This document shows, piece after piece, positions 1 through 64,000 of a stretch of DNA of 64,000 nt. The DNA comes from Arenimonas oryziterrae DSM 21050 = YC6267. GTDB lineage: Bacteria; Pseudomonadota; Gammaproteobacteria; Xanthomonadales; Xanthomonadaceae. The translations under genes and the position numbers were made by a program. The notes under the pieces were generated by a model. It saw only the letters and a program-made list of their open reading frames with translations. It had not been told where the DNA came from and searched no databases. The stretch covers positions 62,001 through 126,000 of the forward strand of contig NZ_ATVD01000004.1 of assembly GCF_000420545.1 (NCBI RefSeq), in the 5' to 3' direction. The stretch's first letter is position 1. Each line of letters starts with the position of its first letter.

Positions 1-172
1 CCTGGGCCGCGCGACCGAGCGCCGCGATCTCGGCGGCGACGTGCTGTGCCTCTTCGACGCGGCTGCGGCAATGCACGGCGATGTCATAGCCGTCGCTGGC
101 CAGTCGCAATGCGATCGCCCGGCCGATGCCACGGCTGGCGCCGGTGACGAGAATGCGGGAGCTGGGATTCAT
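1..172 (-). CDS. 3-oxoacyl-ACP reductase (SDR family), partial
   Basis: The first 57 residues are visible; the rest lies outside the left edge of the window. They open a Rossmann fold with the SDR cofactor motif TGASRGIG at about residues 10-17. This is the FabG-type ketoreductase, which reduces the beta-keto group on an acyl carrier protein with NADPH. The ATG (170-172) overlaps the stop of the upstream dehydratase gene as ATGA, so translation is probably coupled. In aryl-polyene clusters a ketoreductase of this kind (ApeQ in E. coli) works with the neighbouring ketosynthase and dehydratase. A general fatty-acid FabG is the alternative, but the position inside the operon favours the pigment role. 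Confidence 0.85.
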   Translation of the reverse strand, partial: MNPSSRILVTGASRGIGRAIALRLASDGYDIAVHCRSRVEEAQHVAAEIAALGRAAQ

Positions 173-627
173 GGGGCGTGGCCCTCCAGGAAGGCGCCGG
201 GATTGCGGGGTTCGAACACGGAGACGTTGGCTTTCGCGATTTCTTCGGCGCCGTCGAGAATGCGACAGGAAAACATGCCGACACCGTTGTCGCCGAAGAT
301 TTCGCGATGCGCTTCGATGCGCAGGGTCGTGCCGAACGCGAAGTGGGGACGCGTGCATTCATAGCGGCGCGTGCCGAGCAGGAAACCGAGGGTCACACTT
401 TCGCCGCGTTGCAGGGCTTCGTGTCCGGCCCAGGCGGCAATGGCCTGGGCCATGTATTCGATGCCGACCCAGGCCGGGACGCCGAGGTCGTCGGCGAACA
501 GATGATCGCTGCGCACGTCGGCCTCGACGACAACGTTGTCCGCGTCGCAGGACAGCAGGCGATCGACAAACAGCATCGCACCACGGTGCGGCACGACCTG
601 CTCGATGCGCAGAAGCGGCGCGGTCAT
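169..627 (-). CDS. hotdog-fold 3-hydroxyacyl-ACP dehydratase of the aryl polyene cluster
   Basis: The product has 152 residues and a single hotdog domain. It begins with a VPHR segment typical of FabA/FabZ-like dehydratases, and a long hotdog helix with the stretch IEYMAQAIAAW lies near residues 56-66. The likely reaction is dehydration of 3-hydroxyacyl-ACP to the trans-2-enoyl form. No enoyl reductase is present in the cluster, so repeated cycles would build a conjugated polyene. It resembles the ApeP-type dehydratases of APE clusters. The ketosynthase gene upstream ends at 628, directly against this ATG (625-627), and the gene overlaps the reductase downstream by 4 bases. Confidence 0.88.
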   Translation of the reverse strand: MTAPLLRIEQVVPHRGAMLFVDRLLSCDADNVVVEADVRSDHLFADDLGVPAWVGIEYMAQAIAAWAGHEALQRGESVTLGFLLGTRRYECTRPHFAFGTTLRIEAHREIFGDNGVGMFSCRILDGAEEIAKANVSVFEPRNPGAFLEGHAP

Positions 628-1812
628 TCAATCGGCTCCCAGTACGAGAGCGGCATTGCTGCCGCCGAACGCGAAGCTCTGGCTGAGCACGTGGCGCGGT
701 CGGCGCGGCGCGTGCTCGCCCGGTCGCACCAGATGCACGGGCGGCAACGCCGGGTCCGTCTCGCCATCCCACCAATGCGGCGGCAAGAGCCCGCGGGGAT
801 TGTTCACGAGCGTGAGCCAGCTGATCGCCGCCTCGATCGCGCCCGCCGCGCCGAGGGTATGCCCGGTCAGCGGTTTGGTCGAACTGGCGGGTGTCGACGG
901 ACCCCACAGACGGGCGATCACCTGGCTCTCCATCGCATCGTTGTGCGGGGTCGCCGTGCCATGCAGATTAATGTAGTCGATGGCCTCGGCCGACAGACCG
1001 GCGCGCCGCAGGGACTGCGCGATCGCCTCCGTCGCGCCCTGCCCGCTCGGGTCGGGCGCCGACATGTGGTGGGCGTCGGCACTTTCGCCCCAGCCGGCCA
1101 GGCGTACGGCGCCTTCCTCGCGGGTCATCAGGAACAGGGCCGCGCCCTCGCCGATGTTGATGCCGCGGCGATGGACCGAAAACGGATTGCAGCGCGTCGG
1201 CGACACCGACTCCAGCGCGCTGAAGCCAGCGATGGTGAATGCGCACAACGAATCGGCGCCGCCGGCAATCACGGCATCGGCCATGCCGGCCTGGAGCAGG
1301 CGCGCACCCGAGGCCAGGGCCTTGGCGCTGGACGAACACGCCGTGGAAATCACGTGCGCCGGACCGGTCGCACCGAAGTGCTGCGCGAGAAACTGCGCCG
1401 GCGTGCCCATCTCCTGCTGCGCATAGTGGAATTGCGTTGGCCAGTGGCCGTGCTCGCGGTAATGGCGTTGCGCGCGTTCGCTTTCGCCGACGCCGGAGGT
1501 GCTCGTGCCGAGCACGATCGCGACCCGGTGTGCGCCGAATTTCGCAATCGCCTGCTCGACGGCGGCACGGATTTCCTGCGCGGCGAGCGCCAGCAAGGAA
1601 TTGTTGCGTCCTTGCAGCGCGACGGGCATCGAATCGAGATTGGGCAATGCCTCATGCACGACGCCCAGCGCCAGCGATCGGCCGGGTGTGAATGCCTCCG
1701 TCGCAGAAACGCCACGCGGGGCATCATCGGCGAACAAGGCGGCCGTGACAGCATTGCGGCCATGGCCGAGCGCGCAAACCAGGCCAAGATCGTTGAGGAA
1801 GACCCGACTCAC
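628..1812 (-). CDS. beta-ketoacyl-ACP synthase (FabF-like) of the aryl polyene cluster
   Basis: This 394-residue condensing enzyme of the KAS I/II type has the full catalytic triad: Cys159 in TACSSSAKAL, a His in the HGTATP motif (about residue 295) and a His in GHTLGAAG (about 328). It would elongate the acyl-ACP intermediate with malonyl-ACP. It probably pairs with the Cys-less ketosynthase-like protein at the head of the operon, as known for ApeO/ApeC. The start is GTG (1810-1812), overlapping the stop of the DUF3261 gene as GTGA; no better ATG lies near the conserved N-terminus. The dehydratase gene begins immediately after its stop. Confidence 0.92.
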   Translation of the reverse strand: MSRVFLNDLGLVCALGHGRNAVTAALFADDAPRGVSATEAFTPGRSLALGVVHEALPNLDSMPVALQGRNNSLLALAAQEIRAAVEQAIAKFGAHRVAIVLGTSTSGVGESERAQRHYREHGHWPTQFHYAQQEMGTPAQFLAQHFGATGPAHVISTACSSSAKALASGARLLQAGMADAVIAGGADSLCAFTIAGFSALESVSPTRCNPFSVHRRGINIGEGAALFLMTREEGAVRLAGWGESADAHHMSAPDPSGQGATEAIAQSLRRAGLSAEAIDYINLHGTATPHNDAMESQVIARLWGPSTPASSTKPLTGHTLGAAGAIEAAISWLTLVNNPRGLLPPHWWDGETDPALPPVHLVRPGEHAPRRPRHVLSQSFAFGGSNAALVLGAD

Positions 1813-2369
1813 GGCGACGGCTCCGACAGCGGCACCGACACGATGACCAGACGATAGCCGTCGCGATGCTGGGTGATTTCGATGCGATCAGGCGCCGTCA
1901 TGCGAACTTCCGTCACCACGGTCGTGTCCTGCAGCAATTGCCGCACGCCCTCGGTCTCGCGCAGCGTCCAGCCGGCGGGCAAGGCGGCGCGAATCTCCGC
2001 GACGGGCCAATACGCCAGTTGCAAATCACTGAGCACGCGCTCGGCCTGCAAGGCCGATGGCACCCAGTCGGCGCGAGTTTGTTCGAGGCGCTCGCCATCC
2101 CAATGCAGGCGCAGGGCCGACTGGCCCATCGCCTGGATCGCGAGTCGCACGTCCTGCGCATCGGCCTCGAGCAAGGCATCAAGCGCCTGCTCCTGCTTTC
2201 CGAAACGGAATTCCAGATGCTGTTGCAAGGCCAGCTCGCGACCCAAAGCGGCCGGCGACAGGTGCAACAGCGGGGCTGCGTCGCCCGGCGCACGCGCAGG
2301 AGCGACCGGCGCCGTCGCGCAGGCGCTCGCCAGCGCCGCCAAGAACAGGGCGGCGATCAGCCGGCGCAC
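1809..2369 (-). CDS. DUF3261 outer-membrane-type lipoprotein
   Basis: The 186-residue product has a short lipoprotein signal peptide ending in the lipobox LASAC (Cys17), so it should be lipid-anchored in the periplasm or outer membrane. The rest matches the small DUF3261 family known mainly from aryl polyene clusters, where it is thought to help place the pigment in the outer membrane; its biochemistry is unknown. The GTG start (2367-2369) is supported by a strong upstream ribosome site, GGAGGAACT just before it. The gene overlaps the preceding oxidoreductase gene by 13 bases and the next ketosynthase gene by 3. Confidence 0.85.
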   Translation of the reverse strand: MRRLIAALFLAALASACATAPVAPARAPGDAAPLLHLSPAALGRELALQQHLEFRFGKQEQALDALLEADAQDVRLAIQAMGQSALRLHWDGERLEQTRADWVPSALQAERVLSDLQLAYWPVAEIRAALPAGWTLRETEGVRQLLQDTTVVTEVRMTAPDRIEITQHRDGYRLVIVSVPLSEPSP

Positions 2370-3589
2370 AGTTCCTCCAGCACTCCGAGGCGACGCTTGG
2401 ATTCGGCGACGTAGGGATTGCTCTTGTCCCAGGCATAGCCGGCGAGGATCGCACTGATCATCTCGCGCACTTCCGTCGAGGCGTTTTCGAAGAAGATGAT
2501 CTTCTGGAAGCTGCCGGCATACCAGGCTTCGACGAAAGCGCGGAAGGTGTCGACACCGTCGCGCAGGGGCCGGCCGTAGTCGGCCTCCCAGTCGATTCGC
2601 TCACCGGCAAACTGGCGCTGCAGACAGGCCGTCGCCAGGCTTGCGGACTTGAACGCGATGGTCACGCCTGAGGAAAACACCGGATCGAGGAACTCGCCGG
2701 CATTGCCCAGCAGCGCGTAGTTCTTTCCCCACAGGGATTTGACGTTGGCGGCATAGCCGATGATCTGACGCGCGGGCGTATCCCAGGTCGCATTCGCCAA
2801 CAGTTTCGACAGACCAGGGTCCTCGCCGACGATCGCCTTGAGACGCGTGGTTTCATCGCCCTCGTACTGCGCCAGGAATTCCGTGCGCGCGACGACGCCC
2901 AGCGAGCAGCGGCCATTGGAGAACGGAATCGTCCAGTACCAGACATCCTGATGTTCGGGATGCACGGTCACCAGGATCTTGTTGCGGTCGAAACTGCCGC
3001 CCAGCGGCATGCCGTCCTCGACGTGGGTGAAGATCGCGCCGCGCGCCGGGAAGTTGGACGGCGTCTCGAGTTTCAGCAAGCGCGGCAGAATGCGTCCGAA
3101 GCCGCTGGCGTCGAGCAGGAACTGCGCATCGACGCGATACTCCTCGCCTTCCGGGCTGCGCGCGATGACGTGCGGTGTCTCGCCGTCGATGTCGATCGCG
3201 ATGACCTCGTGTTTGAAACGCAGCTCGGCACCGGCGCGCTCGGCCGCCTTGGCGAGCACGTGGTCGAAGGTCGCGCGCTGCACCTGGTACGTGGTGCCCC
3301 AGCCCTTGGAAAACTTCTGGCGGAAATCGAACTCGGTGCGCTTGTCGCCGCAGGCGAAGGCCGCGCCGTTCTTGTACTGGAAGCCGGCCTCGACGACATC
3401 GCGCAGCATGCCGGCGGCCTCGATGTACTCCATGCTCTGCGGCAGCAGGCTTTCGCCAATGGAGAAGCGCGGAAACTGCTCCTTCTCCAGCATCAGCACC
3501 TGTCGCCCCTGCTGTCGCAGCATGCCCGCTGCCACCGACCCGGCCGGACCGGCACCGATGATGAGGATTTCCGTTTTCTCAGTGCGCAT
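2357..3589 (-). CDS. flavin-dependent halogenase-like FAD oxidoreductase
   Basis: The 410-residue flavoprotein has a dinucleotide motif IIGAGPAGSVAAG at residues 10-22. The segment PRFSIGESLLP (40-50) and the motif WYWTIP (217-222) fit the WxWxIP signature of flavin-dependent halogenases. Xanthomonadins are brominated aryl polyenes, so halogenation of the aryl head group is a reasonable role. Related family members in other APE clusters are annotated only as tryptophan halogenase-like or geranylgeranyl-reductase-like, so a hydroxylase or reductase remains possible. The ATG at 3587-3589 lies 2 bases after the exporter gene and puts the FAD motif at the usual distance. The longer reading frame upstream is only read-through over that gene. 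Confidence 0.82.
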   Translation of the reverse strand: MRTEKTEILIIGAGPAGSVAAGMLRQQGRQVLMLEKEQFPRFSIGESLLPQSMEYIEAAGMLRDVVEAGFQYKNGAAFACGDKRTEFDFRQKFSKGWGTTYQVQRATFDHVLAKAAERAGAELRFKHEVIAIDIDGETPHVIARSPEGEEYRVDAQFLLDASGFGRILPRLLKLETPSNFPARGAIFTHVEDGMPLGGSFDRNKILVTVHPEHQDVWYWTIPFSNGRCSLGVVARTEFLAQYEGDETTRLKAIVGEDPGLSKLLANATWDTPARQIIGYAANVKSLWGKNYALLGNAGEFLDPVFSSGVTIAFKSASLATACLQRQFAGERIDWEADYGRPLRDGVDTFRAFVEAWYAGSFQKIIFFENASTEVREMISAILAGYAWDKSNPYVAESKRRLGVLEELCAG

Positions 3590-3591
3590 GC

Positions 3592-5958
3592 TCAGTCTCT
3601 TGCAGGAATGTCGAAGGATGTCTGGCCGACCGGTTCGATGATCGGACGAAAACACGGGGACAACAGCCAAACGAGACCGACGCCGAACAGCATCGTCAGT
3701 CCGAACACGTGCAGGGCCGGCGTCGCCGACAAGGCGAGCAGACCGAAGGCGAGCAAGGTGCTGCCCGCGCCCAGGCAGACCGCGAGCCAGCTCGCCCCGT
3801 CGCCGCGATGCTCGACGAGGAAGATGCCGTAGTCCACGCCCATGCCCAACAGGAGCAACAAGGCCAGCACGCTGAATAACTGGAAGGGCTCGCCCAGCCA
3901 GCCCAGCGCCGCGACACTGAGCACGATCGCGATCAAGGTCGGCACCAAGGCCCGCCAGGCTTGCTCGCGATAGCGCAGATACAGGGCCAGCGCGATCGCG
4001 ACGACACCGGCCAACAGCAGCCAGGCCATCATCGCGCGGTAGTGGGACAGCAGTAGCGAAATCTCGCCGGTGCGATCGACCCAGGTCACGCCGGAGAGGC
4101 CGCCCGCCTGCGCTTTGAGCAAGGCCAGATCCGAGGTCGGGCCCACGCCCTGCAGCATCAGCACACTCGCCCAGCGCCCTTCGTGTTCGCCGAGCCACCG
4201 CGCGCGGAAAGCTTCCGCGACCGGCTGTTTCAGCCAATCTTCGATGCGCAGGGCCGAGGCGGCGAACACGGGGCGGACGAGTTCTTCGCCGGTCGCCTGC
4301 GAGACACGCGCGAGCACCTGGGCTTCGCGTTGCGCCGTCAGAGCGGCATCGGCGCGCTGACGGGCCTGCGAAGGCACCCAATCGGAAATCGCGCTGTAGC
4401 CGCCGAGCTTTCCATCGGCGAGCAGGAGATCGAGACGGGCCTTCAACAACTCTTCGCGGGCGAGCACCTGATCGGCGCTCGTGCCGCTGACCAGATAGAA
4501 CTGCGCGGGGCTGGGCAAGCCAAGCAATCCGCCGATCTCGCGTTGCTGCGCGATGAGTTCGGCCGGCGAGTTCTGCAAGGCGCGCAGATCGTCGCGTACC
4601 TGCAATCGCTGCAGGCCGGTCACGGAAAACAGGAGCAGTGCGATGGCGACGATCCAGGCGAGCGGATGATCCGAACGCCAGCGCGGCCAGCCCGCCAGGG
4701 AATCGGCGATGCGATTGCCGAAGCGACTGATCGGACGCGGGCCGCGATCGAGCCAGGGGAACCAGCAAGCCACCGTCGCAAACGCGACCACCAACCCACT
4801 GGCGGAAAACACGGCCATCTGGCGCAAGCCAGGGAATGGTGCCAGCCCGAGCGCGAGATACGCCAGCACGCTGGTCGCCAACGCGAGCACCAGACCGGGC
4901 AGCAGCAGGCGCATGAGCCCGTGCGAAGACAGATCGCCATGACCCTGACGACAAGCGAAGTAATGGATGCCGTAGTCCTCGGCCACGCCGACCAGACTCG
5001 CGCCGAATACCAGGGTCAGAAGATGGATCTTGCCGAAGATCAGCACGGTCACGGCGACGCCGCCGGCGCAACCGATCAGCAAGGACAGCGCCACCAGCGC
5101 GACCGGACGCAGGCCGCGAAATGCCAGCCACATCAGGGCGATCACCGCGAGCAGCGATCCCCAGCCGATCGTGTTCATCTCCCAGCTCGCGCGCACCGCC
5201 GCGGCTTCCGCATGCAGGGGAACACCGGCGCGCAGCACGCGGATCGTCGGCGACGTCGCGCGCGCCGCGTCGGTCGCAGTGTCGAGCGCCGTTTTCAGCC
5301 GCGCCTGACCGTCGAGGTGGAACGCCGAGCTCGCGACGTCGTAGCGCAGGATCGCCCAGTCACTGCCGTCCTTGGACACACTGGCGATCCCATCGCGCAG
5401 GCCGATGCCCTGCCCCAGCCTGGCCTGCCACCACGACGTCCACAGGCCCAGCGGATCGGCGCGCCATTCGGTGAGGCCACCGCCCATCGCCGGACCATAC
5501 AGGCTGGCAAGTGCGGTATCGCCGAGTTCGACGGGATCGGCCGCGCGCAGTTGCGTGCGTTGCGATGCGGTCAGCAGGCGGTCGCGATAGGGACGGTAGA
5601 AATCGATCGCCGCCGAGGCGGCGAGTTCGTCGCTCGCGGGCATCGACAGGGTCGGCGATGCTTTTAGGGTTTCGGTAAACGTTTGCGTCGCCTGGCGCAC
5701 GGAAGCCCAGTCGCTTCCGCCGACGAGAACCACGATCTGGCGGGTGGCGCCGTCGACGATGCCGCGCTCGGCGAGTGCAAGCAACGGGTCGCGTTCTTCG
5801 CCCGGCAGCAGGGCCAGGACGTCGCTGTCGATCTTCGGCGAGCGCCAGAAGCCGATCTGCTGCACCACGAGCGCCAGCACCAGGGCCAGCCACAGCCACG
5901 CGGCCCAGCGCCAGACCTGGCGCAGACGCAGTTCCGTGGGAGCGAGCGGCTCAGTCAA
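3592..5958 (-). CDS. MMPL/RND-family exporter of the aryl polyene cluster
   Basis: This 788-residue inner-membrane protein has the layout of an MMPL half-transporter: one N-terminal helix, a large periplasmic loop, a block of about five helices (about 265-400), another helix and loop, and a second five-helix block at the C-terminus. The family is proton-driven and exports lipids. Next to LolA-like and DUF3261 proteins it most likely moves the polyene lipid out of the inner membrane. The start appears to be TTG (5956-5958), overlapping the LolA-like gene by 8 bases; no ATG lies close enough to the first helix. A Gly/Asp-rich transmembrane stretch (MGVDYGIFLVEH) is typical of the family. Confidence 0.88.
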   Translation of the reverse strand: MTEPLAPTELRLRQVWRWAAWLWLALVLALVVQQIGFWRSPKIDSDVLALLPGEERDPLLALAERGIVDGATRQIVVLVGGSDWASVRQATQTFTETLKASPTLSMPASDELAASAAIDFYRPYRDRLLTASQRTQLRAADPVELGDTALASLYGPAMGGGLTEWRADPLGLWTSWWQARLGQGIGLRDGIASVSKDGSDWAILRYDVASSAFHLDGQARLKTALDTATDAARATSPTIRVLRAGVPLHAEAAAVRASWEMNTIGWGSLLAVIALMWLAFRGLRPVALVALSLLIGCAGGVAVTVLIFGKIHLLTLVFGASLVGVAEDYGIHYFACRQGHGDLSSHGLMRLLLPGLVLALATSVLAYLALGLAPFPGLRQMAVFSASGLVVAFATVACWFPWLDRGPRPISRFGNRIADSLAGWPRWRSDHPLAWIVAIALLLFSVTGLQRLQVRDDLRALQNSPAELIAQQREIGGLLGLPSPAQFYLVSGTSADQVLAREELLKARLDLLLADGKLGGYSAISDWVPSQARQRADAALTAQREAQVLARVSQATGEELVRPVFAASALRIEDWLKQPVAEAFRARWLGEHEGRWASVLMLQGVGPTSDLALLKAQAGGLSGVTWVDRTGEISLLLSHYRAMMAWLLLAGVVAIALALYLRYREQAWRALVPTLIAIVLSVAALGWLGEPFQLFSVLALLLLLGMGVDYGIFLVEHRGDGASWLAVCLGAGSTLLAFGLLALSATPALHVFGLTMLFGVGLVWLLSPCFRPIIEPVGQTSFDIPARD

Positions 5959-6580
5959 ACTGTCGGGCCTCGCGCGGGTCGAGCACGCCCGGTGTCTCGC
6001 GCAGATTCAGGAAACGGATCGTCGTACGGTCGCCGCTGACTTCCTCCAGCTGCACCCGGCGCACTTGCCGGTTGCCCTGCAGTTCGATGCGGCGAAAGAC
6101 TTTCTGCAAGCCGCCCGGCTTGGGCACGAGCTCCAGAGTCCAGGCGCCCTCGGGCAACAGGGTTTCCTTGAGCACGAACTGCTGCGACAAGGCACTGACA
6201 TTGCCGCCCAGCAAGGCCATCAGCAGTGCGTTCGCGGTGCGCACGGCCGGCGAATCACCCTTCGCGAGCAGATCGCGGCGACTGCCGTCGGCCTGCCGCG
6301 TGCTCAGGCGCTCGCGCGTGAGCACGATCGAAGACGCGAACGGACTGCGTGTGTTCCAGACGACGCCGCGCTTGCGGGCGAGCAGGAAGTCGCCTTTCGA
6401 CAGCAGCGGATGGCGGAAACCCTGCAGGCTCTTTTCCTGCTCGAACTCGCCGCGCAGGACCGGCGTATCGGACAGGCGTTGCTTCACGCCCAGGCCCGGC
6501 TCGGCGCTGCGAGCCGCGGAGGCGCCCAGGCTCGCCGTGACCAGCAATACGATCGACAAAATCCGGAGCATCCCACTCAT
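5951..6580 (-). CDS. LolA-like outer-membrane lipoprotein carrier protein
   Basis: The 209-residue product has an N-terminal signal peptide (hydrophobic core ILSIVLLVTASLGASAA) followed by a LolA-like open-barrel domain, so it is predicted to be periplasmic. Copies inside aryl-polyene operons are distinct from the housekeeping LolA and are believed to carry the pigment across the periplasm. The ATG at 6578-6580 was chosen because it starts right at the signal peptide and overlaps the thioesterase stop as ATGA. The longer upstream frame is Arg-rich read-through. The gene runs 8 bases into the exporter gene, which is its likely functional partner. Confidence 0.86.
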   Translation of the reverse strand: MSGMLRILSIVLLVTASLGASAARSAEPGLGVKQRLSDTPVLRGEFEQEKSLQGFRHPLLSKGDFLLARKRGVVWNTRSPFASSIVLTRERLSTRQADGSRRDLLAKGDSPAVRTANALLMALLGGNVSALSQQFVLKETLLPEGAWTLELVPKPGGLQKVFRRIELQGNRQVRRVQLEEVSGDRTTIRFLNLRETPGVLDPREARQFD

Positions 6581-6996
6581 GCGCCGGTCACTCCGAGCCG
6601 TTCCAGCAAGATCGGCGGCGAGACGAAACTCATCTCGCCGGTGGCCACGCTGACCGCGACCTGGATCGTGTGGCCACGAGTCAGGACCTGGCCGGTCCCG
6701 GCATCGCGGATCTGGTAGTCGATCTTCAGCCGGTTCTCCCACTCGACGATCTGCGCGCGCACGATGAGCCGCTGCTGAAAATGCGCCGGGCGCACGTACT
6801 TCGAACGCAAGTCAACGATCGGCCAGACATAGCCCGATTCGCGCATCTGCAGATAGTCGAAATTGAAGCGCTGCAGCAAGGCGCAGCGCGCGAGCTCGAA
6901 ATATTTCAGATAGTGGCCGTGCCAGACCACGACCATCGGATCGAGGTCGTGGAAGGCCGGGCTCAGTTCGATCTCGTGGCTCAGATCAGCGCGCAT
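6577..6996 (-). CDS. acyl-CoA thioesterase, 4-hydroxybenzoyl-CoA thioesterase family
   Basis: The 139-residue hotdog protein has the family motif DLDPMVVVWHGHYLKYFE near residues 18-35, with the Asp-x-Met-x-x-x-x-H arrangement seen in YbgC/4HBT thioesterases. It would hydrolyse an acyl thioester, either proof-reading the carrier proteins or releasing an aryl-acyl product. Thioesterases of this kind recur in aryl polyene clusters. The ATG (6994-6996) lies within the 3' end of the ammonia-lyase gene (11-base overlap), and the stop overlaps the LolA-like gene. The exact substrate cannot be read from the sequence. Confidence 0.87.
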   Translation of the reverse strand: MRADLSHEIELSPAFHDLDPMVVVWHGHYLKYFELARCALLQRFNFDYLQMRESGYVWPIVDLRSKYVRPAHFQQRLIVRAQIVEWENRLKIDYQIRDAGTGQVLTRGHTIQVAVSVATGEMSFVSPPILLERLGVTGA

Positions 6997-8539
6997 ACAG
7001 ACTCCAGGCTTCGCCGCGGATGGCGTTGACCAGGCCGAGCAATTCGCGGTCGAGCGCGCGATCTTCCTCGATCAGCGGCACGCGCACTTCCAGGTCGGCC
7101 ATCATGCTGGCGAGTTCGTCGCCGATCGACAGGTCCGGCTGCACGCGTTGACGCAGGGCGATGCCTTGACGCGCGGTCACCAGCAAGGCCGCAGCGACCT
7201 GTTCGGTCAGCTCGAGCACGCGCAGGCAGTCGCGAGCGGCGATCGTGCCCATGCTGACCTTGTCCTGGTTGTGGCATTCGGTCGAGCGCGAGAACACCGA
7301 CGCCGGCATCGTCAGCTTCAGTGCCTCGGCGGTCCAGGCCGATACGCTGATCTGCAGGGCCTTGAGACCATGATTGATCGCGGCCCGTGGACCCGTCGCC
7401 GCGGACAGGTTTGCCGGCAGCCCGTGGTTGTAGCGTGCGTCCACGAGCAGGGCCATCTGCCGGTCCATGAGATCGGCGAGATTCGCGACCAGATTCTTCA
7501 TCGAATCCATCGCGAACGCGATATGCCCGCCATAGAAATGACCGCCGTGCAGCACCAGTTCCTGGTCCGGGTCGATGATGGGATTGTCGTTGGCGCTGTT
7601 GAGCTCGTTCTCGATGGTGTCGCGGAAGAACGGCAAGGCATCTTCGAGCACGCCGATGACATGCGGTGCGCAGCGCAGGGAATAGCGGTCCTGCAGGCGC
7701 TGGTCGTTGCGCGTCGGCCGCTCGCAATGCAGGTCCTCGCGCAGGCGTGCGGCGATGCGCTGCTGACCGGCGTGCGGCTTCACCGCGAACAAGGCCTCGT
7801 CGAAATGATGGGCATTGCCCGCGCTGGCCAACACGTTGAATGCGGTCAGGCGCGTGCACAGGCGCGACAGATAGTCGGCGCGCTGCCAGGCCAGGCAGGC
7901 CAGTGCCGTCATCACGGCGGTGCCGTTCATGATCGCGAGACCTTCCTTCGGCCGCAGTTGCAGCGGGGTCAGCTGGTGGCGCGCCAACGCCTCGGTCGCG
8001 GCCAGCGTTTCGCCGCCCAGGCTGACCTCGCGTTCGCCGCACAGCACAGCGGCGACGTAGGACAGCGGCGTCAGATCGCCACTCGCGCCGACCGAGCCTT
8101 CGGCCGGGATGCGCGGCAGGATGTCGTGACGCAACAGGGCTTCCAGCTGCTCCAGCAGGCACAGGCTCACGCCCGACATCCCCTGCGCGAGCGAGGCCAG
8201 GCGTGTCGCGAGTACGGCGCGGGTTTCGTCGGCATCGAGAAAACGACCCAGGCCGCAGCCGTGATAGGTGTAGAGGTGGTGCGGCAGTTCCGCGATCAGC
8301 GCCGGCGGAATGTTCACCGTGCAGGAATCGCCGTAACCGGTACTGATGCCGTAGACCACGCCATCTTCGGCAATAAGCCGGTCGACGAAATCGGCGCCGC
8401 GCTGGATGCGCGCGCGGAACGCCGGATCGGCATTCAGACGCGGCTCGCCGCGGCGTTGTGCGAGCGCGACGACATCCTCGATGCGCAGGCGATCGCTGCC
8501 GAAGATCACCGGAGTCCTGTCAGCGGGGGGCGTGTGCAT
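6986..8539 (-). CDS. MIO-type aromatic amino acid/histidine ammonia-lyase
   Basis: The 517-residue enzyme has the self-cyclising Ala-Ser-Gly triad (152-154, in GSVGASGDLTPLS) that forms the MIO cofactor, and a likely catalytic Tyr63 in VYGISTGYG. It removes ammonia from His, Phe or Tyr to give an arylacrylate. Here that could supply cinnamate-, coumarate- or urocanate-type starter acids to the adenylating ligase nearby. The selectivity loop reads Y92-H93 before the GxG turn; aligned by eye, tyrosine lyases have HL, phenylalanine lyases FL and histidine lyases SH, so the substrate is unclear. A catabolic hutH role is unlikely because no hutU, hutI or hutG genes are near. Confidence 0.9.
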   Translation of the reverse strand: MHTPPADRTPVIFGSDRLRIEDVVALAQRRGEPRLNADPAFRARIQRGADFVDRLIAEDGVVYGISTGYGDSCTVNIPPALIAELPHHLYTYHGCGLGRFLDADETRAVLATRLASLAQGMSGVSLCLLEQLEALLRHDILPRIPAEGSVGASGDLTPLSYVAAVLCGEREVSLGGETLAATEALARHQLTPLQLRPKEGLAIMNGTAVMTALACLAWQRADYLSRLCTRLTAFNVLASAGNAHHFDEALFAVKPHAGQQRIAARLREDLHCERPTRNDQRLQDRYSLRCAPHVIGVLEDALPFFRDTIENELNSANDNPIIDPDQELVLHGGHFYGGHIAFAMDSMKNLVANLADLMDRQMALLVDARYNHGLPANLSAATGPRAAINHGLKALQISVSAWTAEALKLTMPASVFSRSTECHNQDKVSMGTIAARDCLRVLELTEQVAAALLVTARQGIALRQRVQPDLSIGDELASMMADLEVRVPLIEEDRALDRELLGLVNAIRGEAWSLYAR

Positions 8540-9461
8540 GAGTCGTTTGGTCCCAGAAGGGGAAAAAATTGAACCAGTCGTAGGGCGAGAGACGCAATCG
8601 TCCCTCCATCCAGCGGGCGAATTCGCCGGCGTAGGCCGTCAGCGCCTGCTCGCGTGTGCCTCGCGGCAGACGCACCTGTTCGGCGAGCAGGCTGACTTCG
8701 ACCTGGTAGCCCTCGCCATGATGCAGGCAACCGATCAGATACGCCGGGCATTGCAACAAAGAAGCCAGCAGGTAGGGGCCGATGGGTAGCGGCGCCGAAT
8801 GCCCGAGGAAAGGCACCTGCACTACGCGGTCGCCCTGCACCGGCACGCGGTCGCCGGCGATCGCGATGAATTCGCCCGCGGCCACCCGGTCGGCCAGCAT
8901 CATCACCGTCACCGCAGAAAAATCCGTGACCTGCATCAGGCTCACGCGCGAGTCGGGATTGAGCCGATGCAGTAGGCGATTGAAGCGCTGCGCATGCGCG
9001 GTGTGCACAAGGATGGTCACGCGCAGACCCTCGCGATGCACGGCCGCCGTCTGCAGCAATTCCAGGCAGCCCATATGCGCCGTGATCATCACCCCGCCCT
9101 GCCCCCGGCCGATTGCCGCGAGCACCGCTTCGTGGCCGTGGAATTCCAGACGCTCGCGTCGATAGCGGCCGCTCATCGCCAGCGCCTTGTCGAGCAGGGT
9201 TTCGGCGAAGCAGATGAAGTGCCGGAAGCTGTGGCGCAGGCCCGGCGCCCGCTCGAATACCTGGTGGCTCGCCTGCAGTCGCTCCAGATATTCGCGTGAG
9301 GCGCGACGCGCCATCGGCCGCGTCAGCCAGTAGTAGAAGACCACCGGATACAGGCACAGCCGGAACGGCGTGCGCCCGAACCAGCGATACACGCCGTACA
9401 AAAACCAGATGCCGGCGACAAAGGTGCTCTCGCCCACGCTGGCCCAGTGCCGGCCGCTCAT
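8520..9461 (-). CDS. LpxL/HtrB-like lysophospholipid acyltransferase
   Basis: The 313-residue inner-membrane enzyme belongs to the lipid A late acyltransferase family. It has an N-terminal hydrophobic anchor (FVAGIWFLYGVYRWFG) and the catalytic HxxxxE motif as HMGCLE near residue 117. In aryl polyene clusters such enzymes are proposed to transfer the polyene or a fatty acid to a lipid anchor rather than to lipid A. The ATG at 9459-9461 overlaps the glycosyltransferase stop as ATGA and places the anchor right at the N-terminus. The long upstream extension of the frame is read-through over the glycosyltransferase gene. The 3' end overlaps the ammonia-lyase gene by 20 bases. Confidence 0.87.
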   Translation of the reverse strand: MSGRHWASVGESTFVAGIWFLYGVYRWFGRTPFRLCLYPVVFYYWLTRPMARRASREYLERLQASHQVFERAPGLRHSFRHFICFAETLLDKALAMSGRYRRERLEFHGHEAVLAAIGRGQGGVMITAHMGCLELLQTAAVHREGLRVTILVHTAHAQRFNRLLHRLNPDSRVSLMQVTDFSAVTVMMLADRVAAGEFIAIAGDRVPVQGDRVVQVPFLGHSAPLPIGPYLLASLLQCPAYLIGCLHHGEGYQVEVSLLAEQVRLPRGTREQALTAYAGEFARWMEGRLRLSPYDWFNFFPFWDQTTHAHAPR

Positions 9462-10228
9462 GCGCCGGTCGCCTTGCGCCACAGCAGGCGCGGCGACCGC
9501 CACAACATGCCGAAGAACAGTTTCGCGTGCATGCGCGAGATGCGCACGTTGTCGCGCCAGACATCGAAATGCGACACCCCGTCCAGCGGATAGGTGACGC
9601 GCGTCGGACGGTTGCGCACGCGTACGCCGCGCCAATGCAGACGCACCAGAATCTCGCAGTCGAAATCCATGCGCCGGCCGATCGCCACCGAATCGATGAG
9701 CGCGATGACCGGCGCGAGCGGGTAGACGCGGAATCCGCACATGGAATCACGGATGTCGAAGGACAGCGTATTGATCCAGATCCAGATATGCGTGGCGTAG
9801 CGGCCGTACAGCCGCCCCTTCGGCACCGAGGCGTCGTAGATCGGGCAGCCGCAGACAATCGCCGCCGGATGCGCCCGCGCTTCGGCGAGAAAACCACCGA
9901 TGTCAGCCGGATCGTGCTGGCCGTCGGCGTCGATCTGCAGGACATGCGTGTAGCCGCGCCGCGCGGCTTCGCGGAAACCGGCCATGACGGCGCCGCCCTT
10001 GCCCTGGTTTTCCGTCAGGCGAACCAGGAACACCTCGCCCGGATGCGCTGTGGCCAGCGCGTCCAGTGCGCGCGCGCAGCCGGCTTCAGAACCATCGTCG
10101 ACGAGAACGCAGGCGATGTTCTGGGCGCGTACGCCCGCGACCATGATGCCGATCGCGTGTTCGTGGTTGTAGACCGGGATCACCACGACCGGCCGGAAAT
10201 CGGGATCACCCACGGACGGCGAGCTCAC
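9458..10228 (-). CDS. family 2 glycosyltransferase
   Basis: The 256-residue GT-A fold protein has VVVIPVYNHE at the N-terminus, the donor-binding segment LVDDGS and the metal motif DADGQHD. It should transfer a sugar from a nucleotide- or polyprenyl-phosphate donor, probably to the lipid or aryl end of the pigment. The GTG start (10226-10228) overlaps the ligase stop as GTGA and places the first beta strand 12 residues in, as in related proteins. No transmembrane helix is evident apart from a hydrophobic C-terminal patch, so it is likely cytosolic or peripheral. Confidence 0.87.
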   Translation of the reverse strand: MSSPSVGDPDFRPVVVIPVYNHEHAIGIMVAGVRAQNIACVLVDDGSEAGCARALDALATAHPGEVFLVRLTENQGKGGAVMAGFREAARRGYTHVLQIDADGQHDPADIGGFLAEARAHPAAIVCGCPIYDASVPKGRLYGRYATHIWIWINTLSFDIRDSMCGFRVYPLAPVIALIDSVAIGRRMDFDCEILVRLHWRGVRVRNRPTRVTYPLDGVSHFDVWRDNVRISRMHAKLFFGMLWRSPRLLWRKATGA

Positions 10229-11937
10229 GGGACAAGCTCTTCGGCCGCGACCGGCAGCGCGGTGAACAACACGCGACCGCTGGCATGCGCGCCCAGCTCG
10301 GAGGTGTAGCGGAACGCCAGCGCACCGTGGTTCTCCTGCCAATCCAATTGCAGGTTCAGTCGCGTTCCCGGACGCACCAGCAACTGGAACTTCAACACAT
10401 CCATGCGCGCGAACTGGCGCTGCAACGCAAACGCCTCGCGGCCGAGCCGGATCGCCCAGTCGAGCAAAGCCACGCCCGGCAAGACCGGCGTGATCGGGAA
10501 ATGGCCGTCGAACACGGCGAGCTCGGCGTCGACGTCCAGATTCAGGCTGACAGTGTTCGCCGTGCGGCTCTGCCAGTCGGGTCGGGGCAACAGGGGTTTG
10601 AACAACACGGCCAGTCGCGCCTCGGTGACCTTGCCCTGCGTGTCGACCGGCAGGGTCTCGACGAAGCGCCAGCGGCGCGGCAAGGCGATCGCGTCGATGC
10701 TGCCCGCCAGGATGTCGCGCAGTTTCTGCACCAGTACCCGTTTGCCGGCGCTGGCCAGCAGGTCGCGTCCTTCGTGCGTCAGCCGGCAGACGGCGGCGAC
10801 GACCGTGCGTTCGCCCGTCAGCAGCAAGGTCCGCGCCTCGTGTACCAGCGGCGACGCTTGCAGGCCGCGCTCGATCGCCGTCAGCGAAATGCGCCGCTCC
10901 TCGATCTTCACGATGCGATCCGCGCGTCCGACCAGCACGAATCCCTGCTCGACCGCGACCGCGCGATCGGCGCTGACGAACCACTGCGCATCCGGCAGAT
11001 GCGCCGACCGCACGGCCAGCGTCTCGCCGTCGATGCGCCAATCGACGCCGCGCAGCGGCGACCAGGCCTGCGTGCTGCCCTGCCGCGACGCGATGCCGCC
11101 GGTCTCGGTGCTGCCGAACACTTCCACCGGAACGACGCCCCACAATCGGTGCACCGATGCCGAGGCTTCCGGCGGCAAAGGACCGCCCGAGGAAAACACG
11201 GCACGCAAGCCGGGCTTCATCGCGCGCCAATCGATGGTTGTGGACAGACGTTTGAGATGGGCGGGACTGCTGACGAGCACCGAGGGCTGCGCATCGAGCG
11301 TCGCGGCGATCTGTTCGGGATAGGCCAGCCGCTGTGCGGCGAACGGGCGCCCGGCGGCGAGCGGCCACAGCACGCGGAACAGCAAGCCGTAAATGTGTTG
11401 ATGGGAGACCGTGCCGTGGATCGTCGCGCCGTCGATGGCGACGCCGAAACGGCTTTCCAGCGACGCAATCTCGCTGTCGAGCTGATGCAGGCGTTTTTCC
11501 ACGGCGGCCGGCTCGCCACTGGAGCCCGAGGTGTAGATCACCAGGCGCGTGCTGCGCAGATCCAGAGGCCGCAGCACGTCGTCGCCGGCATCGCCGTGCG
11601 CGAAGTCGGGCTGCAAGCCATCGGGCAGGTCGCCAGCGAAGGCATCGACGACGGTGCGCAGCCGCTCCAGTGTGTCGGGCAGGACGTCGCCAGGCAAAGT
11701 GACTATTTTTCCGGCGTGCCAGGCACCGAACAAGGCCGCGGCGAAACTCAGGCTACTTTCGGCATGCAGGGCGACGCGCGTGCCGGCTTCGCGACGGAAG
11801 CGGCATCGCCAGGCCAACACCTGCCGGCGAAACGATTCGAACGGGACGGCGGCGCCGTGTTCGAAGGCGACAATGCGCGCGGCATCCGCAGATGCGTCGC
11901 CGGAGAACAACAAAGGCAGCGCACGCCACTCAGCCAT
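10225..11937 (-). CDS. AMP-dependent acyl/aryl ligase fused to a hotdog dehydratase-like domain
   Basis: This is a 570-residue two-domain protein. Residues 1-440 form an ANL adenylation domain with the P-loop signature YTSGSSGEP at about 135-143. The last roughly 115 residues form a hotdog domain with the FabZ-like motif GHFP...VLPGVALLDWA. In E. coli APE the same functions are separate proteins: ApeH, which loads the aryl acid on the carrier protein, and ApeI, a dehydratase. The fusion suggests one product that activates an aryl acid and dehydrates the growing chain. ATG 11935-11937; overlaps the COG4648 gene by 8 bases and the glycosyltransferase gene by 4. Confidence 0.9.
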   Translation of the reverse strand: MAEWRALPLLFSGDASADAARIVAFEHGAAVPFESFRRQVLAWRCRFRREAGTRVALHAESSLSFAAALFGAWHAGKIVTLPGDVLPDTLERLRTVVDAFAGDLPDGLQPDFAHGDAGDDVLRPLDLRSTRLVIYTSGSSGEPAAVEKRLHQLDSEIASLESRFGVAIDGATIHGTVSHQHIYGLLFRVLWPLAAGRPFAAQRLAYPEQIAATLDAQPSVLVSSPAHLKRLSTTIDWRAMKPGLRAVFSSGGPLPPEASASVHRLWGVVPVEVFGSTETGGIASRQGSTQAWSPLRGVDWRIDGETLAVRSAHLPDAQWFVSADRAVAVEQGFVLVGRADRIVKIEERRISLTAIERGLQASPLVHEARTLLLTGERTVVAAVCRLTHEGRDLLASAGKRVLVQKLRDILAGSIDAIALPRRWRFVETLPVDTQGKVTEARLAVLFKPLLPRPDWQSRTANTVSLNLDVDAELAVFDGHFPITPVLPGVALLDWAIRLGREAFALQRQFARMDVLKFQLLVRPGTRLNLQLDWQENHGALAFRYTSELGAHASGRVLFTALPVAAEELVP

Positions 11938-12478
11938 GCGCCTGCCCCGCTTTCACGCGACGTCGCACCAACCATTCGCCGGCAAACAGCACGCCCATCA
12001 ATACGTACGCCAGAAGCCCGTTGTACAACGCCCACACAGCGTCGGAACACCACAGCGCCGTGATCAGCGCGATGCTGCCATTGAGCACGAAGAACCCACA
12101 CCAGACGATCGTCACCTTGCGCGTATAGACGACGCCTTCCGGCGGAAGATCCGGTTCCTGCAGGCGCGCCAGACGCTCGATGACCGTCGGCGGATGCCGC
12201 AGGCTCACCGCGAACACGACCAGCATCACGGCATTGACGAGCACGGGATAGAGTTTCAGCGGCATCGCGTCGTTGCCCAGCACGCTGAACAACACGAGCA
12301 CGCCGGCACCGGCGGCGGCGGCGAGCCAAAGACGATCGCGGCTGATGACGGCGCGTGCCGTCGCCATCACCAGCAGGAAAATCGCCAACCAGCGCGGCTC
12401 GACATGGCCCAGTCCGAAATAGATCGCGAGCGGATACAGGAGCGTCACCAGCCAGATCAAGGCCGTACGCAAGCGCAT
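11930..12478 (-). CDS. COG4648-type integral membrane protein of APE clusters
   Basis: The 182-residue, very hydrophobic protein has about five predicted membrane helices (for example ALIWLVTLLYPLAIYFGL at the N-terminus). It belongs to the COG4648 family, found almost only in aryl polyene operons and long mis-annotated as a gyrase subunit; it has no similarity to gyrase. Its function is unknown; a role in anchoring or presenting the pigment assembly enzymes at the inner membrane is only inferred. The ATG at 12476-12478 follows the first carrier-protein stop after 2 bases. Confidence 0.82.
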   Translation of the reverse strand: MRLRTALIWLVTLLYPLAIYFGLGHVEPRWLAIFLLVMATARAVISRDRLWLAAAAGAGVLVLFSVLGNDAMPLKLYPVLVNAVMLVVFAVSLRHPPTVIERLARLQEPDLPPEGVVYTRKVTIVWCGFFVLNGSIALITALWCSDAVWALYNGLLAYVLMGVLFAGEWLVRRRVKAGQAHG

Positions 12479-12480
12479 GA

Positions 12481-12750
12481 CTAGCTGCCGGTCGAGGCTT
12501 CGTGTCCCGTCTGCATCATGCCGTGCACGGCATCGACGACGTCCGAGACGGTGCGCACGGACTTGAAGGCTTCGGGCTTGAGGGAACTGCCGATCAATGG
12601 CTTGAGCTGCACGATCAGATCGACCGCGTCGATACTGTCGATGTCCAGGTCCTCCCCCAGCTTCGCGTCGAGACGGATGCGTTCGGCTTCGATCCCGAAC
12701 GTATCGCGCAGGATGGCGGAGATGCGCTGGTAGAGCTGTTCCTTGGTCAT
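12481..12750 (-). CDS. acyl carrier protein, first of two (3' copy)
   Basis: The 89-residue carrier protein has the phosphopantetheine attachment site LDIDSIDAVDL (Ser at about 39). It holds the growing acyl chain as a thioester for the ketosynthase, reductase and dehydratases of the operon. It is clearly different in sequence from the second carrier protein just upstream, matching the paired carriers ApeE/ApeF of E. coli. ATG 12748-12750, 36 bases after the stop of the second carrier gene, one of the few real spacers in the operon. Confidence 0.92.
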   Translation of the reverse strand: MTKEQLYQRISAILRDTFGIEAERIRLDAKLGEDLDIDSIDAVDLIVQLKPLIGSSLKPEAFKSVRTVSDVVDAVHGMMQTGHEASTGS

Positions 12751-12786
12751 GATCGGGTTCTTCTTCTACGAGCCTCGGCGGGCTCT

Positions 12787-13047
12787 TTATTGCTTGCGGT
12801 TGGCGGCCACGAACGCGCACAGCGTCTGCACGCTGGCGAAATGGCGGCGGGTGTCTTCGGAATCGGCGGACAGGGTCACGCCGTAACGCTTTTGCAGGGC
12901 CAGACCCAGTTCCAGCGCGTCGATCGAGTCCAGGCCCAGGCCTTCGTTGAACAAGGGCGCGGCGGCGTCGATGTCGGCGGGCGTGACATCCTCGAGGGAC
13001 ATGGAACTGATGATCAGATCCTTGATTTCTGCTTCAAGCGCTTGCAA
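12787..13047 (-). CDS. acyl carrier protein, second of two (5' copy)
   Basis: The 86-residue phosphopantetheine-binding protein has the attachment motif GLDSIDALEL (Ser at about 40). The start appears to be TTG (13045-13047): it puts the family N-terminus in frame, and a GGAG ribosome site lies 7 bases upstream; the next Met is inside the first helix and would truncate it. The 5' end overlaps the acyltransferase gene by 14 bases. Having two carriers suggests that one is loaded with the aryl starter and the other with malonyl or elongation intermediates, which is inference. Confidence 0.9.
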   Translation of the reverse strand: MQALEAEIKDLIISSMSLEDVTPADIDAAAPLFNEGLGLDSIDALELGLALQKRYGVTLSADSEDTRRHFASVQTLCAFVAANRKQ

Positions 13048-13807
13048 TGGGCCGCTCCAGATCGAAATAGCCGGTCAGGTGTTCGGTCAGCTTCCGTGCC
13101 GCCTGGGCTTCGCTCGTTCCGGCAAGAAACGGGGCCACCGGCATGTCCTCTCGGACCTCAATGGACACATGAAAACGACGTGAAGGCACACGATACCATT
13201 TCTCACCTTTCGACAGGGTCGGCGGGCTGCAACGGATGATCACCGGCGTGATGTCGCGCAGGCCGCGAACAGCGATATTCGCCGCTCCGCGCTGCAGGGT
13301 CGCGGGCCCCGTTCGGGGGGTCCGGGTGCCCTCGGGGAAGATGATGAGATTCTTTCCTGAACGCAGCGAGGCGATGCAGTCCTCGATCAGGCCGGCCCCG
13401 TTGTCGTTGCAGATGTAGCGCGTCGCACGCACCGGCCCGCGGGTGAAAGGATTGGTGGCCAGGCGGGATTTCACGACGCAGTCGGCATTGGGAATCAGCG
13501 AGACCAGGAACACCACGTCGATGAGGGTCGGATGGTTGGCCAGGACCAGCAGGCCCCGACGCTCGAGCCGCTCCGCGCCGCGGATTTCATAGGTTAGGAC
13601 GCCCATGCGGTGCATGAACCCGATGAACAGCGCGAAGCTGCGGTGGATGATCGCCCGCGCCTTCTGGCTGCGGACCTCCAGATCGCGCACCAGCAAGCTC
13701 AGCAGCGGAAACACCAGCAGCCACAGGATCACCCCGCCGATGCCGAAGCTCAGGAAACTCAGGCCGGTGGCGATGACCCGCCAGGCGTAGTTCAGACGCT
13801 CACGCAT
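13034..13807 (-). CDS. 1-acylglycerol-3-phosphate acyltransferase-like (PlsC family)
   Basis: The 257-residue membrane-associated enzyme has the PlsC motifs: NHPTLID (the HxxxxD catalytic box) near residue 82 and FPEGTRT near 155. An N-terminal hydrophobic helix (LSFLSFGIGGVILWLLVFPLLSLL) would anchor it in the inner membrane. It transfers an acyl group to a lysophospholipid-like acceptor; in this operon the acyl group may be the polyene itself. The ATG at 13805-13807 was chosen because it starts just before the anchor helix; the upstream frame is read-through. It overlaps the gene before it by 8 bases. Confidence 0.87.
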   Translation of the reverse strand: MRERLNYAWRVIATGLSFLSFGIGGVILWLLVFPLLSLLVRDLEVRSQKARAIIHRSFALFIGFMHRMGVLTYEIRGAERLERRGLLVLANHPTLIDVVFLVSLIPNADCVVKSRLATNPFTRGPVRATRYICNDNGAGLIEDCIASLRSGKNLIIFPEGTRTPRTGPATLQRGAANIAVRGLRDITPVIIRCSPPTLSKGEKWYRVPSRRFHVSIEVREDMPVAPFLAGTSEAQAARKLTEHLTGYFDLERPIASA

Positions 13808-14537
13808 GCCGTTGCCAGCGCCAGCATCGACCGGACGCATGGAATTCCATCGCCGCGTCGTCCGAAAGCAGGAAACGCAGCACTTCCAGGCCATGCGGCA
13901 GCCCGGTCGGTGCCTGTCCGTCCGCATCCGTGCCGTCGCCGTCGAGGGAAAACCCGGCGTCGCCGGCTTGGGCGGCGGCGATGCGCAAGGCCCAGGCGTA
14001 GTCGGCCGCGGGCTCGTCCGCGTAGGGGGCATAGGCGTCGGGCGGGCATCCGTCGTACATCGCGATCAGCACTTCCTCGGCGCCATCAGAAAGCAGGCCC
14101 AAGGCCTCGATCACGGCGGCTTCCGCGCTCGCCGCCCCCGCTGACACCGCCGAATAATTACCGGTGAGCTTGCGCGCGATGCTGTACTGCGCGGCGATCG
14201 CGTTGTGCGTGGACAGACCGAAATTCGTCGGCGACAGGGCTTCATCGCGCGCCAGTGCGTCGAGCATCTCGTAGGTGCGGCTCAGATCGCCGTGCCGGGA
14301 CGCGAACACCAGCGGAACCGCTGTATCGACCGAGACCTGGCACCAGTAAGCCACCTGCAAGGCCATGCGCCCGAGGTTTTCCACACGTCGCCGCTGCATC
14401 GCCGGCATTTCCGCCAAGGCAGGAGTGTCCTCGCCCTTAGGCAGATGCGGTTGGCGGGCCCAGTCCAGCCAGGCCTGCCGGTCGGTCAGCCCCGGCGCGA
14501 ACGCGTGCCAGTCCTTGAGAAGAAAATGCGGCTTCAT
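13800..14537 (-). CDS. ketosynthase-like chain length factor (Cys-less)
   Basis: The 245-residue protein matches the short beta-ketoacyl synthase N-terminal-like family (PF13723). At the place where condensing enzymes have an active-site Cys it reads AVSAGAASAEA, so no Cys nucleophile is present. The known partner is ApeC, which acts as a chain-length factor with the ketosynthase ApeO; the catalytic partner here would be the KS gene at 628-1812. It is the first gene of the operon. The ATG at 14535-14537 fits the family N-terminus (HFLLKDWHAFAPG) but has no strong ribosome site. The upstream frame runs into the tRNA terminator and is unlikely to be translated. Confidence 0.82.
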   Translation of the reverse strand: MKPHFLLKDWHAFAPGLTDRQAWLDWARQPHLPKGEDTPALAEMPAMQRRRVENLGRMALQVAYWCQVSVDTAVPLVFASRHGDLSRTYEMLDALARDEALSPTNFGLSTHNAIAAQYSIARKLTGNYSAVSAGAASAEAAVIEALGLLSDGAEEVLIAMYDGCPPDAYAPYADEPAADYAWALRIAAAQAGDAGFSLDGDGTDADGQAPTGLPHGLEVLRFLLSDDAAMEFHASGRCWRWQRHA

Positions 14538-14618
14538 TCGTTCGGCATCGCGCAGGAAAGTCCGGAACCAAGGCGTCGGGGCGACATTGTCGCCGGATTC
14601 GGCACCGAACCGCAGATG

Positions 14619-14643
14619 CAAAAAACCCGGCCGGAGCCGGGTC
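14619..14643 (-). terminator. Rho-independent terminator after tRNA-Glu
   Basis: Read on the minus strand, a 7-bp GC-rich stem (ACCCGGC/GCCGGGT) with a 4-base loop is followed by six T residues. It closes the tRNA-Ala/tRNA-Glu unit and separates it from the pigment operon that begins about 80 bases further on. Confidence 0.85.
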
Positions 14644-14676
14644 TTTGCTGCCTTGGCTTTCACTCCAAGGCCAGTG

Positions 14677-14752
14677 TGGCGTCCCCACGGGGATTCGAAC
14701 CCCGGTCGCTACCGTGAAAGGGTAATGTCCTAGGCCTCTAGACGATGGGGAC
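14677..14752 (-). tRNA. tRNA-Glu (anticodon TTC)
   Basis: The 76-nt cloverleaf has acceptor GTCCCCA/TGGGGAC, anticodon loop CTTTCAC (TTC), T-loop TTCGAAT and an encoded 3' GCCA. It is very close to enterobacterial tRNA-Glu and is probably co-transcribed with tRNA-Ala 19 bases upstream. Confidence 0.97.
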
Positions 14753-14771
14753 AACGACTGTTTGAAACTAG

Positions 14772-14847
<76 letters not shown>

Positions 14848-14890
14848 ACCGAAGGAAGAAGCGGAATATTAACGGCGTCGATTTCCGTCG

Positions 14891-15388
14891 TCAAGCGCAA
14901 ACGACGGATTGCTCGTCGGCATCTTCCGGAGCGAGCGGCTTCAGGGTCTGCGGGCCATGCCCCTGCCCGGCCAGATACTCGAGCCATTTGTTGAGAAAAT
15001 TGTTCATGCGCAGGCGGTGGCCGAGCAGAACTTTCGGCGACGGATACAGGCCGAGTACGTCCTGCCAGTGCCGGCCCACATAACAATGCGTGACTTCCGC
15101 CTGGCGCGCGTCGCGGTAGATGCGCACATAGGCGGACGGATCGGGCTGGCCGGTCTGCGGGTCCTTGAGCCGGTAGCTCAGGCGCAATTCCAGCGTGTAC
15201 GGATGCACCTCCAGCACTTCGACCAGCAGTTCGAGGCCACCGGCGACCTGCGAGACGTAGCTGCCCTGGCGCAATTGCGCATGGTCGAACAGTCGCGACA
15301 GCCGCTGATAATTCTCGCCATAAAGCCCCATCAGCCACGCGAAGCGGCTGAAACGGGGCAAGGACGATCGGGTGATCAAGCTGCTCAT
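14891..15388 (-). CDS. DUF1249 family protein (YqiB-like)
   Basis: The 165-residue cytosolic protein belongs to the DUF1249 family, found across gammaproteobacteria as E. coli YqiB. The conserved features are an N-terminal basic segment, YGENYQRL near residue 23, and a C-terminal half with HCYVGRHW and LNKWLEYL. No enzymatic motif is recognised and the function is unknown. ATG 15386-15388. It lies between the tRNA pair and ppsR with no sign of an operon link. Confidence 0.82.
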   Translation of the reverse strand: MSSLITRSSLPRFSRFAWLMGLYGENYQRLSRLFDHAQLRQGSYVSQVAGGLELLVEVLEVHPYTLELRLSYRLKDPQTGQPDPSAYVRIYRDARQAEVTHCYVGRHWQDVLGLYPSPKVLLGHRLRMNNFLNKWLEYLAGQGHGPQTLKPLAPEDADEQSVVCA

Positions 15389-15446
15389 GGCAGGATGCTA
15401 GCACGCGATTTACGGCGTTCTGCAGCCTGTTTCGGGACTTGCGAAA

Positions 15447-16268
15447 TCAGAACATGTGGCGCTGAATACCGAATTGCGCCAGCACTTTGCTGGCGATCTC
15501 CTCGATCGATGTATGGGTCGTGCTCAGCGAGGGCAGCCCGACAATCTTGAACAGCGATTCAGCGCGCGCGACCTCCGCCCGGCATTGCTCGATCGTCGCG
15601 TAGCGCGAATTGGGCTTGCGCTCGGTGCGGATTTGCTGAAGCCGCACCGGATCGATGGTCAGGCCGAACAATTTGCGTCGGTAGGGCTTGAGGCGCTTGG
15701 GCAACTCGTCGATTTCCAGGTCGTCCTCGGTCAGCGGGTAATTGGCCGCCTTGACGCCGTAATGCAGGGCCAGATACAGGCAGGTCGGCGTCTTGCCCGA
15801 GCGCGACACGCCCACCAGGATCAGGTCCGCCTCGCCGTAATCCAGATCGACGCCGTCGTCGTGGGTCAGCGCGTAGTTGGTCGCGTTGATGCGGGCCTCG
15901 TAGGCGGCGAAATCGACCAGGCCGTGCGCCTTGCCGGCGCGCGCCTGCCGCTTCATACCCAGCTCCTGCTCAAGCGGCAGGATGAAGGGGGCGAAGACGT
16001 CGAGCATCAGGGCGCCGCTGTCGCCGAGAATCGCGATCAGCTCCATGTCCACCGCGCTGTTGACCACGACCGGACGCAGGCCGGCGCGTTCACCGGCCTC
16101 GCGGATCTGCGCGGCGGCGGCCTGGGCCTTGTCGACCGAATCCACGAAGGCGATGCGGGTCGTCTCGAATTCCACGCCCTCGAACTGGGTGAGCAGGCTG
16201 TGGCCGATGGTTTCGGCGGTGATGCCGGTGCCGTCGGAGATGTAGAAAACCGGTCGCTTCTGGCTCAT
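15447..16268 (-). CDS. ppsR: PEP synthase regulatory protein (kinase/pyrophosphorylase)
   Basis: The 273-residue DUF299 protein has the nucleotide-binding motif GVSRSGKTP at about 150-158 and an N-terminal [13 protein letters not shown] that is nearly invariant in the family. PpsR inactivates PEP synthase by ADP-dependent phosphorylation of a Thr and reactivates it by phosphate-dependent dephosphorylation. The ATG at 16266-16268 gives the standard family length (E. coli about 277). The gene is divergent from ppsA, its known target, across a 159-base spacer, a common arrangement. Confidence 0.94.
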
Positions 16269-16355
16269 GGACAAGGAATGGCTCGGAATGGCGCGGGTCG
16301 CGACGAGGCGATTGTGCCCGGTCTGGCGCGGCCGGCCCACCCGGACAGACTTTGC

Positions 16356-16385
16356 TTGTCCCGCCCAGCGCTGGGACGGGATAAT
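16356..16385 (+). promoter_or_regulatory. candidate ppsA promoter with a palindrome in the spacer
   Basis: TTGTCC (16356-16361) and GATAAT (16380-16385), 18 bases apart, resemble sigma-70 -35 and -10 boxes. The spacer is nearly filled by an inverted repeat: TCCCG-CCCAGC then GCTGGG-A-CGGGA (16359-16381). A regulator bound there would block RNA polymerase. This is seen in sequence; activity is inferred. Confidence 0.45.
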
Positions 16386-16416
16386 AGCGGTCTTGGCTTA
16401 TCGCCCCCTGCCCCCT

Positions 16417-16421
16417 CGGAG
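16417..16421 (+). promoter_or_regulatory. ribosome binding site for the ppsA TTG start
   Basis: CGGAG lies 6 bases before the TTG at 16428. The spacing is right, and it is the main reason, with the conserved protein N-terminus, for choosing this non-ATG start. Confidence 0.65.
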
Positions 16422-16427
16422 CCCGAC

Positions 16428-18800
<2,373 letters not shown>

Positions 18801-18810
18801 GCCGCCCGGC

Positions 18811-19683
18811 ATGAGCGACCTCCTGATCTGGCTGCGCAGCCTGGCGACCCATGCGTTCGATCATGCCTGGGCGTGGCGGATGCTGGTCGCCGCCAGCATC
18901 GGCATCCTCGGCATCTGGCTCGCGCGCTGGGTGGCGCGGGCACTAGACCGGCTGATGCTGCGCCTGCAGGTCGAACAGATACTGCGCAGTTTCCTGCGCA
19001 ATGTTTCCTATGCGATCGCGGTGATCGTGGCCCTGATCGCAGCGCTGGACTACGCCGGCGTGCCGACCACGTCCCTGCTCGCTGTCGTCGGTGCCGCCGG
19101 CCTGGCGATCGGCCTGGCGCTCAAGGACTCCCTCGCCAACATCGCTTCGGGCGTGATGCTGATCATGCTGCGGCCATTCCACACCGGCGACAGCGTGCAG
19201 ATCGCGGGTCTCGAGGGCATCGTCGACAGCGTGCGTATTTTCCAGACCACACTGCACACCGGCGACAACCGCGTGATCATCCTGCCCAACAGCCAGATCA
19301 CGGCGGCCCCGATCATCAATTTCACTACGCGCGGCGAACGTCGCCTGGATCTGAACATCGGCATCGGCTACAGCGACGACCTGGCAGCGGCGCGCACGAG
19401 CCTGATCGCGGCCGCCAATGGCAACCGCCGCGTCAAGAGCGAACCCGCGCCGGAAGTGCTGCTGCTGGAACTCGGCGACACGCGCGTGTCCCTGCAACTG
19501 CGCGCCTGGGTACCCGCCGGCGAGGTGGCGTTCGCACGCTCGGAACTGCTCGAAACCATCCACGGCAGTTTCGCCGGCCAGGGCATTCGCATTCCGGTAT
19601 TGCAGCGGGAAGTGCACGTGCATCACCACGGCACCGCGATGACGGTCGAAGAAGGCGTGCAGGCGACGACGCCTCGGGCGTGA
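18811..19683 (+). CDS. small-conductance mechanosensitive channel (MscS family)
   Basis: The 290-residue inner-membrane protein has three predicted helices. The pore helix carries the small-residue pattern AVVGAAGLAIGLALKDSLAN (about 92-111) that lines the MscS pore, followed by the beta domain (PFHTGDSVQI) and a mixed C-terminal domain. It opens under membrane tension to release solutes during osmotic downshock. The ATG lies 10 bases after the ppsA stop, so it is likely co-transcribed with ppsA, although no functional tie is known. Confidence 0.93.
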   Translation: MSDLLIWLRSLATHAFDHAWAWRMLVAASIGILGIWLARWVARALDRLMLRLQVEQILRSFLRNVSYAIAVIVALIAALDYAGVPTTSLLAVVGAAGLAIGLALKDSLANIASGVMLIMLRPFHTGDSVQIAGLEGIVDSVRIFQTTLHTGDNRVIILPNSQITAAPIINFTTRGERRLDLNIGIGYSDDLAAARTSLIAAANGNRRVKSEPAPEVLLLELGDTRVSLQLRAWVPAGEVAFARSELLETIHGSFAGQGIRIPVLQREVHVHHHGTAMTVEEGVQATTPRA

Positions 19684-19744
19684 GATACCGCGTCAGACAA
19701 TCCTGCCCGCCATTGCGGCGAACTTTCGTTCTGCCCTCGCCCGC

Positions 19745-22678
19745 CTAACCGACGACGCGGTTTCGGCCGGCGTGCTTGGCTTCGTAAAGTTTCTGGTCGG
19801 CGCGCGAGACCAGGCGCTCGTGATGCGCAAGACCGGTGCGTTCGGCGATACCGATGCTGACGGTAATGTGCAAGCCGGGCGCGAACGCGCTGCAGTCGGC
19901 CGCTTCGATCGCGGCACGCAGACGTTCGGCGCTCGCACGCGCGGCATTGATGTCGCAGCCGGGGAACAGCAGGGCGAACTCCTCGCCGCCCCAGCGGGCG
20001 ACACGCTCGTCGCCGCGCCAGCGTGCGACGTTCTCGCGCGACATTTCCGCCAGCATCACCCGCGACACGACCCGCAGCGCTTCGTCGCCGACATCATGCG
20101 AGAAGCCGTCGTTGACGCGTTTGAAATGGTCGATGTCGAGCAAGCCGAAACACAGCGGCTCGTTGTGCTCGCCGGCCTCGTGGAAAGCGCGCGCGAGGGT
20201 TTCGTCCATGCTGCGTCGATTGGCCAGGCCGGTCAGCGCGTCGGTGCGCGCCTGGATCTCGAATGCTTCCGACTGCTGGCGGATCGTCTGGTTCAGATTC
20301 TCCAGCTGGTCGTTCTTCAGGCTCAGGTCGCGCGTACGGTCGGCCACGATCGAGCTCAGCTCACGCTCGCGCGCCTCGAGACTGGCGACGCGGGCGCGAT
20401 ACAGCCCGTACAGGATCAACGCCAACAGGATGCCGGCCATCGGCAGGAACCAGGGCCGCTGGTAGAAACGCGGCTGGATCTCGAAATTCAGCGTCGCCGT
20501 CTCCGGGCTCCAGCCACTGCCGCGCAAGGCCGCGCTGACCTTGAAGCGATAGCGGCCGGGCGGCAGGTTGGTGTACTGCGCATTGCGCATCTGGTTGCGC
20601 TCAACCCAGTTGTTGTCGAAACCTTCCAGGCGGTAGCGGTAGCGGATCTGCTCGGGCGTGCGGTAGCTCAGGCTGACGTAGTCGAGTTCGAGCTTTTTCG
20701 TGCCCGGCGGCAGCACCAGGGCGTCACCCTTGGACTCGCGGCCGTCGACACGAATGCCTTCGATGACCACCGGCGGCGGCGCCAGCTGATAGCGCGCCAG
20801 CTGGTCGGGCTGCACGATCGCGATGCCGCGCGCCGTGGCGACCCAGATCGCGCCGTCGCGCGTGCGCAGCGCGGCCGGACCGGCGCCGCCGTTGCATTGC
20901 GCGCTGGCCATGCCATCGGCTTCGGCGAACTGCTGGTAGTCGAGCGTCTGGCTGCGACCGTCGAGCACGGCGTTGGCGCGGTCGCGCGTCACATAGATCA
21001 CGCCCGAGTTCGACGTCAGCCAGAAGTTGTTGTAGCTGTCGGTGACGACCTGGAAGATCGTGTCGACCGGCATCCCGCTGTGCACGCTGAGGATGCCGAG
21101 CTTGCCCTTGCGATAGCGCACCAGACCGCGGTCGGTCGCGAACCACATCGTGCCATCGGCGTCCTCGTGCATGCCGAAGACATCCTGTGCATCTTCCAGC
21201 TGGTTGATCGGCACGGCCGTGACCTTGCCGTTCTCGATGTACACCATGCCGTTGGCGGTACCGACCCAGAGCTTGCCGTCGACTGCTTCGTGCAGGCTGA
21301 TGATGAAATCGCGCGGCATGCCGTTGGACTGGTTGTACAACTGCGATTTGCCTTCGAAACGGCGCACCAAACCGGTGGACGTGCCGATCCACAAGGCGCC
21401 GTCGCGCGTTTGTTTTATCGCGCGCACCTGGTTGCCGGGCAATCCGTCGTTGACGGTGAAGGCGCGCTGCGGCGCGCCGTTGACCCAGTGTTCCAGTCCG
21501 GTCGAGTACATGCCGACCCACAGGCTGCCGTCGCGGTCCTCTTCCAGGCTCAGCACCTGGTCGAGCGAGCCGTTGCCGGACGCGCGCGTCGCGATGCCGT
21601 CATGCCAGCGATTGAGGCCGCGCGCGGTGCCGACCCAGATCGTGCCGTCGCTGGACTGCAGGACCGAGCGCACGTAGTCGTCGGTCAGCCCATTGTGGCT
21701 GTCGACGGTGACGAAGGGCGTGTCGGCGAAACGCAGCAGGCCGGCATTGGTGCCGACCCAGACGCTGCCTTCGCGATCGGTGAACAGCGACGCGACGCGA
21801 TTATTCGGCAGGCCGCTGTCGGTATTGAACACTTCCAGGCCGTTCGGCCCGTAGCGCATGAGGCCGCGGTTGACCGTGCCGATCCACAGGGCACCGCTCG
21901 GATCCACCTGCAGGCTCGGGATCGCTTCGTCGGGAAAATCCTCGACGAGCTTCTTGAAGCGGCCGTTCTCGCCGAAGTACACACCGTGCTGGGTGCCCAC
22001 ATACACGCCGCCGCGCGGTGCCGGCTGCACGCTGAAAATCGCATCCGGCGGCAGGCCCTGCGCACGACCGAACAACTGCACGCGTTCGCCTTCGATGCGC
22101 GCCAGGCCTTCGCGCGTGCCGACCCAGATCGCGCCATTGCCGTCTTCGACGACGGCGTAGATGACGCCCTCGGGCAGACCGTCGCGCTTGCTGAAGACGC
22201 GCACCTGACCATTGCTGATGCGATTGAGGCCCGCGCTTTCGGTCGCGACCCAGAGCCGGCCGGCGCGATCCTCGATCGCGGCCATGACTTCGTTCTGGCT
22301 CAGGCCGTTGGCGGTCGTGTAGGTCTGCCACTTCTCGCCGCGCAGCACGCTGATGCCGCCACGCGAGGTGCCCAGGATCAGCGAGCCGCTACGACCGACG
22401 CTGACCGAGCGGATGCCGTTGTCCTTGAGCTCGGGCACGTTCTGCCGGCCAAAGGTGCGGAATTCCTGGCCGTTGTAGCGAACGATGCCTTCCCAGGTGG
22501 CGAACCACAGGTAGCCTTCTTTGGTCTGGGCGATGCCGTTGACCTGGTTGTGCGGCAGGCCGTCGCGCGTGGTCCAGATTTCCCGCGAATATGTGGACAG
22601 CGATTTTTCGTCCATGGCGACAGCAGCGCCAGGCGCCCACAGGGCGAGGAACGCGAGCAACGTTGCGAAAAATCTCAT
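19745..22678 (-). CDS. two-component-type beta-propeller sensor with GGDEF diguanylate cyclase domain
   Basis: The 977-residue protein has a signal peptide (residues 1-21), then about twelve regulator-propeller repeats forming periplasmic beta-propellers, a Y_Y_Y domain, one membrane helix (742-765), a short coiled coil and a C-terminal GGDEF domain. The active site reads GGEEF (897-901) and the metal site DIDHF is intact, so it should make c-di-GMP in response to a periplasmic ligand. The product-inhibition I-site is altered: five residues before GGEEF it reads RGDE rather than RxxD. It stands alone between convergent MscS and orn. The ligand is unknown. Confidence 0.92.
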   Translation of the reverse strand: MRFFATLLAFLALWAPGAAVAMDEKSLSTYSREIWTTRDGLPHNQVNGIAQTKEGYLWFATWEGIVRYNGQEFRTFGRQNVPELKDNGIRSVSVGRSGSLILGTSRGGISVLRGEKWQTYTTANGLSQNEVMAAIEDRAGRLWVATESAGLNRISNGQVRVFSKRDGLPEGVIYAVVEDGNGAIWVGTREGLARIEGERVQLFGRAQGLPPDAIFSVQPAPRGGVYVGTQHGVYFGENGRFKKLVEDFPDEAIPSLQVDPSGALWIGTVNRGLMRYGPNGLEVFNTDSGLPNNRVASLFTDREGSVWVGTNAGLLRFADTPFVTVDSHNGLTDDYVRSVLQSSDGTIWVGTARGLNRWHDGIATRASGNGSLDQVLSLEEDRDGSLWVGMYSTGLEHWVNGAPQRAFTVNDGLPGNQVRAIKQTRDGALWIGTSTGLVRRFEGKSQLYNQSNGMPRDFIISLHEAVDGKLWVGTANGMVYIENGKVTAVPINQLEDAQDVFGMHEDADGTMWFATDRGLVRYRKGKLGILSVHSGMPVDTIFQVVTDSYNNFWLTSNSGVIYVTRDRANAVLDGRSQTLDYQQFAEADGMASAQCNGGAGPAALRTRDGAIWVATARGIAIVQPDQLARYQLAPPPVVIEGIRVDGRESKGDALVLPPGTKKLELDYVSLSYRTPEQIRYRYRLEGFDNNWVERNQMRNAQYTNLPPGRYRFKVSAALRGSGWSPETATLNFEIQPRFYQRPWFLPMAGILLALILYGLYRARVASLEARERELSSIVADRTRDLSLKNDQLENLNQTIRQQSEAFEIQARTDALTGLANRRSMDETLARAFHEAGEHNEPLCFGLLDIDHFKRVNDGFSHDVGDEALRVVSRVMLAEMSRENVARWRGDERVARWGGEEFALLFPGCDINAARASAERLRAAIEAADCSAFAPGLHITVSIGIAERTGLAHHERLVSRADQKLYEAKHAGRNRVVG

Positions 22679-22716
22679 CCCCTGCCCCTGCTTTCTTGCT
22701 TGGACCCGCAGAACGC

Positions 22717-23280
22717 TCAGGCCGACTCGCCACCGAGTCGGCCCATGTGTTGTCGATAGTAAGCCAGCTCGGCGACCGATTCGCGGATATCGGACAAGGC
22801 CGTATGCGCGCCGGCCTTGCTGAATCCGCCGAGGATCGACGGCGCCCAGCGCCGCGCCAGTTCCTTGAGCGTGCTCACATCGAGATTGCGATAGTGGAAA
22901 TAGCGCTCCAGGCGCGGCATGTGCCGGACCAGGAAGCGCCGGTCCTGACAGATCGAGTTGCCGCAGATCGGCGATTTGCCGGCCGGCACCCAGGCACTAA
23001 GGAAGTCCACGGTCAGCGCTTCGGCCTGGGCCAGGCTGTGCTCGCTGGCGAGCACGCGGTCCCACAGGCCGGACTTGGTATGGGTGCCGCGATTCCAGTC
23101 GTCCATCGCCTGCAGGCGTTCGAGCGGATGACGGATCGCCAGTTCGGGGCCTTCAGCCAGCACGACCAGGTTCTGGTCGGTGACCAGGGTGGCGATCTCG
23201 ATGATGGTGTCGGTGTCCGGGTCGAGCCCGGTCATTTCCAGATCGATCCAGATCAGATAGTCGGGGTGCGGTACGGTCAT
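22717..23280 (-). CDS. orn: oligoribonuclease
   Basis: The 187-residue DEDDh 3'-5' exonuclease degrades 2-5-nt RNA and pGpG, the last step of c-di-GMP breakdown. The catalytic residues are visible: Asp and Glu in [10 protein letters not shown] near the N-terminus and His/Asp in [11 protein letters not shown] near the C-terminus. The ATG at 23278-23280 gives the family N-terminus (DYLIWIDLE); the longer upstream frame would overlap the divergent DUF2721 gene region. The neighbouring diguanylate cyclase makes an indirect functional link, probably coincidental. Confidence 0.95.
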
Positions 23281-23344
23281 CGGGCTCGCGCTGGCTGCGG
23301 TATCACGGGCATCATACCGTGGACTCGCAGGCTTCCAGACTCCC

Positions 23345-23830
23345 ATGCCCAGCCCTCTGAATCTCAGCTCCGAGCACTATGCGGTCGTCTCGGCGATGAT
23401 CACGCCGGCGTTCTTCCTGACCGCGACCAGCTCCCTGCTGGCGTCCTCGAATGGCCGGCTGGCACGGGTGGTCGATCGCATGCGCGTGCAGATCGCCCAA
23501 CTCCAGCACACCGAAGAAGGCGGCGAGCGCCTGCGCCTGGAGGCGAAGATCGCCAGCCACCGCAAACGGTCCAAACTGGTGCTGCATGCCCTGCAGATGC
23601 TTTACGGCGCGATGAGTGCCTTCGTCGGCACGAGCCTGGCGATCGCGCTGGACCAGTTCACCGGTTACCGTCTCGGCGCCCTGCCTACGGGCCTGGCCGT
23701 GCTCGGTGTCCTGCTGGTGCTGGCGGCGTCGATCAACCTCGGTCGGGAAGCGCGCATCAGCGTGGCAATGCTCGACGAGGAGCTCATCCGCGAGCTCGAC
23801 CGGGACCACCTGCCGCGCCCCGTCGACTGA
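23345..23830 (+). CDS. DUF2721 membrane protein
   Basis: The 161-residue protein has one hydrophobic helix at the N-terminus ([19 protein letters not shown]), a charged, probably helical central region with an RVVDRMR motif typical of DUF2721, and two C-terminal helices ([15 protein letters not shown] and [14 protein letters not shown]). Function is unknown. It is divergent from orn (64-base gap) and convergent with tadA, which ends 8 bases beyond its stop. ATG 23345-23347. Confidence 0.85.
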
Positions 23831-23837
23831 GGCCGGG

Positions 23838-24341
23838 TCAGCCGGCCGGCTTGCCGCGCTTGCTGCGGAAATAGCGGGTGAGCTTTTCGCCGGCCTCGTC
23901 GCCGAACAATCCGCCCTGCACGAGCACACGATGGTTGTGCCGTGGGTCGGTAAGCAGGTCGAAAACACTGCCGGCTGCGCCGGTCTTGGGATCGCTGGCC
24001 GCGAAGACCACCCGGCTGATCCGCGCGTGCACCATCGCCATCGCGCACATCGCACACGGCTCCAGGGTCACGTACAGCGTGCTGCCGAGCAGGCGGTGAT
24101 TGCCCAGGCGTTGACCGGCCTGGCGCATCGCGACGATTTCCGCATGCGCGCTAGGGTCGTGCTCGGTGATGTTGCGGTTCCACCCTTCGGCGAGCATCTC
24201 GCCGTCGGGACCGACCAGTACGGCACCGACCGGGATCTCGTCGTCCTCGTGCTGGGCGCGCTCGGCCAGGGCCAGCGCCTGCCGCATCCAGCGTTGATCC
24301 TCGGCACTGAAACCCGGTGGCGGCGGTGCGTCGTCCAGCAT
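23838..24341 (-). CDS. tadA: tRNA-specific adenosine(34) deaminase
   Basis: The 167-residue zinc deaminase converts A34 to inosine in tRNA-Arg. The motifs HAEIVAM (catalytic Glu) and PCAMCAMAMVHARI (zinc Cys pair), together with GAAGSVFDLL near the C-terminus, are diagnostic of TadA rather than of cytidine or guanine deaminases. ATG 24339-24341, 12 bases after the guaA gene ends, so it is probably co-transcribed with guaA. Confidence 0.94.
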   Translation of the reverse strand: MLDDAPPPPGFSAEDQRWMRQALALAERAQHEDDEIPVGAVLVGPDGEMLAEGWNRNITEHDPSAHAEIVAMRQAGQRLGNHRLLGSTLYVTLEPCAMCAMAMVHARISRVVFAASDPKTGAAGSVFDLLTDPRHNHRVLVQGGLFGDEAGEKLTRYFRSKRGKPAG

Positions 24342-24353
24342 GGGGCTAGGCCG

Positions 24354-25922
24354 TCATTCCCATTCGATCGTCGCGGGCGGCTTGCCGCTGATGTCATAAA
24401 CTACGCGAGAAACACCGCGTAACTCATTGATAATACGGCGAGAACAATCGTCCAACAGCTCGTACGGAAGGTGCGCCCAGTGCGCCGTCATGAAATCCAC
24501 GGTTTCCACGGCGCGCAGCGCGATGACCCATTCATAGGCACGGGCATCGCCGACCACGCCAACCGATTTCACCGGCAGGAAGACGGCGAAGGCCTGGCTG
24601 GTCTTGTCGTACCAGCCGGACTTGCGCAGCTCGTCAATGAAGATCGCGTCGGCCTGCGCCAGCAGTTCGGCGTACTCGCGTTTGACCTCGCCGAGGATGC
24701 GCACGCCCAGGCCCGGGCCCGGGAACGGATGCCGGTAGACCATCTCGCGCGGCAGGCCGAGCTCGACGCCGATGCGCCGCACTTCGTCCTTGAACAGCTC
24801 GCGCAGCGGTTCGACCAGGCCGAGCTTCATGTGTTCGGGCAAGCCGCCGACGTTGTGGTGGCTCTTGATGACATGGGCCTTGCCGGTCTTGCTGCCCGCG
24901 GACTCGATGACGTCGGGGTAGATCGTGCCCTGGGCCAGCCACTTCACGTTGCGCAGCTTCGCCGACTCTTCCTCGAAGATCTCGATGAACAGGCCGCCGA
25001 TGATCTTGCGCTTGGCTTCGGGATCGTTGACGCCGGCGAGCGCATTGAAATAGCGGTCGGCCGCATTAACCCGGATGACCTTGACGCCCATGTGTTCGGC
25101 GAACATCGCCATGACCTGGTCACCTTCCTGCCAGCGCAGCAGGCCGGTATCGACGAACACGCAGGTCAGGCGCTCGCCGATTGCCTTGTGCAGCAAGGCC
25201 GCGACGACCGAGGAATCGACGCCGCCCGACAGGCCGAGCAGGATCTCGTCCTCGCCGACCTGCTCGCGCACGCGGGCGATCTGGTCTTCGATGATGTTGG
25301 CCGCGGTCCACAGGGTCTCGCAGCCGCAGATGTCGACCGCGAAGCGACGCAGCATCGCTTCGCCGGACTTGGTGTGGGTCACTTCCGGGTGGAACTGCAC
25401 GCCGTACATGCGCCGCGATTCGTCGGCCATCGCGATGATCGGCACCGAGTCGGTGCGCGCGGTCACGGTGAAGCCCTCGGGAATCGCGGTCACGCGGTCG
25501 CCGTGGCTCATCCAGACATCGAGCCGGGGCGGCGATCCGGCGTGGTCCTTGAGGCCGTCGAACAACGCGCATTCGGCGGTGACTTCGACTTCGGCATAAC
25601 CGAACTCGCGGTGATGGCCACCCTCGACCGCGCCGCCGAGCTGCATCGCCATCGTCTGCATGCCGTAGCAGATGCCCAGCACCGGCACGCCGGCGTCATA
25701 AGCCTGCTGCGGGGCGCGCGGCGAGTCCTTCTCGGTGGTCGATTCCGGGCCGCCGGACAGGATGATGCCCTTGGGCGCGTATTTTGCGATCTCGGCCGGG
25801 TCGTGATCCCAGGCCCAGATTTCGCAGTAGACGCCGAACTCGCGGATGCGCCGGGCGATCAGCTGCGTGTACTGCGCGCCGAAATCGAGGATGAGGATCT
25901 TGTCGCTGTGGATGTCGGTCAT
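24354..25922 (-). CDS. guaA: GMP synthase (glutamine-hydrolysing)
   Basis: The 522-residue two-part enzyme has an N-terminal class I glutamine amidotransferase (Cys in GICYGMQTM, about 86), then an ATP-pyrophosphatase with the PP-loop [10 protein letters not shown] (about 232) and a C-terminal dimerisation domain ending in PPATIEWE. It converts XMP to GMP with ATP and glutamine. ATG 25920-25922. It follows guaB after 66 bases that contain a perfect hairpin, making the usual guaBA purine operon. Confidence 0.97.
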
Positions 25923-25948
25923 GTGCGTTCTTTGCGGGGACCCAAATG

Positions 25949-25977
25949 ACGAAGGGAGCGTTGCCGACTCCCTTCGT
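25949..25977 (-). repeat. perfect inverted repeat between guaB and guaA
   Basis: A 10-bp perfect stem (ACGAAGGGAG/CTCCCTTCGT) with a 9-base loop lies between the two genes. No T-run follows on the minus strand, so it is more like an attenuation, processing or mRNA-stability hairpin than a plain terminator. Confidence 0.7.
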
Positions 25978-25988
25978 TCGCGAAACTC

Positions 25989-27569
<1,581 letters not shown>

Positions 27570-28844
27570 TCAGAGCAGGCCCAGCGACAGCCACGGCCAC
27601 CAAGTGATGATCAGCAAGGCCGCGCCGACCAGCAGGAAAAACGGCGCACAGGCGCGCGTCAAGGTCAGGATATTGGTCTTGAACCGATACGCGGCGATAA
27701 ACAGGTCCATACCCGCCGGCGGCATGAAATAGCCGATCTGCAGATTGGCCAGCATCACGATGCCGAAATGCACCGGATGAATGCCGTAGGCCATCGCCAC
27801 CGGCACCAGCAAGGGCGTCAGGATCACGATCGCCGAGAAGATGTCGATGAACATGCCGACCATCAGCAGCACGACATTGAGCAGCATCAGGAACACGCCG
27901 GCCGAGTGCACATGCTGGCGGCTGAAATCGAACAGATGATTGGGCACTTCCTGGTCGACCAGCCAGTTCGACAAGGCGCCGGCCGCGCCCAGGATGATCA
28001 GGATGGCGCCGACCAGGCGCATCGCCTCGGCCATCAGATCGGGCAGTTTCCCGATCTTAATTTCCTTTTTAATCAATACAGTTACGATCAAAACATAAAG
28101 TGTTGTCACAGCTGCGGCTTCGCTCGCTGCGAACTTGCCCGAATAGATGCCGCCCAGCACGATCAGCGGCAGCGGCAGCTCCCACTTCGCATCCTTGAGG
28201 GCCGCCCAGAGCTCGCCGAGATCGAAGCTCTGCGCGGCCTTGGGCAGCTGCCGGCCCACCCACATCGCATGCAGGGCCAGGACCAGGATCATCAATCCGC
28301 CTGGCATCAGGCCGGCCAGGAACAGGTCGCGCATCGTCACGGCCGGCGTGGTGTTGAGCTGCCCCGCCACGAAGCCGTAGAGAATCAGCGGCAGCGACGG
28401 CGCGAACAGCAGGCCCAGGCTGCCCGAGGACGTAACCAATCCCAGGCTGTAGCGCTCCGGGTAATGGGCCTTGACCAGGGCCGGATACAGGAAGGCGCCG
28501 ATCGCCACGATCGTCATGCCCGAGGCGCCGGTGAACGCGGTGAAGAAAGCGCAGGCCACGATCGCGACGATGGCCAGGCCGCCGGGCAGCCAGCCCAGCA
28601 TCGCCATCGACAGACGGACCAGGCGTGTCGGCGTCCCGCTCTCGCCGAGCAGGTAACCGGCGAGCGTGAACATCGGAATCGCGATGAGGCCGGGCTTGTC
28701 GCCGAGACGGTAGTACTCGACTGCGACTGCGATCAGGTCATAGCCGGCGGCCTGGAATCCCAGCAAGGCGATCGCCGCGATGACCGCGAACAGGGGCATG
28801 CCCAGCGCGGCGAGCAGAAGAACAAGGGCGAGACCGATGAGCAT
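27570..28844 (-). CDS. TRAP transporter large permease (DctM)
   Basis: The 424-residue inner-membrane protein has about twelve hydrophobic segments and belongs to the TRAP DctM family (IT superfamily). It forms the sodium-driven translocation path for a small organic acid delivered by the binding protein of the same operon. The ATG (28842-28844) overlaps the small-permease stop by 1 base. The substrate is unknown. It is the last gene of a four-gene operon. Confidence 0.93.
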   Translation of the reverse strand: MLIGLALVLLLAALGMPLFAVIAAIALLGFQAAGYDLIAVAVEYYRLGDKPGLIAIPMFTLAGYLLGESGTPTRLVRLSMAMLGWLPGGLAIVAIVACAFFTAFTGASGMTIVAIGAFLYPALVKAHYPERYSLGLVTSSGSLGLLFAPSLPLILYGFVAGQLNTTPAVTMRDLFLAGLMPGGLMILVLALHAMWVGRQLPKAAQSFDLGELWAALKDAKWELPLPLIVLGGIYSGKFAASEAAAVTTLYVLIVTVLIKKEIKIGKLPDLMAEAMRLVGAILIILGAAGALSNWLVDQEVPNHLFDFSRQHVHSAGVFLMLLNVVLLMVGMFIDIFSAIVILTPLLVPVAMAYGIHPVHFGIVMLANLQIGYFMPPAGMDLFIAAYRFKTNILTLTRACAPFFLLVGAALLIITWWPWLSLGLL

Positions 28845-29320
28845 CAGACGTCATGCTCGCTGGGCTGGCCGAACGCCGCGATCGCAAAACGCAGGCTCAG
28901 CAGGCCGAAACCGAACGGGAACGCCAGCATCGGCCACCAGCTCGCCACGCCTTCGACGAACACCGCCGGCGCTTCCCGCTCCATCTGCAACATGCCCCAG
29001 CCGTACCAGGCCAGCAGACCGCAGATGACCGCCGTGGCCAGCTGCGCGATGGCCCAGGCCACGCGCCGCCACAACGGCGGCAACAGGCGCGGCAAGGCAT
29101 CGATGGCGATGTGGCGATGCGCGCGTGCGGCACCGAGCGCGCCGAACAGCGCCAGCCACAGCACACCCATGCGGCTGACCGTCTCGGCCCATTCCAGGCC
29201 GGTATCGAAAAACATGCGCAGGCCGATCTGCAGCACCGACAGCAGCAGCAGGGCCGCGAGCAACGCGGCCAACAACAGGTCTTCGGCGCGATGGAGCCCG
29301 CGCAGGAGCTTTTCTATCAC
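28844..29320 (-). CDS. TRAP transporter small permease (DctQ)
   Basis: The 158-residue protein has four predicted helices and the DctQ-family core (WAETVSRMGVLWLALFGALGAA). It is the small membrane subunit that pairs with DctM. The start is GTG (29318-29320), overlapping the binding-protein stop as GTGA, which suggests translational coupling. Confidence 0.9.
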   Translation of the reverse strand: MIEKLLRGLHRAEDLLLAALLAALLLLSVLQIGLRMFFDTGLEWAETVSRMGVLWLALFGALGAARAHRHIAIDALPRLLPPLWRRVAWAIAQLATAVICGLLAWYGWGMLQMEREAPAVFVEGVASWWPMLAFPFGFGLLSLRFAIAAFGQPSEHDV

Positions 29321-30315
29321 TTGCCGGCCCCGGCAATGGCCTTGCGCACGGCCGCCAGGACGTCGGGCGAGATGGTCTTGTCGACTTCCATCTGGTGCGT
29401 CACGCGCGCGCCGATTTCACGCCAGCGGGCGCTTTCGGCCGCATCCATGTTCAGCACGGTCAGGCCTTGCTTCTGCATCGCGGCCAGCGCGGACGCGTCG
29501 TCGCGCTTGATGCCGGCATCGGTGCGCGCCGATGCGGCGGCAAACGCTTTCGCCACGATCGCCTGATCGGCTGGGCTCAGTTTCTGCCAGGCCTTGAGAT
29601 CGACCACCGTGTAGCCGACGACATACGACAGCGGCAGATTGACCATGTAACGCAGCTTGCCATGCCACTGCAGCGCCACCGCACCGGACGGCGTATTGGC
29701 GACGGTATCGACCAGACCCGTCTGCAGGCTGGTGAACACATCGCCCAGCGGCAACGGAATCGGACTGATGCCGGCGACCTTGAAGGTCGTCTCAGCGATG
29801 CTGTCGTTCTGCGGAATCCACAGCTTCGTGCCGACCATGTCGGCCTTCGAGCGCAGCGGCTTGGTGCTCATGATGTAGGCGAAGCCCACACCGGACGCAC
29901 CGAGCATGTGCAGGCCCTTGGCTTCGAAGCCACGCGCCAGGATCGGATCGATCTGAGGACGCACCTTTTCGACCTGCGTCCAGTTGCTGAACAGGAACGG
30001 CAGACTGTAGATCGGCGCATCGGGATACACCGCCGCCAGTTCGCTCGAGGTCAATACCCCGCCCTGCAACTGACCCAGGCGCATCTTGCGCAGCACGACC
30101 GAGTCGCTGCCCATGACGCCGCCGGGGTAGTACTTCACCTGCACGCGGCCTTGGGTACCGGCCTGCACTTCGGCGGCGGCGGTGCGCAGTTCCTTCATCC
30201 AGGCCGAACCGTCCGGGGCGAGCGTGGCGATCTTGATGACCTGTTGGGCGGAGGCCGGCGCGGCGACCAGCATCGATACCAGCAACACGCTTGCGATTCG
30301 ACGAACGAGGCTCAT
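29317..30315 (-). CDS. TRAP transporter substrate-binding protein (DctP/DctP-like)
   Basis: The 332-residue periplasmic protein has a signal peptide (MSLVRRIASVLLVSMLVAAPASAQ) and the DctP fold with the family segments IKIATLAPDGSAWMKE and KLWIPQND; the latter sits where the carboxylate-binding Arg region of DctP lies. The ATG at 30313-30315 has an AGGAG ribosome site 8 bases upstream and overlaps the TatT stop by 1 base. Its pairing with TatT suggests a TPAT-type system, in which ligand passes between the two periplasmic proteins. The substrate is unknown. Confidence 0.93.
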   Translation of the reverse strand: MSLVRRIASVLLVSMLVAAPASAQQVIKIATLAPDGSAWMKELRTAAAEVQAGTQGRVQVKYYPGGVMGSDSVVLRKMRLGQLQGGVLTSSELAAVYPDAPIYSLPFLFSNWTQVEKVRPQIDPILARGFEAKGLHMLGASGVGFAYIMSTKPLRSKADMVGTKLWIPQNDSIAETTFKVAGISPIPLPLGDVFTSLQTGLVDTVANTPSGAVALQWHGKLRYMVNLPLSYVVGYTVVDLKAWQKLSPADQAIVAKAFAAASARTDAGIKRDDASALAAMQKQGLTVLNMDAAESARWREIGARVTHQMEVDKTISPDVLAAVRKAIAGAGK

Positions 30316-31178
30316 CAGAAATACTCCTTGCCGCTTTCCAGAAGTTTCCTGGCGCGATCCTGCGCCAGCGTATTGACCAACGTGAAGCCCGGCGCCTTCG
30401 GGTCGGCGGCGAGCACTTCGTTCAACAGGCGATCGTGCAGCTCTTGGTTGAACACCAGGCGTGCGTAGAACTCGGCATACAGGGTCTTGGCGTAAAGGTT
30501 CTTGCCGCCGGAGATCGCGATGGCCTTCTCGAAGTACACGCGGCCCTGTTCGGGCTTGCCGCCGACGGCTTCGGGCCGCAGCGAGTTGAGCACGCCCAGA
30601 TACAGATAGGCCTGACCGTGATCGGTTTCCGGCGCGATCGCGACGACGCGGTTGAGCAGGGTTTCGATCTTCGGCAGGTCGGCGATCGCGCCCCAGTCCT
30701 CGGAATTGGCCTGCAGATAGCCGGCCCAGCTGGCTGCCAGCGCGTACATCAGGTCCGCATTGGTATCGGCGGCCACGACGGCAGCGAACTGATCGGGATC
30801 CTTGTCCAGCGCCGCGCACAAGGCGGCGTCCTGCAGGCAGGTGCCGCGACGCGCGTAGTCGAAGGATTTTCTCGACAGCCGCTGCGCACGCGGCTTGTCC
30901 TCCCCGGTGAAATTGCCGGCATAGGCCCCGTTGAGCCGGGCCGCAGCGAACAGCGTCGATGCGCCGTTCTTGTCGCCGGGTTTCTGGCCTTCGATGAGGC
31001 TGTCTAGCAGCAACAGATAGGCCGGCAAGCCGTCGCGGACGGTGGCCGGATCTTCGCTGTTAAGCACGGCCGAACCGAGGTTCTGGGCGAAGCCGTCGCT
31101 GGCCTTTTGCACGAGCGTCGAGCAGCCGCTCAGGACGAGCACGGCGGCCAGGCTGGACGGAAGAAGAAGTCGCTTCAT
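30315..31178 (-). CDS. TatT-like TRAP-associated lipoprotein (TPAT system)
   Basis: The 287-residue protein has a lipoprotein signal ending in LSGC (Cys19) and a helical, TPR-like body; it matches the TRAP transporter TatT component family. In Treponema pallidum TatT forms a ring with the binding protein TatP and is thought to hand over hydrophobic ligands such as fatty acids. Being first in the operon with DctP, DctQ and DctM directly behind, it very likely works with them. The Cys anchors it in a membrane facing the periplasm. ATG 31176-31178. Confidence 0.87.
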   Translation of the reverse strand: MKRLLLPSSLAAVLVLSGCSTLVQKASDGFAQNLGSAVLNSEDPATVRDGLPAYLLLLDSLIEGQKPGDKNGASTLFAAARLNGAYAGNFTGEDKPRAQRLSRKSFDYARRGTCLQDAALCAALDKDPDQFAAVVAADTNADLMYALAASWAGYLQANSEDWGAIADLPKIETLLNRVVAIAPETDHGQAYLYLGVLNSLRPEAVGGKPEQGRVYFEKAIAISGGKNLYAKTLYAEFYARLVFNQELHDRLLNEVLAADPKAPGFTLVNTLAQDRARKLLESGKEYF

Positions 31179-31200
31179 GCGGCGCAGTTTCCCACAGTCC

Positions 31201-32088
31201 TTATGACAACATCGCCTCGGAATTCGCGTTCGCTTCCGCCGCTTCCGCGGCTTCGAGCGTGTTCTGCATCAGGGTGGCGACGGTCATCGGGCCGACCCCG
31301 CCCGGCACCGGCGTGATCCAGCTCGCGCGCGCCGCCGCCGCCTCGAAACCGACGTCGCCGACCAGACGGCCATCGTCCATACGGTTGATGCCGACATCGA
31401 TGACCACCGCCCCGGGTTTCACCCACTCTCCCGGCACCAGATCGGGGCGACCCACCGCGACCACAAGGATGTCCGCCTGGCGCACCTGGGCTTCGAGCAC
31501 CGCGCGCGGCGTGAACTTGTGGCAGCTGATCGTGGTGCAACCGGCGATGAGCAGTTCCAGCGCCATCGGTCGGCCCACATGGTTGCTGACGCCCACGATC
31601 ACGGCGGTCTGGCCGCGCACCGGGCGATCGGTGTAGGCCAGCAGGGTCGTGATACCACGCGGCGTGCACGGACGCAGGCCGAACTGACGCAGGGCCAGGT
31701 GACCGACGTTTTCCGGATGGAAGCCGTCGACGTCTTTGCGCGGATCGATGCGGTGGATCAGCCAGTTGCCGTCGCGATCGCCCGGCAGCGGCAGCTGCAG
31801 CAGGATGCCGTGAATCTTCGGATCGGCATTGAGCCGGTCGATCAGGGCGGCGAGCTCGGTATCGGAAGTTTCCGCGGGCAGGTCGAAATCGTAGGCCTTG
31901 ATGCCCACCTTTTTGCAGGCGCGGCGTTTGTTGCGCACATAGACCGACGAGGCCGGATCGGCACCGACGAGGATCACCGCCAGCCCCGGACGCGGCTTGC
32001 CCTCGGCCACCCGGCTCTCGACGCGCTTGGCGAGGTCATCGAGCAGGGCGTCGGCGATGCGCTTGCCGTCGAGGATTCGGGCGGTCAT
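31201..32088 (-). CDS. folD: bifunctional methylenetetrahydrofolate dehydrogenase/cyclohydrolase
   Basis: The 295-residue FolD has the catalytic segment [13 protein letters not shown] (Lys near residue 56), the Rossmann motif [14 protein letters not shown] and the C-terminal [10 protein letters not shown]. It interconverts 5,10-methylene- and 10-formyl-tetrahydrofolate for purine and formate metabolism. The ATG at 32086-32088 starts the family N-terminus MTARILDGK; the upstream frame has no such match. The gene is divergent from the DUF1244 gene. Confidence 0.96.
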
Positions 32089-32214
32089 GCAGGGTCCTTG
32101 AAAGCCGGGGCATGCGACAAGCCTCACAGCCTGCCGCAAAATGGCGACGGGCGTGGCGACCAAGATCGAACGCCGGAACCGCAATTATCCTTGAACCGAG
32201 GCCCGCGCCGCCAT

Positions 32215-32508
32215 ATGAACCGCTCCGTCGAACTCGAAGCCGCTGCCTTCCGGCGCCTGCTCGCGCATCTCGATGCCCGCAAGGACGTGCAGAACATCGA
32301 TCTGATGATCACCGGCGGTTTCTGCCGCAACTGCTTGGCCGACTGGTATCGCGAGGCCGCCGAACAAGCCGGCCAGTCGCTGAGCAAGGATCAGGCGCGC
32401 GAACTCATCTACGGCGAGCCCTTCGCCGAATGGAAAGCCAAACACCAGCCGGAGGCAACGCCGGAGCAACTGGCGGCCTTCACCGCCGCGCAGAAACGGC
32501 ACCCCTGA
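32215..32508 (+). CDS. DUF1244 family protein
   Basis: This small, 97-residue protein of the DUF1244 family has the conserved core DLMITGGFCRNCLADWY (about 29-45) and a C-terminal DEARELIYG-like stretch (DQARELIYGEPF). The two Cys in FCRNC could bind a metal. Function is unknown. ATG 32215-32217; divergent from folD with a 126-base spacer, followed by a clear terminator. Confidence 0.88.
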   Translation: MNRSVELEAAAFRRLLAHLDARKDVQNIDLMITGGFCRNCLADWYREAAEQAGQSLSKDQARELIYGEPFAEWKAKHQPEATPEQLAAFTAAQKRHP

Positions 32509-32514
32509 AAACAG

Positions 32515-32549
32515 AAACGCCCCAGCTTGCACCGGGGCGTTTCGTTTTT
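32515..32549 (+). terminator. Rho-independent terminator after the DUF1244 gene
   Basis: A 9-bp stem (AAACGCCCC/GGGGCGTTT) with a 10-base loop is followed by CGTTTTTC. It lies between two convergent genes, and the opposite strand carries CTGTTTTC, so it may work in both directions. Confidence 0.85.
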
Positions 32550-32567
32550 CCCTGACGAGGGGAGAAC

Positions 32568-32990
32568 TCAGGCTGCGCGACGGCCGCGCTTGACCGGACG
32601 CTTGGCGACCGGCTTCTTCTTCGCCGCAGTGCGCTTGATGGCTTTCTTCTTGACGCCGAACTTGGCCAGCACCGGCGCGAGGCGGGTTTCAGCCTGGGTC
32701 TTGGCTTCGCTGGCGAGAGCGATGACCTTCTTCTGCATCGGACCGACGGACGCCTTGGCCTGCTTGCGCAGCGCCACAACTTTGCCGCTGACCGTTTCTA
32801 CCGCGTCCTGGACGGCGGCTTCGGCGCGGGCACGCAGGTCGGCGGCGCCTTCCAGGGTGTCGGCATAGGACTTGATCGCCTGCTTGCGACCGAGGGAGAC
32901 CGCGCCGATGCCGGCGAGCAGGAGCTCGCGCGGTTGTACCGGCGCGTTCTTGGTCGCACGGGGGGTGCGTTTGCTGATTTTACGGGCCAT
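32568..32990 (-). CDS. phasin-like poly(hydroxyalkanoate) granule-associated protein with basic tail
   Basis: The 140-residue protein has a phasin-like helical body (about 18-110), rich in Ala and heptad-like, followed by a Lys/Pro/Ala-rich tail (KKKAIKRTAAKKKPVAKRPVKRG). Phasin bodies coat polyester granules, and PhaF-type proteins add a histone-H1-like DNA-binding tail that helps segregate granules with the nucleoid. The tail here suggests DNA contact. No PHA synthase is in the window, so this function is inferred. ATG 32988-32990; divergent from the TPR gene. Confidence 0.75.
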   Translation of the reverse strand: MARKISKRTPRATKNAPVQPRELLLAGIGAVSLGRKQAIKSYADTLEGAADLRARAEAAVQDAVETVSGKVVALRKQAKASVGPMQKKVIALASEAKTQAETRLAPVLAKFGVKKKAIKRTAAKKKPVAKRPVKRGRRAA

Positions 32991-33138
32991 GGAAACCTCG
33001 AGACTGGGGAGTGGGGCCGTACGTGGCCGGATGGAACGACCCGAGTCTCAGTAGTCGTGGCTGAGCTTTCACACTAGGGTGACGGCTTGTCAGCCCGAAT
33101 GGCGCACGACATCCTTGTCCCCCGACCAGGAGAATCAC

Positions 33139-33996
33139 ATGGCGACCAAGAAATCAGGCTGGGCGAAATTTCCTCACGACGCCAAGGCCTACGACCTCGC
33201 CGGCGACAAGCTCAAGAAAGCCTGGCCGACCCTGCATGCCGGCGATGGCGAACCCTACCCCGACGACAAGCGCGCCGCCGCCCTGATCAAGGCCGCCGGC
33301 AAGGCCGCACCGAAGGGACTGGACGCGGCAGCGCTGGCCGCGCATTTGCAGGACGCCTGGCGCGCCTTCCATCACGGCGACTTCCAGCAGGCGTTCGAGG
33401 CCGGCGAAGCCCTCGGCCCGATCGGTGCATCGGTCGCGGTCAAGGCGCTCGGCATCCACGCGACCTACCTGGTCGACGACGAAGACGAACAGCTCAAGCG
33501 TTACGAACAGGCCGGCAAGCTCGCCGAAGCCGCGATCGCCGCCCTGCCCTCCGAAGCGAACAGCCACTATCGCTACGCCTTCGCCATGGGCCGCTACAGC
33601 CAGGGCATCAGCATCGGCAAGGCCCTCAAGATGGGTCTGGCGGGCAAGGTGCGCGAAAAACTCGAAGCCGCGCTCAAGCTCGATAGCAAGCACGCCGAAG
33701 CGCATACCGCGCTGGCGCTGTATCACGCCGAGATCATCGGCAAGATCGGTGCGTTGATCGGTGGCATGACCTACGGCGCCAAGGCCGCGGAAGCCGAAAA
33801 GCACATCCAGACCGCGCTCAAGCTCACGCCCGACTCGCCGATCGCGCATGTCGAGAACGGCAACCTGCTCCTGCTGCTGCACGGCGACAAGAAGGAAGAC
33901 CAGGCCGCCGCAGCCTACGAAAAAGCCGGCAAGCTCAAGCCGCGCGATGCGATGGAAAAACTCGACAGCGAGTACGCGCGCGCGCAACTCGAATGA
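33139..33996 (+). CDS. TPR-like repeat protein of unknown function
   Basis: The 285-residue cytosolic protein has no signal peptide and several tetratricopeptide-like helical pairs, for example around YAFAMGRYSQG, AEAHTALALYHAEIIGKIG and AEAEKHIQTALKLTPDSPIAH. The ATG (33139-33141) has a good AGGAGA site 5-8 bases upstream. The stop overlaps the following glycosyltransferase ATG as ATGA, so the two may be co-translated. Members of this TPR family are common in Xanthomonadales, but I recognise no defined function. A role as a scaffold for the glycosyltransferase is a guess from proximity. Confidence 0.82.
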   Translation: MATKKSGWAKFPHDAKAYDLAGDKLKKAWPTLHAGDGEPYPDDKRAAALIKAAGKAAPKGLDAAALAAHLQDAWRAFHHGDFQQAFEAGEALGPIGASVAVKALGIHATYLVDDEDEQLKRYEQAGKLAEAAIAALPSEANSHYRYAFAMGRYSQGISIGKALKMGLAGKVREKLEAALKLDSKHAEAHTALALYHAEIIGKIGALIGGMTYGAKAAEAEKHIQTALKLTPDSPIAHVENGNLLLLLHGDKKEDQAAAAYEKAGKLKPRDAMEKLDSEYARAQLE

Positions 33997-35249
33997 ACGT
34001 TTTCCGCCAGGTCGTGCGCGCCATGTCGGTCCTGCAGCACCCGGTCGATCCGCGCCCGCGCCTGTTCGTCGACATCACGTTGCTGGTCCTGACCAATACG
34101 CGCACGGGCATCCAGCGCGTGTCGCGCAACATCCTGCAGCAGTGGCTGGATCAGCCGAATCTCCCGCATCGGGTCGAACCGGTGTATCTGTGCGAGGGTG
34201 TTTTCCGGCTCGCGCGCAAGGCCGCGCGCCGCGAATTCGGTGCGATCCGCCTCAAGCGTCGCGACGTGCCGATGCGCGCGAAAGCCGGCGACCTCTTCCT
34301 CGGTCTCGAATTGGCGCCGCAACTGGTCGCCGCGAACCTGCCGGTCTACGAGCAGCTGCGCCGCGATGGCGTGCGCATCCACTTCGTCGTCTATGACCTG
34401 TTGCCGGTGCTGCATCCGGAATGGTTTCTGGCCTCGACGGCGGCGGAATTCCGCACTTGGGTGCAGACAGTGACGCGCGTCGCCGATGGCCTGGCCTGCA
34501 TTTCCGTGGCGGTCTCGGACGAAGTCAAACGCTGGTGCGACCAGAATCCGCCGCCACGCGACCGTCCGCTGGCGATTGGTCATTTCCCGCTGGGCGCCGA
34601 TCCGGAAAACCGACGCGCCATCAGATCCGTGTTCCTGCCCCCCGAAGCCGCCGATCTGCTGCTGCCGGAAACACGGTCGGTGCTGATGGTCGGCACGATC
34701 GAACCGCGCAAAGGTCACGCACAGGCGCTGGCGGCGTTCGAACGCCTCTGGGCACAGGGCGAAGCGATTCACCTGATCATCGTCGGTGCCCCGGGCTGGA
34801 AGAGCGACGCCCTCATCGAGCGCCTGAAAACGCATCCCGAAAACGGCCATCGTCTGGTCTGGCTGCCCAGCCTGGACGACGCCGGCCTGCATGCGCTCTA
34901 TCGGCATGCCACGGTGTTGCTGGCGGCCTCGCAGGGCGAAGGCTATGGCCTGCCGATCGTGGAAGCGGCGCGGCACGGGCTGCCGATTCTGGCGCGCGAC
35001 ATCCCCGTCTTCCGGGAAGTCGCCGGGGCGGGAGCCACCTATTTCCATGGCGGCGACGGCGCCTCCCTCGCCCGCGCACTGCTGGACTGGTTCGCCCATT
35101 CGGCGGCAGGCGATGCCGCCCGGCCCGAACGAATCCATCCGTTTTCCTGGGAACAAAGCGCCCGAAAACTGATGCAAGTGCTTGCCGGCAAACGTATCCG
35201 CCACGTCATCGCCGCGCCAAAGGTTGACCAAAAGCAGCCATCCGCATAA
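33993..35249 (+). CDS. family 4 (GT-B) glycosyltransferase
   Basis: The 418-residue protein has a GT-B fold: an N-terminal acceptor domain and a C-terminal domain with the family signatures GTIEPRKGHAQALAAFE and EGYGLPIVEAARHGLP, which hold the nucleotide-sugar donor. It probably builds a cell-surface polysaccharide or glycolipid. ATG 33993-33995 overlaps the TPR gene by 4 bases. No other polysaccharide genes are in the neighbourhood, so the acceptor cannot be named. Confidence 0.87.
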   Translation: MNVFRQVVRAMSVLQHPVDPRPRLFVDITLLVLTNTRTGIQRVSRNILQQWLDQPNLPHRVEPVYLCEGVFRLARKAARREFGAIRLKRRDVPMRAKAGDLFLGLELAPQLVAANLPVYEQLRRDGVRIHFVVYDLLPVLHPEWFLASTAAEFRTWVQTVTRVADGLACISVAVSDEVKRWCDQNPPPRDRPLAIGHFPLGADPENRRAIRSVFLPPEAADLLLPETRSVLMVGTIEPRKGHAQALAAFERLWAQGEAIHLIIVGAPGWKSDALIERLKTHPENGHRLVWLPSLDDAGLHALYRHATVLLAASQGEGYGLPIVEAARHGLPILARDIPVFREVAGAGATYFHGGDGASLARALLDWFAHSAAGDAARPERIHPFSWEQSARKLMQVLAGKRIRHVIAAPKVDQKQPSA

Positions 35250-35264
35250 CATTTGCCGCTCTAC

Positions 35265-35339
35265 GGGCGGTTAGCTCAGCGGTAGAGCATTGCTTTCACA
35301 CGGCAAGGGTCACAGGTTCAAGCCCTGTACCGCCCACCA
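35265..35339 (+). tRNA. tRNA-Val (anticodon CAC)
   Basis: The 75-nt tRNA has acceptor GGGCGGT/ACCGCCC, anticodon loop TTCACAC (CAC, reading GUG), T-loop TTCAAGC and an encoded CCA. It stands alone, 15 bases after the glycosyltransferase stop, and is followed by a terminator. Confidence 0.95.
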
Positions 35340-35346
35340 GATGTCC

Positions 35347-35375
35347 AAAAGGCCGGCGCAAGCCGGCTTTTTCTT
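35347..35375 (+). terminator. Rho-independent terminator after tRNA-Val
   Basis: A 6-bp stem GCCGGC repeated on both sides of a GCAA tetraloop (35352-35367) is followed by five T residues and further pyrimidines. It closes the tRNA-Val unit. Confidence 0.85.
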
Positions 35376-35392
35376 TGCGCGATCACCGGCCG

Positions 35393-35743
35393 ATGACCGA
35401 GTCCCTCCTGTTCCACCATCCCGACTGCTCCAAATCCCGGGCCGCCGTGGAACTGCTCGCACAGCACGGCCTGCGGCCGCGCCTGCTCGCCTATCTCGAG
35501 ACTCCGCCTACGGTTGCCGAAATCGAAGCTCTCCTGCGCCTGCTGGCGATCGCGCCGCGCGAGCTCATGCGCCGCGACGAACCGGAATACGCCGCGCTCG
35601 GCCTGGAAGAGACGACGCTGACGCACGACGAACTCGTTGCCGCGCTGGCCGCGAATCCGCGCCTGATCCAGCGCCCGATCCTGATCCATCGCGGGCGCGC
35701 GGCCATTGGCCGGCCGGTCGAACGCCTGCTCGATCTGCTCTGA
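35393..35743 (+). CDS. arsenate reductase-like thioredoxin-fold protein (ArsC/YfgD family)
   Basis: The 116-residue protein has the thioredoxin-like ArsC fold with the catalytic Cys in HPDCSKSRAA near residue 13, and a C-terminal RPILIHRGRAAIGRP that matches the arsenate/sulfate-binding Arg region. The family reduces arsenate with glutathione, but YfgD-type members without an ars operon often have other substrates. No arsB or arsR lies nearby. The ATG at 35393-35395 was preferred to the upstream TTG in the terminator. Confidence 0.85.
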   Translation: MTESLLFHHPDCSKSRAAVELLAQHGLRPRLLAYLETPPTVAEIEALLRLLAIAPRELMRRDEPEYAALGLEETTLTHDELVAALAANPRLIQRPILIHRGRAAIGRPVERLLDLL

Positions 35744-35755
35744 AGCCGACGCTAC

Positions 35756-37387
35756 TCAGCTGAGCTTGCTGGTGCGCAGGGCACGCACCTGCTGCGGCGG
35801 CGAAAACGCATCGGGATCGGCTTCGTTCCAGAACACCTGAAACGCCGGATGCTCGGGCAGAACACCGGTGAGCAGCTCGCCCGGTTTCAGAAACCGGTGC
35901 AGCACCGCCAGCGAGCGCACCTCCGTCGAGGAAATGCGCCGGATGATGTGCTCGGGGCCGAGCTCGTCGGGATGGTTCAGGCCGGCGGCCTGGATCAGTT
36001 CCTTGAGCGCCTTGAGCGTGTTCTGCTGGAAATTCATCACGCGCGTGGCCTTGTCCTCGGGGACGAGCGCTTGCTGCCGGCTCTGGTCCTGCGTCGCCAC
36101 ACCGGTCGGACAGCGGTCGGTGTGGCAGTTCTGCGACTGGATGCAGCCGAGCGCGAACATGTAGCCGCGCGCGGCATTGCACCAGTCCGCGCCCATCGCC
36201 AGCGTGCGCGCGATGTCGAATGCGGTGATGACCTTGCCCGCCGCCCCGAGGCGCACATGCTGGCGAAGATTCAGGCCTACGAGCGTGTTGTGCACGAGCA
36301 GCAAGGCTTCGCGCAGCGGCGCGCCGACGTGGTCGGTGAATTCCAGCGGCGCCGCACCGGTGCCGCCCTCGCCGCCGTCGACGACGATGAAGTCGGGATA
36401 GATCCCCGTCTCCTGCATCGCTTTGGCAATCGCGAACCATTCCCAGGGATGACCGACCGCGAGCTTGAAGCCCGTCGGCTTGCCGCCGGACAACGTGCGC
36501 AGGCGATCGACGAACTGCAGCAGTCCGCGCGGCGTCGAAAACGCCGAATGCCGCGCCGGCGAAACGCAGTCCACGCCTGCGGGAACGCCGCGCGCCGCGG
36601 CGATTTCCGGCGAGACCTTGGCGCCGGGAAGCACGCCGCCGTGACCGGGTTTGGCGCCTTGCGACAGTTTCACCTCGATCATCTTCACCTGCTCGGTGCA
36701 GGCATTGGCGATGAAGTTCTCTTCGCTGAATCCGCCGGAAGAATCCCGGCAACCGAAATAGCCCGAGCCGATTTCCCAGACGAGATCGCCGCCCTTCTCC
36801 CGGTGGTATTGCGAGATCGAGCCTTCGCCGGTGTCGTGATAGAAGCCGCCGCGTCGCGCGCCCTCGTTGAGCGCGCGAATGGCGTTCGCCGACAGCGCGC
36901 CGAAACTCATCGCCGAAATATTGAACACGCTCGCCGCATACGGCTTGGCACGGCCAGCACCGATGGTGATGCGGAAATCGTGCGTGGCCAACTCGGTCGG
37001 CGCGAGCGAATGGTTGATCCATTCGTACTTGTCGTCGTAGACGTTGAGCTGGGTGCCGAACGGGCGCTTGTCGAGTACGTTCTTGGCGCGCTGGTAGACG
37101 ATCGCGCGCTGCGAGCGCGAGAACGGCCGTTCGTCGGTGTCGGCCTCGATAAAGTACTGGCGGATTTCCGGGCCGATGCCTTCGAGTGCATACCGGAAAT
37201 GCGCCATCACCGGATAGTTCCGTCGCACCGCGTGCCGGGTCTGCAACAGATCCCAGCAACCGATCAGGGCCAGCACCGAGAACAACAAGGCCGGCCAGAA
37301 CCACGCCAGCGACCAGGCCAGTCCCGACAGCGACACCAGCGCCATCACCACACACACGGCAAACACCCAGTAGCGGGATGGCAGCAT
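35756..37387 (-). CDS. membrane-anchored glutamate synthase-like FMN protein
   Basis: The 543-residue protein has two N-terminal membrane helices (WVFAVCVVMALVSLSGLAW and FWPALLFSVLALIGC) followed by an FMN-binding barrel of the glutamate synthase large-subunit type. The Cys motif CIQSQNCHTDRCPTGVA (about 432) is the 3Fe-4S ligand pattern of GltB. There is no amidotransferase domain, so it cannot make glutamate from glutamine by itself; such stand-alone proteins are called FMN-binding glutamate synthase family, and their reaction is not established. The ATG at 37385-37387 follows a GTG one codon earlier. It lies alone between arsC-like and tRNA genes. Confidence 0.88.
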   Translation of the reverse strand: MLPSRYWVFAVCVVMALVSLSGLAWSLAWFWPALLFSVLALIGCWDLLQTRHAVRRNYPVMAHFRYALEGIGPEIRQYFIEADTDERPFSRSQRAIVYQRAKNVLDKRPFGTQLNVYDDKYEWINHSLAPTELATHDFRITIGAGRAKPYAASVFNISAMSFGALSANAIRALNEGARRGGFYHDTGEGSISQYHREKGGDLVWEIGSGYFGCRDSSGGFSEENFIANACTEQVKMIEVKLSQGAKPGHGGVLPGAKVSPEIAAARGVPAGVDCVSPARHSAFSTPRGLLQFVDRLRTLSGGKPTGFKLAVGHPWEWFAIAKAMQETGIYPDFIVVDGGEGGTGAAPLEFTDHVGAPLREALLLVHNTLVGLNLRQHVRLGAAGKVITAFDIARTLAMGADWCNAARGYMFALGCIQSQNCHTDRCPTGVATQDQSRQQALVPEDKATRVMNFQQNTLKALKELIQAAGLNHPDELGPEHIIRRISSTEVRSLAVLHRFLKPGELLTGVLPEHPAFQVFWNEADPDAFSPPQQVRALRTSKLS

Positions 37388-37439
37388 CACCGGCTCCTTC
37401 AGCGCAATGACGGCAGCATAGCGAGGCGCGTGAGTCTTG

Positions 37440-37526
37440 TGGTGCCCGGGGTGGGGATCGAACCCACATGGCCTTGCGGCCGGGGGATTTTAAGTCCCAT
37501 GCGTCTACCAGTTTCGCCACCCGGGC
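37440..37526 (-). tRNA. tRNA-Leu (anticodon TAA)
   Basis: The 87-nt tRNA has acceptor GCCCGGG/CCCGGGC, anticodon loop CTTAAAA (TAA), a long variable arm (CGGCC-GCAA-GGCCA), T-loop TTCGATC and an encoded ACCA. It is last of the three tRNAs after pgsA, as leuZ in E. coli. Confidence 0.96.
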
Positions 37527-37570
37527 GGCGCGGCGCCATGTTGCCGCATTCGCGGCGCAGGCGACAGCAG

Positions 37571-37602
37571 GCAAAAAAAAGCCCCGCCGAAGCGGGGCTT
37601 TG
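37571..37602 (-). terminator. Rho-independent terminator after tRNA-Cys
   Basis: On the minus strand GCCCCGC-TTCG-GCGGGGC is followed by eight T residues. It is a textbook UUCG-loop hairpin between tRNA-Cys and tRNA-Leu, so the leucine tRNA probably has its own start or depends on read-through. Confidence 0.9.
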
Positions 37603-37605
37603 CAT

Positions 37606-37679
37606 TGGAGGCCGAGGTCGGAATTGAACCGGCGTACGCGGATTTGCAGTCCGCTGCATAACCACTCTGCCACCCGGCC
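37606..37679 (-). tRNA. tRNA-Cys (anticodon GCA)
   Basis: The 74-nt tRNA has acceptor GGCCGGG/CTCGGCC, anticodon loop CTGCAAA (GCA) and encoded TCCA. The T stem reads GCCGG against CCGAC, leaving one C-A mismatch where CCGGC would be normal. It lies between tRNA-Gly and tRNA-Leu, as cysT in E. coli. Confidence 0.94.
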
Positions 37680-37727
37680 AAGGGTGCATGGCGAAAGATT
37701 AGCGCGTTGCCGCGACCAATCAAGCCC

Positions 37728-37757
37728 TAAAAAAAAACCTCGGCGAACCGAGGTTTT
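37728..37757 (-). terminator. Rho-independent terminator after tRNA-Gly
   Basis: On the minus strand AACCTCGG-TTCG-CCGAGGTT is followed by a long T-run (nine). It is the second UUCG-type hairpin of this tRNA group. Confidence 0.9.
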
Positions 37758-37763
37758 TGAACC

Positions 37764-37839
<76 letters not shown>

Positions 37840-37925
37840 AGGAGACGCGTATTTTTGGCGATTGACGCTTTCATGTCAACACCCTTTCCGGCAAAAAGTT
37901 CGGAAAGCGGCGCCAGTGCTGGCTC

Positions 37926-38483
37926 TTAGCCCTTGCTCATGGTCGGCCAGGCGGCCCGCAGATAGTCCGCACCCGACCACAACGTCAGGGCCGCCGCCAC
38001 CGCGAGCAGCCATTCGCCGATCTTGAAGATCGGCAATCCAAGCAGCGGCTCGTGAAAAATGAGGCAACTGATCGCCACCATCTGCACGATCGTCTTGATC
38101 TTGCCCAGGCCGGCGACTTTCACCAGGCCATGCGCGCCCATCTGCGCCATCCATTCGCGCAAGGCTGAAATGGTGATCTCGCGACCCACGATGACCGCTG
38201 AAAGCAGGGCCATCCACGCCGTCGGATGCGCCTGCACGACGATGAACAGCGCCACCGTCACCGCCAGTTTGTCCGCGACCGGATCGAGAAACGCACCGAA
38301 GGCCGAATACATGTCGTATCGCCGCGCCACCCAGCCATCGAGCCAGTCGGTGAGCGCGCCCAGCACGAACACCGCCGTCGCGACGATATTGCTCCAGGGG
38401 CTTTTCCAGTAGAACACCAGCGCCAGCACCGGAATGAGCACGATGCGGAACAGGGTCAACAGGGTCGGGATCGTCAGTCTCAC
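37926..38483 (-). CDS. pgsA: CDP-diacylglycerol-glycerol-3-phosphate 3-phosphatidyltransferase
   Basis: The 185-residue inner-membrane enzyme of the CDP-alcohol phosphatidyltransferase family has the full catalytic motif DWLDGWVARR...GAFLDPVADK (DxxDG...G...D...D). It makes phosphatidylglycerol phosphate, the first committed step to phosphatidylglycerol. The start is GTG (38481-38483), directly abutting the uvrC stop at 38484, so the pair is likely translated together. The uvrC-pgsA-glyW-cysT-leuZ order matches E. coli. Confidence 0.95.
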   Translation of the reverse strand: MRLTIPTLLTLFRIVLIPVLALVFYWKSPWSNIVATAVFVLGALTDWLDGWVARRYDMYSAFGAFLDPVADKLAVTVALFIVVQAHPTAWMALLSAVIVGREITISALREWMAQMGAHGLVKVAGLGKIKTIVQMVAISCLIFHEPLLGLPIFKIGEWLLAVAAALTLWSGADYLRAAWPTMSKG

Positions 38484-40328
38484 TCAGGCATCCTGCGCGG
38501 GGGAGTCCAGGCCATGCAGTGAAGCATATATGCGCTCGGCAAGGGCGTGGTTGATTCCTTCGACCCGGGCGATTTCCTCGGCGCCGGCCGACTTCAGCCC
38601 CGACAGACCGCCGAAATGCTTGAGCAGGCTGGCGCGACGGCGGGGACCGATGCCGGCGATATCCTCGAGCCGGCTTGTTTCGCGGGTCTTCTGACGACGG
38701 CCGCGGTGACCGGTGATCGCGAACCGGTGGGCCTCGTCGCGCACCTGCTGGATGAGCTGCAGGCCGGGCGATTCGACGCCGGGGCGGATTTCCCGCCCGT
38801 CCGGAAACACCAGGGCCTCATGGCCGGCGCGACGCTCTTCGCCCTTGGCGACGCCGATCATCGCCAGGCCCTCGACACCCAGCGCCGCGAGCACCTCACG
38901 CGCCTGCGCCAACTGCCCCACGCCGCCATCGATGAGCAGCAGATCGGGCAGGATGCCCTCGGCCAGCCCGCGTTTGAAGCGGCGCTCCAGCGCCTGATGC
39001 ATCGCGGCATAGTCGTCGCCCGGCGTGATGCCGGCGATGTTGAAGCGCCGGTATTGCGCACGCACCGGCCCTTCCCCGTCGAACACGACGCAGGAGGCCA
39101 CCGTCGCCTCGCCCATCGTGTGGCTGATGTCGAAGCACTCGATGCGTTGCGGCGGCGCCGGCAGTTCCAGCAGTTTCTGCAATGATTCCAAGCGCACGCG
39201 CTGGCTGGCGCTGCTGCTGCGTTCGGCGGCGAGCGCGAGCTCGGCGTTGCTGCGCGCCATTTCCAGATAGCGCGCGCGTTCGCCGCGCACGCTGGTCTTG
39301 ATCTCGACGCGACGGTTGGCCTGTTCGCTGAAGACCTTCTCGAAAAGCGCCAGGTCCGGGATCGCATGGCTGAGCACGATCTCGCGCGGCGGACGCTTTT
39401 CCAGGTAGTACTGGCTGACGAAAGCACCGAGGACTTCTTCCGGCGTGTCCGCGCCGTTGAGCCTCGGAAAGAATGAGCGCGTGCCCAGGCTCATCGCGTT
39501 TCGGAACGACAGCAGCAGGACGCAGGCCGCGCCCTGGGTCAGCGTGCAGGCGAGCACATCCATCTCGACCTGTTCGCCCTCGACGTACTGCTTGGCCTGG
39601 ACCTTGCGGATTCCGCCGATCGTGTCGCGCAGCTGCGCGGCCAGTTCGAACTCCAGGCGAACGCTGGCTGCGTCCATCGAACGCGTGAGCTCGTCAACGA
39701 GTTCGGTACTGCGACCATCGAGGAACAGCGTCGCCCGCCGCACACTGGCGTCGTAGTCGCGTGGCGGGATGAAACCTACGCAAGGCGCCGAACAACGCCC
39801 GATCTGGTGTTGCAGACAGGGCCGGCTGCGATTGCGGAACACACTGTCCTCGCAGGTGCGCAGCTTGAATATCTTCTGCATCAGGTCCAGCGTTTCGCGC
39901 ACCGCCAGCACGCTCGGATACGGCCCGAAATAGCGGCCGGCACTCGCGCGCGGGCCGCGATGGAACGCGATGCGCGGCCAGGTTTCTTCGGTCAGCAGGA
40001 TGTAGGGATAGCTCTTGTCGTCGCGCAGCAGCACGTTGTAGCGCGGGCGCAGCGACTTGATCATCTGGTTTTCCAGGATCAAGGCTTCGGACTCGGTCCG
40101 TGTGATCGTCACTTCCATGCGCGCGATCTGCGCCACCATCAGGGCGATGCGGCGCGACGGCAAGTCGGCGCGAAAATAGCTCGCCACGCGTTTTTTCAGC
40201 GAGGCGGCCTTGCCCACGTACAGAACGCTGCCGTCGGCCGAGAACATGCGGTAAACGCCGGGCGCGGAGGTGAGCTCGCGGACGAATTCCTTGCCGTCGA
40301 AGGGGGCTGCTGCGGGCGTCTCGGTCAT
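38484..40328 (-). CDS. uvrC: excinuclease ABC subunit C
   Basis: The 614-residue nuclease of nucleotide excision repair has an N-terminal GIY-YIG endonuclease domain (GVYRMF...VLYVGKA, about 24-40) that makes the 3' cut, a Cys-rich linker (CEDSVFRNRSRPCLQ), a UvrB-binding UVR motif, the RNase-H-like 5' nuclease domain (ECFDISH) and a C-terminal helix-hairpin-helix pair (DIAGIGPRRR, EIARVEGIN). ATG 40326-40328. First gene of the uvrC-pgsA-tRNA block. Confidence 0.97.
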   Translation of the reverse strand: MTETPAAAPFDGKEFVRELTSAPGVYRMFSADGSVLYVGKAASLKKRVASYFRADLPSRRIALMVAQIARMEVTITRTESEALILENQMIKSLRPRYNVLLRDDKSYPYILLTEETWPRIAFHRGPRASAGRYFGPYPSVLAVRETLDLMQKIFKLRTCEDSVFRNRSRPCLQHQIGRCSAPCVGFIPPRDYDASVRRATLFLDGRSTELVDELTRSMDAASVRLEFELAAQLRDTIGGIRKVQAKQYVEGEQVEMDVLACTLTQGAACVLLLSFRNAMSLGTRSFFPRLNGADTPEEVLGAFVSQYYLEKRPPREIVLSHAIPDLALFEKVFSEQANRRVEIKTSVRGERARYLEMARSNAELALAAERSSSASQRVRLESLQKLLELPAPPQRIECFDISHTMGEATVASCVVFDGEGPVRAQYRRFNIAGITPGDDYAAMHQALERRFKRGLAEGILPDLLLIDGGVGQLAQAREVLAALGVEGLAMIGVAKGEERRAGHEALVFPDGREIRPGVESPGLQLIQQVRDEAHRFAITGHRGRRQKTRETSRLEDIAGIGPRRRASLLKHFGGLSGLKSAGAEEIARVEGINHALAERIYASLHGLDSPAQDA

Positions 40329-40358
40329 GCCGACATTATCGCCCAGCGGGAACGGCGC

Positions 40359-41780
40359 TTATTCGCCAACCGGAATCCGGCTCAGCAGGCCGGTGGCGAT
40401 GTCGTGGCGCATGATCTCGTGCGCGGCGGCATCGGCGATCCACAGCGTATTGCCCAGCATCGCCAGCGCGCTGGGCTGGTACAGCGGCTGCGGCAAGGGA
40501 TGGCTGCTCATCTCGCCGCCGCCGAGGCGCAGCTTGCGCAGGCTGCCGTTGTAGGTGTCGGCGACCCAGAGCACGGGCGAGCCCGGGTCCAGGGCCACGG
40601 CCTGCGGATACTGCAGGCGGGCATCGCGGCGTTGGCCGTCCTGCTCGCCGAATTCATACAGGCCCTGCCCGACCAGTGTCTGCACGGAATTCTGCTGCAG
40701 CTGGATCGCGCGCACCGCCGAACTCGCCGAGTCGGCGACATACAGCGTCTGCTGCACGAGGGCCATGCCCATCGGTTGCGCCAGCAGGGCATTGCGGCCC
40801 TGACCGTCGGTGATGCCCAACTCGCCGGTGCCGGCGATGAAACACAGCCGCGACTTGCCCAGATCGAATTCCCAGATCTGATTGCTGCCGGTCATGGCGA
40901 TGAACAGACGATCGTTGATGCCGGTCACTGCCGTCGGCTGGTTCAGCGGGCAATCGGAGGCGATCGTCGAGACGCCCTCGCGCGGAATGCCGGCCTTGCC
41001 GGTGCCGGCGACCGTGTGCACCTGGCCGTCAATGAGATGGATGCGGCGTACCGCGTGATTGCCGGTGTCGGCGACGTACAGGTAGTCGCGCATCATGCAC
41101 AGGCCGCGCGGGTAGCGGAACGCGGCCTCGGTCGGCGCGCCATCGACAAGATCGGGGTAGCCGGTGCCGAACTCGCGCAGCACGCGACCTTCGTGCGTGC
41201 ATTCGAGGATGCGATGGTGGCCGGTGTCGGCGACATACAGATGCGATTCGGTAACCAGCAGGCCCGACGGGAACAGCAGGGGCGAGATCGGTTCGCCGCC
41301 GCTCAGACGCAGGCTGGGCGATTGCCGGATATCGGCGCCCGCCTCTTCGATCAGCGCACCGAGCGCGAGATCGAGCGCCGCGACCTGGTCGTCGCCGGAA
41401 AAAATCTCGCGCAGGAATCCCTTGCTGTCGATCAGGGCAACCGACGGCCAGCTCACGATGCCGTAGTGCTGCCAAGCAACCCAACCCCGGTCGTTCGCGA
41501 CGGGAAAATTCACGCCCAGGCGATTGAGCGCCTTGTGCACCGTGCGGCCATCGATCTCGACATCGAACTTCGGCTGGTGGATGCCCAGGATCGCCAGGCC
41601 GACCGGGTGCCGCAGCTTGATGCGCAGCAGTTCCTCGATCAGATTGCTGCAATACGCCGAACTCGCATTCCAGAACACCAGCGCCGTGACGCGGCCGCGC
41701 TGCATCGCGATCGTTTGCGGATCGGCGTTGAGCCAGTTCAGCGAAGCGTGCAGTGCGGGAGCGGGCGTGGCGGTGGTCAT
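40359..41780 (-). CDS. NHL-repeat protein with thioredoxin-like domain (NHLRC2-like)
   Basis: The 473-residue protein has an N-terminal thioredoxin-like domain (1-150) and a six-bladed NHL beta-propeller (about 160-470; repeats such as LYVADTGHHRILE and LYVADTGNHAVRRI). This layout matches NHLRC2-type proteins. The CxxC site is degenerate: it reads NASSAYCSN, with only one Cys (44), so disulfide exchange looks lost. There is no signal peptide. ATG 41778-41780. The function is unknown; it lies next to a low-GC region on its upstream side. Confidence 0.84.
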   Translation of the reverse strand: MTTATPAPALHASLNWLNADPQTIAMQRGRVTALVFWNASSAYCSNLIEELLRIKLRHPVGLAILGIHQPKFDVEIDGRTVHKALNRLGVNFPVANDRGWVAWQHYGIVSWPSVALIDSKGFLREIFSGDDQVAALDLALGALIEEAGADIRQSPSLRLSGGEPISPLLFPSGLLVTESHLYVADTGHHRILECTHEGRVLREFGTGYPDLVDGAPTEAAFRYPRGLCMMRDYLYVADTGNHAVRRIHLIDGQVHTVAGTGKAGIPREGVSTIASDCPLNQPTAVTGINDRLFIAMTGSNQIWEFDLGKSRLCFIAGTGELGITDGQGRNALLAQPMGMALVQQTLYVADSASSAVRAIQLQQNSVQTLVGQGLYEFGEQDGQRRDARLQYPQAVALDPGSPVLWVADTYNGSLRKLRLGGGEMSSHPLPQPLYQPSALAMLGNTLWIADAAAHEIMRHDIATGLLSRIPVGE

Positions 41781-42179
41781 GCGGTCGGGACCTGGGCACT
41801 CACGGGGAGGCTCATTATGGTACTTCTCGGCGCCGCATTGGAATCGGGTGACGGAGAATTCGGCGGGCGACGTTCAACTAGCCCCGGAAGCAGGCCTTGG
41901 CAGCCGAAATCTGACAGTCAGCCGAGGGAATTGCCTATGCCGTTCGACCATGCGGCGGCAGACACTGTTCGTATGCACCGCTCCAACCGCCTTCGGTCCG
42001 AACTTCTACGACGGCTCCAGGACATCTCGGCTGTTTTCCCTTGCGGGGTGATGGGCACTCACGTCTTTTAAGGGGCAGCAGCCTGATATAGCTTGCGTCA
42101 AGATCGGAGGCATCCGGTCGATTTGCGGTTTGAATTTCTTGCTTTTATGGCTCCTACTTTCAACTATTTGGGGAACAGC
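41781..42179. other. gene-free stretch next to a low-GC gene
   Basis: These 399 bases hold no frame with coding character on either strand and no tRNA, repeat or clear promoter. GC falls gradually from the NHL gene towards the low-GC gene. It may be the remnant of an insertion boundary, but I see no direct repeats, integrase or att-like sequence. Confidence 0.5.
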
Positions 42180-42704
42180 ATGCGCATTTTTTTCTTTCTT
42201 TTTCTTACCCTCGTAAGCGCAACAACATTTGCCGCAAAAGAGAATTCCGATCTCTCGATCAAAGGAACATCTGCAACTTCCACGGATACCGCAAATCCAG
42301 CGACGATCAAGATATCGGACGCAGAGTTTTCAGTGCCAGGGGCGGTTGAAATTGCGAGCAAAAATGCAATCGTTCATTCCGACAAGAATGGAATCGTGCA
42401 GTACGTTGAACTTTCCGATGGTGTCGGAATCGCCGGCAACGACGTGACTTTCAGCGCCAAGAACGCAGTCTACTATCCAGAGCTTGCGACATTGACCTCG
42501 GATTCGCTTGCCTCTTTTTCACCAGGCTCAAACCAGCCGGTTGTTTACACTTGCAAGAGCGGCATCATTCACGAAAATGGAGTCAGCACCGGAATGGGCA
42601 GCGTCTGCAAGACTGAAACCATACTTTTGGTTTGCTCTGGGAGTGATGGGAGCAAACTCATTACGAAGTTCTACTCTCGTGTAATCTCCCCTTGCGCATG
42701 GTAG
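42180..42704 (+). CDS. low-GC secreted protein of unknown function
   Basis: The 174-residue protein starts with a signal peptide (RIFFFLFLTLVSATTFAA). The mature part is rich in beta-forming segments, Ser and Thr; four Cys (in YTCKSG, SVCKTE, LVCSGS and SPCAW) could form two disulfides. The repeating strand pattern (ASKNAIVHSD..., FSAKNAVYYPEL) faintly recalls the OstA/LptA jelly-roll, but this is a weak impression. GC is about 45% against about 65% around it, a strong sign of horizontal transfer. ATG 42180-42182 with GGGGA a few bases upstream. It is convergent with kdsB. Confidence 0.72.
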   Translation: MRIFFFLFLTLVSATTFAAKENSDLSIKGTSATSTDTANPATIKISDAEFSVPGAVEIASKNAIVHSDKNGIVQYVELSDGVGIAGNDVTFSAKNAVYYPELATLTSDSLASFSPGSNQPVVYTCKSGIIHENGVSTGMGSVCKTETILLVCSGSDGSKLITKFYSRVISPCAW

Positions 42705-42718
42705 AGAAACGACTAGAA

Positions 42719-42741
42719 GCCAGATCGGCTCAACATCTGGC
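42719..42741. repeat. short inverted repeat between convergent genes
   Basis: A 7-bp stem (GCCAGAT/ATCTGGC) with a 9-base loop spans the end of kdsB and the spacer to the low-GC gene. There is no T-run. It may act as a weak bidirectional stop or be chance. Confidence 0.35.
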
Positions 42742-43506
42742 ACTGTTGGACATCATCCGCTGCTCAGCCCGCAGCAGGTCCGCCTCGGTGTCGACGCCGG
42801 GCGGAAACGCGACCGGGGTGATGCCGACGGCAATCCGGTAGCCCGCTTCCAGCACACGAAGTTGCTCGAGGGCCTCGAGGCCCTCGAGCTCACCTGGCGG
42901 CAACGAAGTGAACCGACGCAGGAATCCGGCGCGATACGCGTAGATGCCGATATGACGCAAGGCGCCCGGTGCCGGGGCGCTGGTGCGATCGCGGGCAAAG
43001 CGGTCGCGCTGCCAGGCAATCGGCGCGCGACTGAAATACAGGGCCAGGCCGCGGGCGTCGCGCACCACTTTCACGGCATTGGGATCGAACAGCGTGTCGC
43101 TATCCTCGATCGGGGTCGCGAGCGTTGCCATTTCCGTGCCGGCCTCGGCCAGCGTGCGCGCGACGGCACGAATGCCCTCCGGCGGCGCGAAGGGTTCGTC
43201 GCCCTGCAGATTGACGATGATTTCCTCGTCGGTCCAACCCAGTTGCTCGGCGCATTCGGCCAACCGGTCGGTGCCCGAGGGGTGGTCGGCCCGCGTGAGG
43301 CAGACGGTCACGGGATAGCCGCGCACAGCATCAGCGATGCGCGCGTCATCGGTCGCGACCACGACCTGCGTCGCACCCGCGGCCAGGGCGCGACGCGCGA
43401 CATGCACGACCATCGGTTCGCCGGCGATCAGGCGCAGCGGTTTACCCGGAAGGCGCGAAGCACCGAAGCGCGCCGGAATGGCGACGATGAAACCGGGCTC
43501 GGTCAT
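42730..43506 (-). CDS. kdsB: 3-deoxy-manno-octulosonate cytidylyltransferase
   Basis: The 258-residue nucleotidyltransferase activates Kdo as CMP-Kdo for lipopolysaccharide core synthesis. Motifs are [16 protein letters not shown] at the N-terminus, VNLQGDEPF near residue 100 and the C-terminal [13 protein letters not shown]. The ATG at 43504-43506 overlaps the lpxK stop as ATGA; the longer frame upstream lacks the family N-terminus. It is the last gene of the comEC-exbB-exbD-msbA-lpxK-kdsB group. Confidence 0.96.
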
Positions 43507-44483
43507 GGCGAAACGTTCTCCAGTCGTTCGAGGATCCGATCGTAGAAGCCCTCGTCGAGCTCCGCCTCCACCGGCACATACCAGCCCTGCTCCAGGCCCA
43601 GGTCGCGGCATTTCACCGCGTCCTTTTCGGTCATCAGGATCGCCCCGGTCATGCCGGCGAAGTCTTCGGCGCGGTAGGCATGGTGATCGGGAAACGGATG
43701 TTCGACCGGATCCAGACCCTGCGCGCGCAGCACGGCGAAGAAGCGTTCGGGATGACCGATGCCGGCCAAGGCGTGTAGGACGCCATCACCGGCGAATTCC
43801 GCGAGTTCGCGCCGGCGTCCGCCGGCGAGCGCGATCGCGCGCCCCGTGTGCAGGCGCATGCCCCACTCGCCTGCCTGCGCCGCCCCGCCATTGACGACCC
43901 GCAATCCGGTATCCCGCGGCGGTTCGCGCAAAGGACCGGCGGGCATCAACAGTCCGTTGCCATAGCGACGCTCGCCGTCGAGCACCTCGATTTCGATGTC
44001 GCGCGCCAGCCGGTGATGCTGCAGTCCGTCGTCGGACAGCACGAGATTGCAGCCGGCCGCGATCGCGCGACTGGCCGCAGCCACACGGTCGCCGTCGACG
44101 AAGACCGGGCATTGCGTGCGTTCGAAAATCAATTTGGGTTCGTCGCCGCAGCGCTCAGGCGGCGTGTCCGCATCCACGGCGATCGGCGCCTTCGAACGGC
44201 GCCCGTAACCGCGACTGACGATGCCCGGACGCCAGCCCCGCGCCTGCAGACGCAGCGCGAGCGCGACGATAAGCGGCGTCTTGCCGGTACCGCCGGCGGT
44301 GAAATTCCCCACGACGATCACTGGGACGCCGACCCGCTGCGAGCTGATCAGGCCGCTCGCGTACAAACCAGCGCGCAACTTCAGCGCAGCGTGATAGGTG
44401 CCGGCCAACAGACGCGATCCGAAGCCCGGCGCCTGCCCGCCATACCAGCGTTGCGTGAGCCGGTGTTCGAGCGCCGACTTCAC
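43503..44483 (-). CDS. lpxK: tetraacyldisaccharide 4'-kinase
   Basis: The 326-residue inner-membrane kinase phosphorylates the lipid A precursor. The P-loop is [13 protein letters not shown] (about 57-69), preceded by a hydrophobic N-terminus and followed by SRGYGRRSK and [12 protein letters not shown], all conserved in LpxK. The start is GTG (44481-44483), overlapping the msbA stop as GTGA, which is usual for this gene pair. Confidence 0.95.
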
Positions 44484-46240
44484 TCGGCCTCCGCCTCGCG
44501 GAACTGCATGCGATGCAAATACGAATACAGGCCGCCGCGCGCAAGCAATTCGGCATGCGTGCCCTGCTCCACCAATCGGCCCTGATCGAGCACAAGCACC
44601 TGGTGGGCATGTTCGATCGTCGACAAGCGATGCGCGATGACCAGGGTGGTGCGATCGGGAATCAGGCGATCGAGCGCATCCTGCACCAGGCGCTCGGATT
44701 CGTTGTCGAGCGCCGCAGTGGCCTCGTCGAGAATCAGTACCGGTGCGTCCTTGAGGATCGCGCGCGCGATCGCGATGCGCTGGCGCTGGCCGCCGGAGAG
44801 CAGACCGCCGTTCTCGCCGATGCGTGTGTCCAGCCCCTGCGGCAGGCGATCGATGAATTCGGTCGCGTTGGCGGCATCGGCGGCAGCGCGGATCGCTTCG
44901 CGCGTCGCGCCGTCCTGGCCGTAGGCGATATTGGCCGCGACGGTATCGTCGAACAGCATGACGCGCTGACCGACCAGGCCCATCTGCCGGCGCAGATCCG
45001 CCAGACGGTAATCGGTGACCGGCACGCCATCGAGCCGCACTTCGCCCGACGTCGGTTCGTAAAAGCGCGGCAGCAAGCGGATCAGCGAGGACTTGCCGCT
45101 GCCCGACCGGCCGACGATCGCCGTGACCGTGCCCGGACGCGCCGTGAAGGAGATGTTGCGCACCGCGTCTTCGGGCTGGTTGTCGTAGCGCAGGCTGACG
45201 TCGCGGAATTCCAGTTCGCCGCGCGCGCGCTGCATCGATGTCTTGCCGGTATCGGGTTCGTCGGGTTCGTCGACCATGCCGAACAGGCGCTCGGCCGAGG
45301 ACAGACCGCGCTGCAAGGGACTTTGCACGTTGGTGATGCGCTTGAGCGAGGGCAGCAAGGTCATCATCGCGATCATGATCTTGACGAAACCGCCGGCCGT
45401 CATGCGTCCGGCCATGGCTTCGGCGCCGGCCAGGAACAGGATGACCGCGAGCGCGACGGCACCGAGCATCTGCACGGCCGACGACGCCGCGCCGCGCGTG
45501 GTTTCCATCTTCAGCGCCAGGCGCATGTTGCGCAGCGTGAGATCGGCGAAACGTCCGACTTCAAGTTTCTGCGCGCCGTAGATTTTCACTTCCTGCTGGG
45601 CGGACAGGATCTCCATCGTCGCCTGGCTGGTCTGCGCCACGGCCTGCTGCATGCCGCGGTTGATGCGGCGGTAGCGGCTGCTGACATAGGACGAGATCAA
45701 TGCGATCGCCGGCGCGACGATCAGCATCGCCGCGGTCACGCGCCAGCTCTCCCACAGCATGATGCCGAGCAGACCGACGATGGTGATCGAATCGGTGATG
45801 ATGACTTTCAGCGCTTCCGTGACCGCACCCGTCATCTGGCCGGTGTCGTAGCTCAGGCGCGACAGCAGCGCCGGGACCGATTCCACGTCGTAACGCTTGC
45901 TGGGCAGACGCAGGAACTTGTCGAAAAGCAGCAACTGCAGGCTGCGCGACAGCCCGTTGCCCACGCGCGCCATCGTGTAGTCGGTGGAGAACGTCGCGAT
46001 GCCGCGCATGACGAACAGCGCCAGGATCGTCAGCGGCAGTCCCCAACGCACGCTCGGATTGCGCGCGACGAAGGTCTCGTCGATCATCGGCTTCATCAAG
46101 GTCGCGAAATAGCCCGCCGCACCAGCTTCCACCAGCATTCCGAGCGCCGCCAGGCCCAGCCACGGCCAGAACGGCCGCGCGAACAGCAGCAGACGCCGGT
46201 AGACATGCCAGTAATTGGTTGCCGCGGGTTTATCGTTCAT
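44480..46240 (-). CDS. msbA: lipid A export ATP-binding/permease protein
   Basis: The 586-residue ABC exporter half has six membrane helices and then the nucleotide-binding domain with Walker A GRSGSGKSS, signature LSGGQRQRIAIARA and Walker B VLILDEATAALD. It flips core-lipid A across the inner membrane. ATG 46238-46240; overlaps exbD by 11 bases and lpxK by 4. Context and length make MsbA the natural call rather than another ABCB exporter. Confidence 0.95.
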   Translation of the reverse strand: MNDKPAATNYWHVYRRLLLFARPFWPWLGLAALGMLVEAGAAGYFATLMKPMIDETFVARNPSVRWGLPLTILALFVMRGIATFSTDYTMARVGNGLSRSLQLLLFDKFLRLPSKRYDVESVPALLSRLSYDTGQMTGAVTEALKVIITDSITIVGLLGIMLWESWRVTAAMLIVAPAIALISSYVSSRYRRINRGMQQAVAQTSQATMEILSAQQEVKIYGAQKLEVGRFADLTLRNMRLALKMETTRGAASSAVQMLGAVALAVILFLAGAEAMAGRMTAGGFVKIMIAMMTLLPSLKRITNVQSPLQRGLSSAERLFGMVDEPDEPDTGKTSMQRARGELEFRDVSLRYDNQPEDAVRNISFTARPGTVTAIVGRSGSGKSSLIRLLPRFYEPTSGEVRLDGVPVTDYRLADLRRQMGLVGQRVMLFDDTVAANIAYGQDGATREAIRAAADAANATEFIDRLPQGLDTRIGENGGLLSGGQRQRIAIARAILKDAPVLILDEATAALDNESERLVQDALDRLIPDRTTLVIAHRLSTIEHAHQVLVLDQGRLVEQGTHAELLARGGLYSYLHRMQFREAEAE

Positions 46241-46661
46241 TCGCTTTTGGGGCGGGCGTGGTGGCCATCTGCAACTTCACGAAGCCGAGCTGGCCCAACG
46301 CGTCCATCGCCGTGATCACCGACTGGTAGGGGCTGCGCGCATCGGCGCGCACGACCACGGGCATCGTGCGGTCGTCGCCGGCGGCGGCGACCAGGGCTTC
46401 CTTGAGGCTGGCGACGTCGGTTTTCAATACCGCGTTGTTGCCGATGAAGTACTTGCCCTCGGAATCGACCAGCACCATCAGGGGTTCGCCGGCATCGGCC
46501 TGGGCACCGCTCTGCGATTGCGGCAACTGCAGCTTGAGCATGCTGCGCTGGTTGAAGGTCGTGGTGACGACCAGGAACAGGATCAGGCAGAACAGCACGT
46601 CGATGAGCGAGATCAGGTTGATCTCGGGATCTTCGTCCATGCGTCCGCGGCCGAGCTTCAT
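46230..46661 (-). CDS. exbD: biopolymer transport protein ExbD
   Basis: The 143-residue protein has one membrane helix with the essential Asp (INLISLIDVLFCLILFLV) and a periplasmic domain. With ExbB it forms the proton-driven motor that energises TonB or a Tol-like system. ATG 46659-46661, overlapping exbB by 4 bases and msbA by 11. This exbBD copy next to comEC and msbA is a common gammaproteobacterial arrangement; whether it drives TonB or another partner is not known. Confidence 0.94.
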   Translation of the reverse strand: MKLGRGRMDEDPEINLISLIDVLFCLILFLVVTTTFNQRSMLKLQLPQSQSGAQADAGEPLMVLVDSEGKYFIGNNAVLKTDVASLKEALVAAAGDDRTMPVVVRADARSPYQSVITAMDALGQLGFVKLQMATTPAPKANER

Positions 46662-47317
46662 CCCTCACCCCGCTTGCTGCGCGCGGTCGGCTTGCTGCTC
46701 GGGATCACGCCTTCATCGATCGCATCGAGCAGGGACATCGCCTGCTTCTCCATGACGACGACGTACTCGGCGATGCGTCCGCGGAAATAGCGATAGAACA
46801 TGACCGCCGGAATCGCGACGCACAGACCGGCGGCAGTACTGACCAGCGCCTGACCGATGCCGCCGGCGAGCTGGTTCACGTCGCCGACGCCGGTCTTGAG
46901 GATGTCCAGGAACATCACGATCATGCCGAACACCGTGCCCAGCAGTCCCAGCAGCGGCGACACGCTGGCGATGGTGCCCAGGGTGTTCATGAAGCGCTCC
47001 ATGTCGTGCACGACATGGCGGCCGACGTCCTCGACGCGCTCCTTGATCATTTCCCGGGGGCGGTAACGCATGTCCAGCGCGGCGGCGAGCAGTTCGCCCA
47101 AGGGCGAGTTCCGGCGCAGGACTTCGATGTGTTTGGGGTCGAGCTGATGCCCGCGGGCCCATTCCTTGACCTCTTCGCCCAGACCGGGCGGAAGGACTTC
47201 CTTGCGGCGAAGGCTCCAGAAGCGTTCCAGGACTATCGCCATGGCCAGCACGGCCAGCAGCAGGATCGGCAACATCACCCAGCCGCCGGCTTTGATCAAT
47301 TCCAGCACGCCGCTCAC
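46658..47317 (-). CDS. exbB: MotA/TolQ/ExbB-family proton channel protein
   Basis: The 219-residue protein has three membrane helices: one near the N-terminus (WVMLPILLLAVLAMAIVLERF) and two in the C-terminal half (FMNTLGTIASVSPLLGLLGTVFGMI and ALVSTAAGLCVAIPAVMFYRYF). The second carries the conserved small residues of the proton path. It is the partner of ExbD, directly downstream. The start is GTG (47315-47317), overlapping the comEC stop as GTGA. Confidence 0.94.
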   Translation of the reverse strand: MSGVLELIKAGGWVMLPILLLAVLAMAIVLERFWSLRRKEVLPPGLGEEVKEWARGHQLDPKHIEVLRRNSPLGELLAAALDMRYRPREMIKERVEDVGRHVVHDMERFMNTLGTIASVSPLLGLLGTVFGMIVMFLDILKTGVGDVNQLAGGIGQALVSTAAGLCVAIPAVMFYRYFRGRIAEYVVVMEKQAMSLLDAIDEGVIPSSKPTARSKRGEG

Positions 47318-49656
47318 CTCTCAGAATCGGGACTGCCGATAGCATAGCCTGAGCCGGTGGCCCCGGGCTCCCGCCAGTACCGGGGCGTATCGGTACGCCG
47401 CGCGCTCTGCCGACGGACGCCCTGTTCATCCAGGCTGAAACGCAGCATGCCGGTGCGGGCGGTGTCGGCTATGGCGGCTCCGCGTCGCCGGTAACGTTCA
47501 GCGATGTTCGCCCGCGGCAGCCCGAAACGGTTGCTCGCTCCCGTCGCAAATATGACCCAACGCGGATTCACGGCGGCGACGAAGGCCTCGCTCGAGGAGC
47601 CGTCGCTGCCATGGTGCGGCGCGATCAGCAGGTCGGCCCACAATCGTGGCGCCTGCTCACGCACCAGCCGGGTTTCGACATGGCGGCCGATGTCGCCGGG
47701 GATGAGCGCCACGCGTCCGCCTGCCTCGATGCGCAGCACACAGGAACTGTCGTTTCGCTCGTAGGGAAACAGTGGCGGCGGATGCAGGATCCGAAAATCG
47801 ACACCGTCCCAGCGCCAATGCGCGTCGCGCTGGCAGCGATGCATGCCCGGACCCGCCCATCCTTCCGGCGCCAGTACACGCGCCAGAGGAAAGGCCCGCT
47901 GCACCGCCGTCAGACCGCCCGCATGGTCGTTGTCGCCATGACTGATCACGATCGTGTCCAGTCGACCGATGCCCAGGGCATGCAACCCGGGCAGCACCGC
48001 GGCCTCCCCCATATCCAGCCCGCGGGCATTCGCGGGACCAGCGTCGAAAAGCAGCGTATGCGCAGCCGTGCGCACCAGGACCGACAGTCCCTGCCCCACA
48101 TCGATGACGACGATCTCCGCCTCGCCGGGAGCGGGCGTGTGCCGATCGGGCCAAAGCAGCGGGAGGAACAAGAACAGGGCAAGCGCCTTGCCGGGCGTAC
48201 CGCGGGGAAGCAAGAGCCAGAACGCCGCCAGACAGCCCAGTACGACGGCCAGCAGCGAAGCCTCCGGCAACCAGATCGTCGCGGCCGGCCAATGCGCCAT
48301 GCGCTCCAGACACCACCACAGGCCGTCCATGACCCACGCAGACCCGGTCCAGAACAGCCCGGCCAATCCTGCCGACATCGGTGCGACCAGCAGCCCCAGC
48401 AGGGCCAGAGGCACGATGACCAGGCTGATCGCCGGGATGCCGAGCAGATTCGCCAACGGTCCGGGCAAAGACGCCTGACCGAAGAACCAGACGGTCAGCG
48501 GCAGCAGGCCCAGCACGGCCACACCCTGGGACTCGAAAAATGGCCGCAGCACCCCCGCCTGCCGCTCGTGCGGCAGACACCACAGCAGCCAGGCAACGCC
48601 GAGAAAGCTGAGCCAGAAACCCGGCGCGAGTACCGACAGCGGATCGACGAGCAGGACGACGATCATCGCGAGTGCAAATGCATCGGCCCCCGATTGCGGC
48701 CGTCGCAGCAGCTTGGCCATGAGCACGGCGGCGATCATCAGCAAGGTGCGCACGGTGGGCAACGCGAACCCGGCAAGCGCGGTGTAAGCGGCGGCGAAGG
48801 CGAGCGCGCCGACTGCCGTCGCCTGCGGACGCGGCACACGACGTCCCAATTCCGGCCACAGCCAGAACAGCCCCGACGCGAGCAAGGCACCGAAACCGGC
48901 GACCATGCCGACATGGAAGCCGGAAATCGCGATCTGGTGTGTCAGACCCGTCGCACGCAGGATTTCCCAGTCGCGGTCGCTCAAGGCGCGCGTGTCGCCC
49001 AGCGCCAAAGCCTGCACGAAACGCGCGCGACCGGCCGGCAGTGCCTGCGCGATCTGATGCGACACGCGATCACGCCAGGCATCGACGCCCTGTGCAGGAG
49101 CAAGGCGACGCGCACTTGCGGGATCACGCACGTATCCAGTCGCGGCGAGTCGCTGCGCCAGAGCACTCTTCTCGAAATCGTAGCCGCCGGGATTGAGCAC
49201 GCCCTGCGGACACTTCAGTCGGACCAGCAATCGCCAACAACTACCGGGATCGAGTCCCGGCGGCTGGCCGTACCAGCCCAGACGCACTTTTTCGCCAACT
49301 GGAACACCGGCAGGCCCGCGCTCGATGCGGAAATCGAAGCGCACCGAATCGGGCTCGCGTTGCGGCAACCCCAGCACGCGACCTTCGACGAGCACGGTCA
49401 TCGGAACACGTGAGTCAGGCAGCCGCTGCTGCATCACCGATTGTCCGACCAGCGCAGCCCAGCACAGCCCGAAAACCAGGGCCGCGAGATCGCGCCAGGT
49501 CGGCGCGAAAATGTAGAAGCCGGCCGCGATGACCGAAAGCACGGCCCCGAGCCACAGCGGCGGCAAGGCCGGCAATACCTGACACGCACTCACGCCCGCC
49601 AACATCGCCACCGCCACCGACAGACTCATCGGTGCGGGCGGCGATCTCGGCGTCAT
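47314..49656 (-). CDS. comEC: DNA internalization channel ComEC/Rec2
   Basis: The 780-residue polytopic membrane protein has the ComEC core (competence helices, about 200-480) and a C-terminal metallo-beta-lactamase-like domain with SHGDNDHAGG (about 575) and APHHGSDGSSS (about 705). It carries single-stranded DNA across the inner membrane during natural transformation. ATG 49654-49656. A second possible Met lies at codon 10. No other competence genes are in the window. Confidence 0.95.
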   Translation of the reverse strand: MTPRSPPAPMSLSVAVAMLAGVSACQVLPALPPLWLGAVLSVIAAGFYIFAPTWRDLAALVFGLCWAALVGQSVMQQRLPDSRVPMTVLVEGRVLGLPQREPDSVRFDFRIERGPAGVPVGEKVRLGWYGQPPGLDPGSCWRLLVRLKCPQGVLNPGGYDFEKSALAQRLAATGYVRDPASARRLAPAQGVDAWRDRVSHQIAQALPAGRARFVQALALGDTRALSDRDWEILRATGLTHQIAISGFHVGMVAGFGALLASGLFWLWPELGRRVPRPQATAVGALAFAAAYTALAGFALPTVRTLLMIAAVLMAKLLRRPQSGADAFALAMIVVLLVDPLSVLAPGFWLSFLGVAWLLWCLPHERQAGVLRPFFESQGVAVLGLLPLTVWFFGQASLPGPLANLLGIPAISLVIVPLALLGLLVAPMSAGLAGLFWTGSAWVMDGLWWCLERMAHWPAATIWLPEASLLAVVLGCLAAFWLLLPRGTPGKALALFLFLPLLWPDRHTPAPGEAEIVVIDVGQGLSVLVRTAAHTLLFDAGPANARGLDMGEAAVLPGLHALGIGRLDTIVISHGDNDHAGGLTAVQRAFPLARVLAPEGWAGPGMHRCQRDAHWRWDGVDFRILHPPPLFPYERNDSSCVLRIEAGGRVALIPGDIGRHVETRLVREQAPRLWADLLIAPHHGSDGSSSEAFVAAVNPRWVIFATGASNRFGLPRANIAERYRRRGAAIADTARTGMLRFSLDEQGVRRQSARRTDTPRYWREPGATGSGYAIGSPDSER

Positions 49657-49659
49657 GGC

Positions 49660-50379
49660 TCAGTCCAGGGTCGAGAGCGGGTGCAGTCGGCCCTGGGTCA
49701 ATTCCAGGGTGCGATCCAGGCGACGCGCCAGGCGACGGTCGTGCGTGACCAGGACCAGGGCGGTGCCGATTTCGCGATTGAGCTCGATCATCAGCTCGAA
49801 CACGTTCGAGGCGGTTTTCTCGTCGAGATTGCCGGTCGGTTCGTCGCCGAGCACGCAAGCCGGTCGCGTGACCAGCGCTCGCGCCACGGCGGCGCGCTGA
49901 CGCTCGCCGCCTGACAGCTCGCCGGGCTTGTGGCCGAGACGATGCGTCAGGCCGACGCGATCGAGCAAGGCCTGCGCTTTCGGACGCGCTTTGGCGACCG
50001 ATTCACCGACGATGAGCAGGGGCATCATCACGTTTTCGAGCGCGGTGAATTCCGGCAGCAGATGATGGAACTGGTACACGAATCCGAGCGCGCGATTGCG
50101 CAGCAGTCCACGCTGGGCATCCGACAGCGAGGACATCGCCTGCCCCGCCACGGAAACTTCGCCGGAACTGGCCGAATCCAGGCCGCCCAGCAGATGCAGC
50201 AAGGTGCTTTTGCCCGCGCCGGAGGCGCCGACGATCGCGACGGTCTCGCCTTTCATCACGTCGAGCTGCAGATTCTCGAACACCGGCGTGACCAGATCGC
50301 CTTCTCGATAGGTCTTGCCCAGATTGCGGCAACGGATGACGACGTTCGCTTCGTCGGTCTTGGCAAGGGAGTCATTCAT
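49660..50379 (-). CDS. lolD: lipoprotein-releasing ABC transporter ATP-binding protein
   Basis: The 239-residue ATPase has Walker [10 protein letters not shown] (about 47-55), signature [15 protein letters not shown] and Walker [11 protein letters not shown]. It powers release of outer-membrane lipoproteins from the inner membrane to LolA. The ATG at 50377-50379 overlaps lolC by 8 bases; the upstream frame is read-through. The comEC ATG lies 3 bases after its stop. Confidence 0.95.
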
Positions 50380-51616
50380 AGCGCAGCGCCGTCGCAGGAT
50401 CCGTGCGCGAGGCGCGCCAGGCGGGATAGAGGGTAGCCAGCAGACAAAGCACAAAGGCCAGACCGGCGATCATGGAGACATCGAGGGGCTCGACGACCGG
50501 TGCCGGGAAGCTGATGTAGTAGACGTCGGCCGGCATGAGCTCACTACCGGTGACGTTTTCCAGGAATCGAACGATGTGCACGAGGTTGTACGACAGGGCG
50601 ATGCCGCCAATGATGCCGATGATGATGCCGGCAACGCCGACCACCATGCCCTGCACGATGAACACGCGCATCACGCCGCCGGGCGTGAGCCCGAGCGTGC
50701 GCAGGATGGCGATGTCGGCCTGCTTGTCCTGCACCAGCATGACGAGGGAGGAAACGAGGTTGAACGCCGCGATCGCCACCAGCAGCGAGAGCAGGATGAA
50801 CATCATCGTCTTTTCCATCTTCAGCGCACGGAAGAAGTTTTCGTGGTCGCGGGTCCAGTCGCGCACGCGGTACAGGCCGTCCATTTTGTCGGCGAGATCG
50901 CGCGCGACCGGCCAGGCATTCCAGATGTCGGTCAGCTTGAGGCGCACGCCGGTCACGCCCTCGCCCATACGCGTGAGTCGCTGCGCATCCTGCATATGCA
51001 CGAGCGCCAGACCGAGATCGAATTCCTGGGCGCCAGCCTCGAAGATGCCGACGACGGTGAAGCGTCGCATCTTCGGCAAGACGCCCACCGGCGTCGTGTT
51101 CAACTCGGGCACGTAGACCGTCACCTTGTCGCCGACACCCACGCCCAGCCACAGGGCCAGTTCCTTGCCGAGGATGATGTTGTAGGCGCCCGGCTGCAGA
51201 TCGCTGAGCTTGCCGTGCGTCATCTTGCTCGCCAGATCGGAGACCTTGGGTTCCTGATCGGGCAGCACGCCGCGGATCAAGGCGCCCTGAACGCGCGAGG
51301 CCTGGACCATCGCCTCGCGTTCGACATAGGGCGCCGCGCCGATCACGCGCGGGTCCGTCGTGGCCAGCGACACGGCTTTTTGCCAGTCCTGCACCGGGCC
51401 GTCGACGCCATCGACCGTGGCGTGCGCGACCATGCCGAGGATGCGCGCGCGCAGTTCCTCCTGGAACCCGCTCATGACCGAGATCGTGGCGATCAGTGCC
51501 ATCACGCTCAGCGCCATGCCGAGGATGGAGGTCATCGAGAAGAAGGACAGGAAACCGCTGCGTCGTTTGGCGCGCAGATATCGCAGACCGATGGAAATGG
51601 AGAGTGGTTGGAACAT
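50372..51616 (-). CDS. lolC: lipoprotein-releasing system permease (LolC/LolF type)
   Basis: The 414-residue protein has four membrane helices and one large periplasmic domain between helices 1 and 2. It contains the segment [16 protein letters not shown], resembling the LolC 'Hook' that docks LolA. Only one permease gene is present, so it may act as a homodimer (LolF-like), as in several other genera, or pair with a lolE elsewhere. ATG 51614-51616, overlapping lolD by 8 bases. Confidence 0.92.
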
Positions 51617-51634
51617 GGACTTCCCAGTGGACGG

Positions 51635-52090
51635 TCAGGCCGGCTGCGCCGGTGCCGGTGAATGCCTGTCGCGACAGCCGTCGGCATAAAGGCGCAACGC
51701 GCGCCGTGCCGCCGCAGGCAAGGTGTCGGGCCACCAGAGCAGATGATGTTTCCGCCCTGCCGTGTCGCGACCGCTCAGACTCGCCAATCGGCCGCGGAAA
51801 CGCAACTCGACCCCTCGCCAGCACTTCAGTTCGCCGTCAGGGTTCGCACGGATCTGAGCCTCGTCACCATGCAGAATCACCGATAGCGACGGGCGCCGGA
51901 CTTCCCGCTGGATCTGCAGGGTGCCCTGCCCCAAGGCCAGCACCGACAGCAGGCCTTTCATGCCGACCGGTCCATCGCTGAGCCAGACCGAGACAGCAGC
52001 GAGCACAGTCAGGACTATCAACGCGGCGAGCAGCATTCGCGAGGGACGCCAGTCAATGCGGCAGCGCGATGATTCTTTCGACGAGGGCAT
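51635..52090 (-). CDS. ygfX: YgfX/CptA family membrane protein
   Basis: The 151-residue protein has two N-terminal helices ([19 protein letters not shown] and a second one) and then a soluble part with the family motif [16 protein letters not shown]. YgfX is often encoded beside sdhE and has been described as a toxin-like partner of it in some species; the activity is disputed. The ATG at 52088-52090 was chosen to keep the conserved CRIDWRPSR segment before the first helix, although it overlaps sdhE by 38 bases. Met at 52036 is the alternative. Confidence 0.75.
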
Positions 52091-52304
52091 GCAGTTCCGG
52101 ATCCTCGGGCCGTTCGCGACCCATGCACCAGCGCCAGAGCTTATCGTCCTCGGATTCCAGCAGACGTAGGAAGACGCTTCTTTCCGCGTCATCGGCCTTC
52201 GGCCAGCGCTGATCGAGGAAGCGCAGCATGAGCTGGTCGAGTTCGCGCATGCCGCGACGGCAACGCCAGCGCAGGCGGCGCAGTTCGACGTCGTCGTCGC
52301 TCAC
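52053..52304 (-). CDS. sdhE: FAD assembly factor SdhE
   Basis: The 83-residue helical protein helps attach FAD covalently to SdhA. The diagnostic RGxxE motif is present as [12 protein letters not shown] (about 14-25), followed by the family helices ([16 protein letters not shown]). The start is GTG (52302-52304), overlapping the MAPEG gene stop as GTGA; the upstream frame is read-through. It lies three genes after sdhA. Confidence 0.92.
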
Positions 52305-52717
52305 CGCCAGAGGCCGTAGGCCAGCAGCGCCCAGAGCAGCCACAGCACCACCGCACCGGCCGAATAGACGGCAAAACGATGCATGACCCGGTTGTAGGTG
52401 CACTGGATCAGGCTGTGCAGCCACCGCAGGACGACGAAAGCCCAAGCGAGGAACACCACCGTCGTGCCCGCCTGCCCGCTCGATTGCGCGACGAACAAAC
52501 CCAGGTAGAACAGCACTGGCAGCTCGAACAGATTCTTGAAGTTGTCCGAGGCGCGCGTGTCCTCAAACAACGTGTCGCGCTGCGCGCTCTGCGCGACCTT
52601 CTGTGGATGGATACGCCGACGCTGCATCTCGGGAATGCGCACGACGTACAGACGGAACCAGACGATGCAGGTCAGCAGCGCCATCGCGACGGCGGGCCAG
52701 AAAAGGTTGTTCGCCAT
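52301..52717 (-). CDS. MAPEG family membrane protein
   Basis: The 138-residue protein has four predicted helices and the MAPEG-type centre ([17 protein letters not shown] and [22 protein letters not shown]). Family members conjugate glutathione or act on eicosanoids in eukaryotes; bacterial functions are mostly unknown. Its insertion between sdhB and sdhE, with a GTGA overlap to sdhE, suggests co-regulation with the sdh genes. ATG 52715-52717. Confidence 0.87.
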
Positions 52718-52738
52718 CGGGTGTGGTCCTCGCGTGGG

Positions 52739-53527
52739 TCAGGCGCCGCGGCGCTGGAGCATGAGCTTCTTGATTTCGCCGATGGCCTTGGCGGGATTCA
52801 GGCCTTTCGGGCAGGTCCGCGTGCAGTTCATGATCGTGTGGCAGCGATAGAGCTTGAACGGGTCTTCCAGATCGTCCAGGCGCGCACCGGTGTCCTCATC
52901 GCGCGAGTCGATGATCCAGCGATAGGCCTGTAGCAGGATCGCCGGACCCAGATAGCGGTCGCCATTCCACCAGTAGCTCGGGCAGCTGGTCGAGCAGCAG
53001 GCGCACAGGATGCATTCGTACAAGCCGTCGAGCTTCTTTCGGTCTTCCGGCGACTGCAGACGCTCGGTCGCGGCCGGCGCGGAGCTCTGCGTACGCAACC
53101 AGGGCTTGATCGAAGCGTACTGCGCGTAGAAATGCGTGAGGTCCGGCACCAGATCCTTGACCACCGGCATATGCGGCAGCGGATAGATCGGCACGTCCTT
53201 GCCGCCGCATTCGTCGATACCGCGCGTACAGGCCAGGGTGTTGGTGCCGTCGATGTTCATCGCGCAGCTGCCGCAGATGCCTTCGCGACAGGAACGGCGG
53301 AAGGTCAGCGTCGGGTCGATCTCGTTCTTGATCTTGATCAGCGCATCGAGAACCATCGGACCGCAGGTGTCGAGGTCGACATCGTAGGTGTCGACGCGCG
53401 GATTGGCGTTGTCATCCGGATTCCAGCGATAAATCTTGAACGCGCGCGTGCGCGTCGCGCCGGCGGGCGCCGGGTAGTGCTTGCCCTTGCCGACCTTGGA
53501 ATTCTTGGGGAGGGTGAACTCGGCCAT
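52739..53527 (-). CDS. sdhB: succinate dehydrogenase iron-sulfur subunit
   Basis: The 262-residue electron-transfer subunit has three clusters visible as Cys motifs: 2Fe-2S ([15 protein letters not shown]), 4Fe-4S ([12 protein letters not shown]) and 3Fe-4S ([14 protein letters not shown]). It passes electrons from the FAD of SdhA to ubiquinone. It is a little longer than E. coli SdhB at the N-terminus (about 25 residues before FKIYRW). ATG 53525-53527; 68 bases separate it from sdhA. Confidence 0.97.
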
Positions 53528-53555
53528 CGTTTGTTTCTCGATTCGTTACGGCGGG

Positions 53556-53575
53556 GGCGCGACTCGCATCGCGCC
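53556..53575 (-). repeat. short hairpin between sdhA and sdhB
   Basis: A 7-bp stem (GGCGCGA/TCGCGCC) with a 6-base loop lies in the 68-base spacer. There is no T-run, so it could be a stability or processing element in the sdh mRNA. Confidence 0.45.
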
Positions 53576-53595
53576 TTCGACAGGCGGGCAGGCGA

Positions 53596-55389
53596 TCAGT
53601 ACTTGCGTTCTTTGGGCGGGATGACGCTGACATCCGAGCTGAGCACGTTCAGGTGCACCGGACGATAGTCGATCGTCGTCTTGCCCTGCTCGTCGACCCA
53701 GCACAAGGTGTGCTTCATCCACTCGGCGTCGTCGCGCTTGCTGAAGTCCTCGCGGGCGTGGGCGCCGCGCGATTCCTTGCGGTTCTCCGCCGACACCATC
53801 GTCGCGACCGCCTGGCCCAGCAGGTTCTGCAGTTCCAGGGTCTCGATCAGATCGGAGTTCCAGACCAGGGACGTATCCGACACGCGGACGTCGGCAAAGC
53901 TGTCGTAGGCCTGACGGATCTTGGTCACGCCCTGCTGCAGGGTTTCGCCGGTGCGGAACACCGCCGCATCGTTCTGCATGATGCGCTGCATGTTGTCGCG
54001 GATTTCCGCCGTCGGTGTGCCGCCCTTGGCGAAGCGCAGCTTGTCGAGGTTGGCGAGCGACTTGTCGCAGGCCGAAGCCGGCAGGCTCTTGTGCGACTGG
54101 CCGGGCTTGATCGTCTCGGCGCAGCGGTTGGCGACGGCACGGCCGAAGACCACCAGGTCGAGCAGCGAATTCGATCCCAGTCGATTGGCACCGTGCACGG
54201 AAACGCAGGCCGCTTCACCGATGGAATACAGACCCGGCACCACGTGGTTGGGATTGCCGTCCTTCAGGGTCACGACTTCGCCGTGATAGTTCGTCTGCAG
54301 GCCGCCCATGTTGTAGTGCACGGTCGGCAGCACCGGAATCGGCTGTTTGGTGACGTCGACGCCGGCGAAGATCTTCGCCGTTTCGGAAATACCCGGCAGC
54401 TTTTCGTGAATCACCGCAGGGTCGAGATGGGTCAGGTCGAGATGAATGTGATCTTTCTTCGGACCGACGCCGCGGCCTTCCCGGATTTCGATGGTCATCG
54501 AGCGGCTGACCATGTCGCGCGGCGCAAGATCTTTCACGCTTGGGGCGTAGCGTTCCATGAAACGCTCACCAGCGGAATTGCGCAGGATGCCGCCTTCGCC
54601 GCGCACGCCCTCGGTGATCAGGCAGCCGGCGCCGTAGATGCCGGTCGGATGGAACTGCACGAACTCCATATCCTGCAGCGGCAGGCCGGCGCGCAGCGCC
54701 ATGCCGCCACCGTCGCCGGTGCAGGTATGGGCCGAGGTCGCGGAGAAATACGCACGGCCATAGCCACCGGTCGCGAGCACGACGCCCTGCGCGCGGAACA
54801 GATGCAGGGAGCCGTCGGACATGTCGAGCGCGAGCACGCCGCGGCAGGCGCCTTCGTCGTCCATGATCAGGTCGAGCGCGAAGTATTCGATGAAGAATTT
54901 CGCATCGTGCTTCAGCGATTGCTGGTACAGCGTATGCAGGATGGCGTGACCGGTACGGTCGGCGGCCGCGCAGGTGCGCTGCGCGGGCGGGCCTTCGCCG
55001 TACTTGGTGGTCATGCCGCCGAACGGACGCTGGTAGATCTTGCCTTCCTCGGTGCGCGAGAACGGCACGCCCTGGTGCTCGAGCTCGATGATCGCCGGGA
55101 TTGCCTCGCGGCACATGTATTCGATCGCGTCCTGGTCGCCCAGCCAGTCCGATCCCTTCACGGTATCGAAGAAGTGGTAGCGCCAGTCGTCTTCGCCCAT
55201 GTTGCCGAGCGCCGCGGAGATGCCGCCCTGGGCCGCGACGGTGTGCGAACGCGTCGGGAATACCTTGGTGAGGCAAGCGGTCTGCAGACCCTTGGCGGCG
55301 AGGCCGAAGGTCGCGCGCAGACCGGCGCCGCCGGCGCCGACGACGATCATGTCGTACTTGTGTTCGGTGATCTTGTAAGCGGTCGTCAT
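53596..55389 (-). CDS. sdhA: succinate dehydrogenase flavoprotein subunit
   Basis: The 597-residue catalytic subunit oxidises succinate to fumarate. It has the dinucleotide motif [11 protein letters not shown] near the N-terminus, the FAD-binding His in [11 protein letters not shown] (about 46) and a C-terminal domain with [10 protein letters not shown]. The ATG at 55387-55389 starts the family N-terminus; the longer frame upstream overlaps sdhD. Overlaps neither neighbour; sdhD ends 7 bases upstream. Confidence 0.97.
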
Positions 55390-55396
55390 GGCGGGC

Positions 55397-55780
55397 TCAG
55401 GCAGAGAAAACGATGCGGCCGATCGCGATGGCGGCAGCCACCGTGGCGAACGCGAAGACCAGCTTGATCGCGATTTGCAGCGCGACCTCGAGCCAGCCGT
55501 GGATGTAGTCCTCGACGACGACCTGCAGCCCCAGGCGCGCATGCCACATCAGCGCGATCACGTAGGACAGCAGGAGCGCGGCAGTCACCGGCGCCGCGAT
55601 GGCATTGCGGACCTGGTACTGGTCAGCACCGACCTGGGCCACCGCGAACCAGATAAACCAGGGCGTCAGCAGGGCCAGCGCGATGGCGGTCAGGCGCTGC
55701 AGCCACCAGTGATTCACGCCGTCCTTGGCCGAGCCCAGGCCGCGTGCAGTCGCCAGCGGGTCGCGAAGATGGGCGCTCAT
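55397..55780 (-). CDS. sdhD: succinate dehydrogenase membrane anchor subunit D
   Basis: The 127-residue protein has three membrane helices and the haem/quinone region [16 protein letters not shown] near residue 87, with the conserved His and Asp-Tyr. It anchors SdhAB and binds haem b with SdhC. The ATG at 55778-55780 overlaps sdhC as ATGA; the longer frame upstream would intrude on sdhC. Confidence 0.93.
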
Positions 55781-56175
55781 GCCGCACCTCCGGTATTCAT
55801 GGCGCACCACCAGATGCCGGCCGTGGTCAGCAGCGTCAGGGCCACGACGGCGTAGCCGCTCTTGTAGACGGTCGCGATCTCATACCCTTTGCCCATGTCC
55901 CAGACCAGATGACGCAGGCCGTTGAACAGGTGGTAGGCCAGGCAGCCGGTGAACGCGAACAGGGCGACCTGCCCGTACCAGGCGGCGAAGAACCCGCGGA
56001 AGCACTCGAACGCCTCGGCACTGCCGGCCACGGCGAGCAGCCAGGCCGCCAGCACGAGGGCACCGACCGCCAGCGCCACGCCCGTGGCGCGGTGCAGGAT
56101 CGACAGCACGCTGGTGATCTGCGGCTTGTAGACCTGGCCGATCATGAACGGAGATAACGGGCGTTCGCGCGCCAT
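55777..56175 (-). CDS. sdhC: succinate dehydrogenase cytochrome b556 subunit
   Basis: The 132-residue protein has three helices, the family motifs RPLSPFMIGQVYKPQITSVL-like N-terminus, SILHRATGVAL (quinone site) and HLFNGLRHLVWD (haem His). ATG 56173-56175. First structural sdh gene, 55 bases after the DUF1674 gene ends. Confidence 0.95.
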   Translation of the reverse strand: MARERPLSPFMIGQVYKPQITSVLSILHRATGVALAVGALVLAAWLLAVAGSAEAFECFRGFFAAWYGQVALFAFTGCLAYHLFNGLRHLVWDMGKGYEIATVYKSGYAVVALTLLTTAGIWWCAMNTGGAA

Positions 56176-56230
56176 GGGCGTGTCTCGAAAGGTTGGGAGG
56201 GAGGTTAGCGGACCGGCTGTCGGCGCCGCG

Positions 56231-56410
56231 TCAGAAGTCTATGCAGCGACCGTTTTTTTCCCAGTCGCCATAGCGCGTCGGATCGAGCCCCCCGCGCCCG
56301 CCGAATTCCTCGGGCGGCGACGGTTCGACCGGTTCGGTCGGTGCCTGCTGTGCCGGGGGAAGCTCGGTGGGCACCGTGCTTTGACCTATCATCTGTGGCG
56401 TGGAAACCAT
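56231..56410 (-). CDS. DUF1674 family protein, SDHAF4-like succinate dehydrogenase assembly factor
   Basis: The small protein (59 residues) has the hallmark DUF1674 C-terminus: EEFGGRGGLDPTRYGDWEKNG followed by CIDF. In mitochondria and alphaproteobacteria this family (SDHAF4/Sdh8) stabilises flavinylated SdhA. Its place directly before sdhC supports that role. The ATG at 56408-56410 was preferred; an in-frame GTG two codons earlier (56414-56416) and a Met at codon 7 are alternatives. The start lies only about 6-25 bases from the divergent ygfZ gene. Confidence 0.82.
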   Translation of the reverse strand: MVSTPQMIGQSTVPTELPPAQQAPTEPVEPSPPEEFGGRGGLDPTRYGDWEKNGRCIDF

Positions 56411-56416
56411 CCTCAC

Positions 56417-57337
56417 ATGTTAAATCCCGCCCCCATGCCATTCAAGGTAAATCGCCCCGGACCGACCGTGTCGGCCCTGTCAGGCTTCACACTTCTCGAT
56501 GTCCAGGGCCCTGGCGCAGAAGGATTTCTGCAGGCGCAGCTGATGAACGACGTGAGCGCGCTGACCCCGGGACGTTGGCAATGGAACGGCTGGTTGACGC
56601 CCAAAGGCCGCGTGATTTCGCTGTTCGCACTGGCGAGAATGTCGGCGGAGACCTTCCTGATCGTCCTGCCCGACCATCCGGCGGACGAACTGCGCAACGC
56701 GCTCCAGCGTTTCGTCTTTCGCGCCAAGGTGACGCTGACCGTGCGCGACGGCTGGCGCTGCGCTGCTGGCTACGATGTCTCGTTCGACCCGGCCGCGCCG
56801 GCTCGGGACAGCCTCGCGGGCACCGAAGAGTCCGGCTGGGCGATGGATTGGAGCGGCGACGGCCAAAAGGGACGCTGCCTGTTCCTGTTGCCGGAAACCG
56901 ACGGCGCGCTGGCCCCCCTCGGCCCCGCGGACGAGGCCATTGATGCCCGCTGGCTGGCCGACGACCTCGCGCACGGTCTGCCCCGCCTGCCGGCCTCCCA
57001 ATCGGAAGCCTGGACGCCGCAAATGCTTTCGCTCGACCGCCTCAAGGCCTTCAGCCTCAAAAAAGGCTGTTATCCGGGGCAGGAAATCGTCGCGCGCACC
57101 CACTATCTGGGCCAGGCCAAGCGCGGGCTGATCCGGGTGGGCGGCACCGGTCTGGCCGGCGGCACGACCGTGCTGGACGGCGAAAACCGGAGCCTGGGCA
57201 CCGTCGTTTGCACGACGGCCGATCGCAGCCAGGGGCTGGCCGTGGTCACACTCGGCGAGGAAACCACCCTGTTCGGACCGGAGAACGCCCCGATGAACCG
57301 CCTCGAACTGCTTCCGGGCCTAGAACGCCCGGTGTGA
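56417..57337 (+). CDS. ygfZ: folate-binding protein YgfZ/GcvT-like
   Basis: The 306-residue tetrahydrofolate-binding protein has the family signature KGCYPGQEIVARTHYLGQAKR (about 215-235), with the Cys needed for activity. YgfZ helps repair and assembly of Fe-S clusters. This fits its place beside the sdh genes, whose SdhB needs three clusters. The ATG at 56417 or the one at 56435 (which removes 6 residues) could be the start; the latter fits the conserved MPFKVNRPG less upstream. Divergent from the DUF1674 gene. Confidence 0.93.
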   Translation: MLNPAPMPFKVNRPGPTVSALSGFTLLDVQGPGAEGFLQAQLMNDVSALTPGRWQWNGWLTPKGRVISLFALARMSAETFLIVLPDHPADELRNALQRFVFRAKVTLTVRDGWRCAAGYDVSFDPAAPARDSLAGTEESGWAMDWSGDGQKGRCLFLLPETDGALAPLGPADEAIDARWLADDLAHGLPRLPASQSEAWTPQMLSLDRLKAFSLKKGCYPGQEIVARTHYLGQAKRGLIRVGGTGLAGGTTVLDGENRSLGTVVCTTADRSQGLAVVTLGEETTLFGPENAPMNRLELLPGLERPV

Positions 57338-57422
57338 CCGCAATCACTACGAACGCACGGCGGATTGGCGAAACTCGCTCCGTCCTGTTATCAATACGTT
57401 CGCGTAGGGGGAGAATAGCGCC

Positions 57423-58331
57423 ATGAAGAACCTGTCGATCGCTCTGCTGGGTGTGCTCGTCGCCCTGGCTTTCGTGCAGCCGGTCAAAGCTGCCGAATAC
57501 ACCTTGACCGTCGAGCCGAACTATCCGCCTGCGCAAGCGCAGGAAGTCTACAAGCCCTTGCTGGACTACCTGGCGAAGGCCACCGGCCAGCGCTTCCGGC
57601 TGAAGACCGCGCCGAACTACCACGTGTACTGGCGCGACATGCGCAGCGGTGCCGCGACCGACTTCGCCTTCGAAGAAGCGCATTTCACCGACTACCGCAT
57701 GAACCGCCAGCGCTTCACGCCGCTGGTGCGCGTGCTTGAATCCACCCGCTTCGTCCTGCTCGCCGACGCTGAAGTCGCCAGCAAGGGCGCCAACTATCTG
57801 GTCGGTCGTCGCATCGTCAGCATGTCGGCGCCGAGCATGGGTTACCTGCTCCTCGGCGAGCTGTACAAGAACCCGATCGCGCAGCCCGAGATCCAGTCGG
57901 TGGCCGCGAGCTGGAAGGACGGCGTGGAAATGGTGTTCGCCGGCGAAACCGATGCCGCCATGGTGCCGGGCTACATCGCCAAGGACTACAACAACCTCGT
58001 GCCGGTCGCCAGTTCGCGCGACTTCATGGGTCGCGCCCTCTCGGTCGCGCCGACCGTGCCGGCCGATGTGCGCAAGAAGGTGACCGACGCGATGCTGCGC
58101 CTGCATCGCGACACCACCGCGTTCGAAGTGATCAACGAGCTGGGCACCGCGCAGTTCGTGCCAACGACGGCCGCCGAGTACACCGGCAACGAGCGTCTGC
58201 TGCGTGGCGTATTCGGTTACCAGGCCGTGCCGGGCAAAACCCTGCCGCCTCCGCAAACCGTCCCAGCACCAGGGACCACGCCGGCGAAACCGGCGGCGGG
58301 CTTCAGCATCGAGGCCTCGCGCGGCGGTTGA
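57423..58331 (+). CDS. PhnD-like periplasmic substrate-binding protein (orphan)
   Basis: The 302-residue protein has a signal peptide (KNLSIALLGVLVALAFVQPVKAA) and the phosphate/phosphonate-binding fold (PF12974-like; VEPNYPPAQAQEVYKPLLDYL, FAFEEAHFTDYRMN). A Pro/Ala-rich tail of about 35 residues follows the domain. No ABC permease or ATPase is adjacent, so it may serve a transporter elsewhere or act as a sensor partner. ATG 57423-57425 with GGGGAG about 10 bases before. Confidence 0.85.
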   Translation: MKNLSIALLGVLVALAFVQPVKAAEYTLTVEPNYPPAQAQEVYKPLLDYLAKATGQRFRLKTAPNYHVYWRDMRSGAATDFAFEEAHFTDYRMNRQRFTPLVRVLESTRFVLLADAEVASKGANYLVGRRIVSMSAPSMGYLLLGELYKNPIAQPEIQSVAASWKDGVEMVFAGETDAAMVPGYIAKDYNNLVPVASSRDFMGRALSVAPTVPADVRKKVTDAMLRLHRDTTAFEVINELGTAQFVPTTAAEYTGNERLLRGVFGYQAVPGKTLPPPQTVPAPGTTPAKPAAGFSIEASRGG

Positions 58332-58355
58332 TTGCCGCCCAACCTGGCAAAAAGA

Positions 58356-58380
58356 AAAGGCCGGCATTGCCGGCCTTTTT
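58356..58380. terminator. bidirectional Rho-independent terminator
   Basis: A 10-bp stem (AAAGGCCGGC/GCCGGCCTTT) with a 3-base loop is followed by T-rich sequence on both strands. It separates the convergent PhnD-like gene and cyclase gene. Confidence 0.9.
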
Positions 58381-58397
58381 CATGCGCCGACCCTTGC

Positions 58398-59300
58398 TCA
58401 GTCGGCTTCGTAGTAAATGACGTCTTGGACGTTGAGCACCACGGCCTGGCCCAGGCTGATGGTGCCGGTCTTGCGCAGATGCAGCTCGTCGCGGTGCACG
58501 CGTAATTCATCGTCTTCGCCGATGCGCACGTAGGTGGCATTGGTCGAGCGATCGGTGATCATGAAATGGCCACGCTTGAACTCCACCTGCGCATGCGTGC
58601 GGCTGACCCAGTCCGCCTCCACCACCAGGTGATTGGTCGCCTCGCGGCCCATCATGTATGGCTCCGAATTCTCGTCGAGCTCAATGAGCTTGCCGCGATG
58701 GCGCAGACGCAGTTTGGCGCCGGCGCTGTGGCCGGCGGCATCGCCCAGGCGGATCGCGCTCTGGACCATGGTCATGCCCGAGGTATCTTCCTGCCAGACG
58801 ACATCGACGATCTCGATCGGCAGCAACTTGCCGCTGACGCGGGCGCGGCCCAGGCTGCGGGTTTCCGGGCTCTTGCCGCCGATGCCCTGGACGGTCGCAG
58901 CGGTGGTCACGATCTGCTCGCGCTTGGCCAGCGAGGCCATGCGCGCGGCGGTATTCACGGCATCGCCGTAGACGTCGCCGTCTTTTTCCTCAAGCGCGTC
59001 GCCATGGTGCAGACCGATGCGCACGGCCAGGTTGTCGCGAACGAAATCGATGTCGCGGGCCATCTTGCGCTGCATATCGCAGGCCGCGAGCAGACCGTTG
59101 ATCGCGCCGGGCAGCGTACACATGATCTCGTCGCCGATCGTCTTGATCACCCGTCCGCCGTGTTGCTGGCAGATCAGGCTCAGGGCATCGAGCACCGCGG
59201 CGATGAGCCGGCGCGCTTCGACGTCACCCTTGGTCTCGAACAGACGGGTGCTGCCGCTGACGTCGGCGAAGAGAATGGTTTGGGGCCGGGACGTGCTCAT
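58398..59300 (-). CDS. class III adenylate/guanylate cyclase with FHA domain
   Basis: The 300-residue soluble protein has an N-terminal class III cyclase domain (metal Asp in LFADVSGSTRLFE; IKTIGDEIMCTL; VNTAARMASLAK) and a C-terminal FHA domain (about 205-290: YMMGREATNHLVV, VSRTHAQVEF, TDRSTNATYVR). It probably makes cAMP or cGMP, with activity tuned by phosphopeptide binding to the FHA domain. The ATG at 59298-59300 starts the cyclase family N-terminus. It stands alone between convergent neighbours. Confidence 0.9.
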   Translation of the reverse strand: MSTSRPQTILFADVSGSTRLFETKGDVEARRLIAAVLDALSLICQQHGGRVIKTIGDEIMCTLPGAINGLLAACDMQRKMARDIDFVRDNLAVRIGLHHGDALEEKDGDVYGDAVNTAARMASLAKREQIVTTAATVQGIGGKSPETRSLGRARVSGKLLPIEIVDVVWQEDTSGMTMVQSAIRLGDAAGHSAGAKLRLRHRGKLIELDENSEPYMMGREATNHLVVEADWVSRTHAQVEFKRGHFMITDRSTNATYVRIGEDDELRVHRDELHLRKTGTISLGQAVVLNVQDVIYYEAD

Positions 59301-59346
59301 GGACTGAGTATAGGACAAGCCGGAGATGCGTTGACGACGTCCGGAA

Positions 59347-61623
59347 TCAACGCTCCCGGGCCAGTTCTCCGGCCATCGCGACGATATCGGCATCGGCCGG
59401 GATGACCAGGAACGCGGCGCCGGCCAGCGGCGTGTAGGTATCGACGCCGACGACCCGACGCAGGGGCTTGGAACCCTGCCCGGCCTCGACCACCGCCGTG
59501 ATGATGCCCTCGCCGACACCTGCACTGCGTCGCCCCTCGTCCACGACGAGGATGCGCGCGCAGTCAGCGGCATGACGGGCGATCGCCGCCTCGTTGAGCG
59601 GCTGCAACCAGCGCAGATCGACCACCCGCACCTTCCAGCCGTGCGCCTTCTCAATGTCGCGGGCCGCCCGCAGGCTCATCGGCACGCCGTTGCCGAAGCT
59701 GAAAATGACCAGGTCGCGCGCTTCGGGGAAATACACACGTTCCTCGCCCAGGACCATCGCCTGGTCGGGGGCCGGATAGGTGGTCAGCCACTGACCATCT
59801 CCGGTCTCGTACAGATCCTTGGTCATGTACAGCGCGATCGGCTCGAGGTAGGCGCAGACGCGTCCATCGACCTTGGCCAACGCCATCATCGTGCGCAGCA
59901 TCGTCGCGGCATCGTCGCCGCGGCTCGGGCAACCGACCACGAGGCCGGGAATGTCGCGCAGCGCGGTGATCGAGTTATCGTTGTGGAAGTGTCCGCCGAA
60001 CCCGCGCTGGTAGCCCAGCGATGCAATTCGCATGACCATCGGGTTGCGGTACTGGCCGTTGGAGAAGAACTGCAGCGAGCAGGCTTCGCCGCGGATCTGG
60101 TCGCAGGCGTTGTGGAAATACGCCAGATACTGGATCTCGGGCATCGGCAGCATGCCCATATTGGCGAAACCCTGCGCCAGACCCAGGATCATCGTCTCGT
60201 CGAGCAGCGTGTTGAACACGCGCGCGCCCTTGAACGCCTTCTGCAGCCCCTTGGTGACCGTGTAGACGCCGCCCTTCTGCGCCACGTCCTCGCCGAACAG
60301 CAGCGTTTCCGGATACTTGGCGAACAGGTCGTGCAAGGCGTTGTTGATCTGGATCGCCAGGTGGCGCGGCGGCAATTTTTCCGGCAGCTTTTCTTCATTG
60401 CCGAAGACGGCAAGACGCTTGTCCTGATAATCCGAACGTGCGGCTTCCGCCGCCACCTTGTCCGGCGTGTAGGGAGCCAGCGGCGCGATCACCTCGGCGA
60501 GCGAGTCGAGCTTCGGACGCCGATCGGCTTCCTCGGCCGCAGCGAAACACTTCTTGCGGGTGGCTTCGTACAGCGCGAGCAACTCATCGCGGTTCAATAC
60601 GCCCGACTGCAGCGCGATCGCCGCCGAACGCAGCAGCGGATCGCCCGCTTCGACCGCCATGAGCTCCTCGAAGCTGCGCCACTCGATCTCGAAGTCGGTA
60701 CCGGCGTGACCCATGATGCGCGTCGTGCGCAGATGCAGGAAGGTCGGGCGACGCGTGGTGCGGCAATGGTGCACGGCGCGCGCGACCTGCTCGTAACCAG
60801 CAGCAAGATCGAGTCCGTCGGCATAGAAATAGTCCAGGCCATCGCGGGTGCGGAACGAATTGGCGATCCAGCCGTTCGGCGTTTTCACCGAGATGCCGAT
60901 GCCGTTGTCCTCGCACACGTATAGCACCGGCGCGGGCAGCTTCTGGTACGCGGTCCAGGCGGCGGTATTGAAGGCAGTCTGCGCCGTTGCGTGATTGGCC
61001 GAAGCGTCGCCGAACGAACAGATCGTGATCGAATCGTCCGGAATCGGCAGCGTGTGGCCGATGCGGCGCGCCTGTTCGATGGCGACCGCCGTGCCCAGCG
61101 CCTTGGGCAGGTGCGAGGCGATCGTCGAGGTCTGCGGCAGCACCCACAAGGGCTTGGAGCCCCAGACCTTGTGCCGGCCGCCGGAAATCGGATCGTCCTT
61201 GCTGGCGGCAAAACTCAGGGCCGAATCCATGATCGGATCCATACCCGGCAATTTGCGGAATCGTTCAGCCATGAAGCCGCCGCTGCGATAGTGCAGGAAG
61301 GCTGGGTCGGTGTGGCGGGTCAGGCGCGCGACCATCGCATTGCCCTCGTGACCCGAGGAGCCGATCGTGTAGAACACCTTCTGCTGCACGCGCAGCACGC
61401 GCGCCATGAGGTCGAGATGGCGCGAAATCAGCTGCGATTCGAACAGCTCGATGAAGTCGCGCGCGGAACACAGGCTTCCCGGCAGGATCGGCGCGTCGGG
61501 CGCGGGCCGGGTCGACGGCGTGCCGGTCCACTGGCTGACGAATTCGACGAAATTGTCGTCACAGACCTTGGCGCGGTTGACGTCTTTCTGGCGGGCGGGA
61601 ATCAGCGGGGTTACAGCGGCCAT
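59347..61623 (-). CDS. 2-oxoacid dehydrogenase E1 component, alpha and beta subunits fused
   Basis: The 758-residue thiamine diphosphate enzyme has an E1-alpha part (1-410; cofactor motif SFGDASANHATAQTAFN about 205-221) and an E1-beta part (430-758; FGEDVAQKGGVYTVTKGL, MPEIQYLAYFHNACDQ). It decarboxylates a 2-oxoacid and reductively acylates a lipoyl E2. Similar fusions are annotated as branched-chain 2-oxoacid dehydrogenases. E2 and E3 genes are not in the window, so the substrate is inferred. ATG 61621-61623. Confidence 0.92.
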   Translation of the reverse strand: MAAVTPLIPARQKDVNRAKVCDDNFVEFVSQWTGTPSTRPAPDAPILPGSLCSARDFIELFESQLISRHLDLMARVLRVQQKVFYTIGSSGHEGNAMVARLTRHTDPAFLHYRSGGFMAERFRKLPGMDPIMDSALSFAASKDDPISGGRHKVWGSKPLWVLPQTSTIASHLPKALGTAVAIEQARRIGHTLPIPDDSITICSFGDASANHATAQTAFNTAAWTAYQKLPAPVLYVCEDNGIGISVKTPNGWIANSFRTRDGLDYFYADGLDLAAGYEQVARAVHHCRTTRRPTFLHLRTTRIMGHAGTDFEIEWRSFEELMAVEAGDPLLRSAAIALQSGVLNRDELLALYEATRKKCFAAAEEADRRPKLDSLAEVIAPLAPYTPDKVAAEAARSDYQDKRLAVFGNEEKLPEKLPPRHLAIQINNALHDLFAKYPETLLFGEDVAQKGGVYTVTKGLQKAFKGARVFNTLLDETMILGLAQGFANMGMLPMPEIQYLAYFHNACDQIRGEACSLQFFSNGQYRNPMVMRIASLGYQRGFGGHFHNDNSITALRDIPGLVVGCPSRGDDAATMLRTMMALAKVDGRVCAYLEPIALYMTKDLYETGDGQWLTTYPAPDQAMVLGEERVYFPEARDLVIFSFGNGVPMSLRAARDIEKAHGWKVRVVDLRWLQPLNEAAIARHAADCARILVVDEGRRSAGVGEGIITAVVEAGQGSKPLRRVVGVDTYTPLAGAAFLVIPADADIVAMAGELARER

Positions 61624-61656
61624 GGGTCTCTTTCTTCTGGTCGGTTGCAGCAGCGG

Positions 61657-62259
61657 TCAATAGGTTTGCGCGACGAAACCCGGCTGCGCCTCGACCCGGC
61701 GCAACCAGGCGCTGATCGCCGGATAGCGTCCGAATTCGAAGCCACCGACGGCAGCGTCGTGGGTATAGGCGTAAAGCGCGATGTCGGCGAGGCCGTAGGC
61801 GCCGCCGACGAAAAAGTCCTGCGTTGCCAGGTGTTTTTCCATGACGTCCAGCGCCTGGTAGCCGCGCTCGCGGAGCCGGGGCAAGTCGGCCTGGCGCGGG
61901 TGGTCGGCCGGCAGCCACTTGGCGACATAGCGCGCAACGGCGATGTAAGGCTCATGGCTGTATTGCTCGAAGAACAGCCATTGCAAGGTCTGCGCGCGCA
62001 GCCAGCGATCCGCCGGTAGAAAGCGCGATCCCTCGGCGAGATAGCAAAGGATCGCGTCCGATTCGGACAGGACCCGGCCGTCTTCCAGTTCCAGAAGAGG
62101 CACCTTGCCGTTGGGATTCTTGGCAAGGAATTCCGGCGTACGGGTTTCGCCGGCGGTGCTGTCGACATCTATCCAGCGATACGGCTGATTCAGGTGCGCG
62201 AGCAGCAACTGCAGTTTGTAGCAGTTGCCCGACGCCTTCATTCCGTAGACGGTGATCAT
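61657..62259 (-). CDS. glutathione S-transferase family protein
   Basis: The 200-residue protein has an N-terminal thioredoxin-like domain (MITVYGMKASGNCYKLQ; Ser10 or Cys13 near the glutathione site) with the cis-Pro region KVPLLE and ESDAILCYLAEG, and an all-helical C-terminal domain. It likely conjugates glutathione to electrophiles or reduces small molecules. It lies 33 bases before the E1 gene starts and may be co-transcribed. ATG 62257-62259. Confidence 0.92.
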   Translation of the reverse strand: MITVYGMKASGNCYKLQLLLAHLNQPYRWIDVDSTAGETRTPEFLAKNPNGKVPLLELEDGRVLSESDAILCYLAEGSRFLPADRWLRAQTLQWLFFEQYSHEPYIAVARYVAKWLPADHPRQADLPRLRERGYQALDVMEKHLATQDFFVGGAYGLADIALYAYTHDAAVGGFEFGRYPAISAWLRRVEAQPGFVAQTY

Positions 62260-62265
62260 GCCGAT

Positions 62266-62847
62266 TCAGTCGGACGCGGCGCGGCGGCGCGCCTGCCATT
62301 GTTCGCGGGTCTGCGCCCAGATCTCGATCGGCTCGTCGGCGAACGGCGCGGGAAGTTTTCCCGGTCCGCGATTGTTCGAGCCAAGGCGTTGCGCCAGCGC
62401 CTGCGAAGCGCGGTTGTCGGGATGGATGGAATGAATGACTTCGCTCCAGCCAAGCTCCGTAAATGCCCAGTCGATGGCCGCGAATCCGGCTTCCGTGGCG
62501 TAGCCCTTGCCCCAGGCCGAACGATGGAAGGCCCAACCCACTTCCGTACCCGGCCAGCCTTCCGGTTGCCATGGACCCAGCTGGCCGATGCAGCGGCCGC
62601 TGGCTTTCTCGATCACCGAAAACATCGCATAGCCCTGCAAGGCCCAGGCGCCGGGCATCGCCAGGAAGCGCCGCCAAGCGGCGGCACGCGGCGCATGGCC
62701 GCCGATGAAACGGGCGGTTTCCTCGTCGCCGATCATGTCGGCATAGGCATCGAAATCCTCGCGCTGGGGCACGCGCAACACCAGGCGCTCGGTCTCGATG
62801 GCCGGACCGAGCGCGATGCGCGGCATGTTTTCCCGGGCGTGGGGCAT
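62266..62847 (-). CDS. GNAT family N-acetyltransferase (RimJ/RimL-like)
   Basis: The 193-residue protein has the GNAT layout with ETERLVLRVPQREDFDAYADMI at the N-terminus and acetyl-CoA-binding WGKGYATEAGFAAIDWAF (about 113-130). It transfers an acetyl group to an amine, perhaps a protein N-terminus or a metabolite; the target is unknown. ATG 62845-62847; 5 bases follow the acyl-CoA dehydrogenase stop, and 6 bases separate it from the GST gene, so the three genes form an operon. Confidence 0.88.
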   Translation of the reverse strand: MPHARENMPRIALGPAIETERLVLRVPQREDFDAYADMIGDEETARFIGGHAPRAAAWRRFLAMPGAWALQGYAMFSVIEKASGRCIGQLGPWQPEGWPGTEVGWAFHRSAWGKGYATEAGFAAIDWAFTELGWSEVIHSIHPDNRASQALAQRLGSNNRGPGKLPAPFADEPIEIWAQTREQWQARRRAASD

Positions 62848-62852
62848 GACGG

Positions 62853-64000
62853 TCAGAACGCGTTGATGCCAGTCACTTCGCGGCCGATCACCAGCTGGTG
62901 CACGGTTTCGGTGCCTTCATAGGTGATCACCGATTCCAGGTTCAGTGCATGGCGGATCGGCGGATATTCGGTGGTGATGCCGGCGCCACCGAGGATGTCG
63001 CGGGCTTCGCGCGAGATATCCAGGGCGATGCGGCAGTTGTTCCACTTCGCCATCGACACCTGCGCGGGCTGCATCGTGCCGGCATCCTTGAGACGGCCCA
63101 GCTGCAGCGATAGCAGCTGCGCCAGCGTGATGCGGCGCGCCATGTCGGCGAGCTTGAGCTGCACCGCCTGCGTCGACGCGATGGGCTTGTTGAACAGGAT
63201 GCGGGTCTTGGAATACTCCAGTGCCGTCGTGTAGCTCGAGATCGCCGCGCCGATCGGGCCCCAAGTGATGCCGTAACGGGCCTGGGTGAGGCAGCCGAGC
63301 GGGCCCTTGAGGCCTTTCACGTTCGGCAGGCGCTGCGCATCGGATACGCGCACATTGTCGAAGAACAACGCCGACGTCACCGAGGCGCGCAGGCTCATCT
63401 TCTTGTGGACTTCCTGGGCGGTGAACCCGGGCGTGTCGGTCGGGACGATGAAGCCCTGGATGCCCTCGTCGGTCTGCGCCCAGACGATCGCGATGTTGGC
63501 CACGTTGCCGTTGGTGATCCACATCTTGGCGCCGTTGATGACCCAGTCGTCGCCGTCCTTCTTGGCATTCGTCTTCATGTTGGCCGGATCGGAACCACCC
63601 TGCGGCTCGGTCAAACCGAAGCAGCCGATGATTTCGCCCTTGGCCATGCCGGGCAGGTACTTCAAGCGCTGCTCTTCGGTGCCGTAGGCGTAGATCGGGT
63701 ACATGCACAGCGAGCTCTGCACCGAAACAAAGCTGCGGATGCCGGAATCGCCGCGCTCGAGCTCCTGGCAGATCAGGCCGTAGCTGACCGCATTGAGGCC
63801 CGCGCAACCATATTTTTCCGGCAGCGAGGAGCCCAGCAGGCCCATGGCCGCGATTTCAGGAATGAGTTCCTTCGGAAACCGGCCCTGGTCGAAGCAGTCG
63901 CCGATGATCGGAATGACTTTTTCGTCGACGAAACGGGCGACGGAGTCTTGGATCATCCGCTCCTCTTCGGACAGCATGGAACGGATGTCGAACAGGTCGG
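62853..64000 (-). CDS. acyl-CoA dehydrogenase, glutaryl-CoA dehydrogenase-like, partial
   Basis: The visible 381 residues are open to the right edge; the frame continues past the first Met with DLFDIRSMLSEEER, so the true start lies outside. Family features are CFGLTEPQGGSDPA (FAD/substrate loop), QARYGITWGPIGAA and the catalytic Glu in TYEGTETVHQLVIGREVTG. These match glutaryl-CoA dehydrogenase (GcdH), which oxidises and decarboxylates glutaryl-CoA in lysine and tryptophan breakdown. It heads the GNAT and GST genes. Confidence 0.9.
   Translation of the reverse strand, partial: DLFDIRSMLSEEERMIQDSVARFVDEKVIPIIGDCFDQGRFPKELIPEIAAMGLLGSSLPEKYGCAGLNAVSYGLICQELERGDSGIRSFVSVQSSLCMYPIYAYGTEEQRLKYLPGMAKGEIIGCFGLTEPQGGSDPANMKTNAKKDGDDWVINGAKMWITNGNVANIAIVWAQTDEGIQGFIVPTDTPGFTAQEVHKKMSLRASVTSALFFDNVRVSDAQRLPNVKGLKGPLGCLTQARYGITWGPIGAAISSYTTALEYSKTRILFNKPIASTQAVQLKLADMARRITLAQLLSLQLGRLKDAGTMQPAQVSMAKWNNCRIALDISREARDILGGAGITTEYPPIRHALNLESVITYEGTETVHQLVIGREVTGINAF

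Follow-up and report, generated by a model that had tools for sequence, protein, structure and literature searches.

A predicted Ape-type aryl-polyene operon with a candidate tyrosine ammonia-lyase and a halogenase-like flavoprotein in Arenimonas oryziterrae

The window, a stretch of 64,000 nucleotides from Arenimonas oryziterrae DSM 21050, opens with a run of 17 minus-strand genes extending from position 14537 down to the window edge, with spacings between neighboring genes of -20 to +36 bases. The earlier note had described seventeen minus-strand genes with almost no spacer, forming a complete operon. The count, the strand, and the tight packing held, but only 16 of the genes are whole, as position 1 interrupts the ketoreductase gene. 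The window also lacks part of the operon, which extends ∼2.5 kb past the edge and there adds genes for another ketosynthase and for a phosphopantetheinyl transferase. Positions in this contiguous genome sequence (L001) equal the window position plus 10000. A promoter/terminator scan yielded two overlapping promoter-like hits, located beyond the tRNA-Ala gene, and found no terminator.

Listed from position 14537 downward, the first gene encodes an ApeC-like chain-length factor (13800..14537; PF13723, Ketoacyl-synt_2, E = 1.5e-62; 33% identity to E. coli apeC), which carries no active-site Cys motif, in agreement with the "Cys-less" ketosynthase partner reported earlier. It is followed by an ApeD-like lysophospholipid acyltransferase (13034..13807; PF01553; 47% identity to E. 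coli) and by two carrier proteins (PF00550) with a DSI attachment site, one ApeE-like (12787..13047; above the cut-off of NF006617) and the other ApeF-like (12481..12750; above the cut-off of NF003757). The next gene codes for an ApeG-like membrane protein (11930..12478) without a Pfam match; along 116 aa, it is 56% identical to the product of the E. coli apeG CDS, which the E. coli table lists as COG4648. An ApeH-like acyl/aryl-ACP synthetase and an ApeI-like dehydratase are fused in a single protein (10225..11937; PF00501 and PF22818), the best NCBIfam match of which is the 4-coumarate-CoA ligase model TIGR02372, at 91 bits and thus under the cut-off of 334.7. A GT2 glycosyltransferase (9458..10213; PF00535; 55% identity to E. 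coli) and an HtrB-like acyltransferase (8520..9461; PF03279; 36% identity) correspond to the first and second parts of E. coli ApeJ, respectively. They precede an aromatic amino acid ammonia-lyase, predicted to be a tyrosine ammonia-lyase (TAL) (6986..8539; PF00221, E = 1.9e-157; MIO motif ASG), an ApeK-like thioesterase (6577..6996; PF13279/PF03061; 58% identity to E. coli), an ApeL-like LolA chaperone (5951..6580; PF03548; 31% identity), and an ApeM-like MMPL/RND exporter (3592..5958; 32% identity), for which no Pfam match was found and the NCBIfam HpnN/RND matches were below cut-off.

The remaining genes in the window encode a halogenase-like flavoprotein, a putative tailoring enzyme (2357..3589; PF04820/PF01494), an ApeN-like DUF3261 lipoprotein (1809..2369; PF11659, E = 7e-37) with a lipobox-like LASAC near its N terminus, an ApeO-like ketosynthase for chain elongation (628..1812; above the cut-off of NF006618; Cys158 and His motifs), an ApeP-like dehydratase (169..627; PF22817, E = 9e-20), and the truncated ApeQ-like ketoreductase (1..172; whole at L001:9441-10172; above the cut-off of TIGR01831, FabG2). 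Past position 1, the remainder of the ketoreductase gene runs to L001:9441 and is followed by the genes for a FabF-like ketosynthase (L001:8215-9441) and a phosphopantetheinyl transferase (L001:7511-8215). Both true ketosynthases, the ApeO-like and the FabF-like one, retain the Cys and two His motifs. For every gene class named in the earlier note, there is a match in Pfam or NCBIfam or a counterpart in E. coli.

We then compared the operon with known pigment clusters. A ketosynthase, a chain-length factor, a ketoreductase, two dehydratases, carrier proteins, and an aryl-ACP synthetase are all held in one operon, together with the LolA/MMPL/DUF3261 export set and the acyl- and glycosyltransferases. 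The aryl-polyene (APE) cluster of E. coli CFT073 (apeA-apeR; PMC8253772), which has been expressed in the laboratory E. coli K-12 strain Top10, follows the same biosynthesis and export logic, and 16 of the 19 operon proteins match it in the same order (apeC-apeR collinear). In contrast to E. coli, ApeH and ApeI are fused, ApeJ is split in two, apeA and apeB are absent, and there are three additional proteins without an E. coli ape match, namely, the ammonia-lyase, the flavoprotein, and the phosphopantetheinyl transferase. No ApeB methyltransferase was found in L001, nor any FlxJ-family match in the genome (E ≤ 1e-60); we treated this methyltransferase as a variable part of APE operons and not as a defining one, as it is also without a match in 53 of the 68 related loci described below. 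The collinearity with E. coli ape, in predicted APE synthesis and in outer-membrane export, bears out the earlier proposal of outer-membrane aryl polyenes.

That proposal had also called the operon xanthomonadin-type. Xanthomonadin clusters likewise rely on type II PKS aryl-polyene chemistry, and some include a halogenase gene (PMC3691225, PMC3949708). Our comparison used a candidate xanthomonadin region from two genomes of the same family (inferred to be Xanthomonas), the identity of the region being itself inferred. It contains a flavoprotein 32% identical to that of the window, but shares only scattered genes, at 26 to 59% identity and in another order, whereas the operon matches E. coli ape throughout. 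On this synteny, membership in the xanthomonadin type was rejected, and a xanthomonadin product is very improbable. By sequence, the operon is thus classified as a predicted Ape-type APE operon and not as a xanthomonadin operon.

The operon is well preserved and of a widespread type, and its predicted product is a yellow membrane-bound APE pigment. We fetched 80 named loci as the best matches to the window's lyase, a sample weighted to close relatives. Twelve were left out: eight are cut by contig ends (L033, L047, L054, L076, L081, L097, L105, and L110), and in four others the lyase lies in another setting (L065, L078, L093, and L111). The other 68 loci, from Gammaproteobacteria, Betaproteobacteria, and Myxococcota, span the cluster, and the matched genes are in the same order in all of them, a conservation that is more than chance. 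Every core gene is held by 66 of the 68; tblastn gave no ApeG-like match in L032 and L109 and no thioesterase match in L109. The presence of the lyase in 68/68 loci carries no weight, since it was the query. The gene mix is not unusual, and annotated public records carry it too. The APE operons on plasmids of Pseudoalteromonas sp. CF6-2 (L164) and Acinetobacter baumannii (L165) have the layout of the window: the ammonia-lyase follows the acyltransferase, and DUF3261 is preceded by an FAD-dependent oxidoreductase (identities to the window of 61% and 56% for the lyase and of 52% and 53% for the flavoprotein, respectively). In L164, the ligase and the dehydratase are encoded by two genes and not by one fused gene as in the window.

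The lyase, which contains the MIO motif and the aromatic amino acid lyase domain (motif GSVGASGDLTPLSY in 80/81), stays under all the NCBIfam cut-offs shown and scores highest with histidase models. We examined two selectivity motifs, whose place within the lyase sequence is our assumption. In 81 of 81 lyases, motif 2 reads HNQDKVSM. Of six reference lyases, five, which are histidase-like, have ANQEDHVSM, and the sixth, PYP-linked, has NNQDVVTM. The window lyase thus has the NQD of TAL/PAL-type enzymes instead of the QED of histidases. At motif 1, it has Tyr-His and not the TAL-type His-Leu, which is found in the PYP-linked lyase L170, while the histidase-like references have Ser-His. The idea of two selectivity motifs comes from PMC3992019, according to which FlxA, a proven TAL, departs from motif 1 too. 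Given this departure and the Tyr-His of the window lyase, we limit our claim to an enzyme that works like a TAL.

Genomic context points in the same direction. In L078, a 71%-identical lyase adjoins genes for photoactive yellow protein (PYP) and a 4-coumarate ligase (TIGR02372), each of which exceeds its cut-off, as in PYP operons with TAL and 4CL; for the pyp operon of H. halophila, TAL and pCL activities have been shown (PMC12826048). On the tree, the L078 lyase groups among the APE lyases, with a support of only 0.46 for that group. A histidase function was rejected on the basis of motif 2, of the PYP neighborhood of this relative, and of a separate hutH-like gene elsewhere in the genome. 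A predicted TAL is the best reading of this "histidine" ammonia-lyase. Such a function would link the pigment with photoreceptor chemistry, as a closely similar lyase adjoins PYP genes. A light-receptor link in the present genome was rejected, as it has no PYP match; across the order, the PYP profile exceeds its cut-off in 1 of 299 genomes, with weak matches under the cut-off in 13 more.

We propose that the lyase converts tyrosine into 4-coumarate, which the synthetase domain of the fusion would load onto a carrier protein, by analogy with ApeH. By homology to the E. coli and Xenorhabdus Ape systems, the ketosynthase/chain-length factor pair, the ketoreductase, and the dehydratases would then add two-carbon units to yield a conjugated polyene; its transfer to a membrane lipid would fall to the thioesterase together with the acyl- and glycosyltransferases, and transport to the outer membrane to the LolA/MMPL/DUF3261 set. 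The flavoprotein may modify the aryl ring, either during attachment to the carrier or later. A precedent for a TAL feeding a polyene is the flexirubin cluster of Chitinophaga pinensis, where a TAL and a coumarate ligase start an aryl polyene (PMC3992019) as proposed here; unlike that cluster, the window operon has no dialkylresorcinol gene. We assign a probability of about 0.82 to the joint reading of a predicted Ape-type operon with a tyrosine-derived starter and ring tailoring by the flavoprotein.

A new skeleton does not follow from the ammonia-lyase alone, because 4-coumaroyl thioester, the predicted product of lyase and ligase, is by pathway logic also the first-extension product from 4-hydroxybenzoate. 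The same overlap suits a plain APE operon with an E. coli-like product, built on a 4-hydroxybenzoate starter, in which the lyase would provide cinnamate or coumarate as side starters and the flavoprotein would repair or reduce the polyene. According to PMC8253772, 4-HBA is the substrate of ApeH in the Xenorhabdus cluster. Against such a starter, no chorismate lyase of the UbiC type was found in the genome. As for polyene reduction, the flavoprotein scores 116 bits with the geranylgeranyl reductase family TIGR02032 as well, for a cut-off of 158.8, but its nearest characterized folds are halogenases, and we consider a plain APE operon improbable.

Both its sequence and its predicted fold mark the flavoprotein as halogenase-like. 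The nearest solved structures are 3nix, which is the closest and has no stated function, Mpy16, RadH, ChlB4, and PltA. The Pfam match to PF04820 is above cut-off, and the best NCBIfam match, CmlS, reaches 138 bits, far under the cut-off of 900. A ring hydroxylase, whose product would have a catechol-type aryl head instead of the methylated one, would fit the presence of p-hydroxybenzoate hydroxylases in the same structural list, from rank 23, and any ring modification suits the exclusion described below. Solved named halogenases, however, score 49 to 165 bits versus ∼40 for the p-hydroxybenzoate hydroxylases, and an aligned Lys73 is found in 70/70 flavoproteins and a WxWxIP motif in 69/70, both of which we take to be marks of halogenases. 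A hydroxylase seems rather unlikely, and the flavoprotein is, less surely than the ring-tailoring role itself, most likely a predicted halogenase. This gene is the part of the operon that could change the product.

Among the 68 spanning loci, 48 contain the flavoprotein, 15 an ApeB/FlxJ-like methyltransferase, 5 neither, and none both, as scored within the fetched stretches only, so that a tailoring gene elsewhere in a genome would be missed. Environmental relatives include Duganella, with the flavoprotein, and Janthinobacterium, with the methyltransferase. The best match of the methyltransferase is the flexirubin FlxJ model, under its cut-off. On a tree, the presence of the flavoprotein changed at least 10 times; in 10 independent pairs, the methyltransferase changed in the same direction in none and in the opposite direction in 5 or 6, and in 4 or 5 the flavoprotein differs and the methyltransferase does not. 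The mutual exclusion suggests that the flavoprotein fills the role of the ApeB/FlxJ-type methyltransferase of other APE operons, and the two may decorate the aryl ring in alternative ways. In chlorinated flexirubins, chlorine replaces a ring methyl group. More tentatively, and with somewhat less than even confidence, we suggest that APE operons carry an exchangeable ring-tailoring module, methyltransferase or flavoprotein but not both, swapped repeatedly and often in the same slot. The exclusion is a new point relative to the literature titles and abstract beginnings surveyed, none of which concerned it or an APE-cluster ammonia-lyase, although key APE papers, such as Cimermancic 2014 and Grammbitter 2019, may treat either.

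If the two enzymes decorate the same ring, the head group could be read from the genome, and membrane pigments of a halogenated or hydroxylated kind would be expected from many bacteria. Many Stenotrophomonas, Pseudoxanthomonas, Duganella, and myxobacteria, and the present genome, would have outer-membrane APEs with a halogenated (or hydroxylated) aryl head, in contrast to the methylated head of E. coli.

Among the contig-cut loci, we found a flavoprotein match in L097 and L110, a methyltransferase in L076, and a methyltransferase fragment in L105. A class-wide search of 370 genomes, a weaker test than the 68-locus count, detected the flavoprotein in 17 (E ≤ 1e-90), the lyase in 14 (E ≤ 1e-120), and the methyltransferase in 15 (E ≤ 1e-60), of which 1 exceeds the family cut-off. 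The flanks were short in this search; within them, 4 of the 15 methyltransferase loci had no APE-gene match and 3 more a ketoreductase match only, and flavoprotein loci L144 and L148 had no other APE gene. Flavoprotein and methyltransferase co-occurred in one genome (G442), on different contigs, and the lyase was located ≤5 kb from the flavoprotein in 8/17 cases.

In the 3.09-Mb draft genome (G000, window at C4:62001-126000), the minus strand of the window carries, from position 14537 down to 1, 16 whole genes and 1 cut gene, with only -20 to +36 bases between operon neighbors. To the left of the window, the operon goes on: the cut ketoreductase is completed there, and it is followed by a ketosynthase of FabF type (NF006587, 718 bits against a cut-off of 470) and a phosphopantetheinyl transferase, so the packed pigment operon of the earlier note was sound in gene content but not complete. 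Directly upstream lie tRNA-Glu and tRNA-Ala (14677-14847, minus strand, as the operon), followed by genes with matches to DUF1249, to a regulatory protein of PEP synthase, and to PEP synthase itself; an Arenimonas MAG (L038) and six Pseudoxanthomonas loci have these neighbors close to the operon as well. In a three-protein tree, the closest named relatives, among the best 80 of at least 587, were two MAGs, one of Arenimonas and one of Lysobacterales; the host thus probably belongs to the Lysobacteraceae and perhaps to Arenimonas. Since the GC content of the operon (0.66) is close to that of the remaining window (0.65), there is no compositional sign of recent import.

The portion of PMC8253772 describing E. 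coli CFT073 lists apeA to apeR. Sixteen of the 19 operon proteins matched this ape region in conserved order, with 31 to 66% identity, which bears out the assignment to the aryl polyene (APE) pigments; among the 19 proteins compared, the lyase, the flavoprotein, and the phosphopantetheinyl transferase had no match there. Unlike in E. coli, the ligase and the ApeI dehydratase are fused into one protein, and the ApeJ counterpart is made of two proteins. Cys and His motifs are intact in both ketosynthases, both carrier proteins retain their serine, and the Cys motif is absent from the chain-length factor. The label "xanthomonadin-type" was mistaken, as a candidate xanthomonadin region present in two same-family genomes matches the operon in scattered genes only.

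Across the order, the lyase (at least 56% identity over most of its length) was found in 39 of 299 genomes, this one included, and in 6 of the 8 genomes of the genus; in one further genome of the order (G052), it is split into two contig-end pieces. A scan of named genomes yielded at least 587 relatives among 596 candidate stretches, and we analyzed the best 80 of these, with hosts that include, by record title, Stenotrophomonas, Pseudoxanthomonas, Massilia, Duganella, Paucibacter, Myxococcus, and Archangium. Sixty-eight of the 80 span the cluster, with the chain-length factor at one end and the second ketosynthase at the other, and the suggestion that this mix of genes is rare was therefore not borne out. 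The order of matched genes was identical in all 68, and every core gene was present in 66, the ApeG-like gene being unmatched in L032 and L109 and the thioesterase also in L109.

Of the new results, the most useful is that two tailoring genes, encoding the flavoprotein (2357-3589) and a methyltransferase, exclude each other. In these 68 loci (from the best 80 of at least 587), the slot between the exporter and the DUF3261 gene is occupied by the flavoprotein in 48 cases and by the methyltransferase in 8; of the 12 with neither gene there, 7 carry the methyltransferase between the ligase and the glycosyltransferase instead. Overall, 48 loci have the flavoprotein, 15 the methyltransferase, 5 neither, and none both. 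The methyltransferase best matched the FlxJ model, below cut-off (432 and 506 bits in the two tested, cut-off 560), and is 40 to 48% identical to E. coli ApeB. Mapped onto a rapidly built tree of 69 rows, one being the window, flavoprotein presence requires 11 changes, and starred branches force 10 of these. Replacement is frequent yet not obligatory, because among 10 independent pairs differing in the flavoprotein, the methyltransferase differed the opposite way in 5 to 6, the same way in 0, and not at all in 4 to 5 (sign test, median p 0.03, range 0.03 to 0.06). The flavoprotein seems independent of the starter, given that in a class sample 9 of the 17 genomes with it showed no match to the lyase inside 5 kb (a count that takes no account of contig ends). 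The most economical interpretation of these gene patterns is that the two enzymes would both modify the aryl ring, perhaps at the same position, the flavoprotein being a putative ring-modifying enzyme that would halogenate or hydroxylate.

By sequence, the nearest solved chain to the flavoprotein is 3nix (342 bits), a Cytophaga hutchinsonii flavoprotein without stated function, followed at 165 to 100 bits by CndH, ChlB4, Mpy16 (5buk), FasV (8zop), Bmp2 (5bul, 5bva), CmlS, RadH, and PltA. A fold search with the predicted model (pLDDT 88.8) agreed on the nearest relatives (3nix, then Mpy16, RadH, ChlB4, PltA, FasV, CndH, and Bmp2), and p-hydroxybenzoate hydroxylases first appeared at rank 23. 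C. hutchinsonii makes flexirubin, and 3nix, as the closest solved relative, may thus be a flexirubin tailoring enzyme. Lys73 is kept in 70/70 aligned flavoproteins, including one of the inferred xanthomonadin region; WxWxIP is kept in 69/70 (in L113, S replaces P). L132, from that region, encodes two distinct flavoproteins (4343-5395 and 15164-16312), 27% and 32% identical to that of the window.

The top NCBIfam score of the lyase (6986-8539) was for histidase, under the cut-off. Three results point to tyrosine as its predicted substrate. A Methylibium MAG (L078, 499-4505) encodes a 71%-identical lyase together with a 4-coumarate ligase and two photoactive yellow protein (PYP)-family ORFs, which looks like the recruitment of an APE-type lyase to make the photoreceptor chromophore; a FastTree tree groups this lyase among APE lyases, with a support of only 0.46. 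The pattern HNQDKVSM, found in 81/81 aligned lyases, resembles NNQDVVTM of the L170 lyase, which has a PYP gene 1.5 kb away in genome G058, and differs from ANQEDHVSM, shared by five other reference lyases that were assumed, not scored, to be histidases. The third is a separate hutH-like gene elsewhere in the genome, seen as two matching pieces within one open frame. Against a tyrosine ammonia-lyase (TAL), the first selectivity site is Tyr-His, versus His-Leu in L170. In the part of PMC3992019 on FlxA, a proven flexirubin TAL, motif 1 is histidase-like and motif 2 TAL/PAL-like. By pathway logic, a coumaroyl starter would join the APE cycle one step after 4-hydroxybenzoate, so the skeleton may be unaltered. 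In Massilia aurea (L111, 9920-11524) and a Burkholderiaceae MAG (L093, 8827-10425), the lyase is present too, with no APE neighbors in the stretches retrieved. In Xanthomonas bonasiae (L065, 8476-19020), a 74%-identical lyase adjoins an AMP-ligase, a carrier-like ORF, and a ketosynthase-like ORF of 1843 aa; this is apparently another kind of PKS-type cluster, reusing the same lyase.
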